This document shows, piece after piece, positions 1-64,000 of a stretch of 64,000 bases of DNA; position 1 is the first letter of the stretch; each line of letters starts with the position of its first letter. The stretch comes from Actinomycetota bacterium (GTDB lineage Bacteria > Actinomycetota > Actinomycetes > S36-B12). A model generated the notes under the pieces. That model was not told where the DNA came from. It did no database searches and saw only the letters and a program-made list of their open reading frames with translations. The stretch is taken from positions 1-64,000 of the forward strand of contig VGCC01000003.1 in assembly GCA_016870195.1 (NCBI GenBank), read 5' to 3'. The position numbers and the translations under genes were made by a program.

Positions 1-254
1 CCACGCAGTCCGCTCCGCCATCACCTCCCCAGCGTCGCGGGCCTCGTCGGCCAAGAACCGGTAGCCGAACTCCGGGTCGTCCCCGTGCGCGTCGAACAAG
101 GCATTCGCCCGATACGCCTCAACGAGCTCGGCATGGGTGACCGGGTTGGCCAGCCACCGGTAATAGGGCTGGCGAGCAAGCGTGAGCACCCGACACGTCA
201 CCGCAACGGGTATCCCGTCCGCAGCCAGCTCGCTCACGAGCGGGTAGAGCCTTT
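1..254 (-). CDS. IS3-family transposase OrfB, N-terminal part (5' portion only)
   Basis: Translating the minus strand in the frame -1 to OrfA gives 'YPLVSELAADGIPVAVTCRV', then 'RQPYYRWL' and 'HGDDPEFGYRFLADEA', continuing to base 1. This is the N-terminal HTH_21-type region of IS3-family OrfB, upstream of the DDE integrase core, which lies outside the window. The ORF track misses it because it lacks an ATG and runs off the edge. It would be made as an OrfAB fusion after -1 slippage. The catalytic DDE residues cannot be checked here. Confidence 0.8.
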
Positions 255-551
255 TCCCGGCAAGTTCGCCTGCGACAGGTACGCAGCAGCACGGCGCAGA
301 ACCTCGTTCTCCTGCTCCAGCAGCCGATTCCGCTTACGCAACTCACGCAGCTCCGCCGACTCCAACGACGTCACGCCGGACCTACGCCCGGCCTCCACGT
401 CGGCCTGGCGCAGCCAGTTCTGCAAGCAGGTCTCAGAAATCCCGAAATCCTCGGCAATCGCCTTGATCGTCACCCCAGGCTCACGGCGCTGGGCAAACGC
501 CACGACATCGTCGCGGAACTCTCTCGGATAGGCCTTCGGCACGACAAACAT
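234..551 (-). CDS. IS3-family transposase OrfA (helix-turn-helix)
   Basis: About 105 residues. It has the usual OrfA layout: an N-terminal HTH ('AYPREFRDDVVAFAQ', then 'IKAIAEDFGISETCLQNWLRQ') followed by a leucine-zipper-like coiled coil ('ELRELRKRNRLLEQENEVLRR'). The ORF-track start is the ATG at 551, but the GTG at 542 ('VPKAYPREF') matches the family N-terminus better; the ATG lies almost on the junction with the ABC gene. OrfA ends at 234 and overlaps the orfB frame, and a slippery heptamer lies 16 bases before its stop. Known role of the family: the OrfA HTH binds the IS ends, and an OrfAB frameshift fusion is the active transposase. This copy is probably immobile unless a complete copy exists elsewhere. 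Confidence 0.85.
   Translation of the reverse strand: MFVVPKAYPREFRDDVVAFAQRREPGVTIKAIAEDFGISETCLQNWLRQADVEAGRRSGVTSLESAELRELRKRNRLLEQENEVLRRAAAYLSQANLPGKGSTRS
252..258 (-). other. Probable -1 programmed frameshift heptamer of the IS3 element
   Basis: On the minus strand the zero frame reads ccG GGA AAA GGC, so G GGA AAA has the X XXY YYZ form. Slipping back one base continues straight into the orfB frame ('KRLYPLVSEL'). IS3-family elements are known to make OrfAB by this kind of slippage. Confidence 0.65.
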
Positions 552-552
552 C

Positions 553-897
553 CGGGTGTTTGTCGCTCAAGGAATTGCGGAAGACCACTCGGTCCTGCTG
601 TTAGACGAGCCGCTGACCGGTTTGGATATAACCTCAGCAAGAATCATCGATGGAATCATTCACGATGAGTCTTCACGCGGCTACTCGGTGGTGTTGACGA
701 CGCATGATCTCGAGGAAGCCAAAGCAGCCGACCATGTGATTCTCACGTCAGGTCGGGTAGTCGCCTCTGGGCCACCGCGCAGGTCCTCACGTCGAAGAAT
801 CTCACGCAGGCTTACGGGCTGGGAGCTCTCCACGACCAAGACGATGCAGCAGCGCTGTTCCCTACGGAACATCATCATGAAGAAGGTGGCCACTGAA
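553..897 (+). pseudogene. Metal ABC transporter ATP-binding protein, C-terminal remnant (frameshifted)
   Basis: The sequence reads '(R)VFVAQGIAEDHSVLLLDEP' then 'LTGLD' and 'VVLTTHDLEEAKAADHVIL', which is the region from just after the ABC signature through Walker B and the switch histidine of a Znu/Mnt-type ATPase. The Walker A half has been lost at the IS junction. A one-base frame change near 770-780 is needed to continue into 'AQVLTSKNLTQAYGLGALHD' and a histidine-rich end 'EHHHEEGGH', typical of metal-importer ATPases. It stops at 895-897, convergent with the intact importer operon. With both a 5' truncation and a frameshift it is very unlikely to work. It may be the remains of a second zinc or manganese importer. 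Confidence 0.8.
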
Positions 898-903
898 GGG
901 TGC

Positions 904-1773
904 TCAGGGCGACATCGATTCGGGAACTCGCGTTCGGATAAGCCGGAGTGGGCTCTGACGCACGATGAGCACAACCACTGCTACTACCGCAACCTCACCG
1001 ATCGCCACAAGTGCAATCGTCGGTCCAGAAGGCCATGCCAAGTGGTAACTCGCCACGAGACCAACAACCGCAGCAGCAGCACCTAGCGCGGCAGCCAGCG
1101 GAATGGTGCGTGAAAGGCGTTGCGTCATGAGCCGGGCCGCAACCGCTGGCGAGGTGATCAGAGTGATCACCATGAGAACTCCCACACTCGTCAGTCCGAT
1201 CACCACCACTAGGGCCAGCGAGCCAATGAGCAGCGTATCCAGAAGTCCCACTCTGACACCTACCGATCTCGCATGGCCAGCATCGAAAGTGGAGATGCCT
1301 ATGAGCGGAGAGAGCCACCACAGCCCGAACAGCACGACAGTAGAGAGCACCAACTGAACGACAATGTCCGTGGAAGTAACGGTCAACGGATTCCCGAACA
1401 GGATGTGTGAGAGTGCCCGTGGATCGCCGATGAGACCCACGCCAATCACACCCAGCGCAAACAGTCCTTGTCCTACTACTCCGATGGCGCTGTCCTCCGG
1501 GACTTTCACCCGAATGATGAGCAGCGCTACCAGCAGCGCCATGAGAAGAGCCGCCAAGATCCCTCCCACGGCCAGTGAGATGCCAAGGAATGCAGCAGCC
1601 GCAACGCCGGCCAGGATCGAGTGGCTCATTGCATCCGTCAGGTAGACCAAACGCTTGTACACCGCCCACACACCGATCACGGGGGCCGTGATTCCAATCG
1701 CGAGACTGCTGATGAAGGCTCGCTGCATGAAGCTCGAAGCGAATGGCTCGAAGATCCAGCTGACCAGATCCAT
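904..1773 (-). CDS. znuB: Zinc/manganese ABC transporter permease (ABC-3 family, ZnuB-like)
   Basis: About 289 residues, strongly hydrophobic with around eight to nine membrane segments ('ALLMALLVALLIIRVKVPEDSAIGV' region, 'VLMVITLITSPAVAARLM' region), as in ABC-3 permeases of the ZnuB/MntB type. The start is taken at the ATG at 1771-1773, which overlaps the TGA of the upstream ATPase gene (TGATG); the TTG at 1776 in the ORF track is less likely. It would form the membrane channel for a divalent metal, with the ATPase and binding protein encoded just upstream. The Zur box before the first gene argues for zinc rather than manganese. The order is binding protein, ATPase, permease on the minus strand. 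Confidence 0.9.
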   Translation of the reverse strand: MDLVSWIFEPFASSFMQRAFISSLAIGITAPVIGVWAVYKRLVYLTDAMSHSILAGVAAAAFLGISLAVGGILAALLMALLVALLIIRVKVPEDSAIGVVGQGLFALGVIGVGLIGDPRALSHILFGNPLTVTSTDIVVQLVLSTVVLFGLWWLSPLIGISTFDAGHARSVGVRVGLLDTLLIGSLALVVVIGLTSVGVLMVITLITSPAVAARLMTQRLSRTIPLAAALGAAAAVVGLVASYHLAWPSGPTIALVAIGEVAVVAVVVLIVRQSPLRLIRTRVPESMSP

Positions 1774-2564
1774 CAAGGACTCCGGTCTGCACGATGATTC
1801 GAGGTGAATACTCGAGCAATACCCGCATCATCAAGGACCTCTCTCGACGGACCATCAGAGATGATCCTCTGATTGAGGGCGATTGCTCGAGGAAAGGTGT
1901 CGCGGGCAGTGGCGATCTCATGCAGAGCGCAGAGCACTGTCACATTGCTGGCGGACATATCCCGCAGCGTGCGGGAGAGTAGTTCGGAACTCTGAATGTC
2001 GAGCCCGGCATAAGGCTCATCAAGAAGGAGAACCTCAGGTTCTTGGACCATTGCTCGCGCGAGCAGGACGCGCTGCGCCTGCCCTCCGGACAACGTGCCG
2101 ATCACGCGGTCAGCAAGTGCGACCAACTCGAACTGGGCCAAGGCCTCGCGCGCGGCGTCAAGATCATCGCGCGAGGGCCTCATCCATCTACGCGTGAGCG
2201 CTCTTCGACCAGCTACCGTCACATCCAGAACTGTCAAAGGCAAGTCCCACCGCGCACTAGCTCGCTGGGGAACGTACGCGATGTGCGTTCCCCAATCCTG
2301 ATGGTGGCACTCCTTGCCTCTGACGTAGACCTCCCCTGTCGCCGACTCCATGCCTGCCATGGATCGCAATAACGATGACTTACCTGCACCATTAGGTCCC
2401 ACGAGAGCTACAGCCTCACCGAATCCAAGAGTGAAGGAGACGGAATCCACTGCTACGACAGAGCCGTAACTCACCGTGAGGTGGCGGACCTCGACAACAG
2501 GGGGTTCGTGAGCGAGAGGTCCGCCACCCATGGGTGCGATGTCAGTCAACGCACCCAAGACCAC
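1773..2564 (-). CDS. znuC: Zinc ABC transporter ATP-binding protein (ZnuC-like)
   Basis: All ABC ATPase motifs are visible: Walker A 'GPNGAGKSS', a Q-loop in 'YVPQRASARW', signature 'LSGGQAQRVLLARAM', Walker B 'VLLLDEPYAGLD' and the switch histidine in 'ALHEIA'. The length, about 250-263 residues, is normal. The GTG start at 2564 overlaps the end of the binding-protein gene by about 23 bases; an ATG at 2531 would give an N-terminus 11 residues shorter, and neither has an obvious strong ribosome site. It energises metal import together with the permease whose start it overlaps. This intact copy contrasts with the broken ATPase fragment at 553-897. Confidence 0.92.
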   Translation of the reverse strand: MVLGALTDIAPMGGGPLAHEPPVVEVRHLTVSYGSVVAVDSVSFTLGFGEAVALVGPNGAGKSSLLRSMAGMESATGEVYVRGKECHHQDWGTHIAYVPQRASARWDLPLTVLDVTVAGRRALTRRWMRPSRDDLDAAREALAQFELVALADRVIGTLSGGQAQRVLLARAMVQEPEVLLLDEPYAGLDIQSSELLSRTLRDMSASNVTVLCALHEIATARDTFPRAIALNQRIISDGPSREVLDDAGIARVFTSNHRADRSP

Positions 2565-3498
2565 GTGACAATCGCTGTGCGTTGTCCTTCATAACAGAGA
2601 TGTAGTCCTGACCGGGCCCTATTGCCTCCTCAGGATCGAATTCGAGGGCTGCCAGAAGATCAACGTTGGCTCCGATCTCGCTCGCAACCGTCTCAGAGAG
2701 CTCTGGTGAGAGTTGCTCCTCGAAGAAGACCGTGCGTACCCCGGCCGCCTTGGCATCGCGCGCGATCTCCTCCAGTGTCGCGGGATCAGGCTGCTCATCC
2801 TTCGAGACACCGGCAATCGCGATTTGAGTGAGGCCATAACGCTGCGCCAGGTAATTGAAGGCTGCATGCGAGGTAACGATTGTCGTTACTTCGCAGTCCT
2901 TCAGTTTCCCGCGCAATTCATCGTCAACAGACTGAAGTTTCCGGATGAGTTCCTTCGCGTTGCTGTCGAACTGCTCTGCCCTAGCAGGATCGATAGAGCC
3001 GAGCACTGCTGCAACCTCCACCGCCATCGCCTGCATCTGGCTCGGATCAAGCCAGACATGCGGGTCCTTGTTGCCCGTCAGCGACTCCTTGCCGAGATCT
3101 CCAGGTGCATCGAGAAGAGTGACTCCTGGTGACGTCAGCAGATCACTCACTGCGATGTCTTCAGGGAGCTGATCCACCGCTCGCTGAACGTCAGGCTGGA
3201 AGTCGGATCCGAGATAGAACACCGCCTTTGCTCCTTCCAGTGCCGTGATGGACTTGGGATCCAGTGACAGATCATGCGGCTCAGCACCCGTCGGTGTGAG
3301 GCCAACAACAGACACCGACTCCTTGCCGATCTCCTGGACAAGCCACTCAATCGGATAGAAGTTGGCAACAACCGGAAGGGCATCACTCTGCTCCGAGGAA
3401 CCGATCGATTCGCCATTCCCTGATGAACAGGCCGACACGAGCACGCATGCCGATAGCGCAATACCCGTTAAGGCCGTCGCCCGGAAACCGTAGGTCAT
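2542..3498 (-). CDS. znuA: Zinc-binding lipoprotein of ABC importer (ZnuA-like)
   Basis: 318 residues with a lipoprotein signal ('IALSACVLVSACSSGNG', lipobox VSAC), so it should be anchored outside the membrane. The metal ligands expected of cluster A-I proteins are present: His in 'TGAEPHDLSLD', His in 'DPHVWLDPSQM', His in 'VTSHAAFNYLA' and an acidic ligand in 'VFFEEQLS'. The long histidine-rich loop of many zinc-specific members is absent, so metal specificity cannot be settled from the protein alone. It is the first gene of the operon and a Zur-like palindrome lies 19-33 bases upstream of its start, which favours zinc. Confidence 0.92.
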   Translation of the reverse strand: MTYGFRATALTGIALSACVLVSACSSGNGESIGSSEQSDALPVVANFYPIEWLVQEIGKESVSVVGLTPTGAEPHDLSLDPKSITALEGAKAVFYLGSDFQPDVQRAVDQLPEDIAVSDLLTSPGVTLLDAPGDLGKESLTGNKDPHVWLDPSQMQAMAVEVAAVLGSIDPARAEQFDSNAKELIRKLQSVDDELRGKLKDCEVTTIVTSHAAFNYLAQRYGLTQIAIAGVSKDEQPDPATLEEIARDAKAAGVRTVFFEEQLSPELSETVASEIGANVDLLAALEFDPEEAIGPGQDYISVMKDNAQRLSRGLGCVD

Positions 3499-3516
3499 AT
3501 TTTCCTCATCTCTTAT

Positions 3517-3531
3517 TGATAATGATTGTCA
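3517..3531. promoter_or_regulatory. Zur box upstream of znuA
   Basis: TGATAATGATTGTCA, a near-perfect palindrome embedded in TTATTGATAATGATTGTCATTAAAT. It matches the actinobacterial Zur operator form and recurs at 4630 and 9564. It lies directly upstream of znuA (minus) and about 110 bases before zur (plus), so it could repress the importer and perhaps zur as well. Confidence 0.85.
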
Positions 3532-3641
3532 TTAAATCAGAGGATGTCGAGGTGGTCAAGATTCACAGTGCGGTGGATCCGGTGGGTCAGTGACGATGAC
3601 GCGTAGGCTCAGTCATCCAGTGAATGAAAGGGGTTGCGGGC

Positions 3642-4112
3642 ATGGCAAAGCAGGCAGAAGGCAAGGCCTCCGTCTCCCCCGGGACTCAGGTGACCCTTGC
3701 TATAGGTCAGCGATCCACCAAGCAGAGGGCGGCTGTCGCCACGGCTCTACGCGACATAGATGATTTCCGCTCGGCTCAGGAGATCTTTGAGATCGTGAAG
3801 TCACGAGGAGACAATGTCAGTCTCACAACGGTGTACCGATCTCTTCAGGCAATGGCCTCTATTGGCGATATCGATGTCCTGCTTAATTCCGAGGGTGAAG
3901 CCCTGTATCGGCGTTGTGGGCAGAGATCCGGACACCATCATCATTTGGTGTGCCGAAAGTGCGGATTCACAGTGGAAGTCGAGGGACCGGCCGTCGAACG
4001 CTGGACTCACGACGTGGCACGGAAACAGGGATTCACAGACATCAACCACACGCTCGATATCTTCGGCGTCTGTTCCTCCTGCGCCCGCAAGGCCAAGACC
4101 GCACGCGTCTAG
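3642..4112 (+). CDS. zur: Fur-family transcriptional repressor, zinc uptake regulator Zur
   Basis: 156 residues from the ATG at 3642, chosen because AAAGGGG lies eight bases upstream; the ATG at 3624 would place this site inside the gene. It has an N-terminal winged helix ('DFRSAQEIFEIVKSRGDNVSLTTVYRSLQAMA') and a C-terminal metal-binding dimerisation domain with 'GHHHHLVCRKCGF' and 'CSSC', the two CxxC pairs of the structural zinc site. The neighbours are a zinc importer and zinc-independent ribosomal proteins, each with a matching palindrome, so the zinc-sensing member of the family is by far the best call. It would repress these genes when zinc is plentiful. Confidence 0.92.
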   Translation: MAKQAEGKASVSPGTQVTLAIGQRSTKQRAAVATALRDIDDFRSAQEIFEIVKSRGDNVSLTTVYRSLQAMASIGDIDVLLNSEGEALYRRCGQRSGHHHHLVCRKCGFTVEVEGPAVERWTHDVARKQGFTDINHTLDIFGVCSSCARKAKTARV

Positions 4113-4156
4113 GAAGTCCTCCAATCGCGAGGGAAGCACGAGATCACTTAAGGCTG

Positions 4157-4321
4157 TTATCGACCTTCGCGGCACTCCACGTGCTTGCGCACCATGGGGT
4201 CGAATTTGCGCAAGACCAGACGATCAGGAGTGTTTCTCCTGTTCTTTCGAGTGACGTAGGTGTAACCCGTTCCGGCTGTTAAGCGCATCTTGACCAGTGG
4301 CCGCAATTCAGTTTTTGCCAC
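4157..4321 (-). CDS. rpmG2: 50S ribosomal protein L33, zinc-independent paralogue
   Basis: 54 residues: '[21 protein letters not shown]', then '[20 protein letters not shown]'. This is the bacterial L33 fold without the paired CxxC motifs of the zinc form; only one cysteine is left, near the C-terminus. The GTG start at 4321 overlaps the TAG stop of rpmB2 (TAGTG) and is preceded by AAAGGA, so the two genes are translationally coupled. Such paralogues replace zinc-containing L33 under zinc shortage and free ribosomal zinc. The Zur box upstream of rpmB2 supports this. Confidence 0.92.
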
Positions 4322-4557
4322 TACATCCTTTCTCCACGCGCGAGCAGGTCTGCAATGACGGAATAAATTCCCCGTGCGTCGATCATCTTGATTCCCTTCG
4401 TGCTCACATTCAAGCTCACATCCCTGCGCAGACTGGGAACCCAATACCTCTTCTCCTGGATGTTGAGCCTGAACTGCCTCTTGGTTCGCACATGCGAGTG
4501 ACTAATGGTGTGACCAAAACCCATGACTGCGCCTGTTACCTGACAATGCTGCGCCAC
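4321..4557 (-). CDS. rpmB2: 50S ribosomal protein L28, zinc-independent paralogue
   Basis: 78 residues starting at a GTG ('(M)[14 protein letters not shown]', '[14 protein letters not shown]'), with GGAG seven bases upstream; the ORF-track start at 4614 is too far out. It is a clear L28 but the second CxxC of the zinc form is missing ('[11 protein letters not shown]' in its place) and the first is reduced to one cysteine. It is the first gene of an rpmB2-rpmG2 unit transcribed away from mrf. On the minus strand TTGACA lies inside the Zur box, followed after 17 bases by TAGCGC, a plausible -10, so Zur would block the promoter directly. Confidence 0.92.
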
Positions 4558-4629
4558 GTGAACTCCATCGACTCGTGATTCTTCATGGCAACGGCTCTTG
4601 CACAATCGACACACCCGCGCTAACGTTTA

Positions 4630-4644
4630 TGATAATCATTGTCA
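4630..4644. promoter_or_regulatory. Zur box between rpmB2 and the mrf-like gene
   Basis: TGATAATCATTGTCA. It overlaps a TATGAT -10 reading towards the mrf-like gene and a TTGACA -35 reading towards rpmB2, so one Zur dimer could shut both divergent promoters. The same core occurs at 3517 and 9564. Confidence 0.88.
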
Positions 4645-4656
4645 ATAAGGAGATCA

Positions 4657-5781
4657 ATGGCACTGCTGGTCACAACCCTGCACGGCCTCTCCCGCACCTA
4701 CCTCGATGAGGTCGGCAGCGAGCTCATCAGGGGGTACCCCGAAGCAGTCGCCATTTCCTACCGCCGAACAGGGGACGCACAGTCCCCGATCACGTGCCGT
4801 GTGACCGACGCCATGGGGTTGGTGAGTGACGACATCGTCGAGATGCGCCATGACTGTCTCTCCTGCCTCGTGCGCGAGCATACGTACGAGGAACTTCGCC
4901 GATTGGACCAGCGTGGAGTCTGGACACATGCCCTGGTGAGCCTCCCCCCGGGCGTAGACGCCAGCGCCTTCCCTCAATTGGCCGAGGCGTTCCAAGAGGA
5001 TGAAGCAGATGACTTCACCATGAGCATCAGTTCATGCATTGTCGTGTGCGATGCGGTGCTCCTGCAGGACCAATTGGAGAACCCCACGCTGCTTCGGGAT
5101 TGGGATCTCAGCGTGGTTGCCACTGACGAGCGCTCGGTCGGTGAGGTGGTGGCTCGGTATGTGGAGTTTGCGGACGTCATTGTCACGGTGAACACCCACA
5201 GGCTTCGATCAGAGAGCGAATGCGCATTTCAGGAAGTCATTGCGCAGCTCAATCCCGATGCCTTGGTGTGTGAATTTGAACGGATTGGTGCAGTCGCGCC
5301 TGCCCAGCTGTGGTCAGCCGGATTTGACCTCGATCATCCGCGGCGCCAGAGCCCCATCACGAGCGAGTACATACCGTCCCAGACTCCCCTGGCTCAGCAT
5401 GTAAACAAAGTCATCTGGCGCGGTGATCGGCCGCTCCATCCCCTTCGATACTCACGCATCCTCGATGAGGACCTGATTGACGTGTTTCGCAGCCGCGGCA
5501 ACCTCTGGTTCGCCACACATGTGACGTCCCAGATCGGATGGGAGTCAGTGGGCGAATTGTGCTCTCTGGCGATCATCCAACCCTGGAACCACACCGTCAC
5601 CGGTGCAGAGAACTACTTGATCATGGTCGGTCACGATCTCGACGCCCTCGCAATTCAGGACGCCCTAAACGGCTGTCTCCTGACTGATGCGGAGATGAGC
5701 GAGGGCATAGACGCATGGAAATCCTTGGAAGATCCTTTCGCAGACGCACTACGAACGATGTTCATCGAAGAAGGTGAGTGA
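4657..5781 (+). CDS. mrf: CobW-related protein without P-loop, Mrf-like (ribosome hibernation/zinc response)
   Basis: 374 residues from the ATG at 4657, just after AAGGAG; the TTG at 4639 would lie inside the Zur box. The N-terminal region resembles CobW GTPases but has no GxxGxGK(S/T) P-loop. It keeps a cysteine pair in '[19 protein letters not shown]', where true CobW proteins have CxCC. The C-terminus has the CobW C-terminal layout ('[20 protein letters not shown]', '[10 protein letters not shown]'). A protein of this kind sits next to or divergent from the zinc-free rpmB in mycobacteria (Mrf, which recruits the hibernation factor under zinc starvation). Assignment of that exact role here is inference from position and family. 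It is coupled to rpmE2 downstream. Confidence 0.75.
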
Positions 5782-6047
5782 TGAAGGACGGCATACATCC
5801 TCGCTACGACTACATAGTCTTCCGAGACAAGTCGGCCGATCTGGCATTCTTGACTCGCTCAACCCTCACGTCCGAGAAGACCATCGTGTGGACGGATGGG
5901 ATTGAGTACCCCGTGTACGACGTCGACATCTCCCCTGCGAGCCATCCCTTCTATACGGGCAGTCGCCGGGTAGTGGATACCGCCGGACGAGTAGAAGGAT
6001 TCAATCGGCGTTACTCACGGAAATCTGCCGACACCGTTGAGGGTTAA
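5781..6047 (+). CDS. rpmE2: 50S ribosomal protein L31 type B (zinc-independent)
   Basis: 88 residues: '[20 protein letters not shown]', then '[24 protein letters not shown]', the standard L31 type B pattern with none of the zinc cysteines of type A. The ATG at 5781 overlaps the stop of the mrf-like gene (TGATG) with GAAGGTGAG upstream; the GTG at 5778 in the ORF track is less likely. Production should follow the Zur-controlled promoter at 4630. The 3' end overlaps by four bases the stop of the convergent ferredoxin-like gene. Confidence 0.95.
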
Positions 6048-6403
6048 CCTGCTTTTCTGGATCGCTTGCGCTTTGCTGGTGGTCGAAACGAGTTGATCGC
6101 GAGATCCACCGGCATCAGTGCTGAACCAGGGCCACCCTGATTCAGCCAATCAACGAGATCGACTAGCGCGGATCGGGTATGCATCCAACCCAGCCAAGCA
6201 GGCTTCTCTCCTTGAGATCGCTGGCGCGGCTCGGGATGCACCACAATCACGTCCTTGCGGTCGCAGGGTCCGAGGCAGGCACTGGTGCGTATTTGGACTG
6301 AGGGGAGTTGTTGGCGAAGGAATTCAAGCCTTGCAGCTGCCTCCTTCTTGTTACCTGCTCCACAGCAACAGCCTCGGCACACGGTCAGCGAGCAACCTCC
6401 CAT
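6044..6403 (-). CDS. Small (2Fe-2S) ferredoxin-domain-like cysteine protein of the zinc operon
   Basis: 119 residues. The N-terminal part has '[11 protein letters not shown]' and later '[19 protein letters not shown]', the cysteine spacing of thioredoxin-like [2Fe-2S] ferredoxins, although here the cluster could be replaced by another metal. The tail is basic and proline-rich ('[14 protein letters not shown]'). Its ATG at 6403 overlaps the stop of the WD40 gene (TGATG), so it is the last gene of the Zur-controlled operon starting at rpmF2. Its role is unknown; a metal-sensing or metal-handling function is only an inference from the cysteines and the operon. Confidence 0.6.
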
Positions 6404-7443
6404 CAGGGCGTGCCTTCCTCGTCCACGTCAAGAGCGAAGACCGACCCTTCACTGTCGGCCACGAGGAGGAGCAGGGGATCAGCATGCCAGTGCAACGCGC
6501 GTATGTCGGGACCTGAACCCAGAACCTCTCTGATGGCGGAGAGCGGCTTCCCTTCGGTGCCCTTACTCGGCATGTAGAGGAGGACCTCACCCGAGCCCCA
6601 ACCGACTGCGAGCATCGGCTGACTCGGATGCCAGGCAAAATCAGCAATGTCTGCACCCTCTGATTCGGTTGCGGAAGTCAGCAGAACCGGAGCTCGGCCT
6701 CGAGGGCCGTTGCCACCGAAGTCCCAGACGCTCACCTCCGGAGCCCCATCATTGGCTAGGTACCGGCCCATGCTGTCAAAAGCAACACGGCTGATCTTGA
6801 AGGGATAGCCCTCCATCTCCAGGCGCGTGTCCTTATCGGATCGGAAAACCTGCAGGGTGGAGTCCTGGTTGCCCGACACGATCCATCGCCCATTCGGACT
6901 TGCTGCAATGGCCAAGAGCGAACCCTTGAATGGCATATGCGTGACCACTCCCGCTGACCGAGGCTCCACGATATTCACGCCGCCGTACGAGGCAACTGCC
7001 AACTTGTGCCACCCGCCAAGCCAGGCGAGGTCTGTAACCGTGCTCGCGTACTGATCCGAAGTCCACAATCTGTCCCCGGCCCTGTTAAAGACGGCGATCG
7101 ACCGCCCGATAGCTACAGCGAATCTCTCTTCGCTCACCCAGTAGGCCCTGGCACACCACTGTCCTTCAGACAGGGACGTCAGGTTCGCCGTGTGGGGTTC
7201 CCAGAGCCATGCACCGAATGGGCCCGTCAGTACAACTCGACGACCTCGCGGATCCACCGCACCCCATACGAGTCCTCCGTCTATTCGGGTTCGGCTCACG
7301 AGCGTCCCGTCCATGGCCGAAAGAGCGCTCACCTCTCCTTCGGAGCCCACCACAACGCAGATCTCCCCCGCTGAATCGAGAGCGACCGGCGCATCATCAA
7401 TACGGCTCTTCCACAACATTCCAGGTATTGATGTCATCAACAT
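6403..7443 (-). CDS. WD40-repeat protein of the Zur-controlled operon
   Basis: 346 residues from the ATG at 7443, which overlaps the CobW stop (TGATG) and has GGAAGGT about ten bases upstream; the ORF-track start at 7467 is too early. The protein shows several WD40-like beta-propeller blades ('AIAASPNGRWIVSGNQDSTLQVF', 'VAFDSMGRYLANDGAPEVSVWDF', 'DFAWHPSQPMLAVGWGSGEVLLY'). No signal peptide is seen, so it should be cytoplasmic. WD40 proteins have been noted next to CobW GTPases in other bacteria, presumably as docking partners; the ligand is not known. It is coupled to the CobW gene before it and the ferredoxin-like gene after it. Confidence 0.8.
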   Translation of the reverse strand: MLMTSIPGMLWKSRIDDAPVALDSAGEICVVVGSEGEVSALSAMDGTLVSRTRIDGGLVWGAVDPRGRRVVLTGPFGAWLWEPHTANLTSLSEGQWCARAYWVSEERFAVAIGRSIAVFNRAGDRLWTSDQYASTVTDLAWLGGWHKLAVASYGGVNIVEPRSAGVVTHMPFKGSLLAIAASPNGRWIVSGNQDSTLQVFRSDKDTRLEMEGYPFKISRVAFDSMGRYLANDGAPEVSVWDFGGNGPRGRAPVLLTSATESEGADIADFAWHPSQPMLAVGWGSGEVLLYMPSKGTEGKPLSAIREVLGSGPDIRALHWHADPLLLLVADSEGSVFALDVDEEGTP

Positions 7444-8444
7444 CACAGACCTTCCGAAACAAGGCATGCCTTGAAAGAGCTCTCGAGTTCCGCTCTATCG
7501 AGGTTGCGGCCGATGAAGATCAGCCTGTTTGTGCGCAGTTCCTCCCCCCACGGCTTCCCTTCACTTGCATCGAGAAGCATGTGCACACCTTGGAACACGA
7601 AGCGACTGTCATTCCCTTCGATGGAAAGGATGCCCTTGGACCGGAAGATGTCCGTACCTTGACGTGCGAGCAGGGTGCGCAGCCACGCGTTGAGGAGATC
7701 GCCGTCAACGCTCCCTTCACACTCGATCCCCACGCTGGTGACGCTCAGATCGTGCTGATGATCTGTCTGCTCGAGAAATGTCGGGTCAGTCTCCATTATG
7801 CGATCAAGATCAAAAGCACCAACATCCAAGATCTCATGAAGGGGGACATCTGCAAATGTGGCAGGGAGTATCTGCGCCTCACTATTGATCGATCTGATTC
7901 GAGAAGTGACAGCTGCGATGTCATCAGCTGTTGCAAGATCAGTCTTGTTCAGAACGATCTTGTCGGCAAAAGCCACCTGTTCGACGGACTCGTTTTCTAC
8001 CCCTTCGGGCTTAATCTCATTCAGGTGCTCGAGGGCATGGTGAGTGTCAACAAGCGTGATGATGGCATCGAGTCTGCAGTGTGTCTGCATATCCTCATCG
8101 ACGAAGAAGGTCTGGGCCACTGGGGCGGGATCTGCCAGACCCGTGGTTTCGATGAGGATTCGATCGAACTTGTCACGGCGTTTCACCAGAGCCCCCAGAA
8201 TGCGGATGAGGTCTCCACGAACGGTGCAGCAGATGCAGCCGTTGTTCATCTCGAAGATCTCTTCCTCAGAATCGATGATCAAAGCATCGTCGATTCCGAC
8301 TTCACCGAACTCATTCTCGATGACCGCAATCCGCATTCCGTGGTTCTCCTGAAGAACACGATTGAGGAGAGTCGTCTTTCCTGAACCAAGGAACCCGGTC
8401 AGCACGGTGACCGGTATTCGCTGATCCTCAGTGGACTGAGACAT
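7443..8444 (-). CDS. CobW-family (COG0523) zinc-associated GTPase
   Basis: 333 residues from the ATG at 8444, eight bases after GGAGG; the earlier ATG at 8450 abuts that site. The P-loop is '[12 protein letters not shown]', the metal motif is 'GCICCTV' (CxCC), and further G motifs are '[10 protein letters not shown]' and 'NKTDLA'. The C-terminal CobW_C domain includes '[15 protein letters not shown]'. Members with CxCC are zinc metallochaperones or metallochaperone-like GTPases often controlled by Zur. The target protein cannot be read from the sequence. The start overlaps the ABC-like gene by 17 bases, and the gene belongs to the operon led by rpmF2. Confidence 0.93.
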
Positions 8445-9318
8445 GTGCATTTCCTCCTGGTGAGCGTGCCATTGTTGTGCGACAGAGGTGGGGTGAGAGA
8501 TCACACAGGGGGGAGGTGAAGATCCACGAGATGTGCCGTGGATCATCAACGGAAATGACAGTGAGGGGAGGAGCCTTTGTGGGCTGCGCGGGAACTGTCT
8601 GGTAGACCTTCACGGGTTGATCAGATGAGAGTCCCAGAAACTCCCGGACAACAGCGGCGATGCGAACCGTGTGCGGGGGTAACGGTCCTGCTGCGGGTCT
8701 CGTGAGGTCTCCGTACTGGCAGGCGCGAGCTTCCCAGGAGGCAGTGAGTCCGGCTTGGTGAAGCACTCTCCCATCAGAGAGCAGTTCGTGTGTATCCACA
8801 GGAACGAGCGCCTGCTGAGAAATTACATAGGGGCGATCAGTCCACGACATCGCAAGCGGAATACTTCCAGTCGTGACGATGATGCATGCGCCGAGTGCCG
8901 CGAGCTCACCTAAGTGACTCTCAAGCGCCGTGATCCCGTCGCTGTCAAGTCCCGTGCAAGGCTCATCCAGGAGGATCAACCTACACGGCTCATTCAGTTT
9001 CGTGAAGAGCTGCTTCCGCTGAATTTCACCAAATGATGATAGCTCGGCGTTTGGACACTCATCGGATGCCCGAAAAGGATTTGCTGGCACTTTCGCGCCA
9101 AGGGGAACAGTAATTCCAGGGTCTCGATGGATGGTCCCCGAGTCGGGATTCAGAATCCCTGCTATGAGCCTCGCGAGAGTTGACTTTCCCGATCCGTTGC
9201 GACCGAGGATCGCGTGAAGGGCTCCATAGTTAAATGAGGCGTCAGCGTGTTGGAGCACCACACTGCCCTGCTGGTGCTGGAACGAGACGTCGTCAAGACG
9301 TACACATCCGTAGGGCAC
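8428..9318 (-). CDS. Degenerate ABC-type ATPase domain protein of the Zur operon
   Basis: 296 residues, GTG start with AAAGG upstream. Walker A '[16 protein letters not shown]' and Walker B '[12 protein letters not shown]' are intact. The region between them is about 25-30 residues shorter than usual, so most of the helical subdomain is missing. The signature LSGGQ is replaced by '[11 protein letters not shown]' and the switch histidine after Walker B is replaced ('IIVTTGSIP'). A C-terminal region of about 120 residues has no family I recognise. No permease gene lies nearby. The protein may bind ATP without acting as a transport ATPase. It lies between rpmF2 and the CobW gene, so zinc repression is likely. 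It could be a regulatory or chaperone ATPase, or a decaying transporter subunit. Confidence 0.7.
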
Positions 9319-9355
9319 TTAAGGACCTTTCATGACTGCGCCTTGAACGTCGGCC

Positions 9356-9544
9356 TCAGGATTCTTTGGGAGGGATCGACTCAATCTCGATATAGCCACC
9401 CTCTACAGCCTTTCTCAAGCGTGCGGGGACTTGGTACACACGACCTCGGTACGTAACGTCGATCAGCCCAACGGCTGAGGCCTTCCACTTGGCTCTCCTG
9501 CTAAGCGTGTTGCTTCGCGACATTTTTCGCTTGGGCACCGACAT
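9356..9544 (-). CDS. rpmF2: 50S ribosomal protein L32, zinc-independent paralogue
   Basis: 62 residues beginning 'MSVPKRKMSRSNTLSRRAKW', the L32 signature. The later part ('VDVTYRG...'-like strand, 'VYQVPARLRKAVEGGYIEI') lacks the two CxxC pairs of zinc-binding L32. It is the first gene of the five-gene minus-strand operon. Upstream on that strand TTGACA sits in the Zur box and TAAGCT follows after 17 bases, so the promoter is covered by the operator. Under zinc shortage it would replace the zinc form in the ribosome. Confidence 0.92.
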   Translation of the reverse strand: MSVPKRKMSRSNTLSRRAKWKASAVGLIDVTYRGRVYQVPARLRKAVEGGYIEIESIPPKES

Positions 9545-9563
9545 ACCGGTAGCTTAACCTTAA

Positions 9564-9578
9564 CGATAATCATTGTCA
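9564..9578. promoter_or_regulatory. Zur box upstream of rpmF2 operon
   Basis: CGATAATCATTGTCA, differing from the box at 4630 only in the first base. It covers the predicted -35 (TTGACA, minus strand) of the rpmF2-ABC-cobW-WD40-ferredoxin operon. Confidence 0.86.
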
Positions 9579-9625
9579 ATAGTAGCTGCTCGCGAGACTA
9601 CGCCCCCTGCCGCGTCATCGCACAA

Positions 9626-10051
9626 TCATGCATTTGTGTCTTTGTCTGAAGACCGAACGGAAGCGATGGCAACCACGATCAGGAAGATCGCCACGGCGAT
9701 GAGGCTCTCCTCTCCCGCGGGTGCCCAGTAGACGTCGGCCAGATTCAGGATGAGGGCGAGCTCATCGAGGATGAGCGCCCAGCCGATGCCGTACAGGATC
9801 GGGCGAAGCTTCGAAGTGGAGCTCATCGACGACCACCCGGCACCGATCACCCAGGCGAGGGTCATCACGAACAGGATCGTCAACCCGAAGATCGCATGAT
9901 GGATGTGCACCCCGCCGACCATCAGTCCGCCATCGGTGCCCGCCCCCTACACGTGCAGCGCCGTGGTGATGATCCGCGTAACGACAAAGGTGATGAGGAA
10001 GGACACCAGCACCCAGCGCGCCCGCCAGCGCGGCGACGCGGGAGTGGACAC
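9626..10051 (-). pseudogene. Integral membrane protein interrupted by an in-frame TAG
   Basis: The ORF track shows only 9626..9922 ('VGGVHIHHAIFGLTILFVMTLAW' onward, three or four hydrophobic segments). Reading upstream in the same frame, there is a TAG at 9947-9949 and before it a convincing continuation: '(M)STPASPRWRARWVLVSFLI' and 'TRIITTALHV', from a GTG at 10051. Together they give a protein of about 141 residues with a HxHH motif between the first two membrane segments. One nonsense codon therefore separates the first membrane segment from the rest. A late start at the ATG at 9922 could still give a shorter product. Function unknown. Confidence 0.6.
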
Positions 10052-10817
10052 GGCCGGAATCTATCCGACTGCGCGCCCATGGCGGGCACTGATCGCGAGT
10101 GCCGATCAGTCGTAGGGATTGACCGGCTGCTCGATCTGCACGATCTCCTCGGCATCGAGCAGCGGCATCACCGTATCGGAGTTGGTGGCGCCACCGGGCA
10201 CCCATGTGCCATTGCTGCACTACCGCGGCGCGCAGAGCTGGAGTCGCCGACGCTTCACGCTTCGCAGTGATGCCAGGCGGCTTGCGCGCCGATCGACCGG
10301 AGTCGTTCACCCCGACGGCCTCGCTGGCCCGCGTGACCGTGGCCGACTGGTCCCAGTACGAGACGGAGCAAAAAGCACTTCGGCAGAAGTCCGCTAACCG
10401 CCAGAAAGCCACTAGTGAGGTAGTCAACTGCATGGCGGTCTAGCGTCTCGAATATTCGCGATGGATCGAACGTCATTCCTCGCTGGCCTTGCCCACGAGT
10501 TCCGAGGCGAATGCGCATAACGCGAACGCCTGCTGGATTCGTTCGCCCGCTTCTTCAGCGAATTGAATGTTCGGAGGCGTGGGGGTCACCCACCCAGGAT
10601 AGGCCATTTCGAGCTGGCTGAACCACGAACGCTGACTCGCCCATGCGAGTCGCGTGGAGTCGGAAGAGAGTGGGCGGCCGGGTCGAAACGTGTGGTGCAT
10701 CTCTTCCCCCGAGGTGCCAAAGCGAGCGGATCGCTACGCTACATTCCGGCGTTAACCGTCGCACGTGAGCGGTTGGCATGTGAAATGCCTAGAGACCGAC
10801 GATTCGATGGGTGGACG
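10052..10817. other. Decayed stretch with gene remnants, no intact gene
   Basis: No convincing full gene. On the minus strand 10106-10216 encodes a protein-like C-terminus ('SNGTWVPGGATNSDTVMPLL', 'DAEEIVQIEQPVNPYD', then a stop), preceded in frame by a TAG. A second fragment, ending at 10473 with 'QFAEEAGERIQQAFALCAFA', overlaps by ATGA the start of the nucleotidyltransferase-like remnant at 10476. These look like the worn remains of two or three small genes. The region also carries the upstream sequence of the hydrolase gene at 10818. Confidence 0.5.
10255..10476 (-). pseudogene. Nucleotidyltransferase-like N-terminal remnant
   Basis: From the ATG at 10476 the minus strand reads 'MTFDPSRIFETLDRHAVDYL', a typical opening of small nucleotidyltransferase (AbiEii/DUF1814-like) proteins. 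The expected glycine-rich 'GG(L/I)A..HG' motif is lost ('TSGFLAVSGL') and the rest turns into arginine-rich out-of-frame sequence. The ATG overlaps the stop of another remnant, as in the intact two-gene arrangement. Judged a decayed toxin-type or accessory gene; low certainty. Confidence 0.35.
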
Positions 10818-12356
10818 ATGACGGGAATCAGGGGACGAGTGCGGAGTCTCTCCACGTTCGGGTGTGCCGCCATGCTCATCGCGAGTGGAGCGCTCGTGGC
10901 CTCTGGAGCTCATGCGGCGACCACGGCAGATCCGGCTTTCACTCCTCGACTAACGTTCCATACGTGCCCACCGAAGTCGAAGCCGACCGGTGTGCGCTGT
11001 GCCCGATTGACCGTGCCGCTGGATTGGCGTAGCCCCCAGGATGGGCGCACCACGACGATCAACGTGAGGATCATGCGCTCGCCGAAGAGCACGGGAGGTC
11101 TGACGTTCAATCCGGGAGGCCCCGGCGGCTCGGGCATCGACGCCTTCCCCTCTTTCTACTCATTGCTCCCGGACGAGGTCGTGTCCGAGATGGATTTCGT
11201 CGGATGGGATCCGCGAGGGGTAGCGGGGAGTGGGCCCACGATCAAGGGGTGCGAGGTAGCCGAGTCCCTCCCACCTGCAACCGGTCCGGTGGACTGGAAG
11301 GCGTTCTGGCAGGAGACCGCGGATGCGGCACGGGTGAACAACGCTGCATGTCTGGCAGCCAACCCCGATGCCGCGCCGTACGTCGGAACGTGGCAGGTGA
11401 TCCGTGATCTCGATGCGCTCCGAGTGGCATTGGGCTATTCAGCCTGGAACTACTGGGGCATGAGCTATGGCACGCGGATCGGCCACGCGTACGCGAGCAC
11501 CTTCCCTGGACGAGTGCGAACGTTGGTCATGGATGGCAGCGTCATGGCGAACGAGAGCGTCTACCGATTCGGCACCTCGTTTCCGGCGAACTACTGGATG
11601 ACCTTGCAGATGTTCCCCGCACTTGCTGCCCCATCTTCTGCTCGCAAGATGAAGGTAATCAACGAATATCTCGATAGCTCCGTCGTAACCTTGCCGGATG
11701 GGACGCAGTTCACCCGCTGGGACTTTGCTGAACAACTTCGATTCCTGCTCACATCACAGAGCCAATACCCCGGAGCTCGAGCCCTCATCAACAATCTCTA
11801 TGTCGGTATCACAGCGTCAACGGCGGAGGATCGTGCGGCCAGCTTGGAGGTGGTAGCAGCTATCGCGACATCGCTGCGCGAGGTCCTCGATGAGTCCAAG
11901 AAGTCCGCGCCCGTCCAAGTGCTCGTTAATTGCTCGGATTTCGGTGATCGTCCCACCGTGGAGCAGCTCGCCATTGCGTCGGATCCCGTGAGTCGGAATT
12001 TTGGATCGACCCTTCCCGCGTTCATGGGCAACTCCTCGTCGTGTTTCGGGCTGTCCCCGGAAGATCTCTCGCCGGTGCTCACTAATAGGGCTCGCATGAT
12101 CAGCCTGGAGACCCCTCCCGTATTCGTGCTTTCCTCAGGAGACGCAGCGACCCCGTGGGTGTGGGGCCGGAGTCTTGCCAACACATTCTCAGGGTCCCGC
12201 ACCATCACCTATGACGGAACCCAGCATGTGGCGTATCTCTTCGTCCCATCAACTTGCGTCAATGAGCCGGTGACCCGCTATCTGCTGACACGTGAACTGC
12301 CACCTAGGGACCTCACCTGCGCCTACGCACCAGGTGGTCCATCACCCTTGCGCTAG
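10818..12356 (+). CDS. Secreted alpha/beta hydrolase, tripeptidyl-aminopeptidase (TAP) type
   Basis: 512 residues from the ATG at 10818. The ORF track opens 85 codons earlier, but those codons are arginine-rich noise, whereas this start gives a signal peptide ('RVRSLSTFGCAAMLIASGAL' ending near AHA-A). The oxyanion loop 'FNPGGPGGSG' and the nucleophile elbow 'WGMSYGTRIG' (GxSxG) are present. The TAP-like C-terminal region contains 'NCSDFGDRPT', the acid in 'VLSSGDAATPW' and the histidine in 'GTQHVAYLF'. Family members are exported serine peptidases that remove tri- or dipeptides, or esterases. It is a lone gene with no operon partner, and the substrate is not known. Confidence 0.85.
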   Translation: MTGIRGRVRSLSTFGCAAMLIASGALVASGAHAATTADPAFTPRLTFHTCPPKSKPTGVRCARLTVPLDWRSPQDGRTTTINVRIMRSPKSTGGLTFNPGGPGGSGIDAFPSFYSLLPDEVVSEMDFVGWDPRGVAGSGPTIKGCEVAESLPPATGPVDWKAFWQETADAARVNNAACLAANPDAAPYVGTWQVIRDLDALRVALGYSAWNYWGMSYGTRIGHAYASTFPGRVRTLVMDGSVMANESVYRFGTSFPANYWMTLQMFPALAAPSSARKMKVINEYLDSSVVTLPDGTQFTRWDFAEQLRFLLTSQSQYPGARALINNLYVGITASTAEDRAASLEVVAAIATSLREVLDESKKSAPVQVLVNCSDFGDRPTVEQLAIASDPVSRNFGSTLPAFMGNSSSCFGLSPEDLSPVLTNRARMISLETPPVFVLSSGDAATPWVWGRSLANTFSGSRTITYDGTQHVAYLFVPSTCVNEPVTRYLLTRELPPRDLTCAYAPGGPSPLR

Positions 12357-12435
12357 GGCACCTCCGCGAACGGGACCTACGCGTCGTCGACGACCATCCC
12401 GGGAGTCTGAGTGTGGTGGAGATTCGCAGCGATCG

Positions 12436-13161
12436 TCACGGTGTGGCGAGACGAACCTGTGGCACTGTGTCGATCGTGATCTGGACGTCAGGACCGGCAG
12501 CACAGGACAGGATGTGACCACCGGCGTTGTGTGAGGCCGTCAGGCCGTGCAAATGCAGCCCGGGCTGTCCGACACCGAGAGCAGTCGTTCCCTGGCGAAA
12601 ACCCACCAGGACTGCGCGCACGGATCCACGCGGGAACACTGTCTGGGAGGCGACGACCTCCGCTAGGGGCTTGAAGGGCGGTGGAACGGGACTCACGCTG
12701 CGCGCCTCCAGGTCCGAGAACGTTCCCCGCACCCGCACTGCGACGATTCCGTCCGTGGACCCGGCGAGGGTGTCGATGATGGGGGTGAGTTGATCGCACC
12801 GCGTTCCCGGCGGAACGGGACCACTGCGCTCGGGCTGGAACCGGACGGCCTGAAGGAAAGGTGTCCGCAGGTCGGGATCAACTGGCCGGGGCACGCCGTC
12901 GGTCTTCACCTGGTAGGCGCGTCCGCCCACCATGACGAACTCACCGTCAAGGTTGTCGAAGGTACCGAGCCCGAGGGTTTCGTCGGTGAGGACCGAACCA
13001 ATGGCGGCCAGACCGCGGAAGTCCGGTTGCGTCAGATACGCGAAGGTGCCAACCTGCACCAGATCGTCGTCGGTGCGAGGTGCCGCGGCAGCAGGAAGAA
13101 CCATCGCGATGGCGGACGCGACCACCACCGTGAGTGTTGCCAGACGAAAACGTGGAGACAT
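12436..13161 (-). CDS. Alpha-acetolactate decarboxylase family protein with signal peptide
   Basis: 241 residues from the ATG at 13161, which has GAGGTGAGG seven bases upstream; the ORF track start is 79 codons too early. An N-terminal export signal ('LATLTVVVASAIAMVLPAAAA') is followed by the BudA pattern: 'GLGTFDNLDGEFVMVGGRAYQV', 'VRVRGTFSDLEARSV', 'VLVGFRQGTTALGVGQPGLHLH' and a final 'GGHILSC'. The zinc-binding histidines of the family correspond to 'HLHG' and 'GGHIL'. The usual product is acetoin from acetolactate; an exported form is unusual in bacteria outside the Bacillus type. It stands alone, divergent from the YczE-type fragment. Confidence 0.85.
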   Translation of the reverse strand: MSPRFRLATLTVVVASAIAMVLPAAAAPRTDDDLVQVGTFAYLTQPDFRGLAAIGSVLTDETLGLGTFDNLDGEFVMVGGRAYQVKTDGVPRPVDPDLRTPFLQAVRFQPERSGPVPPGTRCDQLTPIIDTLAGSTDGIVAVRVRGTFSDLEARSVSPVPPPFKPLAEVVASQTVFPRGSVRAVLVGFRQGTTALGVGQPGLHLHGLTASHNAGGHILSCAAGPDVQITIDTVPQVRLATP

Positions 13162-13289
13162 GGAATCCTCACCTCGGAGTTCGGAAGCGTGGGGCACTCG
13201 GGAATTCCCCCCTCGCTCTCTGGTCACGCGTCTGCGCAGGATTTCCCACGTAGGGTTCGGCCTATCTGATGGTCGTGAGAAGGGACCGC

Positions 13290-13575
13290 GTGACTCACCC
13301 CCGGGGCACCCCGCTGAAGAATCCGCGGTCCTGGGCATCCCTCCTGCTCGGTGCAGTTGCCCTCGGAACCGGTTTGGCCTGGATGTTGGCCGCCGCATGG
13401 GGGGTCGCCCCGCTCGACGCGTTCATCGCAGGAGTGGCCGAACGCACCGGACTGACCGTGGGAACGGTGATCATCCTCATGTCGAGTGTTTTCCTGGCCG
13501 GGATCTTCCTGCTCAGATCACGTCCGGGCTGGGGGACGCTCATCGCATTCGTCGGCGTCGGGGTCATCATCGACA
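13290..13575 (+). pseudogene. YczE/YitT-type integral membrane protein, N-terminal half (split by island)
   Basis: From a GTG at 13290 preceded by AGAAGGG, the protein reads 'SWASLLLGAVALGTGLAW', 'WGVAPLDAFIAGVAERTGLTVG', 'RPGWGTLIAFVGVGVIID' and then breaks into unrelated sequence. The family has two similar membrane halves in about 200-215 residues; only the first is here. The second half is found at 54590-54901 in the same orientation. The ORF continues to 13784 but only as read-through overlapping the next gene. This marks the left end of the catabolic island. Confidence 0.75.
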
Positions 13576-13617
13576 AGCAGACTTGCAGGGGTGCCAAATG
13601 GCAACTGAATCCCTATC

Positions 13618-13635
13618 GCTCACACTTGTGTGAGC
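13618..13635. promoter_or_regulatory. Perfect palindrome upstream of aldehyde dehydrogenase gene
   Basis: GCTCACACTTGTGTGAGC, an 8-bp inverted repeat with a two-base centre, 58 bases before the start codon. Its size suits a dimeric repressor of the GntR or IclR kind, or a short hairpin. No regulator gene is adjacent. It differs from the LacI-type operators elsewhere in the island. Confidence 0.45.
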
Positions 13636-13692
13636 ATCTATCCCTGATAGTCAGATCGTCACCGCACATTACGCCGATGGAAGGAAATGACG

Positions 13693-15087
13693 ATGGTTTC
13701 CCCTTATGGAACTCAGTCCTCGGTTCAGCTGGTCGTGGAACGGGCACGAGGGGCGCAGGATCGCTGGTGGGGTGCCGCGCCTAGCGAGCGAGCGACGGCC
13801 ATTGAGGCGATCGCTGATGAGGTGGATCGTCACGTCGAGGAGCTTGCGCAGACAGCCAACGAGGAAACCCACCTGGGTATGCCCAGACTCACGGGCGAGG
13901 TGGCCCGCACGACCTTCCAACTTCGAATGTTCGCAGGGGCGCTGCGAGCGGGGTCAATTCTGAATGCTCAGTCCGAGGCGTCGGTTCCCGGACCGCCTCC
14001 GCAGGGGCATCCCGCTATCACGCGACGTTATGTGCCGATTGGAGTGGTGGCCATCTTCGGAGCGAGCAACTTCCCCTTCGCTTTTGGAGTGGTCGGCGGG
14101 GACACGGCCTCAGCCTTAGCGGCCGGCTGCGCGGTGGTTGTCAAGGAGCACCCCGGGCACCCACGCTTGAGTCAGAGACTTCTGACGCTCGCGCGCTCGG
14201 CCCTCGCCTCCATCGAAGCTCCAGAAGACCTCGTCGGTTCAGTCGCGGGAATCCAGGAAGGAATCGAACTCGTCGGTGCCCCGGGTGTTCGTGCCGTCGG
14301 GTTCACTGGGTCACTAGCCGCCGGCCGCGCTTTGCACGACGTCGCCGCGAGGCGGCCTGATCCGATCCCCTTCTTTGGCGAGCTCAGCAGTCTCAACCCC
14401 GTCGTCATTACTCCTGAAGCTGCGCGCACCAGATCCGAGGAGATCGCTGCGGGGTTCGTGGAGTCAATGACTTTGGGAGCCGGTCAGTTCTGTACCAAAC
14501 CCGCAGTCCTCATTGCACCCACGAGCGCCGGGTTGGCGGAGAAGGCCATTGCGTTGCTCGAAGGTCTTCCGGGCATGACGCTTCTAACTCCGGACATCGC
14601 GGCCCGGTACTATCAAGGGATAGCGACGTTTGTCGGCCGACCGGAGTTGAAGGTCTCGTCATCCAGTACCACCTCGGACGGTCAGGTGACCGCGACCATA
14701 ATCGAATCTACTCTCGAAGAGTTCTTGAACCCGGATAGTCCCGTCCGTCACGAGTGCTTCGGACCCAGTGCGGTCATCGTGACATACGAGGATCCTCGCC
14801 AGGCTCTGGAAGTCTTGAACATTGACGAGGGAGTCCTCGTCGGGTGCGTGCATGGTGTCGATGGCGAGGAGATCGCAGCGGACTTCTTGCACGCGTTAGA
14901 GCGTCGTGCTGGTCGAGTGGTTTGGAACGGCTGGCCCACGGGCGTGGCAGTCGCTGGCGCTCAGATGCACGGTGGCCCCTGGCCAGCGTCCACGCAAAGC
15001 GTCCACACTTCAGTTGGTTTGAATGCCGTCTACCGCTTTGCCCGCCCGGTGGCCTTGCAGGACTGGCCATCGTGGGTCGAAGTGTAA
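13693..15087 (+). CDS. Aldehyde dehydrogenase, alpha-ketoglutarate-semialdehyde type
   Basis: 464 residues; the ATG at 13693 is preferred over 13687, which touches the AAGGAA ribosome site. Characteristic stretches are 'IFGASNFPFAFGVVGGDTAS', 'GCAVVVKEHPGHPRLS', 'GFTGSLAAGRALHDVAARRP', the general-base region 'FFGELSSLNPVVI' and the catalytic cysteine in 'GAGQFCTKP'. These are hallmarks of the 2,5-dioxopentanoate (ketoglutarate semialdehyde) dehydrogenase branch used in oxidative pentose, hexarate and hydroxyproline pathways. It would oxidise the semialdehyde made from sugar-acid dehydratases in the island to 2-oxoglutarate with NAD(P). It is the first gene of the island, with a palindrome in its leader. 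Confidence 0.85.
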   Translation: MVSPYGTQSSVQLVVERARGAQDRWWGAAPSERATAIEAIADEVDRHVEELAQTANEETHLGMPRLTGEVARTTFQLRMFAGALRAGSILNAQSEASVPGPPPQGHPAITRRYVPIGVVAIFGASNFPFAFGVVGGDTASALAAGCAVVVKEHPGHPRLSQRLLTLARSALASIEAPEDLVGSVAGIQEGIELVGAPGVRAVGFTGSLAAGRALHDVAARRPDPIPFFGELSSLNPVVITPEAARTRSEEIAAGFVESMTLGAGQFCTKPAVLIAPTSAGLAEKAIALLEGLPGMTLLTPDIAARYYQGIATFVGRPELKVSSSSTTSDGQVTATIIESTLEEFLNPDSPVRHECFGPSAVIVTYEDPRQALEVLNIDEGVLVGCVHGVDGEEIAADFLHALERRAGRVVWNGWPTGVAVAGAQMHGGPWPASTQSVHTSVGLNAVYRFARPVALQDWPSWVEV

Positions 15088-15113
15088 AGACGGCCTCAGC
15101 CATATCCAATCTG

Positions 15114-15341
15114 GTGGACGCGGAAGGCCGACGAGTTTGGACGCGAGAAGCACCTCAACGGCACGCGATCATCAACGGAGACTTGTCGGGCGCATTGTTG
15201 GTCCCCGTTATATCGACGCTTGAGCAGGATTACAGAGTTGTGACGTTAGATCTCAAGGTACCGGCGTATTCATCGCTGCAGTCTTTGAGCGTCCATGTCG
15301 GCGACCCGGTGACGATCGACAAAGGAAGGGATCGTCTCTGA
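15114..15341 (+). CDS. Short unrecognised reading frame after the aldehyde dehydrogenase
   Basis: From a GTG at 15114, 75 residues including 'PQRHAIINGDLSGALLVPVI' and 'VGDPVTIDKGRDRL'. The composition is protein-like, unlike the upstream frame inside the dehydrogenase gene, so this may be the C-terminal remnant of a lost enzyme gene rather than a whole gene. I do not recognise the family. No clear ribosome site is seen. Confidence 0.3.
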   Translation: MDAEGRRVWTREAPQRHAIINGDLSGALLVPVISTLEQDYRVVTLDLKVPAYSSLQSLSVHVGDPVTIDKGRDRL

Positions 15342-15534
15342 AGTGTGGGCAATGGTCACCGAACACCAAACCTCGATCCCGACTGGCTTGATTCGCGCGC
15401 GTCCCCCCTGCTGTCGCGTGGAACACGTGGAGAGCACCCGCAGGTTGTGGGCGCCTCGGGACTCTTCATGAACGGGGCATCACCTAACTGAGAACGGGCT
15501 TCTCCGGATAAAAGTTGAGCGGCACGGGTTCATC

Positions 15535-16044
15535 TCAACTCGGAGGACATGAGGGTGCTGTGTCAGACCACTGCCTTGCGTGCAGAGGACAAAGTCTGGG
15601 CGATCTGCGGCGACGTCCGAGATGAAAGCATGCACGGCCGGCATGCTGTTGACCTAAATCGCTCGACACCTCGAACCTGCAGGCGCCCAGTCTGCGCTGA
15701 TACGATCGCCAACCAGTGGGGGACACCCTTCTTGCGGTTCCGTCAGCCAGAATCACCGCCAGGTTCTCGGCCACTACGCAGCAGTCGAATCGCATCCCTA
15801 CAACAGCATTCGCACCGAGTTGTCTGGTGTGCTCCGTCATCCGTTCGATCGCTTGTTCACGTGCCCGATCAATCAAAGCGGTGTAGTGCCGCACCTCGGC
15901 AACGTGCAGAGCCTCGGCCCCGCCTGTGAACCCCTTGGCGACGCGGACACTGCGCGCCGGGATGCCTCAACAAAGTCCGAAATACTGATTGACCTCATGG
16001 CCAGGTATGTCGAAGGCCGCGACCGCCAACACATCACCTCGCAT
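15535..16044 (-). pseudogene. YbjQ/UPF0145 family protein with an in-frame TGA
   Basis: From the ATG at 16044 the frame reads 'MRGDVLAVAAFDIPGHEVNQ', 'YFGLC', TGA at 15967-15969, then 'GIPARSVRVAKGFTGGAEAL' and 'YTALIDRAREQAIERM', 'LGANAVVGMRFDCC', 'LADGTA'. This follows the YbjQ/UPF0145 (putative heavy-metal-binding) family from end to end, where an arginine codon (CGA) commonly stands at the stop position. After 'DGTA' the sequence becomes arginine-rich and no longer family-like, so the 3' end is also changed. The ORF track lists only the part after 15894. Judged inactive. Confidence 0.65.
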
Positions 16045-16451
16045 AGTTGAGTATGGCACTCGTTCAGGACGTCGGCTGCTCATCCATCAACTGGACCCGC
16101 ACCTGTCTATCACCCATGCAGGCCCCAAAACGAAGAATCAACGTGCGACAAATGGAAATCTGTCCGCTAGGGGTTCAGAATCGTGTTTAGGCTCTTGTCA
16201 GTATTCGACTCACTGTACGGGAGCGCTGGCCCGACTTGAATGTGACGAAGTACGTGAGGAACATACGGTCACCAGTGCCCAAACCACGTCGTTCGCGTCA
16301 AATCCTCAACGACTACTAGAGCCCGCTGCTTGAGCCAGTCAATGTTTTGCGTAGTCCTATAGCTGTCGTGTGACCAATACATCTTTGTTCCCCGCGTCAT
16401 GTTAGCCGAGAATCAACAAGGCCTCTATGAGATCCAACCCCTTCACAATCC
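16045..16451. other. Intergenic stretch without a recognisable gene
   Basis: Short ORFs here have no family-like sequence or ribosome sites. I see no RNA gene or repeat. The right end leads into the promoter at 16452. Confidence 0.5.
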
Positions 16452-16494
16452 TTGACGCTTGGGAGGAGGGCACCATAGTATAGAAACGTTTCCA
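16452..16494 (+). promoter_or_regulatory. Promoter with LacI-type operator, first enolase-superfamily gene
   Basis: TTGACG (16452-16457), 18 bases, TAGTAT (16476-16481), then GAAACGTTTCC (16483-16493), a LacI-type palindrome with the central CG. The operator starts right after the -10, where bound repressor would block RNA polymerase. The same layout recurs at 21400, 26757 and 40494. Confidence 0.7.
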
Positions 16495-16511
16495 GAATTC
16501 TGGAGGTGGCT

Positions 16512-17648
16512 GTGGAGACGCCGTGTAGTGACGTCCCAGACCTCACGATCGAACGGATTGAGACCACTGCAATCCGAGTTCCTTTGGATCGCGTTTATCA
16601 GGGAAGTCACTACAAGATGACTCACCGATCCACGATAGTCACCAGACTTCACACCCGCAGTGGGCTGGTCGGAGAGGCTTACGTGGGTGACGAAGACGCT
16701 GGGCTCAAGGAAATCGTGGGCATCATTCGTCAAGAGATAGTGCCGCGACTGATAGGCAGTGATGCTTTCGCGGTCGAGCGATGCTGGGAAATAGCGAGAC
16801 CGGCCACCTGGGACATCCTGCGCGATCGCCGGCTGGGGCTCGTGGCGACCGCCTGCATCGACGCTGCGATCTGGGATGTCATCGGTCGCGCGCTTCAAAT
16901 GCCACTTTGGCGATTGTGGGGTGGATACCGGAAGCAGGTTCCCGTTATCACTATAGGGGGCTACTACGCCGAGAATGCGAACATCGAAGCCGAGGTGAGC
17001 AATCTCGTTGAGGAACAGTTTGCCGGCATGAAGTTCAAAGTTGGCGGTCTGACACCAAGAGAGGATGCGACGCGGGTTCAACGGGCTCGGCGTGCCGCGG
17101 GAGATGATTTCGCCCTTGCCGTCGATGCCAACCAAGGTTGGACTCCAAGCGAAGCGATTGAGTTCGCGCGTCGCGTCCAAGACTGCAACTTGCTTTGGTT
17201 CGAAGAGCCATGTCAATGGCACAACGATCGTCGCGCAATGCGTGACGTGCGGCTCGGCGCGGGGATTCCCGTGTGTGCTGGGCAGTCGGAGTTGTCAGCT
17301 GCCGGCTGCCGTGATCTTATGGAAGTGGGATCTATCGACTACTGCAATTTCGATAGTTCATGGTCCGGCGGACCAACTGAGTGGCGTCGAGTTGCAGGGA
17401 TGGCGGCGGTCTACGACGTCAAGATGGCTCACCATGAAGAGGCTCACATCGCGGGACATCTTCTTGCGTCAATCCCACACGGGACTTTCCTGGAATTGTT
17501 TCATCCACAGCGTGACCCCATTTGGCACAGCCTCGTGGTCAATCGCCCAAAGCTTGAGAATGGGTTCATGAGTTTGCCCAGTGCGCCGGGCCTCGGCTGG
17601 GAACTGGACGCTGACTACATTCGCAAGTATGAAATTGAGGGATTGTGA
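16512..17648 (+). CDS. Enolase-superfamily enzyme, mandelate racemase subgroup (copy A)
   Basis: 378 residues from the GTG at 16512, five bases after GGAGG; the upstream GTG at 16506 overlaps that site. The subgroup pattern is clear: a KxK-type base in 'GMKFKVGGL', first metal ligand in 'AVDANQGW', second in 'LWFEEPCQWH', third in 'CAGQSEL', and a late 'AHHEEAHIAGHLL' histidine region. Such enzymes abstract the alpha proton of a carboxylate and either racemise or dehydrate a sugar acid. It is about half identical by eye to the product at 21455, so the two probably act on related acids. It heads a unit with the E1/lipoyl cassette. Confidence 0.85.
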   Translation: METPCSDVPDLTIERIETTAIRVPLDRVYQGSHYKMTHRSTIVTRLHTRSGLVGEAYVGDEDAGLKEIVGIIRQEIVPRLIGSDAFAVERCWEIARPATWDILRDRRLGLVATACIDAAIWDVIGRALQMPLWRLWGGYRKQVPVITIGGYYAENANIEAEVSNLVEEQFAGMKFKVGGLTPREDATRVQRARRAAGDDFALAVDANQGWTPSEAIEFARRVQDCNLLWFEEPCQWHNDRRAMRDVRLGAGIPVCAGQSELSAAGCRDLMEVGSIDYCNFDSSWSGGPTEWRRVAGMAAVYDVKMAHHEEAHIAGHLLASIPHGTFLELFHPQRDPIWHSLVVNRPKLENGFMSLPSAPGLGWELDADYIRKYEIEGL

Positions 17649-17717
17649 AGCACAACCACCGAGAACACACTTGCGACGATCTGTGAGTGCGAATTCAGGA
17701 ACGAGGTTTACTTGGTT

Positions 17718-18734
17718 ATGGGCAGTATGAGAATGAATCAGGCGATTGCCACGGCGCTTGCTGAAGAAATGCGGGAGAATTCGTCTGTGATTGTCATGGG
17801 CGAGGACGTGGCCGATGCCGGTGGCCCATTCAAGACCTCTGAAGGGCTCCTCAAGGAGTTCGGCCCAAAACGTGTGCGGGATACGCCAATTTCCGAGATG
17901 GGCTTCACCGGAGCAGCAGTAGGTGCTGCCGCATTAGGACTTCGACCGGTGGTTGAAATCATGTTCGTCGAGTTCCTCGGTGTCGCCCTGGATGCCGTTG
18001 TGACGGAAGCGGCGAAGTTTCGATACCTGAGTCAGGGGCAGGTATCTTGTCCAATGGTCGTTCGAGCATCGATTGGCAGTGGGCTGGGTTTTGGTTGCCA
18101 ACACAGCCAGACTTTGGAGAATTGGGTAGCCGCTACGCCGGGGCTGAAGGTGGCGTGTCCAAGCGATCCGCAGTCTGCCTACGGCTTGCTAAAGGCGGCA
18201 ATTCGCGATCCCGATCCAGTTATCTTTCTTGAGCCCCGTGCGTTGTATGCGAGCCGCGGAGAAGTGGTGACGGGTCCGGACGGCCTGCTCGAACTGGGAC
18301 GGGCACGCATCGCGCGTGAAGGAACGAAGGCTACCGTCGTTACGCTTGGAAGGACCACGAGCCTGACTCGCGCAGCTGCCCAGCAGGCGAATCTAGATAT
18401 CGAAATCATCGACCTTCTTTCCCTGGTTCCTTGGGATGTCAAGACCGTATGCGCATCAGTCAAGAGGACCGGGCGGTTAGTTGTAATTGAAGAAGCGCCG
18501 CATTCGGGAGGATGGGGATCGGAAATCATCTCAACTATCACGGCCCAAGCATTTGCATCACTGGACGCAGCACCATTTCGCATTACCGCCCCTGATGTAC
18601 CCGTTCCCTATCAACGGGATCTCGAGGCCCTCTACTTGCCTTCGGAGTCGGAGATCGTGAGGCAGTTGGAGTCCTACCTCGTCACGGGTGTGGTACCGCA
18701 GCCTTGGTGGACGCAGGAAGGGATTGCACGATGA
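17718..18734 (+). CDS. TPP-dependent 2-oxoacid/acetoin dehydrogenase E1 component, beta subunit
   Basis: 338 residues from the ATG at 17718 (the TTG at 17712 is also possible; GAGG lies upstream of both). It follows the E1-beta pattern: 'NQAIATALAEEMREN', 'VIVMGEDVADAGGPFKTSEG', 'RVRDTPISEMGFTGAAVGAA', 'KVACPSDPQSAYGLLKAAIR', 'DLLSLVPWDVKTV' and 'GRLVVIEEAPHSGGWGSEI'. E1-beta pairs with E1-alpha, whose gene overlaps by ATGA. The pair decarboxylates a 2-oxoacid, or cleaves an acetoin-like ketol, on thiamine diphosphate and passes the acyl unit to a lipoyl group. The real substrate is unknown; the enolase-superfamily neighbour suggests a product of sugar-acid dehydration. Confidence 0.9.
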   Translation: MGSMRMNQAIATALAEEMRENSSVIVMGEDVADAGGPFKTSEGLLKEFGPKRVRDTPISEMGFTGAAVGAAALGLRPVVEIMFVEFLGVALDAVVTEAAKFRYLSQGQVSCPMVVRASIGSGLGFGCQHSQTLENWVAATPGLKVACPSDPQSAYGLLKAAIRDPDPVIFLEPRALYASRGEVVTGPDGLLELGRARIAREGTKATVVTLGRTTSLTRAAAQQANLDIEIIDLLSLVPWDVKTVCASVKRTGRLVVIEEAPHSGGWGSEIISTITAQAFASLDAAPFRITAPDVPVPYQRDLEALYLPSESEIVRQLESYLVTGVVPQPWWTQEGIAR

Positions 18735-19738
18735 GCCAGATGACTATGACGCCAGTTCAGCGTCGCGACGTCTTACGGGATGACCCACTCGCTCAGTACT
18801 CTCGAATGCTGGAGATTCGCCATTTCGAAGAACTGGTCAACGAGCTCTTCGCCCAAGGTGAGATCCACGGGACGACCCATCTGTGTCTTGGTCAAGAAGC
18901 TCTGGCTGTAGGAATAGCCGCCGAATTGCCTACAGATCATGCCGTCGCAGCGACGTACCGTGGTCACGGCGTGGCGCTGGCTTTGGGTATGACGCCGCAA
19001 GTTGTGTTGGCGGAAATCATGGGCCGTTCGGCTGGATGCGTCGGTGGTGTGGGTGGTTCCATGCATCTTTGCGACATGAGCGTCGGGCTGCTCCCAACCT
19101 CGGCAATAATCGGCGCGGGAATACCCATCGCTGCCGGGGCTGCCCTGGCTTACCAGACGCTAGAAGAGCAGTCAGTCGCGGTAGCCATCTTCGGTGACGG
19201 CGCTGCGAACATCGGGGCCTTCCATGAAGGTCTCAACCTCGCTGCTGTGTGGAAGTTGCCGGTCGTGTTCGTGATCGACAACAACGTCTATGGAGAGTAT
19301 TCGAGAATTGATCGTACGACTCCATTCGAGGACCTGCATCTCCGGTCTGCCTCATATGGGATACCTGGCGTCACGGTGGATGGAATGGATTCCGATCTAG
19401 TGCAAGACACGATGAGGGTCGCTCTCGAGCGAGCCAGGAATGGACAAGGGCCCACCTTGATCGAGGCCAAGACTTATCGGTTTGCCGGGCATTCACGTGC
19501 CGATACGGCGCCATATCGTCCCGAAGGTGAACTAGAGCAGTGGAAGAAGAGGGACCCTTTACTGGTTACGAAGCAGCGACTGCTGAAAAAGGGTGCGGCA
19601 TCTGAGGATCAGTTAGATCAACTCGAAGCGACGATCAAGGAAGAACTCGAATCCGTGTTGGACGAGGTGAGGAGCCTTCCTTCCCCGAATCCGGCGGCCA
19701 TGTTTGATCACATTTACGCCGAGCAGGTGAGCGTTTGA
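18731..19738 (+). CDS. TPP-dependent 2-oxoacid/acetoin dehydrogenase E1 component, alpha subunit
   Basis: 335 residues; the ATG at 18731 overlaps the E1-beta stop, ten codons inside the ORF-track start. The thiamine-diphosphate motif runs from 'FGDGAANIGAFHEGLNLAAV' to 'FVIDNNVYGEYS' (GDG to NN). 'GSMHLCDMSVGLLPTSAII' and 'ETYRFAGHSRAD'-like sequence ('EAKTYRFAGHSRADTAPYRP') match the phosphorylation-loop region of E1-alpha. The order beta-alpha-lipoyl is reversed from the commoner alpha-beta. No E2 acyltransferase or E3 gene lies in the island. Confidence 0.9.
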   Translation: MSQMTMTPVQRRDVLRDDPLAQYSRMLEIRHFEELVNELFAQGEIHGTTHLCLGQEALAVGIAAELPTDHAVAATYRGHGVALALGMTPQVVLAEIMGRSAGCVGGVGGSMHLCDMSVGLLPTSAIIGAGIPIAAGAALAYQTLEEQSVAVAIFGDGAANIGAFHEGLNLAAVWKLPVVFVIDNNVYGEYSRIDRTTPFEDLHLRSASYGIPGVTVDGMDSDLVQDTMRVALERARNGQGPTLIEAKTYRFAGHSRADTAPYRPEGELEQWKKRDPLLVTKQRLLKKGAASEDQLDQLEATIKEELESVLDEVRSLPSPNPAAMFDHIYAEQVSV

Positions 19739-19977
19739 TGAGGATGACCATCAAGATGCCACGGGTAGCGGATACTGTCGATCAAGTGTTCGTAACCGAA
19801 TGGCTGGCTCAAGAGGGAGTTCGAGTCGAAGCTGGTGCCCCTCTCATGCGGGTGGAGACCGATAAAGCGGTCGTCGAGGTCCCCTCGCCTGTCACTGGGA
19901 TAGTCATGGAGCAACTCGTGGCTGTCGACGTTGAGGTTGCGACGGGCACGCCCATCGCCGTCATCAGCACCGACTGA
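19738..19977 (+). CDS. Stand-alone lipoyl-domain carrier protein
   Basis: 79 residues, ATG overlapping the E1-alpha stop (TGATG). The whole protein is one biotinyl/lipoyl domain with the modified lysine in 'RVETDKAVVEVPSPVTGIVM'. There is no E1-binding peripheral domain and no 2-oxoacid acyltransferase domain behind it, so it is not an E2. Presumably it accepts the acyl or hydroxyalkyl unit from the E1 pair encoded just before it and hands it to an E2, a CoA or a reductase encoded elsewhere; this is inference. A second, separate E1/lipoyl set of the same design lies at 55816-58140. Confidence 0.85.
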   Translation: MRMTIKMPRVADTVDQVFVTEWLAQEGVRVEAGAPLMRVETDKAVVEVPSPVTGIVMEQLVAVDVEVATGTPIAVISTD

Positions 19978-20011
19978 CGGAGTTTTTCGTGAAGGACCTT
20001 GATTGTCTGAT

Positions 20012-21034
20012 TCAGGAAAATAGTGGCTGAGTGCTGTCACGAGCTGCGTACTCCGTGGGAAGTGTGACCGTGTGGGCGGGTGCACCTGCAAGCATCTCAA
20101 GCACCATTGTGGCCGAGACACTTCCCATCTCAAAAGGATCGCGGGTCACGACGCTGATACTAGGTCGGGATACGCGTAGCCAGGGGAGGTCGTCGCAGAC
20201 AACCAAAGAGACGTCTCGACCGGGCAGCATCGATAACTCGTCCAGAGCCTCGAGTATTCCCGAAGTGGTTTGAACGCCCCCAGCAATGAGAGCGGTTGGA
20301 CGTATACTTCGATTGTCACTGAGCAGTTCGATTGTTTGCGAACGCGCGAATGAGGCGGAGAAGACCTGGGCGATCATGGTCGCAGAGGAACTGTCGATGC
20401 CAGCTTCCTCGAAGGCCTCCATGAACCCACGAAGGCGCTCTCGTGTAGGACGAATGTCTTGAGTGCCGGTGATGAAGGCGATTCGCCTGTGGCCGAGTGA
20501 CAGCAGATCCTTGGTGGCTGCCTTAACTCCGCTTGCGTGATCTAGTAAGACTCGGCCGGTGGAGAGTCGATTGAATTCGCGGTCGAGCAAAACGACGGGG
20601 CGTCCGAAGGACTTGATCGCCTTTCGAGTGGCCATGCTCTTGTCGCTCACGGTTGCGAGAAGAATCGCGTCGACCCGTCGTTGACGAAGCATTCGGATTC
20701 TCTCAACCTCTTGCGATATATCTCGACCACTACTTGTAACGAGTAGTGTGTAGTCGGCTATGCTCAACACGCTCTCGATTCCCGTTATGACCTCTGCGAA
20801 GAACGGCGTAGAATAGTCGCGCACAATCAGGCCAACAGCACGAGTCGTCCCGCTTCGCAGACCCTGGGCAACAGGATCTGGCTGGTAGCCGAGTTCCCGA
20901 ACAGCACGCTCAACTTTGGCGCGCATGGCGTCGCTTACGTCAGGGTGATTACTCAAGACGCGAGATACTGAGGAGACAGCGACTCCCGCCCTGTTCGCGA
21001 CGTCATGAATGGTCACCACCCGGTCCTGCGTCAC
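20012..21034 (-). CDS. LacI-family transcriptional regulator
   Basis: 340 residues. The N-terminal HTH is textbook ('TIHDVANRAGVAVSSVSRVLS', hinge 'GYQPDPVAQGLRSGTTRAVG'), followed by a periplasmic-binding-protein-like effector domain ('PFFAEVITGIESVL', 'GHRRIAFITGTQDIRPTRERLRGF', 'ISVVTRDPFEMGSVSATMV'). It lies convergent to the E1/lipoyl unit and divergent from the gene at 21455. The four LacI-type operators in the island, two with an identical 13-base core, make it the likely repressor of the sugar-acid genes and the importer. The inducer would be a sugar or sugar acid taken up by the ABC system. Confidence 0.9.
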   Translation of the reverse strand: MTQDRVVTIHDVANRAGVAVSSVSRVLSNHPDVSDAMRAKVERAVRELGYQPDPVAQGLRSGTTRAVGLIVRDYSTPFFAEVITGIESVLSIADYTLLVTSSGRDISQEVERIRMLRQRRVDAILLATVSDKSMATRKAIKSFGRPVVLLDREFNRLSTGRVLLDHASGVKAATKDLLSLGHRRIAFITGTQDIRPTRERLRGFMEAFEEAGIDSSSATMIAQVFSASFARSQTIELLSDNRSIRPTALIAGGVQTTSGILEALDELSMLPGRDVSLVVCDDLPWLRVSRPSISVVTRDPFEMGSVSATMVLEMLAGAPAHTVTLPTEYAARDSTQPLFS

Positions 21035-21399
21035 CTCATACCCCCGACCTCAGGTGGTAGCTCCGTTGTGGGCTTCAAAGACTAGTGGGCTCTTCTTCAG
21101 GAACGATTTGCGTCGAAATCATGTCCCATTATCCCCCGTAGCCGATCCCGTACTCGCGGCCTCCCTACGCTAGAAGATCGGGGTCGAGTTCGGCGTCATT
21201 TCCCCGATCACGCGCTCGGCTCTGTAAAGTGCCGGGAAGCGAAGTGGCCTCAGACGGCTCATGTGAAGGAGCGGAGTCACGAACGCAGTGGCTTGGGCTC
21301 AGAAACTCGTATAGGCCGGTCCATTGCCTATCTCGACAGGTGACCTCGTCGCCTCGAGCCCCGAATGGAGTGGGCGCTCGGCGCCGGTTCGAAGTCCGC
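21035..21399. other. Intergenic region between the lacI-type gene and the next enolase-superfamily gene
   Basis: No ORF here looks like a protein family. The region must hold the lacI promoter (minus strand), which I cannot locate with confidence. I see no repeats or RNA gene. Confidence 0.45.
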
Positions 21400-21443
21400 T
21401 TGAGATCCAGAGGTCAAGAGACTAGGCTCCGGAAACGATACCA
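21400..21443 (+). promoter_or_regulatory. Promoter with LacI-type operator, second enolase-superfamily gene
   Basis: TTGAGA (21400-21405), 17 bases, TAGGCT (21423-21428), then GGAAACGATACCA (21431-21443). The operator core is identical, base for base, to the one at 40525-40537. Confidence 0.75.
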
Positions 21444-21454
21444 GTTTCGATGTC

Positions 21455-22588
21455 TTGGATTGGATTCCTGTGGCACTGATAGAGCGAATCGAGACAATTC
21501 CACTCACTGTTCCGCTCCAGCACGTTTACAAAGGCAGTTACTACAAGATGCGGAATCGCTGCACCATCATCACAAGAATCCACACCTCGGAGGGTGTTGT
21601 CGGTGAGGCCTACAACGCCGATACGGATGAGGAGCAACCCGAGGTTCTCTCCATCATCAACGAAGAGATCTCGCCACTGGTGATCGGTCTTGATGTCCGG
21701 CAGGTTGAGCGCTGCTGGGAGGCCATGTTGGTCACAACGCTTGACCAGTTGCGAGATCGACGGCTGCCCATGCAGGCGATCGCCTGTGTGGATAGCGCAA
21801 TTTGGGATGCCGTGGGAAAGTTGGCAGGCGAGCCCTTGTGGCGACTTTGGGGTGGCTATCGAGATCGCATTCCCATGATTGGGATAGGTGGCTACTACGG
21901 TACGAGTGAAGCCGACTTGGAGCGAGAGCTGGCGTTCTTTAAGGATGAGCAGGGCATGGTCGGCATGAAATTCAAGATCGGCGCGAAGCCCCCTGAAGAG
22001 GATGCAAGGCGGCTTCGAATCGCTCGCGACATTGTGGGTCCGGACTTCATTTTCGTCGTCGATGCTAATCAGGGGTATCGAGTCAGCGAGGCACTGGCTT
22101 TCCTGGCAGCATTGGACGACGACATCAGTCTGCGGTGGTTTGAGGAACCGACTAGGTGGCATGCCGATTGGCGTGGGCTTCGCGATGTTCGACTGCGTGG
22201 CAACGTCAACGTGGCGGCGGGTCAAAGCGAGATAAGTCGAGTTGGCATGCGCGAGATGCTCGTCAGCGGTGCCGTCGATGTGGTGAACTACGACGCTTCC
22301 TGGGGTGGTGGTCCAACGGAGTGGCGCCGAGTCGCTGCTTTGGCGGCGGCCTTCGAAGCACAAGTAGGCCACCATGAGGAGGCACAAGTCGCGTCTCACC
22401 TCCTGGCGTCGGTACCGCACGGCACTTATGTGGAGGCATTCTCTCCAACGCGAGACCCGATCTTCTGGGGGCTTCTCGCTAACCGACCATCCCTGCTTCA
22501 GGGTGACTTCGTTCTTCGGGACGAGCCCGGGTTCGGGTGGGTGCTCGATGAAGATTTCATTGGACAGTACAGAACGGATCGGGATTAG
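21455..22588 (+). CDS. Enolase-superfamily enzyme, mandelate racemase subgroup (copy B)
   Basis: 377 residues from TTG at 21455; a GTG at 21470 is an alternative and no clear ribosome site settles it. Motifs parallel copy A: 'GMKFKIGAKPP', 'VVDANQGYR', 'RWFEEPTRWHADWRG', 'AAGQSEISR', 'GHHEEAQVASHLL' and 'GPTEWRRVAALAAAF'. The operator just upstream puts it under the island's LacI-type control. It probably performs the same kind of reaction (sugar-acid dehydration, cycloisomerisation or epimerisation) on a related substrate as copy A. The next gene follows after 54 bases. Confidence 0.85.
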   Translation: MDWIPVALIERIETIPLTVPLQHVYKGSYYKMRNRCTIITRIHTSEGVVGEAYNADTDEEQPEVLSIINEEISPLVIGLDVRQVERCWEAMLVTTLDQLRDRRLPMQAIACVDSAIWDAVGKLAGEPLWRLWGGYRDRIPMIGIGGYYGTSEADLERELAFFKDEQGMVGMKFKIGAKPPEEDARRLRIARDIVGPDFIFVVDANQGYRVSEALAFLAALDDDISLRWFEEPTRWHADWRGLRDVRLRGNVNVAAGQSEISRVGMREMLVSGAVDVVNYDASWGGGPTEWRRVAALAAAFEAQVGHHEEAQVASHLLASVPHGTYVEAFSPTRDPIFWGLLANRPSLLQGDFVLRDEPGFGWVLDEDFIGQYRTDRD

Positions 22589-22642
22589 AGCGATGCGCGA
22601 CTGTTCAGCTGCGTTAGTGAACGCTATTGAAGGCGTCTTTCG

Positions 22643-23584
22643 ATGATCTCCGTATCAGTCTACGGTAATGGTCAATTGGCGAATGGAATTGCCGACTTGC
22701 TTCGGACCCGAAAGCGTCACCTTGTTAGCGGACCCTTCACCAGAGACGAACGTATCGAGGCTCTGACTTCGGCTGCAGACGTGGTCATCATCGCGACGAC
22801 GACGAGGTTACGCGACGTTTGGGAGGACGTGCTCCTAGCCGTGCGATCTGGATCTAATGTCTTGGTGAGTGCAGAGGAATCGGCGAATCCGTGGCTTGTT
22901 GATATGGAGATCGCCGATGCTTTGGATCATGAGGCGAAGCAAGCCGGGGTATCAATTCTGGGTGCGGGACTAAACCCCGGGCTTATCTTCGATGCTCTTG
23001 TGCTGACTCTTCTGGGAGCAGCTCCTGACGACGTACTGATCGATGTCCGTCGAGTCGTCGACATTTCCGGATTTGGCACGACCGTGCAGCGACGGCTGGG
23101 AATCGGATTCACGGCACAGGAGTTCTCAGACAGAGTGCGCGAGGGCAAAGTGCTAGGGCACGCCGGCTTCCCCCAGTCGATCTCGGTTGTTGGAAGAGCC
23201 CTGGGACGCCCGGTCACGAGAATCGAACCCGAAATGTCGCCGGTCTTCGTGGACCAGCCCATCGCTCTCGCTGATGGTTCGACCATTACATCTGACCTCA
23301 GTAGTGGTGTGGACCAGACCTATCGCGCATTTGAAGACGGTGTGTGTTGGTATACCGCGCGCTTCCTCGGTCATGTCGCGCTCGACCAAATCGAACAGGC
23401 ACCCCGAGACACGATCACTCTTCTTCGCAGAGGAGAGGTATACCAAGAAATTGACATAACACCGGCGTTTCAGCCGCAAATCGGCTCTCGCCACATGCTT
23501 GCGAACTCAATTGACAGGGTTTTCAACGCTACGCCAGGCTGGTTGACGGTTGCTGATCTTCCTCCAGCTAGCCTGCGCCATTAG
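22643..23584 (+). CDS. DapB/diaminopentanoate-dehydrogenase-like NAD(P) oxidoreductase
   Basis: 313 residues. It opens with a Rossmann-type nucleotide site ('VSVYGNGQLANGIADLL'), then 'VVIIATTTRLRDVWEDVL', 'SAEESANPWLVD' and 'GVSILGAGLNPGLIFDALVL'. This is the pattern of dihydrodipicolinate-reductase-like proteins that include 2,4-diaminopentanoate dehydrogenase. Such enzymes reduce or oxidise imine/amine carbons using NAD(P). Its presence between an enolase-superfamily enzyme and a zinc dehydrogenase suggests a nitrogen-containing or 2-oxo sugar intermediate, which is inference. It appears co-transcribed with copy B. Confidence 0.65.
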   Translation: MISVSVYGNGQLANGIADLLRTRKRHLVSGPFTRDERIEALTSAADVVIIATTTRLRDVWEDVLLAVRSGSNVLVSAEESANPWLVDMEIADALDHEAKQAGVSILGAGLNPGLIFDALVLTLLGAAPDDVLIDVRRVVDISGFGTTVQRRLGIGFTAQEFSDRVREGKVLGHAGFPQSISVVGRALGRPVTRIEPEMSPVFVDQPIALADGSTITSDLSSGVDQTYRAFEDGVCWYTARFLGHVALDQIEQAPRDTITLLRRGEVYQEIDITPAFQPQIGSRHMLANSIDRVFNATPGWLTVADLPPASLRH

Positions 23585-23611
23585 ACCGACAAGAAGGAGT
23601 GGGAAATCATC

Positions 23612-24646
23612 ATGACTGCTATGTCTGCGCTGGTCTACGAGGGACCGAGGACGATGACTATGCGTACGGTCGAAGTCCCCCGTCCCGCCGAAGGTGAGGT
23701 GTTGGTCCAGGTGCTCTACTCGGGCATCTGCGGATCGGAACTGAGTGGTTTTCTCGGCCAGAGCAGTATTCGCAGCGCGCCGTTGATTTTCGGGCACGAG
23801 ATCGTTGGGCGCATTGCCGACTATGGGCCTGGTGTTGATGCTGAAATCGCTGGAGGTGTTGGTTCGGCGGTCGTCCTCAATCCGCTCTTCTCGTGCCGCG
23901 CGTGTTCTTTCTGCCTGTCCGGCAAGCAACAGCTGTGCCCGAAGCGAAAGCTCTTGGGTGCATCGCTCCCGGGCGGGAATGCCGAGTTCGTCGCTGTCCC
24001 CATGAAGGGAGTGCACTCCCTGCCGGACGATTCCGACCTTGCGATTGCTGCTTTGGGAGAGCCGACGGCCTATGCCATCCATGCTGTTCGAGCGTCACGC
24101 GCAGGCGCCGGAGACAACGCGCTGATCGTAGGAGCCGGTCCGATAGGTCTGTTCATTGCCAAGGTCCTGATTCAGTACGGCGTGCAGCCGATCTGGGTCG
24201 CCGAGCGCAATGACAGCCGCCGCGCCGCCGCTGCAGCGACGGGAGCCGTGATCGTCGAGAGCGACGAACACGTCGCTCAGGCCGTGCGGGCGGCCTCGGG
24301 GGGAAGTGGGGTTCACATCGCATTTGACGCAGTCGGCAGTCCTGCCACCCGACTGGCGTGCGTCGAAAGCGTGATGCCTGGTGGCACGGTGATTCTTTCT
24401 GGCTTGCATACCGATCAAACCACGTTGCCCATGAATGCGATAGTCCGCTCGGAGATTTGCCTCGCTGGAGCCTTCGCCTATACGCCAGAGGATTTCGCGA
24501 TGGCCCTTGATTGGCTCCAATCGGGCCGCTTGGCAATCGACTTCGACATCGTGAAGGCACCGCTGTCCGAAGGGCAGCGATGGTACGAACGACTGGTCGA
24601 AGGTGATCCCACTGTCAAAGTGATGCTTGAACCGGGAGCCAGTTGA
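23612..24646 (+). CDS. Zinc-dependent medium-chain alcohol dehydrogenase (sorbitol/threonine dehydrogenase type)
   Basis: 344 residues. The catalytic-zinc region is 'GICGSELSGFLGQ' and 'FGHEIVGRI'; the structural-zinc cysteines are in 'NPLFSCRACSFCLSGKQQLC'; the nucleotide fold is 'ALIVGAGPIGLFIAKVLIQYG'. These define the MDR family members that oxidise polyols, threonine or galactitol-type substrates. AAGGAG lies about 12 bases upstream of the ATG; the ATG at 23621 is another possible start. It completes the unit that begins at the operator at 21431 and is convergent with the next gene. Confidence 0.9.
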   Translation: MTAMSALVYEGPRTMTMRTVEVPRPAEGEVLVQVLYSGICGSELSGFLGQSSIRSAPLIFGHEIVGRIADYGPGVDAEIAGGVGSAVVLNPLFSCRACSFCLSGKQQLCPKRKLLGASLPGGNAEFVAVPMKGVHSLPDDSDLAIAALGEPTAYAIHAVRASRAGAGDNALIVGAGPIGLFIAKVLIQYGVQPIWVAERNDSRRAAAAATGAVIVESDEHVAQAVRAASGGSGVHIAFDAVGSPATRLACVESVMPGGTVILSGLHTDQTTLPMNAIVRSEICLAGAFAYTPEDFAMALDWLQSGRLAIDFDIVKAPLSEGQRWYERLVEGDPTVKVMLEPGAS

Positions 24647-24664
24647 ATCTTTCCCAGTCGTGCC

Positions 24665-25789
24665 TTACGAGGTGCGAAGAGCATCCATGAGTTCCTGATT
24701 CAGTTGAATTCCCAGTCCGGGCGAAGTGGGGACCACGGCGAAGCCGTCTTCAACTAGCAGGTGCGGTTCGACCAGATCTAGGGTGAGGGGATTTGCCTCG
24801 ACACACCACTCCTGGAGCCTCTCGCCGCCAATGACTGCATTCACGTGCAGCGATGCAGCCTTCAAGATGCCCGTCTTCCAGGCGTGCGGGACGACCCAAA
24901 TGTCGTGCTTCGCAGCGATGTCGTTGATCAAGAGGAATTCCGTTATGCCGCCACATCGTGCAAGGTCTGGTTGGAAGACGTTGGCAGCCCTCATGGATGC
25001 CAGAAGTTCGAAATCCCATCGTGCGGTGGATTGTTCTCCCATTGCGACCGGGAGGGGTGATTGTCGCGTTAGCTCCGCATAGGCACCGAGTTCATCCGGC
25101 AGGAATGGTTCCTCGAGCCAGCGGAAGCCAAGCTCAGCGAGTCCCTCAGCCACGAAAACGGCGTCGGTGACGGATGTTCCATATCCGTACCCTGCGTCGA
25201 GCATCAGATCCATGTCCGCGCCTGCAGCTTCTCGTGCGGCTGCGGCGAGTAATACATCGTGATCCCGCGATTGGCCAAGCGGACCCCACCCAAGCTTGCA
25301 CGCAGTAAAGCCTTGTTGCCGGAGATCCGACACGCGCTCGGCAACACGCTCTGGAGTGTCTTCCATGAGGATTGATGCGTAGGTTCGAATCTTGGTGCGC
25401 GGTTCCGATCCCAGCATGGACGCTATGGGAAGACCGGCGGCTTGACCTGCGATGTCCCACAGGGCGATATCTATTCCACTCATCGCGTGCATGACCACGC
25501 CGCGTCGGCCCATGTAGATCGACCCACGGAACATGCGATCCCACAGTGTGGCTCGATCCAGTGCGTCCTCTCCCAGGATCAGTCCACGAAGACCCTGGAC
25601 GACCGCATTTGACTTGGGGGCATGAATCGCTGCCGCCACCACCTCCGGGGATGAATCGACTTCACCTACTCCGATGAGACCGTCGTCGGTCCTCACACGG
25701 ATGACTATGGTGTCCTGACCTCCATCTGCGCGAGATTCGTCCACACTGGCTTGGCGCAGGATGATGGTTTCTACATCGGCGATCTTCAT
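24665..25789 (-). CDS. Enolase-superfamily enzyme, mandelate racemase subgroup (copy C)
   Basis: 374 residues from the ATG at 25789, which overlaps the stop of the iclR-type gene (ATGA); the ORF-track start lies 41 codons too early. Motifs: 'DTIVIRVRTDDGLIGVGEVD', 'FTACKLGWGP', 'MLDAGYGYG', 'RWLEEPFLPDELGAY', 'AMGEQSTARW', 'FQPDLARCGGITEF' and 'VVPHAWKTGI'. It is more distant from copies A and B and closer in pattern to general sugar-acid dehydratases. The iclR partner in the same operon hints that it serves a separate substrate. Confidence 0.85.
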   Translation of the reverse strand: MKIADVETIILRQASVDESRADGGQDTIVIRVRTDDGLIGVGEVDSSPEVVAAAIHAPKSNAVVQGLRGLILGEDALDRATLWDRMFRGSIYMGRRGVVMHAMSGIDIALWDIAGQAAGLPIASMLGSEPRTKIRTYASILMEDTPERVAERVSDLRQQGFTACKLGWGPLGQSRDHDVLLAAAAREAAGADMDLMLDAGYGYGTSVTDAVFVAEGLAELGFRWLEEPFLPDELGAYAELTRQSPLPVAMGEQSTARWDFELLASMRAANVFQPDLARCGGITEFLLINDIAAKHDIWVVPHAWKTGILKAASLHVNAVIGGERLQEWCVEANPLTLDLVEPHLLVEDGFAVVPTSPGLGIQLNQELMDALRTS

Positions 25790-26610
25790 TTTGCTCCGCT
25801 CGATTGAGACGTGATGATGTCGAAGGGGAGGGACGTGTTCATGAGGCCCACTTGATTGGAGATCGCCTGAGCGGTCGTACGTACCTCTTGGCCCACCGCC
25901 TCGAGCCGCCAATTGGGCAGCTGCGGTTTCAGTGCAGTGACGCTGACTGCGCCGACGAAGCGCCCCGCGACGCTTCCCACACCGCTGCCAATGCAGATGA
26001 TGCCCTCGAAGTCCTCTTCGTCGTCGACACTGTAGCCACGCTGCCGGATCGTCTCCAGATCTTCCAGCAAATCCTCGAAGCGAGTGATGGTGTTACGCGT
26101 GCGGCGCTCAAACGGTTCCAGACCGAGCAAGAGGCGGGAATGCTCTTCGGGGAGAAGTGACAGCACGGCCTTCCCGACGGAAGAGCAGTGAAACAGTTCC
26201 GGTTGCCCGAAGTGCAGGCTGATGGCGACCGTCCCCGGAGCATCCTTGCGCGCGATGATGTGTAAGAAGCCGTCGTTCAGCTCAGCGAGCCGGGAAGTGA
26301 AGCCCGTGCGTTGCGTGAGTGCGTCTAGGTGAGGCATCACGGCTATTCGATGATCCTCGTCGTACCGCGCCAATTCGACCAGCCGGGCGATGGCCGGACC
26401 GAGTACGTATCGGCGACCGTACTTCGGTCCGACCTCGACCACTGCTTCTGCCCGGGTCAAGGTCTGCAGCAGGACCCAAATGGAACTACGCGAGGCTCCG
26501 AGGGCCTCACCAACCTCGGCCAGCGAAAGCCCGCCCGGACTGCCCTGGGCGATGACCTCTAGTGCCTGGAGGGCCCGAGCGACCGATCGGACTTCCGGCC
26601 CCTCAGACAC
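25786..26610 (-). CDS. IclR-family transcriptional regulator
   Basis: 274 residues, GTG start. The N-terminal winged helix is 'ALEVIAQGSPGGLSLAEVGE', 'ALGASRSSIWVLLQTL'; the C-terminal effector domain shows 'LFHCSSVGKAVLSLLPEEHS' and 'GIICIGSGVGSVAGRFVGAVSV'. IclR proteins usually control the catabolic operon they sit in, so copy C (overlapping downstream) and perhaps the divergent ABC importer are likely targets. The shared intergenic region with the importer holds a LacI-like site and a CGTTTCCAGGAAACG inverted repeat. Confidence 0.9.
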   Translation of the reverse strand: MSEGPEVRSVARALQALEVIAQGSPGGLSLAEVGEALGASRSSIWVLLQTLTRAEAVVEVGPKYGRRYVLGPAIARLVELARYDEDHRIAVMPHLDALTQRTGFTSRLAELNDGFLHIIARKDAPGTVAISLHFGQPELFHCSSVGKAVLSLLPEEHSRLLLGLEPFERRTRNTITRFEDLLEDLETIRQRGYSVDDEEDFEGIICIGSGVGSVAGRFVGAVSVTALKPQLPNWRLEAVGQEVRTTAQAISNQVGLMNTSLPFDIITSQSSGAK

Positions 26611-26756
26611 GGGTATCGACTCCGAAAATGTCCTGCTCTACCGAACATTGCGTCGCAGGAAGTTTTGCCATGCCGGAAATGTAGTGCGGCTGGCGTTGCT
26701 TGCGTATCGGTTTGGTCACGAGGCCCCCGACTCTTTGCAAGATTTCGAGATTTCTC
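26611..26756. other. Upstream region shared by iclR-type gene and sugar importer (left part)
   Basis: No gene. Short ORFs here are frame noise. It should contain the iclR-type promoter. The right part, from 26757, holds the importer promoter and operator, and its leader runs to 27003. Confidence 0.4.
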
Positions 26757-26805
26757 TTCACCTTATCCCGTGTCACGGGTACGATCGAATCGTTTCCAGG
26801 AAACG
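26757..26805 (+). promoter_or_regulatory. Probable promoter and LacI-type operator of the sugar ABC importer
   Basis: TTCACC (26757-26762), 17 bases, TACGAT (26780-26785), then GAATCGTTTCC (26787-26797). A perfect inverted repeat CGTTTCC-A-GGAAACG (26791-26805) overlaps it. The layout matches the other three sites but the -35 and the left half-site are weaker. The transcript would have a leader of about 210 bases before the ATG at 27004. Confidence 0.55.
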
Positions 26806-27003
26806 GCTTCAGACGTGGTCCAAGGTCGATTCCGGGATTCGTTCAACCCAAAACCGCAGGTATTCCATGGTTCGAGGTGTCCGCATACGGACAAAACGAA
26901 CAGGAATATTCGCAAGAACAAAACAATGCCATAGGGGCGCCACTAAGTCGTCATGGTTCGCACCGGAACAGCAACCTGACGGCGAGAATTGTGAGGTAGG
27001 TCG

Positions 27004-28200
27004 ATGAACACTTTAGGCATGAGGTCGCGACGCTCCGTCGCCGTGATCGCGCTCATCGCGTCGATGGGTTTGGTACTTTCTGCTTGCTCCTCGTCTGGTT
27101 CGGAGGAAGCGGCCACGGAATCGCCGGCAGAGTCGGAAACGGCCTCAGAAGAGGTCGTAGTCGCAGAAGTTGATCCTGCTCAGTGGGACGCTGAGTTTGA
27201 TTGGGGAACATTCAGCCTGAGCCCCGATATCGCGAAGCGGGTCGCGGATGGGGAGCCATTGAGAGTCGTGCTCTCCATGCAGGGAACTGGTATTCCGGTT
27301 TTCGGTCGTCAGCAGCAGATCGGTGTTGATCGTGCATGTGCCGCTGCCAAGGAGGCGGGAATCAACGTTGACTGTCGCATGGTAGGGCCAGCCTCGACCG
27401 ACACCGCTGCTCAGCTCGCCGAAATGGAAGCACTCCTGAACAGTGCTCAGGTGGACTGCCTCGTGGTCCAATCGGGAGAGCCGAATGCTTTCGTCAAGAT
27501 CGTGGACGACTACGTCGGTAAGGGCATCCCGGTATTCGGCGAGAACAGTGATGTCGCAGACTCGAAGCGATTCGCGTTCTTCGCACTCAATGAATTCGAA
27601 GCTTCTAAGGCGAATGGTGAGTTGACAGCGGCCGTGATGAAGGAGCAGGGAATCGATCCGACTGCGGTGGCGGTTGGGAGTGGCTTGCCTACGGGTCCCT
27701 GGGCGATTTCGCGCATGGAGGGCTTCAAGGCGGGTCTTGAGGGAGCCATCCCCGGCGTCAAGTTCTTCAACGATGCGGAGAGCGGTCTCCCGACTGGGGA
27801 TGGTTTTACGGTGGATGAGACGATCGCCGCGGTCAGCCCCTTCTTGAAGGGTAATCCTGACGTTAACCTCTTCTTCCACACCGATCAGGGAGTGGAAGGC
27901 GTTGGGAAGGTCATTGAGAGCGATGGATACTTGGGGGAGCGTTACACCTCGGGCTTCAACATCAGTGCGCCCATCCTGGACTCCATCGAGAAGGGCTCCA
28001 TCCTCGTAACGGTGGATCAGGGCTTCGACAACCAAGCGGAGCGGTCGGTCTCGGCATGCATCAACTACCTGGCCAAGGGTGAGTTGCCGGAGTCCGAATT
28101 CCCACGGTTGGAGCCGATCTTGGTTACCAAGAGCGGTACAAATGGATCCATGACCGCTGAAGAGGCGCGCGTTCGTCTCGCAGAGGCTGAAGGTAACTGA
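27004..28200 (+). CDS. Sugar ABC transporter substrate-binding lipoprotein (RbsB-like)
   Basis: 398 residues with a lipoprotein signal ('ALIASMGLVLSACSSSGSEE') and an acidic linker after the cysteine. The mature part is a periplasmic-binding-protein type I fold: 'GTGIPVFGRQQQIGVDRACA', 'DCLVVQSGEPNAFVKIVDDYV', 'GIPVFGENSDVADSKRFAFF', 'NADVNLFFHTDQGVEG'-like sequence. It would deliver the substrate to the permease and ATPase encoded just downstream. The start is supported by GAGGTAGG before the ATG. A very strong hairpin follows the gene. Confidence 0.9.
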   Translation: MNTLGMRSRRSVAVIALIASMGLVLSACSSSGSEEAATESPAESETASEEVVVAEVDPAQWDAEFDWGTFSLSPDIAKRVADGEPLRVVLSMQGTGIPVFGRQQQIGVDRACAAAKEAGINVDCRMVGPASTDTAAQLAEMEALLNSAQVDCLVVQSGEPNAFVKIVDDYVGKGIPVFGENSDVADSKRFAFFALNEFEASKANGELTAAVMKEQGIDPTAVAVGSGLPTGPWAISRMEGFKAGLEGAIPGVKFFNDAESGLPTGDGFTVDETIAAVSPFLKGNPDVNLFFHTDQGVEGVGKVIESDGYLGERYTSGFNISAPILDSIEKGSILVTVDQGFDNQAERSVSACINYLAKGELPESEFPRLEPILVTKSGTNGSMTAEEARVRLAEAEGN

Positions 28201-28268
28201 CCTATCAGGTCGGTATCCGAACAGGTCCCCGGGAACACCTCAATCGGGTAGCTCAAAGAGGGGAATGG

Positions 28269-28309
28269 GTCGGTTGTGGGGTGAAGCGAGGCTTCACCCC
28301 ACAACCGAC
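28269..28309 (+). terminator. Perfect 19-bp hairpin between binding-protein and permease genes
   Basis: GTCGGTTGTGGGGTGAAGC, loop GAG, then GCTTCACCCCACAACCGAC, perfectly complementary. No T-run follows. Placed between the binding-protein gene and the permease gene, it could act as a partial terminator or a 3' block to RNA decay, raising the binding protein above the membrane parts, as known for several ABC sugar operons. Confidence 0.8.
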
Positions 28310-28379
28310 AACTCTCGCGGCAATCGGATAACGAACCAGGTGGCGAGCAAGCTGAGTCTCGCGTAACTGAGGAGAAACA

Positions 28380-29471
28380 GTGTCATCTAATGTTTCGGCT
28401 GCTCCGAATGCAACCCCCGCAAGAAATATCAATATCTCTAGGTTCAGGACCCTGGGCCTGTTGGGTGCCATCGTCTTGATTGCACTGTTCTTTCAATACC
28501 AGAATTCGGCCTTCCTGACGCCCGACAACTTGCTTTCGCTGGTGCGCTCCATGGCATCTCTGGCGATGATTGCCTTTGCTGCCCAAATCGTCATCATTCA
28601 AGGTGAACTCGACCTTTCTGTCGGTTCCGTCTACCTCTTGGCTGGCACCCTGCTGGCAGTTCTTTGGTTGGGGGGCGGCGTTCTGCCCTTCACTCTGCCG
28701 TTCCCGGTCGCTTTGCTAGCCGCGATTCTGATCGCTGTCCTGGCGGGTTTGATCAACGGGTTCTTCACAACAGTCATCGGTATTCCATCGTTCATAGCCA
28801 CCCTTGGCATGTTGAGTATCGCGCAAGGTCTGGCGCTGATCTTGTCCAAGGCCAATGGATTCAACCCCGCCTACAACGTGCCACCGCCGACAGAGGCTTC
28901 GCTCAGTTTCTTCGATTTCTTGGGGGCAACGCGGCTGCCATTCAATATCCCGATACAGGTGCTGTGGCTTCTCATATTCTTCCTCGCCTTCAAGTTCCTC
29001 CTCGGCCGCACGCTCTTTGGCTTTCGCTCGTATGCGATCGGAGGTAATCCGGAAGCGGCGAAGGTGGCGCGCCTGCCGATTCGGAAGTACCGGACGGTGG
29101 CATTCGTGCTATGTGCGGTAATGGCCGCTGTTGCGAGCATCCTGGACTTCTCTTACACGGGGTCAATCGGTCCAAGTGCGGGACTCGCCCTCACTTTCCC
29201 GGTGTTCGCGGCAGTGGTCATCGGCGGCACCTCACTTCTGGGTGGGCGAGGCACGACAACGGGCGCGCTCTTAGGTGCTCTTCTGCTTGCCATGTTGCAG
29301 AACGGGCTGGCCGTGCTGGGTGTGAGCGCATTCGTGCAGCTCGTCTTCATCGGAGCGGTCACGATCTTGGCGGTTTCACTGGACCGCTTGAGTCAAGGGG
29401 GCATGAAGCTCCCCTGGCGCAGAGGAAACGCGGGCGCGGAAAGACCCGTTGCGGGTGGGACCGAGTCGTGA
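28380..29471 (+). CDS. Sugar ABC transporter permease (RbsC-like)
   Basis: 363 residues with about ten hydrophobic segments, GTG start preceded by GAGGAG. 'SMASLAMIAFAAQIVIIQGELDLSVGSVY' and 'VFAAVVIGGTSLLGGRGTTTGALLGA' are the conserved blocks of the ribose/AI-2 type (BPD_transp_2) permeases, the second being the ATPase-contact region. The C-terminal tail is basic and soluble. It would dimerise with one RbsA-type double ATPase, whose GTG start overlaps its stop (GTGA). Confidence 0.92.
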   Translation: MSSNVSAAPNATPARNINISRFRTLGLLGAIVLIALFFQYQNSAFLTPDNLLSLVRSMASLAMIAFAAQIVIIQGELDLSVGSVYLLAGTLLAVLWLGGGVLPFTLPFPVALLAAILIAVLAGLINGFFTTVIGIPSFIATLGMLSIAQGLALILSKANGFNPAYNVPPPTEASLSFFDFLGATRLPFNIPIQVLWLLIFFLAFKFLLGRTLFGFRSYAIGGNPEAAKVARLPIRKYRTVAFVLCAVMAAVASILDFSYTGSIGPSAGLALTFPVFAAVVIGGTSLLGGRGTTTGALLGALLLAMLQNGLAVLGVSAFVQLVFIGAVTILAVSLDRLSQGGMKLPWRRGNAGAERPVAGGTES

Positions 29472-30934
29472 CCGAGATCAATGCTGAAGGTGTGCGGCTG
29501 GCATTTGGGCGAACGATCGCGCTGGCTGGTCTGGATGTGACCCTCTCCTCGGGCGAGGTAATCGGTATCGCAGGACCCAACGGCGCTGGGAAGTCCACTT
29601 TCACCCGAGTGCTAGCCGGTGAAGCTCGTGCCGACGCCGGCATCTTCTCATTGGATGGACAGCCGTGGACACCTCAAAGTGATATGAAGACTGTGGCTGT
29701 CGTCCATCAAGAGCCGCAGGTGTGGCCGAATTTGACCGTCGTGAAGAATCTCCTGGTCGGCCAGGAGGGGAAGAGACGTGGCAAAGAAGGTCAAGGCGAC
29801 CGCGTTGGCGACGTACTCGAGAGCCTGGGTCTGGTCGACGTTGCCACGACACAGTTGGATCTTTGCTCATTCGCGACCAGACAGCGTGTGGAGATTGGCC
29901 GAGCGATGCTGCGACAGGCTCGCTGCTACATCTTTGACGAGCCGAACTCGGCTCTGACGGACGAAGAGTCAGAAGCGCTCTTCGCCTTCATGCAGTCGCT
30001 TGCAGCTGAAGGTCACATTGCGATTCTCATCTCCCATCGACTCGGAGACCTAGTCGATCAGTGTGGTGTGGTGCACGTTATCCGTGACGGAATCGTTGCC
30101 AAGTCCCTACGCGGCTCCTCTTTGACGGAGGCGAATATCGCATCCGAACTCGTCAAGGGTTCGGAACCGAGTGCGGCTGTGACCAGCGATAGCAGAAGTG
30201 AAGTTGTTACGCAGAATAGTTTGAGGATCCGTCAGTGGTCGAGCGAATCCGATGAATTCCGTTCCATCGATCTCGACCTGATCCAGGGACAAGTCACTGC
30301 GGTCGTCGGTGTCGAAGGGTCTGGTGGCCGTGAGTTCGTCGCCTCGGTGGCCGGATACCACCCGGCTCGAGGGGACATCGCTTGGGATGTCGGACAGCTA
30401 CTGAATGTCGTCAAGTCAACGGCATTCCTGCCCGCGGATCGCAAGGGGATTCTCTTCGGCAACATGTCGGTCGGAGACAACATCGTTTCAAGACTCGGCT
30501 CTCCCCGGCTATCGCGGAAATCGGGCGTACTTCGCTTACGAGAGAGTCAGACCATCGCTGAACAAAGTATCGCCGCGTTCGGGGTGAAGACGGAAGGACC
30601 GAAGCAGCTGCTAACTGCTCTGAGTGGCGGGAATCAGCAGAAGGTCGCGATCGCATCCGCACTGACGTACGGACCTTCAGTGCTTGCTATCGAGGAACCG
30701 ACGCGAGGCGTTGATGTCGGTAGCAAGCGTGACATCTACGCAACCCTGCAGCAGGCAGCTCGTTCGGGAATGGTCGTGCTTCTCTTTTGCACTGAGATTC
30801 CCGAGGTTTACGAGGCGGCGCACCGAGTATTGGTCATGGACCGCGGTGCAGTGGTGAAGGACCTCAAGGTGTCGGACTTCGACGAGGTGACGGCTCTCGC
30901 TCAGTCCGTCGCCCTCGCTGAACACACCGCATAA
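29468..30934 (+). CDS. Sugar ABC transporter ATP-binding protein, two-domain (RbsA-like)
   Basis: 488 residues from the GTG at 29468; the ORF track extends 119 codons upstream in a wrong frame. The first domain has Walker A 'GPNGAGKSTFTRVLAG', a degenerate signature 'LCSFATRQRVEIGRAM' and Walker B 'CYIFDEPNSALTD'. The second has the glycine-rich degenerate Walker A 'GVEGSGGREF' usual for this family, a full signature 'LSGGNQQKVAIASAL' and Walker B 'VLAIEEPTRGVDVGSK'. It powers import of the sugar or sugar acid used by the island. The stop is followed after 45 bases by the first hyuA-type gene, so the operon may continue. Confidence 0.92.
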   Translation: MTEINAEGVRLAFGRTIALAGLDVTLSSGEVIGIAGPNGAGKSTFTRVLAGEARADAGIFSLDGQPWTPQSDMKTVAVVHQEPQVWPNLTVVKNLLVGQEGKRRGKEGQGDRVGDVLESLGLVDVATTQLDLCSFATRQRVEIGRAMLRQARCYIFDEPNSALTDEESEALFAFMQSLAAEGHIAILISHRLGDLVDQCGVVHVIRDGIVAKSLRGSSLTEANIASELVKGSEPSAAVTSDSRSEVVTQNSLRIRQWSSESDEFRSIDLDLIQGQVTAVVGVEGSGGREFVASVAGYHPARGDIAWDVGQLLNVVKSTAFLPADRKGILFGNMSVGDNIVSRLGSPRLSRKSGVLRLRESQTIAEQSIAAFGVKTEGPKQLLTALSGGNQQKVAIASALTYGPSVLAIEEPTRGVDVGSKRDIYATLQQAARSGMVVLLFCTEIPEVYEAAHRVLVMDRGAVVKDLKVSDFDEVTALAQSVALAEHTA

Positions 30935-30979
30935 AGCACGCTTTAGCCATTCACATATCGAGAAGGGATTCGAGGACGC

Positions 30980-33079
30980 ATGACCAAGCGAGACGATCGA
31001 AGCTGGCGTATCGGGATTGATACGGGAGGCACCTTCACGGATCTAGTGGCTGTCGACTCAAGTGGCAACACCATCTTGAGAAAGGTGAGTTCAACCCCGG
31101 CGAAACCCTCCCTCGCGGTCTTCGAAGCGTTGGCCCGAACGGAAGTGAACCTCGATGAAGAACTCGAGCGATTCATCCTCGGGACGACTATCGTCACGAA
31201 CGCGGTCATTCAGCGCAAGGGAGCCGAAACCATCCTGCTGACGACTGCAGGCTTCGAAGACGTTCTCTACATTCAGCGCATCGATCGTCCCAAGATGTAT
31301 GACCTCCAGTGGGTTAAGGCGGCGCCCTACGCGCTGCGTCGCAACACCATAGGAGTGCCGGGGCGAGTCCTAGCCGATGGCTCGATTCGCGAGGATCTGA
31401 CGCAGGCAGATCTCGTTGCCGTCGGTGACAGCATCGAGGCTCTGTTGGCGGGCAACGCAGACATGGCCGTTGCCGTTGCCTTTCTTTTCAGCTATCTGAA
31501 TGACACCCACGAGCGCCTCGTTGGTGACTACTTGGCACAGAGGTTCCCGGACTTGCCGATCTCGTTGTCGTGCGATGTGGCTCCCGTTTGGCGCGAATAC
31601 GAACGCACGAGCACGACGGTCATGGACGCCTACTGCCAGCGCGTGGCGAGGGGCTTCCTCCAGGAGATGACCAAGGGACTCGAGGATCTGGGTATCCGCG
31701 AGCGCTCAGCGCTGATGAAGTCGAACGGCGGCCAAGTGCCGATCGATCACGCGGCTAGCCGACCCATCGATATGGTCCTGTCCGGCCTTTCCGGGGGAAT
31801 GATCGCCGGGCACTTCTGGTCTCAGCAGTTGAATTCCTCGCGAGCCGTCTCTTTGGATATGGGCGGAACGAGCGCGGATGTCGGCGTGATTATCGATGGT
31901 CGGTTGGGCTTCTCGGGGACCCATGAAATCGAGTGGGGCATTCCGATCACGATTCCGGTGATCGACGTGACCACTATCGGTGCGGGCGGAAGCTCCATTG
32001 CGGCTATCGACTACGGGGGCCTGCTTCGAGTCGGTCCGGAAAGTGCCGGTGCCGACCCGGGGCCTGCTTGCTACGGCAAGGGAGGCGTAAACGCGACGAT
32101 CACCGATGCGAATGTGGTGCTGGGTCGACTCGACCCGAGCTTCTTCCTTGGAGGCGAGCTTTCGCTCGATGCGGATCTGGCAAGCAAGGCCGTCGAAGGC
32201 ATTGCCCAAGAACTCGACCTGGATCTTGTGTCCACGGCGAATGCCATCATCGCGGTAGCCGTGGACAACATGGCGGGAGCGGTTCGCCTCGTCACAGTCG
32301 ATCGTGGTTACGACTACCGGGATTTCGATCTCATCGCATTTGGAGGGGCCGGTCCTCTACATGCGGCGCGCATCGCCGATCGCCTCGGAATGCGTCGAGC
32401 GATCATTCCTCCTTCACCCGGTTTGGTGTCAGCCTTTGGAACGCTCATCGCCGATGAACGCATTGACCAGCGGATCACTCTGGTGCGGCGTCTCGATGAT
32501 CCCTCGAATGATCTACCGGTCGCACTCGCTGGCTTGGCGAATGCTCTGGTGAAATCGATGATCGAGCAGACGGGGGCCGACCAGGCAGATGTCCTCGCGG
32601 AAACGTCGGTGTCTTGCCGGTACGTAGGACAGAACTACGAGCAAGAAGTGCGTACCTACTCTGGACACCTCGATCGATCATTCGAACTTGCCATATCGAT
32701 CGATCCCAACGATCCAAGTTTCCGGGTGTCACTCACGGAGGCCTTCCACGAATCGCACCGTCGTGCTTACGGTTATGCGCTCGAAGATCAGCCGATTGAG
32801 TCGGTGTACTTGGGGGCCACGGCTTTGATCAGAGGTAACCCCGTTCGACCGCAGCCATATAGCGGTGAGGGCAAGCGGACGAAGCGTCAAGTCTGTGTTG
32901 ACGACGGCACCTGGGTGGAAACCGACATCATTGATCGAAATGTCTTGAAGCCAGGCGACCAATTCGCGGGTCCGTTGATCGTCATGGAACCAACATCCAC
33001 GACCTACGTTCCACCGGGTTTCACCATGCAAGTTGATGATGCTCGCTGCCTCGTGCTTTCGAAGGGTGTAGGAGAATGA
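30980..33079 (+). CDS. HyuA-type hydantoinase/oxoprolinase subunit A (pair 1)
   Basis: 699 residues. ASKHA-type ATP site at the N-terminus ('RIGIDTGGTFTDLVAVD', 'GTTIVTNAVIQRKGAETILL') and further blocks 'DMGGTSADVGVIIDG', 'TIGAGGSSIAAID' and 'GADPGPACYGKGG'. Family members hydrolyse ATP to open lactams (hydantoin, 5-oxoproline) or, as acetone/acetophenone carboxylase subunits, activate ketones. The stop overlaps the hyuB start (ATGA). The substrate here is open; in a sugar-acid island a lactam, lactone or ketone from sugar breakdown is plausible. Confidence 0.88.
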   Translation: MTKRDDRSWRIGIDTGGTFTDLVAVDSSGNTILRKVSSTPAKPSLAVFEALARTEVNLDEELERFILGTTIVTNAVIQRKGAETILLTTAGFEDVLYIQRIDRPKMYDLQWVKAAPYALRRNTIGVPGRVLADGSIREDLTQADLVAVGDSIEALLAGNADMAVAVAFLFSYLNDTHERLVGDYLAQRFPDLPISLSCDVAPVWREYERTSTTVMDAYCQRVARGFLQEMTKGLEDLGIRERSALMKSNGGQVPIDHAASRPIDMVLSGLSGGMIAGHFWSQQLNSSRAVSLDMGGTSADVGVIIDGRLGFSGTHEIEWGIPITIPVIDVTTIGAGGSSIAAIDYGGLLRVGPESAGADPGPACYGKGGVNATITDANVVLGRLDPSFFLGGELSLDADLASKAVEGIAQELDLDLVSTANAIIAVAVDNMAGAVRLVTVDRGYDYRDFDLIAFGGAGPLHAARIADRLGMRRAIIPPSPGLVSAFGTLIADERIDQRITLVRRLDDPSNDLPVALAGLANALVKSMIEQTGADQADVLAETSVSCRYVGQNYEQEVRTYSGHLDRSFELAISIDPNDPSFRVSLTEAFHESHRRAYGYALEDQPIESVYLGATALIRGNPVRPQPYSGEGKRTKRQVCVDDGTWVETDIIDRNVLKPGDQFAGPLIVMEPTSTTYVPPGFTMQVDDARCLVLSKGVGE

Positions 33080-34845
33080 CTAAGCCAGAACGTCATGACA
33101 ACATCGGCCTGACGCTGCTGAACCAAAACCTCGTGAACATCTGCGATGAGATGGCAGTATCCATGATGCGGACGGCCTATTCACCGATCTTCTCGGAGGG
33201 ACTGGACTTCTCGACGCTCATCCTCGATGAACACGGGAACCTAGTGGCCACGGCCGGATTGAATCCGGCGATGCTCGGTGCCTCTCTCTACGCGGCAACG
33301 TGGATCATCCAAGAAGTAGGTGCGGAGAACTTCGAAGAAGGCGATATTTGGATCTACAACGATCCCTATCGAGGTGGCTCCCACATGCCGGAGCACATGA
33401 TGATTCTCCCGATCTACATCGACGGTGAGATCGTCGCTTACGTAGGCAACATCGCTCACATGGCCGAGATCGGCGGTATGGCCGCGGGGTCTTTCTCGGC
33501 AACCGCAACCGACATCTACCAAGAAGGTCTGCGCCTGCCACCCGTGAAACTGTTCGAGCGCGGAGAACCGGTCAAAGACATTTGGCGGATCGTCCTGACC
33601 AACCACCGGACTCCCGCGAACTCGTGGGGAGACCTGCATGCGATGTTGGGCTCTCTCTATATCGGAGAGCGCCGGCTGCGGCAGTTGATCGAAGAGCGCG
33701 GGGTTCCGAACATCCGGAAGAGTTTCACCCAATTGCAGGATTTCGCCGAGCAACATATTCGTGACGAGATTCAAGCGCTCCCGGACGGTGTCTATTGCGC
33801 GGAAGATCGATTTGATGACGACGGTATTGGCAATACGCCGTATTACATCCGCTTGACCATGATTATCGATGGAGACAGGGTCGTCTTCGATTTCACTGGC
33901 AGTGATCCACAGGCAGCAGGAGCAATCAACGCACCGTATGTCGTAACACTCTCTGGATCGTTGAATGGGTTGCTGTACTTCCTGGGACGCCGTCTTCCCG
34001 TGAATGCGGGTATCTCGCGTGCTGTGCGCGTGGTGACGCAATCGGGAACAATCTGCAACGTTCGTCACCCCGGTGCATGTGTGGGTGGTCAAACCGAGTA
34101 CCAACCGAAACTGATCGAGATGATCGTGAGCGGCATCCTCTCGAAACTCGGACCTGACCGGGCCACCGCGGGAACGGGTAACACTTCGCTGAACTTCCTA
34201 TTCGGCGGTATTGATCCAAAGACACACGAGTACTTCGCTCACTACCACTTTGAAGGCCATGGATGGGGTGGCCGCAAAACCCTGGACGGCAACAGTGCCC
34301 AAATCATGCTCCACGCGAATTGCCGGAATACGCCAGTTGAGATCTTCGAGACTCGCTATCCGTGGCTACATCACGATTACTCCTTGAGTCAGGGAACAGC
34401 TGGAGCGGGTGAACATCGAGGTGGACTCGGAGTCAGTCGAGACATCGAAGTTCTCGGGGACGTGATCACGGTCAGCGTCCTCGCCGATCGTGGCGAGCGT
34501 CGACCGGAGGGAATCTTGGGCGGGGCCCCTGGATCGCTCACCGAAGTGCTGGTGAAGAGGGCGGGATCTGATGAGTTTCAGGATTTTCGGGTCGCGGAAG
34601 GTTCCAAGAGTCTGACCAAGTTCGTGAATGTCCGACTCAAGAAGGGTGATGTTGTTCGTCTCGTCTCACCCTCCGGTGGTGGTTACGGTGATCCTCTCGA
34701 TCGAGAGCCCGCACTTGTCTTGAGCGACGTCATCGATCGCTTCATCACGAAGGAACAAGCGCTCGAGGAGTACGGGGTCGTCATCACACCCGATACAACT
34801 GTCGATTTGGCAGCTACAGCGACCGCAAGGAGCAAGAGAAAATGA
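33076..34845 (+). CDS. HyuB-type hydantoinase/oxoprolinase subunit B (pair 1)
   Basis: 589 residues. Metal-ligand stretches 'YNDPYRGGSHMPEHMMILP' and 'GNIAHMAEIGGMAAGS' and the late 'LSQGTAGAGEHRGGLGVSRD' and 'SPSGGGYGDPLDRE' blocks are typical of subunit B and of acetone/acetophenone carboxylase alpha-type subunits. It works as a complex with the A subunit encoded just before it. The gene ends in ATGA with the start of a small CxxC protein, an arrangement not usual for simple hydantoinases. Confidence 0.88.
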   Translation: MTKPERHDNIGLTLLNQNLVNICDEMAVSMMRTAYSPIFSEGLDFSTLILDEHGNLVATAGLNPAMLGASLYAATWIIQEVGAENFEEGDIWIYNDPYRGGSHMPEHMMILPIYIDGEIVAYVGNIAHMAEIGGMAAGSFSATATDIYQEGLRLPPVKLFERGEPVKDIWRIVLTNHRTPANSWGDLHAMLGSLYIGERRLRQLIEERGVPNIRKSFTQLQDFAEQHIRDEIQALPDGVYCAEDRFDDDGIGNTPYYIRLTMIIDGDRVVFDFTGSDPQAAGAINAPYVVTLSGSLNGLLYFLGRRLPVNAGISRAVRVVTQSGTICNVRHPGACVGGQTEYQPKLIEMIVSGILSKLGPDRATAGTGNTSLNFLFGGIDPKTHEYFAHYHFEGHGWGGRKTLDGNSAQIMLHANCRNTPVEIFETRYPWLHHDYSLSQGTAGAGEHRGGLGVSRDIEVLGDVITVSVLADRGERRPEGILGGAPGSLTEVLVKRAGSDEFQDFRVAEGSKSLTKFVNVRLKKGDVVRLVSPSGGGYGDPLDREPALVLSDVIDRFITKEQALEEYGVVITPDTTVDLAATATARSKRK

Positions 34846-35054
34846 TTTGTGTTGAATTCAAGAAGGCATGGAACGACACCTCAGTCGAGAATTGCGACGT
34901 CTGTGGGAACCTCTTGATAAACCGATATTGGGAGTTCACGCATACGGACGGACGCACCTATCGGGCGTGTCGTCAAGACGACGAGGAGCTCCTTCGCTGG
35001 CTCGATGAGCAGCGTCAACGTCCCGGGTATGCGGATTTCCTGAGCCTGTCATGA
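34842..35054 (+). CDS. Small CxxC protein coupled to HyuAB pair 1
   Basis: 70 residues, overlapping hyuB at its start and the SDR gene at its end (ATGA both times). It contains 'NCDVCGNLLINRYWEF' and 'TYRACRQDDEELLRWLDEQR', so three cysteines in a zinc-ribbon-like setting, followed by an acidic helix. Acetone carboxylase and some related HyuAB-type enzymes have a small third subunit with a zinc site; this could be a shorter equivalent, but that is inference. I do not recognise a named family. Confidence 0.6.
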   Translation: MICVEFKKAWNDTSVENCDVCGNLLINRYWEFTHTDGRTYRACRQDDEELLRWLDEQRQRPGYADFLSLS

Positions 35055-35812
35055 GCAGTCGCGGATGGGCCGTGATCACGGGCGCAACTCGCGGGATCGG
35101 CTGGAGTATCGCAGAGCGTCTGGCGTCGGATGGCTATGCCATATGGGCTACCGGGCGTGACACGGATCGACTCGAGAAGTTGTTGGAGCTTCTCGAGGGA
35201 CGTGGAGCGACAGTTCGGACAAGCGCGGTCGATCTTGCGGTTCCCTCGGATGTCGACACCTATGCCAAGACCGTGTTGAATGAGGTGGGGAGTGTCACGT
35301 GTCTCGTGAATAACGCCGGATTCGCGGAGGTATTCCCGTTCAGCGATGTGCCAAGTCGCGTCTGGCGGGACACGTTCCAAGTGAATCTCAATGCGGCTCT
35401 CGACCTGACGATCCAATTCCACGAGGCCATGCCCGCTGGAAGTTCCATCGTCAATGTCGGGTCGATTCTGGGAACGATGTCCACGAAATCTGTGACTCCG
35501 TACGTAATTTCCAAGGGTGCGCTGCATCACGCAACCAAGGTTCTGGCGCTCGAATTGGCGCCACGCGGCATACGGGTGAATGCGGTCGCACCAGGCTTTA
35601 TCGCAACCGACATGTTCGCCGAGGGTCACACGGAGGAGAACAAGGTCCGCATTGCCCGAACTCACCCCATCGGGCGCGTCGGTACTCCGGAAGAGGTAGC
35701 CGCGGCCGTGTCCTTCTTGTGCTCGGACGCTGCGTCCTTCATCACCGGTGTTGTGCTGCCGGTGGATGGGGGACTGGCCGCGACCATGGTGATCCAGGAT
35801 CTGGGTGGATAA
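35051..35812 (+). CDS. Short-chain dehydrogenase/reductase (SDR 1)
   Basis: 253 residues. Classical SDR: 'VITGATRGIGWSIAERLASD' (TGxxxGxG), 'CLVNNAGFAEVF' (NNAG), serine in 'IVNVGSILGTMSTKS', catalytic 'YVISKGALHHATK' (YxxxK) and 'GIRVNAVAPGFIATDMF'. The final 'GVVLPVDGGLA' is also normal. It would oxidise a hydroxyl of a sugar acid, or reduce the corresponding ketone, with NAD(P). It is embedded in the operon between the small CxxC protein and a 2-hydroxyacid dehydrogenase. Confidence 0.9.
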   Translation: MSSRGWAVITGATRGIGWSIAERLASDGYAIWATGRDTDRLEKLLELLEGRGATVRTSAVDLAVPSDVDTYAKTVLNEVGSVTCLVNNAGFAEVFPFSDVPSRVWRDTFQVNLNAALDLTIQFHEAMPAGSSIVNVGSILGTMSTKSVTPYVISKGALHHATKVLALELAPRGIRVNAVAPGFIATDMFAEGHTEENKVRIARTHPIGRVGTPEEVAAAVSFLCSDAASFITGVVLPVDGGLAATMVIQDLGG

Positions 35813-36765
35813 TGAGTGAAGACGTCCTCACCGTTGCGCTCGTCGACTCGGATTTTGACGACAGTGACCTGGAACGAGCGGTCGTAGAAGGTCTCGGGCT
35901 GCGATTCGTGGATGCTCGGTTCACCTCTGATCGACGTGCGATTCTCCATTCGGCAGTTGGTGCCATCGTTCAATATGAGTCTGTCGATCGCACCTTTCTT
36001 GATGCAGCTCCGCGCCTAACCGCCGTCGGTACGTATGGCGTCGGGACCGACCACATTGATGTTTCCCTAGCCGAGTCCAGAGGTGTCCAGGTCCTTTGCG
36101 TCCAGGACTATTGCACCCAGGAAGTTGCGGATCACACCCTCGCGCTGGTGCTGGCTGCCCTTCGGGGCGTTGTCCCGCTCGACGCAGTCGTCCACGCTGG
36201 TCATTGGCCACCTTCCGGAGAAGTGGGCAACTTACGAGTTCTCGCTGACTGCACCTATGCGATTGTTGGCTTCGGAAAGATCGGCCAGGCGGTTGCCAAA
36301 CGCGTGTCCGGGTTCGGTGGACGAGTACGTGCCTACGATCCATTCATCTCTCGCGAGAAGTGCGCTGCGCTGGGCGTGACATCTGTCTCACTCGAAGAAG
36401 CATTTGAGTCGGACATCGTCTCGCTTCACCTCCCGCTAACGGAAGAGACTCGTCAGATCGTCGGAGACTCGCTGTTGGCTCGTCTCCCGGAGGGTGCGCT
36501 CCTGGTGAATGTTTCCCGTGGTGATGTCGTCGATCAGGACGCGTTGGCGGCGGCGATCGCCGCGGGACGCATATCGGCTGCACTAGACGTTCTCGGGAGT
36601 GAACCACCGCTAGTAGGCCAAATCGAGGCCCTCGGTTCGACGACCATTGTGACGCCCCACGCAGCGTGGTTTTCGCGAAACGCAGAGCAACGGGTGCGCG
36701 AATCAGCAGCATCAGCCGTTGCGTTGCACGTGCGTGATCACTTGAAGGATAGGAAAGGTGCTTAA
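35812..36765 (+). CDS. D-isomer-specific 2-hydroxyacid dehydrogenase (CtBP-like)
   Basis: 317 residues from the ATG at 35812, overlapping the SDR stop (TAATG); the ORF-track start is 31 codons too early. Rossmann site 'YAIVGFGKIGQAVAKRV', catalytic arginine in 'LVNVSRGDVVDQDAL', acid in 'ALDVLGSEPP' and histidine in 'TIVTPHAAWFS'. 'YGVGTDHIDVSLAESRGVQV' is the usual CtBP-like N-terminal turn. It interconverts 2-hydroxy and 2-oxo acids such as lactate, glycerate or glyoxylate with NAD(P). It probably handles a 2-oxoacid product of the island pathway. Confidence 0.9.
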   Translation: MSEDVLTVALVDSDFDDSDLERAVVEGLGLRFVDARFTSDRRAILHSAVGAIVQYESVDRTFLDAAPRLTAVGTYGVGTDHIDVSLAESRGVQVLCVQDYCTQEVADHTLALVLAALRGVVPLDAVVHAGHWPPSGEVGNLRVLADCTYAIVGFGKIGQAVAKRVSGFGGRVRAYDPFISREKCAALGVTSVSLEEAFESDIVSLHLPLTEETRQIVGDSLLARLPEGALLVNVSRGDVVDQDALAAAIAAGRISAALDVLGSEPPLVGQIEALGSTTIVTPHAAWFSRNAEQRVRESAASAVALHVRDHLKDRKGA

Positions 36766-36768
36766 TCC

Positions 36769-37686
36769 ATGAATACAACCGCAGCACTCACCGGAGTACT
36801 CCCCGTACTTCAAACGCCCTTTTCCGAGGGTGACGAGATCGACTACGACGTCTTGGAGGGCGAAGTCCACTGGCTTCTCAACATGGGAGCTGATGGCATT
36901 GTCGTAGGAATGGTCTCCGAGGTCCTCCGCCTCTCGGATCAGGAGAAGGACGATCTTGGACGGTTCCTCGGCACTCTGGCGGCCAATGCCAAGACGCATT
37001 TCGTCATGAGTGTGGGTGCGGAAAGCACCAAAGTGGCTGTCCTCAACGGGCAGCGTGCGGAAGCAAACGGGGCGACGGAAGTCATGGCCATTCCACCCAT
37101 CTCGGTAGCCCTACCCGAGTCGGAGATCTACGACTACTACCAGGCCCTCCTCTCCACAGTGTCTATTCCGGTCATCGTCCAGGACGCCAGTGGTTACGTC
37201 GGATCCGTCCTATCGATCGAACTCATGGCTCGGCTCCAAAGCGAGTTCGGCCCGCAGGTGCTGTTCAAACCCGAAGCTCAGCCGATTGGACCGCGCCTTA
37301 CCCTGCTGCGCGATGCGACGGGTCGATCCGCCCAGGTCTATGAGGGGACCGGTGGCATTAGCCTCATTGACAGCATTCGACGTGGAATCGCCGGGACGAT
37401 GCCTGGGTCGGATGTGTGCTGGTCCATCATCGAAATGTGGAGGGCTGGTCAAGCGGGTGATTTCGCTCGTGCCTATGAGATTCAAGGTCCGCTTCTCGCA
37501 CTCCTGACCATTCAAAACACGCTTGATGCGTTTCTCGCTGTCGAAAAGCACCTCCTTGTTCGACAGGGGATCTTAAAGAACACTAGGCGCCGAACCCCGG
37601 TGGGTTTCGTTATGGATGACGAGACGACCAAGGAAATCGATCGCGCGTTCGAGGCCCTATTACACGTGTGTGGGCGCCAACTGTGA
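36769..37686 (+). CDS. Dihydrodipicolinate synthase/KDG-aldolase family lyase
   Basis: 305 residues, ATG preceded by GGAAAGG. The TIM-barrel class I aldolase pattern is clear: 'TGVLPVLQTPFSEGDEIDYD', 'GADGIVVGMVSEVLRLSDQEK', tyrosine in 'VQDASGYVGSVLSIELM' and the Schiff-base lysine in 'VLFKPEAQPIGPRL'. In place of the common GTTGE loop there is 'GMVSE', so this is not lysine-biosynthetic DapA. It probably cleaves or dehydrates a 2-oxo-3-deoxy sugar acid, giving pyruvate and an aldehyde or a semialdehyde. It sits directly among dehydratase and dehydrogenase genes that would make such a substrate. Confidence 0.85.
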   Translation: MNTTAALTGVLPVLQTPFSEGDEIDYDVLEGEVHWLLNMGADGIVVGMVSEVLRLSDQEKDDLGRFLGTLAANAKTHFVMSVGAESTKVAVLNGQRAEANGATEVMAIPPISVALPESEIYDYYQALLSTVSIPVIVQDASGYVGSVLSIELMARLQSEFGPQVLFKPEAQPIGPRLTLLRDATGRSAQVYEGTGGISLIDSIRRGIAGTMPGSDVCWSIIEMWRAGQAGDFARAYEIQGPLLALLTIQNTLDAFLAVEKHLLVRQGILKNTRRRTPVGFVMDDETTKEIDRAFEALLHVCGRQL

Positions 37687-37715
37687 GTGCGTGAGCTTCG
37701 CAGAGAGGGATAACT

Positions 37716-38465
37716 GTGGATTCCATCGTTGTGACCGGAGCGTGTGGCGTTATTGGGGAAGCGTTCGTCCGACGGGCGCATGCCCGCGGTCATCACCTCG
37801 TCTTGACCGATGTCAGGATCGACGCCCTGGAGCACCTACAGGAATCTTGCCAACTGCGAAAGGAGGCGACGACGCTTCTCGCTGGCGATCTGCGAGATGA
37901 GGCATTTGTGGAAGAAGTAATCATGGCGGCACGCACCTCCAGACGTCTGGCTGCGACCGTTAACGTCGCTGGAATTCATGGGCCGGTAGGCGCGAGCCCG
38001 AACGTCGCACTCGACGACTTCCGTCAAACGCTTGAGATCAATGTGTTGGCTCTCACGAAATTATGTCAGCTGAGCATCGCTGAATTCGTTGCTACAGACA
38101 CGCACGGAAGAATAGTGAACATCGCGTCGGGGGCAGCGATTAGCGGGGCTTCCTTCATGATGTCCTACAACTGCTCTAAACATGCCGTACTCGGTGTCAC
38201 TCGCTGCCTCGCCAAGGAATTCGCCACGCACGGTATCACGGTGAACGCGGTGTGCCCGGGTTATGTGGCGTCCGAAATGGTGGACCACATCCTCCAGAGG
38301 ATCGATGAGACGGTCGGCGTTCCATTCGACCCCATACCGACCATTCCGGCAGGTCGCATGGCGATGCCCGATGAGATCGCGAATGTCATCGAGTACCTGA
38401 CCTTTGATGCGCCCGACTACTTGACGGGCACTGCGATGTTGGTCGATGGGGGGCTGTACGCGTGA
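37716..38465 (+). CDS. Short-chain dehydrogenase/reductase (SDR 2)
   Basis: 249 residues, GTG start. Nucleotide site 'VVTGACGVIGEAFVRRAHARG', 'ATVNVAGIHGPVG' in place of NNAG, serine in 'IVNIASGAAISGAS', catalytic 'YNCSKHAVLGVTR' and 'GITVNAVCPGYVASEM'. The asparagine of the NNAG motif is changed to NVAG, which occurs in some SDRs. It overlaps the L-rhamnonate-dehydratase-like gene by GTGA, so it may act on the 2-oxo-3-deoxy acid that enzyme makes, oxidising C4 as in the bacterial diketo-hydrolase route. That link is inference. Confidence 0.88.
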   Translation: MDSIVVTGACGVIGEAFVRRAHARGHHLVLTDVRIDALEHLQESCQLRKEATTLLAGDLRDEAFVEEVIMAARTSRRLAATVNVAGIHGPVGASPNVALDDFRQTLEINVLALTKLCQLSIAEFVATDTHGRIVNIASGAAISGASFMMSYNCSKHAVLGVTRCLAKEFATHGITVNAVCPGYVASEMVDHILQRIDETVGVPFDPIPTIPAGRMAMPDEIANVIEYLTFDAPDYLTGTAMLVDGGLYA

Positions 38466-39673
38466 CCCACCGGACTCACATCGAATCGGTCGAAACGATA
38501 CTCATCGGTCCTCCAGGTACTCCACCGGCGAAGGGCGTCGGCCGTGAGTGCGTGACCCCGCTCTCGGGTCTCGAAATCGCAGACCACGAAATGCGTTCCG
38601 GACTGCCGCCTGTGGATGTTTGGGGGGTTCTGGTCTTGGTCAGAACCTCGAGCGGACATCTCGGCATCGGTAGTGCCGGATTCGGTAACCGCGTCGCCGC
38701 GACGGTCATCGAATCGAATCTTGCGCCCCTTCTCATCGGACGCGACCCTTTCGATGTGGAAGCCTTGTGGCGACTGATGTATCTATCGACATTGAATTTC
38801 GGTCGTAAAGGTGCCGTGCTTGCCGCAATCAGCGCTCTGGACATCGCCCTGTGGGACGTCCTCGGGAGAATCCTTGATGAGCCCGTCTTCCGCCTCATCG
38901 GGGGACGCACCCGGCCTGCGATACGCGTCTACGCCAGTCGGCTGTACGCCACCGAGGATCTATCGGCGCTTGCACAGGAGGCGCGCGGTTATGTGGATGC
39001 GGGATTCACGGCAGTCAAGCAGCGCTTGGCATATGGCCCGAGGGATGGAAAGATCGGAATGCAACGCAATCTCGAGCTCGTGCAGGCGGTTGCGAGCGTT
39101 CTTCCCAGCGACGTCGAGCACATGGTCGATGCCTACATGGGTTGGGACTCGTGGTATGCCGCCCGGATGATCCGAATGATCGAGAATGCGGGTATCGAGC
39201 TGGCATGGGTAGAGGAGCCGCTTCCCCCGGACAACGTCTCCTCGCTCGCCGAGTTGAGAACGAATGTGGGTACCCCGATTGCGGCTGGTGAGCACGAGTA
39301 CACGCGGTACGGCGTTCATGACCTCTTGACCCACAAGGCCGTCGATGTGCTGCAGACGGACATGAACCGAACGGGGGGCATCACCGAAGCGAAAAAGATC
39401 GTCGCGCTAGCCTCGGCTTTCGGCGTTCCGGTGATTCCCCATGCAGGACAGCTGCACAACTATCACGTTGTTATGTCGAGTCCTGGCTGCCCGATGGCAG
39501 AGCATTTCATTCGCCCTCCGCATGGCGTCGTGCCAGACGAAGACGAACTGTTCTATCGGCTCTTCGACGGAGAACCCGATGCGGTCGATGGATTCGTTTA
39601 CTTGGCGGACGGAATTCCTGGGATGGGCTACCAACTCAACGAGCAAGCGATCAAGACGTGGAGAGTCTCGTAG
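38462..39673 (+). CDS. Enolase-superfamily dehydratase, L-rhamnonate dehydratase-like (copy D)
   Basis: 403 residues, GTG start overlapping the SDR stop. It has an extended N-terminus and the pattern of the RhmD-like branch: 'HLGIGSAGFGNRVAATVIES', 'FTAVKQRLAYGPRDGKIGM', 'MVDAYMGWDSWYA', 'LAWVEEPLPPDN', 'AAGEHEYTRYG', 'VLQTDMNRTGGITEA' and 'VIPHAGQLHNYHVVMS'. Known members dehydrate L-rhamnonate and related 6-deoxy or pentonic acids to 2-oxo-3-deoxy acids. The nearby SDR, DHDPS-family lyase and the FAH-family hydrolase at 53570 offer both cleavage routes for that product. Confidence 0.85.
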   Translation: MTHRTHIESVETILIGPPGTPPAKGVGRECVTPLSGLEIADHEMRSGLPPVDVWGVLVLVRTSSGHLGIGSAGFGNRVAATVIESNLAPLLIGRDPFDVEALWRLMYLSTLNFGRKGAVLAAISALDIALWDVLGRILDEPVFRLIGGRTRPAIRVYASRLYATEDLSALAQEARGYVDAGFTAVKQRLAYGPRDGKIGMQRNLELVQAVASVLPSDVEHMVDAYMGWDSWYAARMIRMIENAGIELAWVEEPLPPDNVSSLAELRTNVGTPIAAGEHEYTRYGVHDLLTHKAVDVLQTDMNRTGGITEAKKIVALASAFGVPVIPHAGQLHNYHVVMSSPGCPMAEHFIRPPHGVVPDEDELFYRLFDGEPDAVDGFVYLADGIPGMGYQLNEQAIKTWRVS

Positions 39674-39685
39674 TCAGTGATGACA

Positions 39686-40429
39686 TCAATCTACTTGCGT
39701 GGTGAGCCAGTCCGGCGCTTGGTTGATGCCCTGAATCGTCCAACCGCCATCGACGGTGATGGATTGTCCCGTAATATAACGCGCTTCCTCAGATGCGAGA
39801 AACTTCACGGCGCCTGCAATCTCGTCAACGTGGCCCATGCGATTGAGTGGAACACGCTCCATCATGGATCCAATGTTCAAAGAGCCGTCTTTGATCGCGC
39901 CATCAACGAAGGCGGTGTGAATGAAGCCCGGACAGACGGCATTGACGGTAATGTCCCTGGGCGCGAACTCCACGGCCAGAGCACGACTCATACTGAGCAG
40001 ACCGGCTTTTGCCGCCGCGTAAGCGGAGCGTCCAGGAAGCCCTACGAACGCTGCCACGGACGCGATCGAGATTATCGAGGCACCCCGGGGCATTTTCGAC
40101 GACGAGCATCGGATGCATTCGTATGCGCCAATGAGATTGACGTCGATAACCCGTCGCCAGTTGGCGGGGTCTTGCATGCCGACGAGTCCCGCTCTTTGAA
40201 TTCCGGCATTGTTGACCAAGACATCAACCTGGGGAATCTCGGTGAACGCTTGTTCGACCTCAGCCTGAGAGCCGAGATCGGCGGTGAGATAGCGAACGCT
40301 GGCAATGGGGTCGTCGGGATCGATCACATCGATGCTGTAGCCGGATGCGCCGGTGTTGACCAAGCTGCGAAGGATCGCGTTACCGATACCTCGTGCTCCA
40401 CCAGTGACGACCACATGCCGTTCTGCCAT
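39686..40429 (-). CDS. Short-chain dehydrogenase/reductase (SDR 3)
   Basis: 247 residues on the minus strand, convergent with copy D and divergent from copy E. 'VVTGGARGIGNAILRSL', 'VLVNNAGIQRAGL', serine in 'IISIASVAAFVGLPG', 'SAYAAAKAGLLSMSRALAVE' and 'ITVNAVCPGFIHTAF' are all standard. 'ITGQSITVDGGWTIQGINQ' ends the fold. The LacI-type operator at 40525 lies 96 bases upstream of its start, in the shared intergenic region, so it may also be induced by the same ligand. Substrate unknown; a sugar or sugar acid is likely. Confidence 0.9.
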   Translation of the reverse strand: MAERHVVVTGGARGIGNAILRSLVNTGASGYSIDVIDPDDPIASVRYLTADLGSQAEVEQAFTEIPQVDVLVNNAGIQRAGLVGMQDPANWRRVIDVNLIGAYECIRCSSSKMPRGASIISIASVAAFVGLPGRSAYAAAKAGLLSMSRALAVEFAPRDITVNAVCPGFIHTAFVDGAIKDGSLNIGSMMERVPLNRMGHVDEIAGAVKFLASEEARYITGQSITVDGGWTIQGINQAPDWLTTQVD

Positions 40430-40493
40430 CGCGATACCTCCCGAAGTGGTGAGCGATCATGCTCGGGAGGAGTCACCATTTCGGACATTTTCC

Positions 40494-40537
40494 TTGAGTC
40501 ACGACCGCGGGCTCTGTAGTGTTTGGAAACGATACCA
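40494..40537 (+). promoter_or_regulatory. Promoter with LacI-type operator upstream of copy E
   Basis: TTGAGT (40494-40499), 17 bases, TAGTGT (40517-40522), then GGAAACGATACCA (40525-40537), identical in its 13 bases to 21431-21443. It faces the copy E-cupin-RidA-hyuAB unit. Confidence 0.75.
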
Positions 40538-40570
40538 GGAAATGGGGATCGCGACAAGAGAGAGGTGGAC

Positions 40571-41710
40571 ATGGCAGTTGTCACTCGGGTTGATGCGTTG
40601 CCCGTGTTGTACCCAGAGCCCAACGACTCCAACGCCTTGCGGTCGCTTCTATTCGTACGGCTGGAGACCGATGGGGGAGAAGTGGGCTGGGGTGAAGCGA
40701 TTTCCCAATTCCCTGCCAGTTCCCTTGCAACGGCGGCCTTGGTCGATGGACTGTCCCACCTGATCTTGGGAACGGATCCGCTCGACAATCTGGCGACCTG
40801 GCGACGACTCCGCGACCAAACTTGGTGGTTTGGGTACCGCGGGGGGCTGATGAACTTCGCCTTATCGGCGATCGACATTGCCCTGTGGGACCTGCGTGGC
40901 CACGTCACCGGCTTGTCACTCAGCACCATGATCGGGCGGCGACCTGATCTCGACCCGCGTGGCATGCGGGCTTTGGCTTCAACCCACGTGTTCGACGCCG
41001 ATCTCGATTACGAGGTTGATCGGCATGCTCGGTACGTCGGTGAGGGCTATCTCGGCGTCAAGATCGGGATGGGAAAGAAGGGTGATGCGCGCCTGGGATA
41101 CGACGTGAAGCGGGATATCAAGTTTGTGGATGATCTCCGCGCGGCATGTGGTTCGGAGGCCTGGATCATGATGGATCGGGGTCAGTCCCTGGTATGGACC
41201 TTGGATGACACCATCCGCAGGGTCCAAGCGTGGCAGGAGGCAGATCTTAAGTGGGTCGAAGAACCCTTTGAGCCCTGGGAGTTCGACAAGCTCCGCGTCT
41301 TGCGCAATCACTCAACCTGCCTCATCGCCGGTGGGGAGCGGGAATGGGATGCGCGCGGTTTCGAGGAAGCTCTCGCGCCCGGTGTTCTCGATGTCGTCGG
41401 CTGCGATGTCGGTCGTGTTGGCGGCATCACAGGTGCTTTGCAGGTAATCCGCCTCGTCGAGCAACGGGACGTGTGGTTCAACAGCCATGCCTGGTCGAGT
41501 GCCATCAATACCGCAGCATCAATCGCGCTGTCGGCTAGCACGAAACGGTGCCTGATTCAGGAGTTGAAACCCGATCCCAACCCAATGCAAGACGAAATCG
41601 TCCGAATCCCATTCCGCGCCGTGGATGGCTGGATTGCGATTCCGGACTCACCGGGTCTCGGAATCACAGTCGACGACGACGCTGTTCGTCGATACCTGAT
41701 CGAAAGATGA
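40571..41710 (+). CDS. Enolase-superfamily enzyme, mandelate racemase subgroup (copy E)
   Basis: 379 residues from the ATG at 40571, preceded by AGAGAGGTGG; the ORF-track start at 40523 lies inside the operator. Motifs: 'LRSLLFVRLETDGGEVGWGE', 'GYLGVKIGMGKKGDARLG', 'WIMMDRGQSLVW', 'LKWVEEPFEPWEFDK', 'IAGGEREWDARG', 'VVGCDVGRVGGITGAL' and 'WFNSHAWSSAINTAAS'. 'DRG' in place of the more usual DaN at the first metal ligand and 'GGERE' at the third make it distinct from the other copies. It leads an operon with cupin, RidA and the second HyuAB pair. Confidence 0.82.
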   Translation: MAVVTRVDALPVLYPEPNDSNALRSLLFVRLETDGGEVGWGEAISQFPASSLATAALVDGLSHLILGTDPLDNLATWRRLRDQTWWFGYRGGLMNFALSAIDIALWDLRGHVTGLSLSTMIGRRPDLDPRGMRALASTHVFDADLDYEVDRHARYVGEGYLGVKIGMGKKGDARLGYDVKRDIKFVDDLRAACGSEAWIMMDRGQSLVWTLDDTIRRVQAWQEADLKWVEEPFEPWEFDKLRVLRNHSTCLIAGGEREWDARGFEEALAPGVLDVVGCDVGRVGGITGALQVIRLVEQRDVWFNSHAWSSAINTAASIALSASTKRCLIQELKPDPNPMQDEIVRIPFRAVDGWIAIPDSPGLGITVDDDAVRRYLIER

Positions 41711-41720
41711 GGTAGCGGAA

Positions 41721-42122
41721 ATGCGCTTGGGCAACGTGCTTGAGATGGTCGCAAGGGTTGAGTCAGGTCAGGGAGAGGGTGAAGGGTCATGGATTGATGG
41801 CCGCATGGTGTGCGTCCTGGCTGGTGGTACGGAGTCTCCAGCGAAGTACACGGCTGCTGGAGTCAGTTATGTTCCCGCAGGAATTACCACAGCCCCGCAC
41901 ACGCACGAAGCCGAAGAGATCGCATACGTCGTGTCTGGTTCGGGTGTCATCGAAATAGATGGCAGTGAGATCGCGGTGAATGTAGGGGACGTCGTCCTCG
42001 TCAAGTCCGGGCTACCTCATCGAACATGGGCATCGGAGACCGAGTCTCTCGGCGTGTTTTGGACGTATGCACCACCTGAGAGCGTCATCCGCTGGCTGGA
42101 ATCCGCTGAGAAGGGTCGGTGA
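41721..42122 (+). CDS. Small cupin-domain protein
   Basis: 133 residues, one double-stranded beta-helix: 'AGITTAPHTHEAEEIAYVVS', 'GSGVIEIDGSEIAVNVGDVV' and 'SGLPHRTWASE'. The ligand set HxHx(n)E...H of metal cupins is visible. Small cupins in sugar-acid operons may be isomerases, mutarotase-like helpers or sensors; nothing here decides. The stop overlaps the GTG of the ridA-type gene (GTGA). Confidence 0.82.
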   Translation: MRLGNVLEMVARVESGQGEGEGSWIDGRMVCVLAGGTESPAKYTAAGVSYVPAGITTAPHTHEAEEIAYVVSGSGVIEIDGSEIAVNVGDVVLVKSGLPHRTWASETESLGVFWTYAPPESVIRWLESAEKGR

Positions 42123-42517
42123 CGAAAGTGAGGAGAACCGTCCCAACACAACGACCATGGTCGGGTCTTATGGGTTACAGTCGCGCCGTTCGAGTCGGTC
42201 CGTTGGTTGAAGTCGCTGGCACGACGTCCATCTCGCCGGAGGGCGAGGTGTTGCACCCCGGAGACGCCTACCTACAGACTCGTGAGGCGCTAGGCATCCT
42301 CACGGCGGCACTTGCGGAAGTCGGGGCCAAGCCGACGGATGTCGTTCGCACGCGTGTGTTCGTCACCGATGTGAATCTGTGGGAAGACGTCGCTCGCGCC
42401 CACGGCGAGGTATTCGCCGACATTCTCCCTGCAAGCAGCATGGTCGAAGTCGCGCGACTACTCGTGCCAGGCCTCCTGATCGAAATCGAGGCAACCGCGT
42501 ATGTCGCGGATGAGTGA
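42119..42517 (+). CDS. RidA-family (YjgF/UK114) enamine/imine deaminase-like protein
   Basis: 132 residues: 'YSRAVRVGPLVEVAGTTSIS', 'EALGILTAALAEVGAKPTDV', 'VRTRVFVTDVNLWEDVARAH' with the conserved arginine, and 'PASSMVEVARLLVPGLLIEI'. RidA proteins hydrolyse reactive enamine/imine intermediates to 2-oxo acids. Its place in front of a HyuAB pair suggests that the pathway includes an amino or imino intermediate. That reading fits the DapB-like gene at 22643 but is inference. Confidence 0.88.
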   Translation: MTKVRRTVPTQRPWSGLMGYSRAVRVGPLVEVAGTTSISPEGEVLHPGDAYLQTREALGILTAALAEVGAKPTDVVRTRVFVTDVNLWEDVARAHGEVFADILPASSMVEVARLLVPGLLIEIEATAYVADE

Positions 42518-42557
42518 TTGACGTTAATCAGATGAGTTCGAGAAGAGGTAGCTGATA

Positions 42558-44645
42558 ATGGGTTGGCACATAGGAATCGACACGGGTGGGACGTTCACCG
42601 ATCTCGTCGCCATTGATGGAACATCCATGCGAGTTGCCAAGGTCCCCTCGACACCCCCTGACTTCGAAGAGGGGATCGTGAATGCGATTATCGCCGCGGA
42701 CATCCCGTTTAGTCAGATCGATGCCGTTGCCCACGGGACGACGGTCGCCACGAATGCGGTCATCACGGGTAACACGGCACCTACGGCTCTTCTGACCACT
42801 CGTGGGTTCCGCGACGTTCTTCAACTCGGGCGGCACAATCGCGGAGAACCCTTCGACATCATGTGGGATCCGCCCACACCCCTCGTGCGTCGCAGGCATC
42901 GGTACGAGGTCACCGAGAGAATCGATTACTCAGGACGAGTCTTGACGCCGATCGACATCGTGGACGTGGAGCGAGCCGTCGAATCGGCGGCAGCCGATGG
43001 CATCGAATCGTTCGCGATTTGCTTCCTGCATTCTCACATGAACTCGTTGCATGAAGAAGCGGCACACGAGCGCATCTTGGAACTCCTCCCTGGAATTGCC
43101 GTCTGTCACTCTGCCGAACTCCTTCGTGAACCTCCGGAATTCGAACGAACGTCCACCACGGTGATCAACGCCTCCTTGATGCCCGTGGTGGCCTTCTACC
43201 TCGGTGCTCTGCGAGAGCGCCTCAAAGAAGCGGGGTTCGTCGGTGATCTGTCCGTGATGCATTCCGGCGGTGGGCTGATGACCGCAGAAAGTGCCGCCCG
43301 GTTTCCCGCTCGCCTAGTTACCTCCGGACCCGCCGCGGGGGCCAAAGCTGCCGAGGGGATTGCTGGAGCTATCCCGGCGGCCACGGGAAGCCCCGCGGCG
43401 ACCATCGTCGTGGCAGAGCAACTAGCGGCGGCCGAAGGCCTCGATCGACTCATCTCACTCGACATCGGAGGCACGTCGGCCGACATCGCACTGATTCGCG
43501 ACGGTAAGGCACGTACGGTCACGGAATTCTCCCCGCAGTTTGGGCAACCCATACGTTTTCCCGCCATTGACCTCCTTACGATCGGCGCGGGTGGTGGCTC
43601 GATTGCCTGGGTCGATGCTGGAGGGTTGCCGCACGTTGGTCCGCAGTCGGCGGGTGCCCGCCCGGGCCCAGCTGCCTATGGATTCGGTGGAGTGAAGCCG
43701 ACCGTCACGGACGCCAATGTCGTACTCGGCCGACTGCCGGCCAATGTCGATCTGGCCGGCGGAATCCAGTTGGACTTGAGCGCGGCTCAGGAAGCGCTTC
43801 GGACATTCGGCGAACCACTAGGCCTCGACCTCCACACGGCTGCTCTCGGAATCCTCGAAATATGCAATAGCAACATGGCAAAGTCGATTCGGGTCATTAC
43901 CGTCAATCGCGGGCTTGATCCGCGCGACTTCAGCCTCGTCCCCTTCGGTGGTGGTGGGGGCCTGCAGGCAGCAGACTTGGCAGAAGTGATCGGCATTCGC
44001 CGCATCATCGTACCGGTTGCTCCTGGTGTGACGTCGGGGCTGGGTTGCTTGTGCGTGGACATAGTTCACGATGCGTCGGAGGCCCTCATAACGCCGATCA
44101 CGCAGGTTGATGTCGCTGAAGTCAATGCCGTATTGGCCCGCTTGGGTGATGCGATGGTGGAACGGTTGACCGAGGACGGGGTGGCGCCGGAGGATCAGAA
44201 TCTGGAGTTCAGTGCGGATATTCGCTACCTCGGGCAGGTCCGGGGACTGACCATTCCACTCGGGGGTAGCCACGTAGGCCCGAAATTCGCCGTTGAAATC
44301 GCTGACGATTTCTTCCGGGAATACGAGCGGCAGTTCCACTCGTATTCCACGGAAATCCCCATTGAATTGGCAGCGTTGCGCGTCCAAGGTTCACGGCCGG
44401 TACAACCGCCGAGAATCCCGTTCAAGCCAGGTGCCGGTTCTGTCCAAACGCAACGATGCGAAGTCATTACCAAGTCCGGGACAGTTTCCGCGTCCATCGT
44501 GCATCGCTCGGCTATGGCCCCGGGCACTAGTCTGACCGGCCCACTGATCGTCACACAAGACGACTCCACGACGTGGGTGCCGCCAGGTTGGACCGTGGAT
44601 GTCAATCCCATCGGCAATCTGATCATGACTATTGAAGGGGTGTAG
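42558..44645 (+). CDS. HyuA-type hydantoinase/oxoprolinase subunit A (pair 2)
   Basis: 695 residues, ATG preceded by GAAGAGGTAG. N-terminal ATP site 'HIGIDTGGTFTDLVAIDGTS' and 'AHGTTVATNAVITGNTAPTALL'; middle block 'SLDIGGTSADIALIRDGKAR' and 'TIGAGGGSIAWVDAGG'; C-terminal 'GPLIVTQDDSTTWVPPGW'. An alanine-rich stretch of about 20 residues near 270-290 ('AIPAATGSPAATIVVAEQ') is inserted relative to pair 1. Overall it is clearly diverged from pair 1, so the two pairs are likely separate acquisitions or old duplicates with different substrates. TAG stop. Confidence 0.88.
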   Translation: MGWHIGIDTGGTFTDLVAIDGTSMRVAKVPSTPPDFEEGIVNAIIAADIPFSQIDAVAHGTTVATNAVITGNTAPTALLTTRGFRDVLQLGRHNRGEPFDIMWDPPTPLVRRRHRYEVTERIDYSGRVLTPIDIVDVERAVESAAADGIESFAICFLHSHMNSLHEEAAHERILELLPGIAVCHSAELLREPPEFERTSTTVINASLMPVVAFYLGALRERLKEAGFVGDLSVMHSGGGLMTAESAARFPARLVTSGPAAGAKAAEGIAGAIPAATGSPAATIVVAEQLAAAEGLDRLISLDIGGTSADIALIRDGKARTVTEFSPQFGQPIRFPAIDLLTIGAGGGSIAWVDAGGLPHVGPQSAGARPGPAAYGFGGVKPTVTDANVVLGRLPANVDLAGGIQLDLSAAQEALRTFGEPLGLDLHTAALGILEICNSNMAKSIRVITVNRGLDPRDFSLVPFGGGGGLQAADLAEVIGIRRIIVPVAPGVTSGLGCLCVDIVHDASEALITPITQVDVAEVNAVLARLGDAMVERLTEDGVAPEDQNLEFSADIRYLGQVRGLTIPLGGSHVGPKFAVEIADDFFREYERQFHSYSTEIPIELAALRVQGSRPVQPPRIPFKPGAGSVQTQRCEVITKSGTVSASIVHRSAMAPGTSLTGPLIVTQDDSTTWVPPGWTVDVNPIGNLIMTIEGV

Positions 44646-44647
44646 TG

Positions 44648-46456
44648 ATGCAGGAACCTTCACTCGCTACAGAGAAGTTGCGCCTTCGCGACCCGATCTT
44701 GTTCCAGGTGTTAAACTCGGCCCTGTCGAGCATCACGGACGAAATGGGTGCCATGATCCGGCGCGCGGCATTCTCGCTCGTCGTATCAGAGGGATCCGAC
44801 TATTCGGGCACGATCTCAAACCGTCATGGCGATCTCGTCGCTTCTGGCACGACGGACTTGGCGGCTCACCTGGGGACGATTCCATTCACGGTGAAGGGGA
44901 CCTTGGAATGGATCAGCGTTCAACCTGAGGAGTACTTCCGACCAGGCGACATCATTCTCTTGAACGATCCGTATATCGGTGGAACACACCACAATGACAT
45001 GCGCGCCATCATGCCGGTGTACCTCGATGGGCGGATCGCTGCGTTCGTACAGAACTCAGCACACTGGACGGATATTGGCGGTCACGTTCCCGGAACATTC
45101 GACCCCAATGCCGCCTCGTCCTACGGTGAGGGACTCGCAGTGCCTCCCGTCCATATCGTCAAGGAAGGGATCTTCCAGAGCGAAGTTGCCGAGTTGATCT
45201 TGCGCAACATTCGATTGGCTGACCAGGCGCGTGGAGATCTCCTGACGCAAATCGGAGTCGTGCGCTTAGGAGCTCGACGTCTCGAGGAGTTGGCCGCTCG
45301 TTACGGAACCACCACCATCGTGCAGGCAATGGATGAACTGATTGAATACTCCGAAGCCTTGCTTCGAGACGAATTCCGTCGTTTGCCGAACGGGTCGTGG
45401 GATGTCGAGACGTTCATAGACAGTGATCCGGGAGGTAAGACCGGTGATCCACTGCCCGTGCGCATGACGTTGACCATCAACGATGATCAAGCGCAAATGA
45501 ATTTCAGCGCATCCGCCCCGCAAGCCAAAGGCGCTGTCAATTCCGCAGAGGCAGTGACGATCTCCGGCGCCGTCACGACTTTGAAAATGATCTACCCACA
45601 TGTTCCAATGAATCAAGGTGTGTTCCGCGCTGTTGAGTTTGTATTAGCCAAACCATCGCTCCTGGCCGCAGAGTTCCCGGCTCCGGTGTCGGGCTGCGCG
45701 GCTGGCGTCTATCCGGCGGTCGGGGACTGTGTTCTGAAGGCTTTCATTCAAATAGTTCCCGAGCGATGCATGGCCGGCCCCACCGGACTCCTGAATATCG
45801 TGATGGGTGGTATCGATCCGCGTGACAATCAAGCGGGAGACGAATTCGTGATGTACCTCTGGCTCGAGGGTGGTTGGGGTGGTCGACCGGGCAAGAAGGA
45901 CAACTCGATTGCGATGACGACCTTCGCTACGACCTCGACGAATCAACCCATAGAACTACAGGAACGCTTGTATCCGGTGCTCTTCGATTGCTACCGAATC
46001 GAACCCGACTCCGCTGGGGCGGGGTGGCACCGCGGAGCGCCGGGCGTGAAGAGGCGGTGGACCTTCCCCGACACGGATATCCTGCTGTCCGCCTTGGGCG
46101 ATGGTGAGCGATTTGGACCATGGGGCTGGGATGGTGGGCGCGATGCACGCGCGAATGTCTTCACCGCCACTTCGGCCGAGGGCGACTCGATCAACGTGGG
46201 TATGTACCGCACCAATCTGCCGGTTGGCGCCGGCACGATGCTGGATTGTTTCCAGCCGGGGGGTGGCGGCTTCGGGCATCCCTTCACGAGAGATGTGGGT
46301 TTCGTAGTCGAGGATCTTGAAGAAGGTCTGATAAGTCCCGAAGTCGCAGAGCGCGACTACGGAGTACGCGTCGTATTGGATCCAGACGGTCGTATTGAAG
46401 TTGACTTGGAAGAAACCAAGAGAATTCGTTCCACTGAGAGGGCGTTTAAAGCATGA
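44648..46456 (+). CDS. HyuB-type hydantoinase/oxoprolinase subunit B (pair 2)
   Basis: 602 residues from the ATG at 44648; the GTG at 44645 overlaps the hyuA stop. Blocks: 'FQVLNSALSSITDEMGAMIRRAAFS', 'LNDPYIGGTHHNDMRAIMPV' and 'NSAHWTDIGGHVPG' metal ligands, 'DSAGAGWHRGAPGVKRRW', and the final 'QPGGGGFGHPFTRD'. It forms the partner of the preceding A subunit. No small CxxC gene follows this pair; instead its stop overlaps a TIM-barrel gene. Confidence 0.88.
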   Translation: MQEPSLATEKLRLRDPILFQVLNSALSSITDEMGAMIRRAAFSLVVSEGSDYSGTISNRHGDLVASGTTDLAAHLGTIPFTVKGTLEWISVQPEEYFRPGDIILLNDPYIGGTHHNDMRAIMPVYLDGRIAAFVQNSAHWTDIGGHVPGTFDPNAASSYGEGLAVPPVHIVKEGIFQSEVAELILRNIRLADQARGDLLTQIGVVRLGARRLEELAARYGTTTIVQAMDELIEYSEALLRDEFRRLPNGSWDVETFIDSDPGGKTGDPLPVRMTLTINDDQAQMNFSASAPQAKGAVNSAEAVTISGAVTTLKMIYPHVPMNQGVFRAVEFVLAKPSLLAAEFPAPVSGCAAGVYPAVGDCVLKAFIQIVPERCMAGPTGLLNIVMGGIDPRDNQAGDEFVMYLWLEGGWGGRPGKKDNSIAMTTFATTSTNQPIELQERLYPVLFDCYRIEPDSAGAGWHRGAPGVKRRWTFPDTDILLSALGDGERFGPWGWDGGRDARANVFTATSAEGDSINVGMYRTNLPVGAGTMLDCFQPGGGGFGHPFTRDVGFVVEDLEEGLISPEVAERDYGVRVVLDPDGRIEVDLEETKRIRSTERAFKA

Positions 46457-47367
46457 AGGCTGATTCGTTCCTAGTCGATCTCCTGACTGATCAGGTAGTG
46501 CCGGCAAGTCAGGCACGTTTTCCCGACGGGGCCCACTTCCGAACGGAGATTCCCAGTGTCGAGGGACCGGCTATCCTCGAAGTGGTCCTGGAGACGGCAG
46601 ATCAGTACGGAGTGGTGATCAATCGTGTCAGCCAGGGATCGGGTGCCATGTTGCATTCGCAAGCCGAGTTGCGTGCGATGGCCGAGATTAGTGCCGAACG
46701 CGGCCTGGAAGTGTCCCTTTTCGTCGGCCCACGCAATGCCTGGTCGATCGGTGGTGCCACACATGCTGCCGACGGTCCGGTCTTCGGATCACAGTTACGA
46801 GGCATGCGTCAACTGCGATACGGTGTCGAAGACGTGTTGCGCGCCGTGGAGTGCGGTATTCGCGGTTTCCTTATCGCAGATCTCGGTCTTCTCGACACGT
46901 TGGTGAATATGCAATCGACCGGCGACCTGCCATCTGACATCTGCTGGAAGATCTCCGTCATGATGGCGCCTACGAACCCCGCATCCTTCCGACACCTCGT
47001 GCGTTCAGGAGCTGGCACGATTAACGTGCCGGCAGATCTCAGTCTTGAGGAGCTCGCGGAGCTTCGTCATGCATCGAATGTTCCCATCGATCTCTACATA
47101 GAGGCGCCGGATTCACTTGGGGGCGTGGTGAGAGGCAATGAGATCGCCGACATCGTCGCGGTTAGCTCACCCGTCTACGTCAAATTCGGGTTGCGGAATT
47201 CCCGGAGTTTGTATCCCAGCGGCCTGCACCTTCAGTCGGAAGCGGAGATGATCGCCCGTGAGAAGGTACGTCGCGCGGCGGTAGCTTTGGAGTGGCTGGA
47301 GCGCCTAGGGGGAGATATTCGCCAGTCGTCGCCGTTTGCCGAAGGTTTGGCGATAGCCAAACCATGA
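46453..47367 (+). CDS. TIM-barrel protein, possibly U32-peptidase-like
   Basis: 304 residues, ATGA overlap with hyuB and with the next gene. Alternating strand/helix pattern: 'AILEVVLETADQYGVVINRV', 'GLEVSLFVGPRNAWSIGGAT', 'RAVECGIRGFLIADLGLLDT', 'RHLVRSGAGTINVPADLSLE', 'VPIDLYIEAPDSLGGVVRGN' and 'PVYVKFGLRNSRSLYPSG'. The 'ALERGIRGFLIADLG'-type strand and the barrel arrangement recall collagenase-like U32 proteins, but the characteristic cysteines of that family are not evident. Function unknown. Strict coupling between HyuB and a dehydratase suggests a catabolic enzyme rather than a peptidase. Confidence 0.5.
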   Translation: MKADSFLVDLLTDQVVPASQARFPDGAHFRTEIPSVEGPAILEVVLETADQYGVVINRVSQGSGAMLHSQAELRAMAEISAERGLEVSLFVGPRNAWSIGGATHAADGPVFGSQLRGMRQLRYGVEDVLRAVECGIRGFLIADLGLLDTLVNMQSTGDLPSDICWKISVMMAPTNPASFRHLVRSGAGTINVPADLSLEELAELRHASNVPIDLYIEAPDSLGGVVRGNEIADIVAVSSPVYVKFGLRNSRSLYPSGLHLQSEAEMIAREKVRRAAVALEWLERLGGDIRQSSPFAEGLAIAKP

Positions 47368-49112
47368 CGGGCCACGGGATGTTCGGCATACCTCTGCGCA
47401 GTGACATGTGGGTGGTTGGTGCCGACGAGGTTGCCTTGAGCCACCGGGTTGCACTCCGATCGGGCACCTCGGAGAGAGACTTGAGCGGTGGGCGCCCCAT
47501 TATCGGAATCGCCGACACATCGTCCGACCTCAATCCCTGCAACCTGCCTCTGGCGGATCTCATCCCAGCCATCGAAGAGGGAATCAGGTCTGCAGGCGGT
47601 GTCCCAGCTCGCTTCCCAGTCATGTCTCTCGGTGAAGACCTGATGAAGCCGACCGCTCTGCTGTATCGGAACCTCGCCGCCATCGAGGTCGAGGAAATGG
47701 TGAGATCCAATCCGATCGACGGTCTTGTGTTGCTGGCGAATTGCGACAAGACCACGCCCGCGTTGCTCATGGGAGCTGCGAGCGCCGATGTTCCCAGCAT
47801 CACCGTCTTCGGTGGAGCCCGGCCCGCATCGAAGTTCCAGGGTCGTGAACTTGCCACGGGAACCGACCTGTGGCGGATGCTCGATAGTTACCGAGCGGGC
47901 CAGTTGTCCGAAGCTGAGTGGTCTGAGTTCGAACAGTGTCTGTCTTGCGGAAACGGATCCTGCAACGCCATGGGTACCGCCTCGACCATGGCGATTCTCA
48001 CGGAGACACTTGGCATGTGTCTGCCGGGAAGCTCCACGATTCCTGCTGGTCACCCCGACGCGTATGTCAATGCTCACGCTAGCGGCGAGCGCATCGTTTC
48101 GATGGTCCGCGAGGGCCTGCGACCGCGCGACATCATGACGGAAGAAGCGTTTTCGAATGCACGTATCATCCTTCAGGCAATCGCGGGATCAACGAACGCC
48201 GTCATTCACTTGCCAGCCATTGCTGGACGACTCGGCATACGTTGGCCACTTTCGGAGTGGACGCGGTCCGGCGAAGGCGTTCCCGTGCTTGCCGATGTTC
48301 AACCGAGTGGAAGAAAGCGTATCCAGCAGTTCCACGCCTCGGGCGGTGTGCCCGTTCTCCTCAATCAACTCAAAGACCTACTCGAGCTGGGCACCGTCGG
48401 AGCCGGTGGCGTCTTGAGTGAGACGCTCGCATCCGCTCCGGCCAAGCCACTTTCCGACGCCATCCGAACTCGGGAGAATCCTCTGCTAGAGGGACCCGCC
48501 ATTGCGGTTGTGTTCGGTTCGTTGGCGCCGGATGGTGCGGTGATCAAGCGAAGTGCCGCGTCGTCCCAACTCCTGATCCACACCGGTCCCGCGGTGGTAT
48601 TCCGGGACTACGCGGACATGCGAGCGCGTCTGGATGATCCCACGATCGACATCCAGGAAAATGCAGTTCTCGTTCTGGCCGGCTGCGGACCCGTCAATGT
48701 GCCGGGAATGCCCGAGTGGGGGATGATGCCGATTCCACAGCGCCTACTCGACCGCGGTGTGACCGACATGGTCAGGATCAGTGACGGGCGTATGAGCGGG
48801 ACGTCCTTCGGGACCGTCGTCCTGCACGTTGCGCCCGAAGCAGGAGTCGGGGGACCATTAGGACTGGTGAGGGACGGAGACCTCGTCGAATTGAACGTGC
48901 CGGAAGGCGAACTCAATCTCCTAGTGGGCGAAGAAGAGTTGCATCGCCGACGATCTCGATGGAGACAGGACGTGGCGCTTCACGAGCGGGGCTGGCCGGT
49001 CCTCTTTCAACGGCATGTGCTCCAGGCGCCTCAGGGATGTGATCTCGATTTTCTCGTCGCGCCATCGAATGACTTCCCTGAACGCATCGACCCCGTCATC
49101 GGTAGATCGTGA
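47364..49112 (+). CDS. IlvD/Edd-family dehydratase (sugar-acid dehydratase type)
   Basis: 582 residues from the ATG at 47364 (ATGA overlap); the ORF-track start at 47292 is out of context. Cluster and metal motifs: 'IGIADTSSDLNPCNLPL' (first cysteine), 'VLLANCDKTTPALLMGAA' (second), 'CLSCGNGSCNAMGTASTMAI' (third), then 'AGSTNAVIHLPAIAG' and 'VRISDGRMSGTSFGTVVLHV'. This matches the [2Fe-2S]-type branch that includes L-arabonate and D-xylonate dehydratases more than amino-acid IlvD. The product would be a 2-oxo-3-deoxy acid, feeding the ketoglutarate-semialdehyde route at 13693. Confidence 0.85.
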   Translation: MTGHGMFGIPLRSDMWVVGADEVALSHRVALRSGTSERDLSGGRPIIGIADTSSDLNPCNLPLADLIPAIEEGIRSAGGVPARFPVMSLGEDLMKPTALLYRNLAAIEVEEMVRSNPIDGLVLLANCDKTTPALLMGAASADVPSITVFGGARPASKFQGRELATGTDLWRMLDSYRAGQLSEAEWSEFEQCLSCGNGSCNAMGTASTMAILTETLGMCLPGSSTIPAGHPDAYVNAHASGERIVSMVREGLRPRDIMTEEAFSNARIILQAIAGSTNAVIHLPAIAGRLGIRWPLSEWTRSGEGVPVLADVQPSGRKRIQQFHASGGVPVLLNQLKDLLELGTVGAGGVLSETLASAPAKPLSDAIRTRENPLLEGPAIAVVFGSLAPDGAVIKRSAASSQLLIHTGPAVVFRDYADMRARLDDPTIDIQENAVLVLAGCGPVNVPGMPEWGMMPIPQRLLDRGVTDMVRISDGRMSGTSFGTVVLHVAPEAGVGGPLGLVRDGDLVELNVPEGELNLLVGEEELHRRRSRWRQDVALHERGWPVLFQRHVLQAPQGCDLDFLVAPSNDFPERIDPVIGRS

Positions 49113-49295
49113 CGGGTCCGATCGTGCGATCACTCCAGGTGTACCAGACGTGAATCATGTGGTCTCGACGGAACCCTCTACGAAGGCCCCATTACCCACT
49201 GCGACGTGGCCGTTGAGCGCGCAAAAGCAGGAGCACCGTTCTTCGATGAAAGCCCGTAACGACTGTCGAAAGTCTCACGAATGGAGGAGCTCTAG

Positions 49296-50459
49296 ATGCG
49301 AGTAACCGGAGTTCGAACCTTTCTCGTCAACGCTCGTTTGCGGAATTGGTTGTTCGTCAGAGTCGACACCGACGTCCCGGGACTCTTCGGCCTGGGTGAG
49401 GCCACACTGGAGTTTCAATCGGCGGCGGTTGCCGCCTGCGTCGAGGAACTTGCGGAAATCGTGATCGGATCCAATCCATGTCACGTCTCACGGGCGTGGG
49501 AACATCTGTACCGGTACCCCTTCTTCAAGGGTGGAACGGTAACGATGTCGGCCATTAGCGGCATCGATCAGGCCCTTCATGACATCGCCGCCAAGAGTCT
49601 GGGAGTTCCCCTCTGGCAGTATCTCGGGGGTCTAGTGCGTGATCGCGTCCGCATGTACGACCACGTGGGAGGCGGAAACTCTGATGCCGTCTACGGAGGT
49701 ATGGAGGACGGACTGGCGGAGCGCATACACGAAAGCAAGCAAGACGGTTTCAACGCGATAAAGATACTTGCGATCCCGCGATCCCGGCCAATCGACGGTA
49801 TCGCCCCACTGCGCGCTGCCGAACGGGCAATGGCAGTCGCACGGGAAGCAGCAGGGCCAGACATGGACATAATGGTTGATTTTCATGGACGCACCTCTCC
49901 TGCGATGGGTCTTCAATTCGCAAAGATGCTGGAACAGTTCTCCCCTCTCTTCATCGAGGAGGTCGTTGGACCGGAGTTGCCCGCGACCGAAATGGCACGC
50001 GTTACCCGCGGCACGACGATCCCGGTGGCGGCTGGTGAACGATTGCTCCATCGTGAGCAGTTCCTTCCACTCCTGAACGCTCGGGCGATATCAGTGGCGC
50101 AACCGGATGTATGTCACGCGGGCGGGATCACGGAGACGATGCGAATCGGTGCTTTGTGCGGGACATTCGGGGTGGTGTTGGCACCGCACAATCCCTTGGG
50201 TCCGATCGCCACCATGGTCAACATCCATATCGGTTTCGCATTGCCGAACTTCCTGATCCAGGAAGTCATGCGTTCGGATGTCCCATGGCGGGAGGAGGTC
50301 GTATCCGGAGTCGCCCCCATCGTCGATGGCCACGTGCTGCCCCCGACCCAGCCAGGTATCGGGGTTGAGATCGATGAGTCCAAGGCCGCTAAACATCCCT
50401 ATGTCGCGAGTATGCCGGTGCGCTGGGTACACGAAGACGGAGGTACCGCGGAATGGTGA
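49296..50459 (+). CDS. Enolase-superfamily dehydratase, D-galactonate dehydratase-like (copy F)
   Basis: 387 residues, ATG preceded by GAGGAG. The first metal-ligand strand reads 'MVDFHGRTSPAMG', as in galactonate dehydratases (DFHGR), followed by 'PLFIEEVVGPEL', 'PVAAGERLLHREQFLPLLN', 'VAQPDVCHAGGITETMRIG' and 'LAPHNPLGPIATMVNIHIG'. 'DGFNAIKILAIPRSRP' holds the KxL-type base region. Likely substrates are D-galactonate or another aldonate. It stands alone, 183 bases after the IlvD-type gene, with no clear LacI-type operator nearby. Confidence 0.85.
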   Translation: MRVTGVRTFLVNARLRNWLFVRVDTDVPGLFGLGEATLEFQSAAVAACVEELAEIVIGSNPCHVSRAWEHLYRYPFFKGGTVTMSAISGIDQALHDIAAKSLGVPLWQYLGGLVRDRVRMYDHVGGGNSDAVYGGMEDGLAERIHESKQDGFNAIKILAIPRSRPIDGIAPLRAAERAMAVAREAAGPDMDIMVDFHGRTSPAMGLQFAKMLEQFSPLFIEEVVGPELPATEMARVTRGTTIPVAAGERLLHREQFLPLLNARAISVAQPDVCHAGGITETMRIGALCGTFGVVLAPHNPLGPIATMVNIHIGFALPNFLIQEVMRSDVPWREEVVSGVAPIVDGHVLPPTQPGIGVEIDESKAAKHPYVASMPVRWVHEDGGTAEW

Positions 50460-50639
50460 TGGTGCTCAACGTCGATTCCCTGGAACGGACCACGGATTTC
50501 ATGGTGCAAGGCCACGGTCCAAAATGACTTCCAGCCTCACCGAAGACTGTGGGCCGCCCGGTGTTCTCAATGGCGACGATCGAAGTGCGATTCGCGAGCC
50601 AACTTGATCCTCAAGGGCGGATCGCCTCTGGTACCGACG

Positions 50640-50667
50640 GGAGGACGAACTCTTTGGTTCGTCCTCC
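50640..50667 (+). terminator. Strong hairpin after copy F
   Basis: GAGGACGAAC-TCTTTG-GTTCGTCCTC, a perfect 10-bp stem (11 with the flanking G-C pair). It has no T-run, so either a weak intrinsic terminator or an RNA end-protecting structure between copy F and the FAD-oxidase gene. Confidence 0.55.
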
Positions 50668-50712
50668 GGACGGCCACGATGATGTTCGGATTACAGCTCC
50701 TTCGGAAGTGAT

Positions 50713-53573
50713 GTGAGCGAGTTGGTTGCCCATGGTTCCGCAGGCGCTCACCTGCTTGAGGAGAGCGCGCGCCTTGACTCGAATCCCGACGGTGAAGTTG
50801 GCAGCATCATCAGTCAGGCATATGCGCGCGACGCATCGCACTTCCTGCTAGTGCCCAAGGAGGTGCATTTCCCCGATTCCGTTGAAGAAGTAGTCCGTAT
50901 CTTCCACCTGGCCAAAGTCACACGAGAGCCGGTCACTTTTCGATCTGGCGGCTCCAGTCTGAGTGGCCAAGGTGTCACGAGGGCGACACTGCTCGATACA
51001 AGGAAGCACTTCGGTCGAGCGACAGTCCTGGACGACGGTCGCCGAATCCGCGTGGAGCCCGGCGTAACCATCCGTTACGCCAACGTCCTACTCCAGCGTT
51101 ATCGCAATCGGCTCGTTCCTGACCCTGCCAGCGAGATCGCCTGCACAATGGGTGGAGCGCTTGCGAACAACTCCAGCGGGATGACGTGCGGGACGGAATT
51201 TAACGCTTACAAGAGGCTGGAATCGATGGTTTTCGTCCTTCCCTCGGGCACCGTCATCGACACCTCGGCACCCGAGGCGCGTGATCGGTCCGTGTCGAGG
51301 AGCCGGAAATCTATAGTGGACTTCTGTCCTTGAGAGACCGGATCAGGAGCAATCCGCATTCCGTGTCCGAGATTGAGCGACTCTTCTCCATCAAGAATAC
51401 GATGGGGTACTCGATCAACACCTTCGTTGACTTCGATGATCCTGTCGACATCTTGTGTCACCTACTGATCAGCAGTGAAGGGACTTTGGGTTTCATTGCG
51501 TCGGCAGTGCTTCGATCCGTGCCGATACCCGGCTTCACCTCTACCGCGTTAGCCGTCCTTCCGTCGCTCGCGACCGCAAGCGACGCACTGCAGGACCTAA
51601 CTGCAACGAGGTGTCGTGCTATCGAACTCATGGATGCTCGAGCAATACGGGTGGCAAGCCAAGCAACGGACGCATCGGAACTGCTTCCCGCACTCGACCT
51701 GGGTAGTGAGGCCGTCCTGCTTTTCGAGATTGCCGGTGAATCCCCGGAGGAATTGCGATCGAATGTCGCCGACGTAGAGTCGGTCATCGCCAGATCCCGG
51801 GCCACTCGGTTCTTGGTGGCCCCGGATACCGCATCCGAGAACAGGATTTGGCGGGCACGCAAGGGCTTGTACGCATTGGTTGCCTTAGCTCGACCTCAAG
51901 GCACGTCAGCACTACTCGAAGACGTCGCCGTTCCCATGCATCGTCTGGCACAGACCTGCTCGGGGCTTTCGAACTTGCTGGAGGAGTTCCATTACCGCGA
52001 TAGCGTCATGTTCGGCCACGCACGCTATGGAAACCTGCACTTCCTGCTCAGCGAGAACTTCGCATCCTCCTCGGGACTCGACCGATATGCCCGCTTCACC
52101 GAGCGGCTAGTCGATCTGGTTCTTGACAACAGGGGCACCCTCAAGGCCGAGCACGGCACGGGCCGAGTGATGGCGCCTTATCTGGAGCGTAAATACGGCC
52201 CTGAATTGTTGTCCGTGATGGTTGAAGTCAAGCGGCTCATCGATCCTCACGGCATCCTCAATCCCGACGTAATCATCTCCCAAGATCCCCTGATCCACCT
52301 CAAGGATCTGAAGACGATGCCACCGGTCGAAGAAGTCGTAGATCGATGCGTGGATTGTGGCTTCTGTGAACCCGTGTGTCCGAGTCGAAAGTTCACTACG
52401 ACTCCTCGACAGAGAATGGCCATCCGACGAGCAATGTCACTCGCGCGGGAATCCGGGAATACCGAGCTCCTTGATTCCCTGGGGGTGGAATCGTCGCTCG
52501 AGGTCGTCGATAGTTGCGCAGTCGATGGCATGTGCAGCACCGTCTGCCCGCTAGGAATCAACACCGGCACGTTAGTCGAGCAGTTGCGTCAAGAGCGCAA
52601 CTCCAGAGCCGAACAACGGCTGGGGGTATGGGGAGCCGATCACTGGGGCCTGAATGCCGCATTGGTTTCATTCGGCATCACTGTTTCACGGAGGATCCCC
52701 CGGCTCACCAGCCGGCTTGCGACTAAGGCGCGCCTGGTGACCTCGAGTTCGAAGATCCCTCGAGTCGACGAGGACCTACCCCGAGGCGGCCACCCTCGTA
52801 GGCCTGTCCGTGCAGACAATCCAGAGATCATTTACTTGCCTTCGTGCATGAACACCTTGTTCTCCGCTCCGGAGAACTCCATGGGTGTGAGTCGTTCCTT
52901 CCTAGCCCTTTGTCGCGAAGCGGGCATCTCCGTGCGGATACCGACAGGAATCGACGAACTCTGTTGTGGCACCCCGTGGAAACCTAAGGGTCTGGATCGG
53001 GGCTATCGACGTATGCGAGAGTCTGTGCGCAGCACGGTGGTCCGTGAGACGAGAGAGGGCGAGATCCCGTTGGTGACCGACGCCAGTTCGTGCACTGAGG
53101 GATTCATAAAGTCTCTCGAAGGCCTTGATCTCCCATCTGCTAGCAACATCAGAGTTTTCGACGTCGTCTCCTTTACCGTCTACGAATTGATGCCGCGACT
53201 GCCGAAGGTGGAGCGTAAGTTCGACTCGCTAGCTCTGCATCCCACCTGTTTGATCATCCGGCTTGGTTTGGAGCAGGACCTCAAAGAACTTACCTCAGAG
53301 GTGGCCCACAGGACGATGATCCCGAATGCCTGGGGGTGCTGTGCATTCGCTGGCGATAGGGGACTGCTGGTCCCAGGCCTTACACGAGCGGCCACCGAGG
53401 ATCAGGCGCACGAAGTCAAAGAAGCAAAGTCCGCGATTCACGCTAGTTGTAACAGAACCTGCGAGATTGGGATGTCACGGGCGACAGGTGAGCCCTACTC
53501 GCACATCCTTGAGTACCTGGCACAAGCACTCGGCATTGAGGTCGACAACTACAGAGAAGGAGCACGCTCATGA
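50713..53573 (+). pseudogene. FAD-linked/Fe-S D-lactate dehydrogenase-like protein, frameshifted
   Basis: Two reading frames make one protein of about 950 residues. The first (to 51333) carries the FAD-binding PCMH domain ('PVTFRSGGSSLSGQGVTRAT', 'PASEIACTMGGALANNSSGM'). The second (from 51330) carries the FAD-oxidase C domain, ferredoxin motifs 'CVDCGFCEPVCPS' and 'CAVDGMCSTVCPLG', and the cysteine-rich CCG domain ('ELCCGTPW', 'GCCAFAGDRG'). Near 51290-51300 one base is missing: the +1 frame reads 'EEPEIYSGLLSLRDRI', which joins the halves. Intact relatives oxidise D-lactate or another 2-hydroxyacid and pass electrons to the membrane pool. All motifs survive, so this may be a sequencing error or a very recent lesion. 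Confidence 0.8.
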
Positions 53574-54430
53574 GAATCGGTCGTTTGGGAAATGTCGGCG
53601 CCGAAAGGCCTATTATCTTCGTGGGATCCGATGGGTACGTCGAAATGGCTGACGTGATCGACGAGGTGAGCGCCGACTTCCTCTCGTCCATGGACGTGCC
53701 ACTGCTCGAGCACGCGGTGGATGCCAAAGACGCAGCCGGCGAGGTAAAGTCACTCAATGACGAACGGATCGGATCGCCGATTACGCAGCCGCATCGAATC
53801 GTGTGTATCGGACTCAATTACGCCGATCACGCGGCCGAATCCGGCATGCCCATCCCCGAAGAGCCAATCGTCTTCAACAAGGCGCCGAACACCCTTGTTG
53901 GTCCGAATGATGACGTGATCATTCCCAAGGCCAGCTCGAAGACCGACTGGGAGGTCGAGCTTGGAATTGTGGTGGGGCAGCGGTGCAGCTACCTGGAGTC
54001 TCCTGTTGAGGCATGGGACCACATTGCCGGCTTCGTCCTTGTCAACGACGTTTCGGAGCGGGAGTTCCAGCTCGAACGAGGGGGTCAATGGGTCAAGGGA
54101 AAGTCGTGTGCCACGTTCAACCCCTGTGGACCGTGGCTGGCGACTGCGGACGAGCTCCCCGATGTCCAGGATCTTGCCATGTGGTTGAACGTGAACGGCG
54201 AGCGCATGCAGTCGGGTTCCACGGCCACCATGATCTTCTCCGCGTCCCATATCGTCTGGTACCTCAGCCAGTTCATGGTTCTGGAGCCGGGGGACCTGAT
54301 CAACACGGGGACGCCACCGGGAGTAGGGATGGGCAAGAGCCCACAGCGCTACCTCAAGCCCGGTGACGTCATGACCCTCGGCATGGACCACCTCGGCACC
54401 CAAAGACAGAAACTCATGCCACACACCTGA
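53570..54430 (+). CDS. Fumarylacetoacetate-hydrolase-family enzyme (diketo-3-deoxy sugar acid hydrolase-like)
   Basis: 286 residues, ATGA overlap with the FAD-oxidase. FAH catalytic region: 'RIVCIGLNYADHAAESGMPI', 'PIVFNKAPNTLVGPNDDVII', metal acids in 'DWEVELGIVVG' and 'LVNDVSEREFQLERGGQW', and 'GDLINTGTPPGVGMG'. The sequence style is that of 2,4-diketo-3-deoxy-L-rhamnonate hydrolases and ureidoglycolate-lyase-like proteins. In that route it would split a diketo acid into pyruvate and lactate, and the preceding lactate-dehydrogenase-like gene would use the lactate. The assignment to this exact substrate is inference. It is the last intact island gene. Confidence 0.85.
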   Translation: MRIGRLGNVGAERPIIFVGSDGYVEMADVIDEVSADFLSSMDVPLLEHAVDAKDAAGEVKSLNDERIGSPITQPHRIVCIGLNYADHAAESGMPIPEEPIVFNKAPNTLVGPNDDVIIPKASSKTDWEVELGIVVGQRCSYLESPVEAWDHIAGFVLVNDVSEREFQLERGGQWVKGKSCATFNPCGPWLATADELPDVQDLAMWLNVNGERMQSGSTATMIFSASHIVWYLSQFMVLEPGDLINTGTPPGVGMGKSPQRYLKPGDVMTLGMDHLGTQRQKLMPHT

Positions 54431-54449
54431 TGCAGAGCATCCCACCTTT

Positions 54450-54594
54450 GCAGGTCCTACCGCAAACTGATCCTGATCCTGACCCGGTTTCACGGACTTG
54501 CTGGGGAGGCGACCAGGCCCAGTGCTGCGTGTTGTATCTCGAACTCGAGTGGTGTCTTCCAGTTGAGGTAGCTGTGTCGTCGGCGAGTGTTGTG
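54450..54594 (-). mobile_element. IS3-family transposase OrfB, 3' end fragment
   Basis: The minus strand from 54594 to the TGA at 54490-54492 reads 'HNTRRRHSYLNWKTPLEFEI' and 'QHAALGLVASPASP'. This is the well-known C-terminal 'NTRRRHS' region of IS3-family integrases. The rest of the element is missing at the side touching the yczE-type half. The terminal end is probably near 54452 (TTGCAGGTCC...). It is a different copy from the one at the left edge of the window as far as can be seen. It marks the right border of the island. Confidence 0.75.
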
Positions 54595-54901
54595 GGCCGT
54601 TGGGTTCGCACTCTTCGCCCTCGTTGTCGTCGGAACACTCGCCTTCGACCTGGGGGCGAATCCCTACGACCACATCACGCGTTCGTTCCACGAACGCTTC
54701 GGGTGGCCATTGTGGGTCTCACGCCTGACGTTCGACGCGGTCATCCTGATCCTGGCATTCCTGGTGGGTGGTGCGTGGGGAGCCGGAACGATCGCGATCC
54801 TCGTCCTGATGCCCCTTGCGCTAGCAGTGGCGACCCCGCGCGTGCGCGCGTGGGTGCACGCGTCCGACGCCTCTGAAGGTCACGTAAGTGATGTCCAGTA
54901 G
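54590..54901 (+). pseudogene. YczE/YitT-type integral membrane protein, C-terminal half (split by island)
   Basis: The frame from about 54590 reads 'LWAVGFALFALVVVGTLAFD', 'LGANPYDHITRSFHERFGWPLW' and 'GGAWGAGTIAILVLMPLALA', ending at 54901. It repeats the domain pattern seen in the N-terminal half at 13290 ('WGVAPLDAFIAGVAERTGLTVG', 'RPGWGTLIAFVGV'), as expected for the internally duplicated YczE-type fold. It has no start region of its own; a GTG at 54587 is fortuitous. Together the halves account for nearly a whole protein. Confidence 0.72.
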
Positions 54902-54934
54902 CGGTTGAGGGGGTTGGCTTCCACCTCTACTTAC

Positions 54935-55126
54935 TCACTGGCGTGGACATTGAGTGAAACTTTTGGATTCCGACCGCCGAATCGTGTGTTCCTCAAGCGG
55001 CTGGCCGCAGCGGGGACACGGGCCAGATGCGACCTCAGGGCTGGTCCTTGGTTCGTTAATCGGGCTGTTTTGGGCTGGCCCGTAGAACATGAGCGCGATC
55101 CTTGTAAACCAGTTCGGCCGCTGCAT
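54935..55126 (-). CDS. Small zinc-ribbon-like protein
   Basis: 63 residues, ATG with AGGAG eight bases upstream. It begins 'MQRPNWFTRIALMFYGPAQN' and contains 'CPRCGQPLEEHTIRRSESKS' with a final cysteine, so CxxC plus one more in a ribbon-like arrangement. The longer ORF 54931..55563 in another frame is a shadow. Function unknown; it belongs to the backbone next to the island end. Confidence 0.6.
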   Translation of the reverse strand: MQRPNWFTRIALMFYGPAQNSPINEPRTSPEVASGPCPRCGQPLEEHTIRRSESKSFTQCPRQ

Positions 55127-55246
55127 CCGTGGCTCCTGCCTTGTACCCAGGTATTGAGACAGTATCGGCAGGTGCCTGTACGCGCTCGTCGAATCGCGCC
55201 GAATACGACGTCTGAACCGAAGTTCATCGCGGGGACATACAGTTTT

Positions 55247-56068
<822 letters not shown>

Positions 56069-56079
<11 letters not shown>

Positions 56080-57124
56080 CGTTCCCACCCCTTCCCTTCA
56101 CGACGGATCGAATCTGATCGGTGATGCGCGCGACGTCCGGCACCACCACATCCTCGAGCACCGGGGACACCGGCAAGGGGACATCGTGACCGGCAATGCG
56201 ACGAATTGGCGCACGCAAGGATCCGAATCGCTCACCCGCGACACGTGCGGCAAGTTCCGCACCCCAACCACCGGTGAAGGTGTCCTCATGGGCGATCACG
56301 AGTCGACCGGTCTTGTCGAGCGAGGTGTAGACGGTCTCGACGTCGAAGGGGAGGAGAGAGAGCGGGTCGATCACCTCGCACTCGATTTCTTCCCCGGCCA
56401 GGATCTCGGCAGCGGCCAGGCAGCGATAGAGCGTCAGGTGAGTCGCGACGACGGTGACGTCGGTGCCGGAGCGTTTCACCACGGCTTTCCCGATGGGAAC
56501 GAGCTACTCCTCCGTGGGAACGTGCGCGGTGAGATCCATGCCGCCCGCACTCTCACGACCCTTGCTCCCGTACAGCAACTTGTGTTCGAAGACGAGAACG
56601 GGATCATCGTCGCGAATCGCGGTCTTCATGATCCCTTTGGCGTGGTACGCGTCCGAGGGGCACACGACTTTCAGGCCGGGGACGTGGATGAAGTAGCTCT
56701 CCGGGGACTGGCCGTGCTGCGCACCGCGGTTGGATGCTCCGACGGGGAGTCGCAGCACCAGCGGAACCTTGAGCTTGCCTCCGGACATGTAGCGCATCTT
56801 CGCTGCCTGGTTCACGATCTCGTCCATGCATTCGAAGATGAAGTCCGAGTACTGGAGGTCGGGGATGGGACGCATGCCCATCATCGCCGCGCCCACGGCC
56901 GCGCCCGCGATCGCCTTCTCGCTGATCGGGGTGTCGATGATGCGTTCGTGCCCGAACTTCTCCGGGAGCCCGAGGTAGACGCCGAAGGCACCGCCGAATC
57001 CACCGGGGATCCCTATGTCCTCCCCGATGAGAAATACACGCTCGTCGCGCTCCATCTCCTCAGCAATGGCCTCACGGATCGCTTCACCGATGGATAGCCG
57101 GCGTTCCGTCGAGTCCGTGCTCAT
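56069..57124 (-). pseudogene. TPP-dependent dehydrogenase E1 beta subunit with in-frame TAG
   Basis: 352 codons read through: 'EAIREAIAEEMERDERVFLI', 'GEDIGIPGGFGGAFGVYLGL', 'RIIDTPISEKAIAGAAVGAA', 'LPVGASNRGAQHGQSPES', 'VPTEE', then TAG at 56504-56506, then 'LVPIGKAVVKRSGTDVTVVA', 'DPLSLLPFDVETV' and 'GRLVIAHEDTFTGGWGAELA'. Homologues have a tyrosine at about this point ('(D/E)YLVPIGKA'), so TAC or TAT to TAG would explain it. Everything else is intact and in frame. The ORF track therefore shows two ORFs. Either the gene is freshly inactivated, the base is a sequencing error, or the stop is read through. Confidence 0.85.
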
Positions 57125-58140
57125 GACCGCTCACCCACGACAGAAGGGATCGGGAATGGATCGGCGTAGACGTCGGTGAAAGCCAGCGTGGCGTCGGGGA
57201 GAGGTGACTGGCGGGCGAATTCGACCGCATCATCGAGTTCGGTCTCGATCTCCGCATCGATCTGGGTGATCGCCTGCTCATCGGCAGGGTCGCGGGCCAG
57301 GATCGCGTCCCTCATCCGCGTGATCGGATCGAGCTCCTTCCAGGTGTCCTCCTCTTCGCGTCCCCGGTACTTGCGCGCGTCACCGCGACTGTGACCGGCG
57401 AAGCGGTAGGTCTTCGCTTCGATGAGCATCGGACCGTGACCCGAGGCCGCGTGCTCACGCGCCTGCTGCATCGCCGCGCGCACAGCCACTGGGTCCATCC
57501 CGTCCACACTGATCGCGGGGATCCCGTAGGCCTTGACGCGCTCCGTGACCTCGGGGACGAGGGTGGTGAGGTGGTACGCGGTGGATGCTCCGTAGAGGTT
57601 GTTCTCGCACACATACACGATCGGGAGTTTCTGCACCGCGGAGAAGTTCAGCCCCTCGTGGAAAGCCCCCTCATTGGTGGCACCCTCCCCGAAGAAGCAG
57701 GCGGCCACCTGCCCCGACTTCTGGAGTTTGAAGGCAAGGCCCATGCCGCTGACGACGCTGACCCCGCCGGCGACGATTGCGATTGCGGGAACCATGCCTA
57801 CGTCCGGGTCGCCGAGGTGCATCGACCCGCCCTTACCGCCGCAGCAACCGGTCGCCTTGCCATAGAGCTCGGCCATCGCCGCGCGCATGCTCACACCCTT
57901 GGCGATGGCGTGACCGTGGGGTCGATGCGTGGAGGTGATCCAGTCGTCGGCCGCGAGCGCCTCGCAGACTCCGACGGCCACCGCTTCCTGCCCCTGATAC
58001 TGGTGGACGGTGCCGGGGAGTTCGCCCTTGAGAAACAGTTGGTAGACCTTGTCCTCGAAGCGACGCAAACGCACCACCTGCCGGTAGAGGCGCAGTGCTG
58101 TCTCCCGGTCCACCCCGGTGAGATCAATCGGTGTGCTCAT
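57121..58140 (-). CDS. TPP-dependent dehydrogenase E1 alpha subunit (backbone set)
   Basis: 339 residues; starts in ATGA overlap with the aldolase stop and ends in ATGA overlap with E1-beta. Thiamine site from 'FFGEGATNEGAFHEGLNFSA' to 'YVCENNLYGAS', substrate-loop region 'GCCGGKGGSMHLGDPDVGMV' and 'AKTYRFAGHSRGDARKYR'. This resembles acetoin dehydrogenase and pyruvate dehydrogenase alpha subunits. Sitting directly after a class II aldolase, it may act on the small aldehyde or ketol released by that enzyme; that is inference. There are no E2 or E3 genes here. Confidence 0.9.
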   Translation of the reverse strand: MSTPIDLTGVDRETALRLYRQVVRLRRFEDKVYQLFLKGELPGTVHQYQGQEAVAVGVCEALAADDWITSTHRPHGHAIAKGVSMRAAMAELYGKATGCCGGKGGSMHLGDPDVGMVPAIAIVAGGVSVVSGMGLAFKLQKSGQVAACFFGEGATNEGAFHEGLNFSAVQKLPIVYVCENNLYGASTAYHLTTLVPEVTERVKAYGIPAISVDGMDPVAVRAAMQQAREHAASGHGPMLIEAKTYRFAGHSRGDARKYRGREEEDTWKELDPITRMRDAILARDPADEQAITQIDAEIETELDDAVEFARQSPLPDATLAFTDVYADPFPIPSVVGERS

Positions 58141-59057
58141 GCTCGTGCACCCGTTCGGAGGTCTGCCGCGCGGTTGCTTCCGCCATAGAGACGGATGAGT
58201 GCGCGCACCGAATCGGTGACCGCGGCCTTACCCGCCTCGAGGAAGTCCGTGTCCTTGTGCGAGCCGACGAGATCGTGCACGGACTCCTGACCCGACCAAC
58301 TCCCGGCGTTGGCCATGACTGCTTCCAGGAACGCCTTCTTCAACCGGGTTCCGACGTTGAATTTGGCCACTCCCGAACCGATGGCAGCGGCAACGTCCTC
58401 GGGAGGGAACCCCGTGCCGCCGTGGATCGCCAGCGGGACATCAACCGCGGCGTCGATCTGTTGCAGGCGGGTCAGGTCGATCGATGCGGTGCCGGCAGTG
58501 AGGAGGTGCACGTTCCCGACGGCGACGGCTAGGCAGTCGACGTCGGTATCCGCGACGAACTGACGTGCCTCATCGGGGTCCGTCATGTACGAGTATTCGT
58601 CGGCGATACGGCCACCCACATAGTCCGGCAGGCTGCCGAACTCCGCCTCGACGGCGACTCCGGAGGCGTGTGCCACCTGCACGAGCGTCGCGACCGCGTC
58701 GCGCGCCTTGTCCACCGGCCAGCGGTGACTGTCGATCATCACTGCGTTGAAGCCGCACTCGATGCCCCGGATCGCCTGCTCGAGGGTGTGGGTCTCGTTG
58801 AGGAGAAAGGAGACTGGAACATCGCAGCCCTCGAGGATCGTCCGCCCCATGGCGCCGAGGAAGGGGATTCCGCGATCGTCGAGCCACGGATCCGCGAGCA
58901 TGGTGGCGCCGAAGCCGACGATGACGGGGGCCTTCTCGGCGCGGGCGGCATCGAGTACCGCCTCGAAGGAGTAGCTATCCCAACTCTCGAAGTAGCCAAC
59001 CGCGTACCCGTTGTCTCGGGCGTGGGAGAGCAGGACGGGGAGTGGAAGAAGTGGCAT
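58137..59057 (-). CDS. Class II (zinc) fructose-bisphosphate/tagatose-type aldolase
   Basis: 306 residues. Metal and active-site strands: 'NAVMIDSHRWPVDKARDAV' (Asp-His), 'VAVEAEFGSLPDYVGGRI', 'DCLAVAVGNVHLLTAG' and 'PLAIHGGTGFPPEDVAAAIG' (His-Gly-Gly), ending 'GVAKFNVGTRLKKAF'. This is the KbaY/GatY/FbaA family. With the kinase encoded 10 bases upstream it would cleave a ketose phosphate to DHAP and an aldehyde. Shorter loops than in glycolytic FBA and the operon make a dedicated sugar more likely than glycolysis. Confidence 0.9.
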   Translation of the reverse strand: MPLLPLPVLLSHARDNGYAVGYFESWDSYSFEAVLDAARAEKAPVIVGFGATMLADPWLDDRGIPFLGAMGRTILEGCDVPVSFLLNETHTLEQAIRGIECGFNAVMIDSHRWPVDKARDAVATLVQVAHASGVAVEAEFGSLPDYVGGRIADEYSYMTDPDEARQFVADTDVDCLAVAVGNVHLLTAGTASIDLTRLQQIDAAVDVPLAIHGGTGFPPEDVAAAIGSGVAKFNVGTRLKKAFLEAVMANAGSWSGQESVHDLVGSHKDTDFLEAGKAAVTDSVRALIRLYGGSNRAADLRTGARA

Positions 59058-59067
59058 CAGACAGTTC

Positions 59068-60042
59068 CTAGTGTGGTCGCTGGATCCAGTGAAGTTCGAC
59101 CTGCGCCATGTGTTCGCGCGCTTCCTCTTCCGTGAACAGGGTGGAATGACAGCCTAGACCGCGACAGACGGATGCACCGAGGGCCGCGGCGTAGCGCAGG
59201 GTGTCCTCGATCGGCCACTCACGCAGCATTCCGATCACGATTCCCGCCGTGAATGCGTCTCCGGCCCCGGAACCATCGACGTAGTCGATGGCTAGCGGGC
59301 GCAGCTGGATGATCTGCGTGGGGTCGGCGTAGATCGCTCCGTCGGTACCGCAGGTGATGGCCACCCACGGACAGCCCCAGCTCAGGAGCGTTGTCGCTTG
59401 GGCGATCGGATCGGACTCACCCGTGATGACGGCGGCCTCGTCTTCATTGGGGAGGAACCCGTCGATGTGGGTCAGCAGGGGCTTTACCCGGTCTCCAACA
59501 TTGCTCTCACCCAGAGGTACGGCGACGTCGAGTAGCACCCGGGCCCCTGAAGCACGTGCACGGTCCATGACCTCGATCAAGTCCGCGGGGTCAACATTGG
59601 GGAGCACGAGGAACCCACCGATGACCAGGATCTCCGCACCTTCAGCCGCGGCGTCGATCTCCGCTGCGGTGTACTCGGCGTTGGCGCCGACGCAGTGCAT
59701 GAAGCGCCGATCATCCCCGGTGACGGAGAGGACGACGGTCTGCGAGGTGGTGCTGGTCGTGCTGCGCACGATCCCCGTCGTGTCCACACCGGCGGACGCG
59801 AGTTCGTCGATGATCTGCTGGCCGAGCGCATCGCTGCCGACGCGCCCACTCACACGGACCCGGATGCCGAGGTTTGCCAGGTCGATGCCAGTGTTCGCGG
59901 CACAACCCCCGGACTGGTAGAGCGGGGGACCGACGGATACGAGTTGCCCCGGACGAGGAACCTCGGGGAGTGGTGGGACGAAGAGATCAGAGACCAGGAT
60001 CCCGGCACACACCACCTGGGGATCGTCGGTCGAAGAGGGCAC
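59068..60042 (-). CDS. PfkB-family carbohydrate kinase
   Basis: About 324 residues from the GTG at 60042; other GTGs at 60015 and 60012 are also possible and none has a strong ribosome site, while the ORF-track start at 60231 reaches past the divergent gene. Family signature 1 is near 'SVGPPLYQSGGCAANTGIDL' and signature 2 is 'DYVDGSGAGDAFTAGIVIGM', containing the anion hole and catalytic aspartate. Ribokinase-like members phosphorylate ketoses at C1 or nucleosides. It is the first gene of the aldolase-E1-isomerase operon and presumably acts on the ketose made by the cupin isomerase. Confidence 0.88.
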   Translation of the reverse strand: MPSSTDDPQVVCAGILVSDLFVPPLPEVPRPGQLVSVGPPLYQSGGCAANTGIDLANLGIRVRVSGRVGSDALGQQIIDELASAGVDTTGIVRSTTSTTSQTVVLSVTGDDRRFMHCVGANAEYTAAEIDAAAEGAEILVIGGFLVLPNVDPADLIEVMDRARASGARVLLDVAVPLGESNVGDRVKPLLTHIDGFLPNEDEAAVITGESDPIAQATTLLSWGCPWVAITCGTDGAIYADPTQIIQLRPLAIDYVDGSGAGDAFTAGIVIGMLREWPIEDTLRYAAALGASVCRGLGCHSTLFTEEEAREHMAQVELHWIQRPH

Positions 60043-60115
60043 GCGGAAAGTCTGCCATCCGACATGGGGATCGCGCGGCCGGATCTCTAGGTCACTGGCA
60101 ATGCCATACTCGAGT

Positions 60116-60535
60116 ATGCGCCACGCGGCAGCAGTGGTACTCGCACTTGTGGGTGCGCTCATAGTGACGGGGCCTGCGACCGCTGCCACCGATGTCTCTG
60201 GCAGATGGGATTCCGATTCACTCCGGGACAATGGAATTGGCTACTACCTGAACCTGACGCCTGTGCCAGGAGATGCCAATTCCTACCGGGGCACACTGAT
60301 GTTCCGATATCAGGATGGTCGCCGCGGGGACACTGTTCGCCTACGGGCAACCACGAACGGGGAAGCCATGCTCCTCGTGCCCCTGTCGGGATCTTTCGAT
60401 CGGTCAGCGGGGAACGTGCGGGCAGAAGTGAACGACACTGGCGACGTCATCACGTTCGTGAACTGCCGAGCACGATTGCGGCTGGTGATGGTCAACGATC
60501 TTGAATCTGACTGCACCTTCCGGCCCGCGAATTGA
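60116..60535 (+). CDS. Small secreted protein of unknown function
   Basis: 139 residues from the ATG at 60116. Clear signal peptide 'MRHAAAVVLALVGALIVTGP' cleaved near ATA-A. The mature part (about 115 residues) looks like a small beta-rich domain: 'DVSGRWDSDSLRDNGIGYYL', 'YRGTLMFRYQDGRRGDTVRL', 'LLVPLSGSFDRSAG', with two cysteines near the end ('NCRARLRLV', 'ESDCTF') that could form a disulphide. I recognise no family. It is divergent from the kinase operon and convergent with the MFS gene. Confidence 0.65.
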   Translation: MRHAAAVVLALVGALIVTGPATAATDVSGRWDSDSLRDNGIGYYLNLTPVPGDANSYRGTLMFRYQDGRRGDTVRLRATTNGEAMLLVPLSGSFDRSAGNVRAEVNDTGDVITFVNCRARLRLVMVNDLESDCTFRPAN

Positions 60536-60569
60536 CAGCGTGACGTTCGCGTGAGGCCGCTTTCCGTCG

Positions 60570-62105
60570 TCAACTAGACGGATTCTCGGGGCGGGTGGGA
60601 GCGGATGCCACCGAAGTGTCCTCCACGATATCGGGCTCGCCACCATGCCAGTGCACATCCTCGAAGCCGAGTACCTGGTGCTTCAGGAGAATAAAAATCC
60701 CAGTGACAACAACGACGGTGATGATCGCAATGTTCGCGATCGTGGCCGCTTGCATCGCCAGTTTCGGATCCTGAGCAACGAGTGTTGTGCTCGTCGAGGC
60801 GAGCACAACACCCACCACGAGTCCACCGAGTGCCGTGCCCGAATGGTTGCCAAATGTGCGAGTTCCAAACAGAGTCGCAGCCCAACGGACTCCCGTGGTC
60901 TTGATGACGCCCATGTGCCCGAAGAGTCGGAGCATGCCGAATCCGGATCCAGCGAGAACGAGGGTAGGCACCATCGTCCAGACGGTGATTTCTCCACGGT
61001 TCAGCACGTAGAAGAACACGACTGACAGCACCAAGAGCACACAACCGATTTCGGTTTGTGCCTGCCGAGTGAAGGCCCAGCGTTCCCGGACGTGGTGGGC
61101 GCTGAGATGAAAGCCGATCGTTGGCACCGCCATCAACAGCATGACGAGTGCGGTCTCACCCGTCGTGAGTCCGGCGCCGATTTCGAGAGCGACCGAATAT
61201 GCCGCGAGCGCGACGAAGAGCCCGCAGATGTGTATCGCGCTGAACGAGTCGGTCAACCAGAGGCGGGGGTTGTGGCTTGCGATGTTCTGATTGAACACGG
61301 GGTTCACCAGGCGGCGGTTGAGCACTATGAATCCGGCGACTGCGACGATTCCCATCACGATCACTGCCGCCCATAGGACGATGTTCCCCACGGATTCGCG
61401 CGCGAAGACGATGAGGAGATACGGGGCGAGGAGTCCGACGCCGAGGAGGAGAGTGGGCAGGATCATCGCCGGTGAGAAGGCGGCCTCGTCGTCGTGGGAC
61501 TCCTTCATGTTCATTGCACCGAGGATGACCGCCAGGATCATCGCGAGCGAGCTCAGCGGCTCGATCCAACGCCACGTGATGGTGTCCGTGATGAGCGGTC
61601 CGAGCACCGGACCGAGCACAACTCCGGCCATGCCCGCCCCGCGCCACCACAGCCACGCGTTGTGTCGAGCTGCGCCGTGCATGGTGGTGACGAGGACACC
61701 GCCCGTTGCCGAAAGGATGATGCCCGCAGCGGCCCCCATAGTGGCCCGGAGAGCGAACAGTCCGAGGAGGGACTGGACGAAGGGGGCGATGAGACCGACG
61801 ATCGAGAAGATGATGGCGGCCCAGAGAAACAGCCTCTTGCGACCCGCGATGTCCGCGAGCCGGCCACCCGCCACGCACACCAGAATCAGGGCCACCGCGT
61901 AGGCGCTGAGTGCGAGAGATACCTCCGTTCGAGTGGCATCGAGAGTGGTGGCGACCGCCTGTCCGGAAGACAGGAACGCGGTGCTTCCGAGCCAGCAGAC
62001 AAAGACGGCGATTGCGATCGACGCGATCGCGCGCCGGTGTTGCGCCGCTTTCGCTTTCGCGTGCTCGTGTGTCCCCCCCGGTGGCGCAGTCTCGGGAGAG
62101 CTCAC
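60570..62105 (-). CDS. MFS exporter, DHA2-like (14 membrane segments)
   Basis: 511 residues, GTG start overlapping the phosphatase stop. Hydrophobic throughout with about 14 segments. Motif A-like sequence 'GGRLADIAGRKRLFLWAAII' after the second segment and 'GAGMAGVVLGPVLGPLITD' (motif C) place it among drug-proton antiporters of the EmrB/QacA type. The N-terminus is histidine/alanine-rich and soluble, the C-terminus acidic. Substrate unknown. It shares an operon only with the phosphatase upstream. Confidence 0.88.
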   Translation of the reverse strand: MSSPETAPPGGTHEHAKAKAAQHRRAIASIAIAVFVCWLGSTAFLSSGQAVATTLDATRTEVSLALSAYAVALILVCVAGGRLADIAGRKRLFLWAAIIFSIVGLIAPFVQSLLGLFALRATMGAAAGIILSATGGVLVTTMHGAARHNAWLWWRGAGMAGVVLGPVLGPLITDTITWRWIEPLSSLAMILAVILGAMNMKESHDDEAAFSPAMILPTLLLGVGLLAPYLLIVFARESVGNIVLWAAVIVMGIVAVAGFIVLNRRLVNPVFNQNIASHNPRLWLTDSFSAIHICGLFVALAAYSVALEIGAGLTTGETALVMLLMAVPTIGFHLSAHHVRERWAFTRQAQTEIGCVLLVLSVVFFYVLNRGEITVWTMVPTLVLAGSGFGMLRLFGHMGVIKTTGVRWAATLFGTRTFGNHSGTALGGLVVGVVLASTSTTLVAQDPKLAMQAATIANIAIITVVVVTGIFILLKHQVLGFEDVHWHGGEPDIVEDTSVASAPTRPENPSS

Positions 62106-62689
62106 GTCGAGGGGTCCACGTCCCCGTCGAGCAATCTCTGATCAACGGATAGGAAGGTGAACTCGGAATCGCCCGGATCGCGGGTCAAAATCCAGATGAG
62201 GTCGAATCGGTCGTCCGGCCAATGGTGGGGGACGTCGTCGGCGTTCGTGATCGGGAACCCGCGGACGAGGTGACCCATGGTTCCGTGGTGCCAGACCACG
62301 AGGGTCACGCGAGGGTCGCTGAGAATGTTCTCGCGAACCTCCGCCTCATTCCCGTGCTCGAGATCACTATCGATGACGACCTGGAGGCGTCGGGCAATCG
62401 GATCCGCGGTGTCGAGTTCACGGCGGCTCTTGGCGGACTCGGAGGGTTTGGTCGCGACGATCCGCTGGGGTGGTTGGACCTCCGGATGCGAAGGCAGGGG
62501 GGCGTGAGCCATCAGACCAGCCAATGCCCCGGCCCGCATCCAGCCACGGACGGAAAGAGAGTGGTTGTCGTGCTCACCGGCATCGTTAATTCCCCGGGGC
62601 GCCCCGTGGTCGCTGGGCTTCTCGCCGTGACGGATGAACATCACGATCGTAGGTGCGCTCGCGGGTTCCAGGGGAGTCACGCGGACCAT
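62102..62689 (-). CDS. Histidine phosphatase family protein
   Basis: 195 residues. The catalytic RHG motif is in 'IVMFIRHGEKPSDHG' and the second histidine in 'VTLVVWHHGTMGHLVRGF'. Between them 'SLSVRGWMRAGALAGLMA' fits the phosphoglycerate-mutase-like fold. Members are phosphatases or mutases using a phosphohistidine; the natural substrate here is unknown. It is translationally coupled to the MFS gene by GTGA and divergent from the AI-2E-family gene. Confidence 0.85.
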   Translation of the reverse strand: MVRVTPLEPASAPTIVMFIRHGEKPSDHGAPRGINDAGEHDNHSLSVRGWMRAGALAGLMAHAPLPSHPEVQPPQRIVATKPSESAKSRRELDTADPIARRLQVVIDSDLEHGNEAEVRENILSDPRVTLVVWHHGTMGHLVRGFPITNADDVPHHWPDDRFDLIWILTRDPGDSEFTFLSVDQRLLDGDVDPST

Positions 62690-62771
62690 TGGCGGACGGT
62701 AGCACCCGTGCGAGTCGACCGGGTTGGGACTTATGGGCCCCCGTGGCCCCAGGCACTGCTATACCTACATC

Positions 62772-63869
62772 ATGAGCGGAGGCGCGGACGGGTCCCAGGT
62801 GATCCGACTTGAACCGCGCAATGTTTGGCGGATCGGCCTGGTAGTCATCGGCCTGGTCTTCTTATTCCTCTTCATCCGCTTCGTCGTCGAGGACGGCGGT
62901 GGTGTCCTGTTCACCATCATCATGGCCTGGTTTGCCGCCCTGGCAATGGCGCCGGTGGTCGCCTACCTGTCCCGGTGGATGCGTCGAGGAGCTGCCACCC
63001 TCCTCGTGATACTCGCGTTCGCACTCTTCATCGTGCTCTTCATCCTGGCCTTCGGAAACCTGCTTGTGAGCCAGTTGGTGCAACTCGCTCTCGCCGTCCC
63101 GACCGTAGCGGAGCAGGCGCTGGCCTGGGCCAATACCCAGTTGGGGACCACCTACGAGGTCCAGGACGTGCTCGGGGCACTCAACCTCGAAACCGCGGAC
63201 CTCGCGGTCTATGCCGGCCAGGTGGCCCTGAACATCGTCAGCTTTGTCTTCTCGCTCGTCGGCAGCTTCTTCGGGCTCTTCGTTTTCGGCCTGTTCTTGT
63301 TTTATTTCTCGGCGGACCTGCCTCGTCTCCAACGCTGGGTCGCCAGTTTGTTCCCAGCCCGCGGTCAGAAGTTCGCTATGGACGTCTGGCGCCTGACCTC
63401 ACAGAAGACCGGTAGCTACATTGGTGCGCGCGTGATCCTCGCCGCCATCAACTCGATAACGACGGCGATCGTGTTCGTCATCATCGATATGCCCTATTGG
63501 CTTCCCTTGGCCCTGTGGACCGGGATCGTTGCGCAATTCGTCCCGACCATTGGGACCTACATATCCATCATCCTGCCAGTGCTCGTCGGGCTCCTCAGCC
63601 CAAATCCCTGGGTGGGCGTCATGGCTCTCGCCTGGGCGATCATCTATCAGCAGGTGGAGAACCTGACGATCGAACCGCGCATCAGCGCCAAGGCGGTCGA
63701 TGTGAACCCTGCGGTGGCGTTCGGCGCAGTTCTCCTCGGCGCGGCACTCTTCGGAGTCGCCGGAGCCTTCCTCGCTATCCCGGTCACCGCGATGTTGCTC
63801 GCGTTGCTCGAGATCTACGTCAAGCGCTATGAGTTGGTCGACGAACTCAAGGAGGAGGGGTCGGAGTAA
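62772..63869 (+). CDS. AI-2E family (YdiK/TqsA-type) membrane transporter
   Basis: 365 residues from the ATG at 62772; the ORF-track start at 62724 lacks a ribosome site. The typical arrangement is visible: two early hydrophobic pairs ('GLVVIGLVFLFLFIRFVV', 'TIIMAWFAALAMAPVVAYLS'), a central soluble stretch with 'QKTGSYIGARVILAAINSI', and late 'LPLALWTGIVAQFVPTIGTY' and 'QQVENLTIEPRISAKAVDVNP'. Members export small molecules or ions; AI-2 is only the founding case. No quorum genes are near, so signal export should not be assumed. Confidence 0.9.
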   Translation: MSGGADGSQVIRLEPRNVWRIGLVVIGLVFLFLFIRFVVEDGGGVLFTIIMAWFAALAMAPVVAYLSRWMRRGAATLLVILAFALFIVLFILAFGNLLVSQLVQLALAVPTVAEQALAWANTQLGTTYEVQDVLGALNLETADLAVYAGQVALNIVSFVFSLVGSFFGLFVFGLFLFYFSADLPRLQRWVASLFPARGQKFAMDVWRLTSQKTGSYIGARVILAAINSITTAIVFVIIDMPYWLPLALWTGIVAQFVPTIGTYISIILPVLVGLLSPNPWVGVMALAWAIIYQQVENLTIEPRISAKAVDVNPAVAFGAVLLGAALFGVAGAFLAIPVTAMLLALLEIYVKRYELVDELKEEGSE

Positions 63870-64000
63870 CAGATGGCGACTTCTGAGGGCGGAAAGAGAC
63901 TTGGTAGCCACGCTTGACGAGCCAGAAGATGCTGAATGCGAGCAGTGAGATGGGGAGGCCGACGCCGAGAATCAGGTACGCGGCCTCACCCACAAGTAGA
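63847..64000 (-). CDS. Membrane protein, C-terminal end (runs off right edge)
   Basis: Minus-strand frame open from 64000 to a TGA at 63847-63849, overlapping the end of the AI-2E gene: 'VGEAAYLILGVGLPISLLAF', 'SIFWLVKRGYQVSFRPQK' and a proline-rich end 'PSVTPTPPP'. One membrane segment followed by a short basic tail. Too little is visible to name it, and it is missing from the ORF track. Confidence 0.5.
   Translation of the reverse strand, partial: LLVGEAAYLILGVGLPISLLAFSIFWLVKRGYQVSFRPQKSPSVTPTPPP

Follow-up and report, generated by a model that had tools for sequence, protein, structure and literature searches.

The 64,000-nucleotide stretch of DNA analysed here (the window) raises the question whether two fragments of a membrane protein gene, some 41 kb apart on the same strand, are the remains of a single gene and, if so, how the catabolic genes between them arrived. 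The window lies on a 135.6-kb contig (C3) belonging to a draft genome of 2.13 Mb in 87 contigs, for which contamination is estimated at 2.4%. Our preferred reading, which we consider very probable, is that horizontally acquired DNA, present today as a 41-kb island for acid-sugar catabolism (13575–54589), disrupted a YczE-like gene; its joints are imprecise, and an IS3-assisted route is the most likely way of entry. In this uncultured actinobacterium, the destroyed gene thus marks the limits of an acquired catabolic block to within a few bases, and because it is bounded this closely, the time and route of its entry become testable given genomes of close relatives. All features are listed in Table 1.

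Table 1. Features of the island, its joints and its right flank (positions refer to the window).
Feature	Position	Strand	Remarks
5′ part of split YczE-like membrane protein gene	13269–13574	+	~102 codons; from profile and homologue alignment
GACTTGCAGGGG, 11/12 direct repeat of 54495–54506	13580–13591	+	possible remnant of second IS3 end
Aldehyde dehydrogenase (matches include 2,5-dioxovalerate/alpha-ketoglutarate semialdehyde type)	13687–15087	+	GC 63%
Relic region without intact gene	15088–16440		YbjQ-domain fragment, minus strand, ~15535–15891 and upstream
Enolase-superfamily acid-sugar dehydratase (1/6)	16506–17648	+
Pyruvate/acetoin-type dehydrogenase E1 beta and E1 alpha genes	17712–19738	+
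LacI-family regulator	20012–21034	-
Enolase-superfamily dehydratase (2/6)	21455–22588	+
2,4-Diaminopentanoate-dehydrogenase-like protein; Zn-type alcohol dehydrogenase	22643–24646	+
Enolase-superfamily dehydratase (3/6)	24665–25912	-
IclR-family regulator	25786–26610	-	ORF overlaps adjacent ORF; start approximate
Sugar ABC importer: binding protein, RbsC/AraH-type permease, AraG-type double ATPase	27004–30934	+
HyuA/HyuB-type pair 1 (hydantoinase/oxoprolinase, caprolactamase-like)	30980–34845	+
SDR dehydrogenase; D-2-hydroxyacid dehydrogenase; DHDPS-family (KDG-type) aldolase	35051–37686	+
SDR; enolase-superfamily dehydratase 4/6 (rhamnonate-dehydratase-like, start 38462); weak SDR-like protein; enolase-superfamily dehydratase 5/6 (start 40523)	37716–41710	+
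Cupin and Rid-family proteins	41721–42517	+
HyuA/HyuB-type pair 2	42558–46456	+
Uncharacterised protein (marginal peptidase U32 match); IlvD/Edd-family sugar-acid dehydratase	46453–49112	+
Galactonate dehydratase (6/6 enolase-superfamily)	49296–50459	+	above NCBIfam cut-off
GlcD-type FAD-binding protein, then FAD-oxidase/Fe-S protein (glycolate/2-hydroxyacid dehydrogenase type)	50713–53573	+
FAH-family hydrolase	53570–54430	+	best match 2,4-didehydro-3-deoxy-L-rhamnonate hydrolase (below cut-off)
IS3-family 3′ terminal remnant	54473–54590	-	last ~35 transposase codons and terminal repeat, ~117 bp
3′ part of split YczE-like gene	54590–54901	+	~103 codons; stop at 54901
Right flank operon: lyxose-isomerase-like protein, uncharacterised 398-aa protein, lone E1 alpha, class II aldolase, PfkB kinase	55247–60231

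The left half begins with an ATG, with a GTG at 13290 as a possible alternative start. Its similarity to homologues ends at ~13574, from where the frame continues into unrelated sequence up to 13784; on the right, similarity begins at ~54590 and reaches the stop codon. The NCBIfam profile for YczE (NF052291) matches the left half over profile positions 3–84 (E 9e-14), the right half over positions 103–174 (E 7e-7) and the joined halves, with an X between them, over positions 3–174 (E 2e-21). Both halves therefore match the profile in order, but with 76.6 bits, where the equivalog cut-off is 205 bits, the joined protein is a distant relative rather than a YczE equivalog. A Pfam search of the split gene returned no YitT family, so that of the proposed “YczE/YitT-type” protein the second part had to be dropped; since the score is also far under the YczE cut-off, “YczE-like” is the strongest permissible name.

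Two other actinobacterial MAGs contain intact homologues that span both halves in a single frame at 61–73% identity: L022 is 73% identical to the left and 71% to the right part, and L023 (JAGYJJ010000004.1, “Candidatus Nanopelagicales bacterium”) 61% and 64%, respectively. In G021, a relative from the same family, one intact gene spans residues 11–207 of the joined query with 64% identity. At the nucleotide level, the left half matches the L022 slice up to position 365 and the right half from position 440 onwards; the 74 nt in between, ~25 codons, are absent. We therefore rejected a loss-free, precise insertion and describe the event as an insertion combined with a small deletion. The preliminary description had held that the segment could be bounded almost to the base, and the junctions can indeed be placed within a few bases. 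Of 34 relatives from the same family that were searched, only 7 have a clear homologue of the split gene (E < 1e-30), and judging from this sparse occurrence the gene appears to be dispensable.

By these alignments, the two fragments represent the two ends of one YczE-like gene interrupted by the catabolic segment, as had been proposed from the complementary half-proteins. The genome does contain a second, uninterrupted YczE-like gene (C3:72066-72596, ~8 kb past the window), which could suggest that the fragments derive from different paralogues. We regard this as scarcely credible: that gene is just ~30% identical to the split one, whereas both fragments have the same best homologue (71–73%), are complementary without any overlap and are spanned in one frame by the intact gene of a relative. 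Overlapping coverage, as expected of paralogues, was looked for and is absent, and the split of the gene is thus real. It is likewise very unlikely that the arrangement is an assembly chimera. The contig belongs to a fragmented, slightly contaminated and probably metagenome-derived draft, but a chimera would need two independent false joins that both fell in one gene and involved complementary pieces, correctly ordered and oriented.

At the right junction, the minus strand encodes HNTRRRHSYLNWKTPLEFEIQHAALGLVASPASP followed by a stop codon, corresponding to the end of an IS3-type transposase, and then the terminal sequence AAGTCCGTGAAACCGGGTCA. Both a transposase C-terminus and a terminal repeat of the IS3 family, recognised on weak E-values, are thus fused to the gene, in agreement with the earlier observation that an IS3-family 3′ fragment abuts the right half. 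The match to Pfam rve_3 reaches an E-value of only 0.047, and a tblastn search of plasmids listed annotated IS3 transposases among its matches at E 0.08–0.2, values that are weak because the query comprises just 39 residues. The sequence ACAACACTCGCCG occurs exactly in both the remnant and an IS3 element of the Corynebacterium glutamicum plasmid pBL90; this similarity extends to ACAAC and places the joint between gene and IS3 at ~54587–54595, with a few bases shared. The 3′ end of the element points toward the island, its outer end lies approximately at 54473–54480, and the 5′ part and all the remainder are gone. This is the sole copy found in the genome, but a draft in so many contigs may miss repeats such as IS copies. 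DNA searches with the remnant in plasmids, genomes of the order and viral contigs revealed no close relative. Short inverted repeats near this junction were judged to be due to chance.

About 6 bases past the end of gene similarity, the left junction carries GACTTGCAGGGG; the IS3 terminal region contains the matching GACTTGCTGGGG, oriented alike. The pair at 13580 and 54495 is the only 11/12 match in the window, both strands searched. Random stretches of the island equalled the match to the IS end in 11 of 3000 trials, but in a wider test with shuffled sequence the figure was 26 of 500, and the repeat is short and was noticed post hoc. We take it as a hint that the left joint once carried a second IS3 end, now almost erased. 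Inspection of the joints for matching IS ends or target duplications hence yielded this repeat, but no target duplication.

The island is compositionally foreign. Its GC content is 58.5% (0.585 ± 0.012 in 2-kb windows, range 0.566–0.609), compared with 64.7% (0.647 ± 0.018, range 0.599–0.689) across nine stretches sampled elsewhere in the genome (~170 kb in total), so that the composition unlike the host that marks genomic islands is present. GC is even across 16.5 to 54.4 kb, where the genes are closely packed and mainly on one strand. In contrast, the left 2.9 kb are mosaic, since they consist of an aldehyde dehydrogenase gene with 63% GC and a ~1.4-kb non-coding relic with a YbjQ remnant. 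A second low-GC segment (57.8%), harbouring genes for a zinc-uptake ABC transporter and CobW-family proteins, occupies positions 1–9500 of the window, with ~4 kb of higher GC lying between it and the island; as it is equally AT-rich, the island edges cannot be defined by GC alone.

With six enolase-superfamily dehydratases, an importer and regulators, the gene content fairly fits the initial view that the 41 kb are nearly all devoted to sugar-acid catabolism. All enzyme classes of non-phosphorylative acid-sugar pathways are present (dehydratase, KDG-type aldolase or dehydrogenase, FAH hydrolase and semialdehyde dehydrogenase). However, most island proteins score under the curated NCBIfam cut-offs, so that exact substrates cannot be named from the matches; the galactonate dehydratase is the clearest case. 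The encoded proteins would take up a sugar or sugar acid and dehydrate it by one of the several dehydratases, and the resulting 2-keto-3-deoxy acids would then be oxidised, cleaved or hydrolysed. The HyuAB, Rid and diaminopentanoate-dehydrogenase-like genes possibly serve amide or amine functions.

As in known catabolic genomic islands located in chromosomal genes, a catabolic block of foreign composition with its own importer and regulators interrupts a chromosomal gene. It differs from them in that the target is a protein-coding gene, the joints are imprecise, and neither an integrase nor a conjugation gene was seen among the annotated island genes nor a tRNA in the window, and we rejected an integrase-type island for this reason. 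IS3-family composite elements share with this locus an IS3 3′ end at one joint and a similar short sequence at the other. Yet no complete IS3 element is present at either joint and no duplicated target was detected, and the locus can therefore not be named a composite transposon: there is one ~117-bp remnant on the right and only a 12-bp resemblance on the left. The segment is a well-bounded foreign catabolic block inserted in an apparently dispensable gene, and an IS3 element probably aided the insertion. The event is ordinary in kind, a genomic island beside a broken mobile element.

Searches with one island protein each found the whole block in none of 166 genomes of the order, 395 of the class and 397 of the phylum. 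Parts of it do occur elsewhere. A homologue of the 46453–47364 protein is present in 9 of the 166 order genomes, own genome counted, and in several relatives it lies near homologues of the IlvD/Edd, IclR, aldolase and aldehyde dehydrogenase genes (~37–61% identity), which together make up a small sub-module. The protein starting at 22643 has its best match in the phylum sample in a distant member (G829); the 12.6-kb contig concerned (G829:C259, locus L127) encodes E1 alpha and beta, a diaminopentanoate-dehydrogenase-like protein and an alcohol dehydrogenase, together with a homologue (59%) of the dehydratase at 40523. For the 39677 protein, a search of the class sample at E 1e-10 gave no match in any of the 394 other genomes. 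A plasmid source was rejected, the homologues there being merely ~30–41% identical, and literature searches returned nothing on this island.

Both flanks are conserved in the family. The right flank operon is found in G012 and G084 (~51–80%), and the left flank gene, encoding acetolactate decarboxylase, is widespread in the family. In the relatives examined, left flank, right flank and YczE-like gene were never adjacent to one another, and the empty site is therefore established at the gene level only: an uninterrupted gene does exist in relatives, but its neighbours differ from the flanks in the window. The MFS gene 3′ of the L022 homologue has no close match in the genome of the window (best 27%).

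How could the island have entered? An IS3 element would have been located in or beside the YczE-like gene, and foreign DNA with catabolic genes may have come in by recombination through it, followed by deletions in which the IS copies were largely lost. The observed orientation of the repeat is what a Campbell-type entry, with two IS3 copies recombining, would yield. The imprecise joints reflect the loss of ~74 nt of the target gene and of most of the IS3-family element. The repeat and the remnant make the IS-mediated recombination suggested in the preliminary description plausible, but do not prove it. Whether the 41 kb came pre-assembled is another matter. We give just under an even chance to acquisition of the entire block in a single step via IS3-flanked recombination, which agrees with the homogeneous composition over 38 kb and with the IS remnant and direct repeat at the island ends. 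Against it stand the mosaic left end and the lack of an intact block among the order, class and phylum genomes. Alternatively, IS3 broke the gene first and catabolic modules of several sources gathered over time, an account to which we likewise give somewhat less than an even chance. The mosaic left end, several apparent modules (six enolase-superfamily dehydratases and two HyuAB pairs) and the separate sub-modules in relatives, with another in L127, would be expected from such accretion, whereas the even GC and the tight packing mostly on one strand would not. The earlier proposal that the whole cluster arrived as one unit could not be confirmed, given this mosaic end, the short sub-modules and the failure to find a genome with the full cluster. 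We consider it unlikely that the six dehydratase paralogues, both HyuAB pairs and the importer travelled together on IS3 as one unit with no integrase of its own and so provided a small-genome actinobacterial lineage with a broad acid-sugar diet in one step.

The 46453–47364 protein, which has only a marginal U32 match, is conserved and recurs by IlvD/Edd dehydratase genes in relatives.
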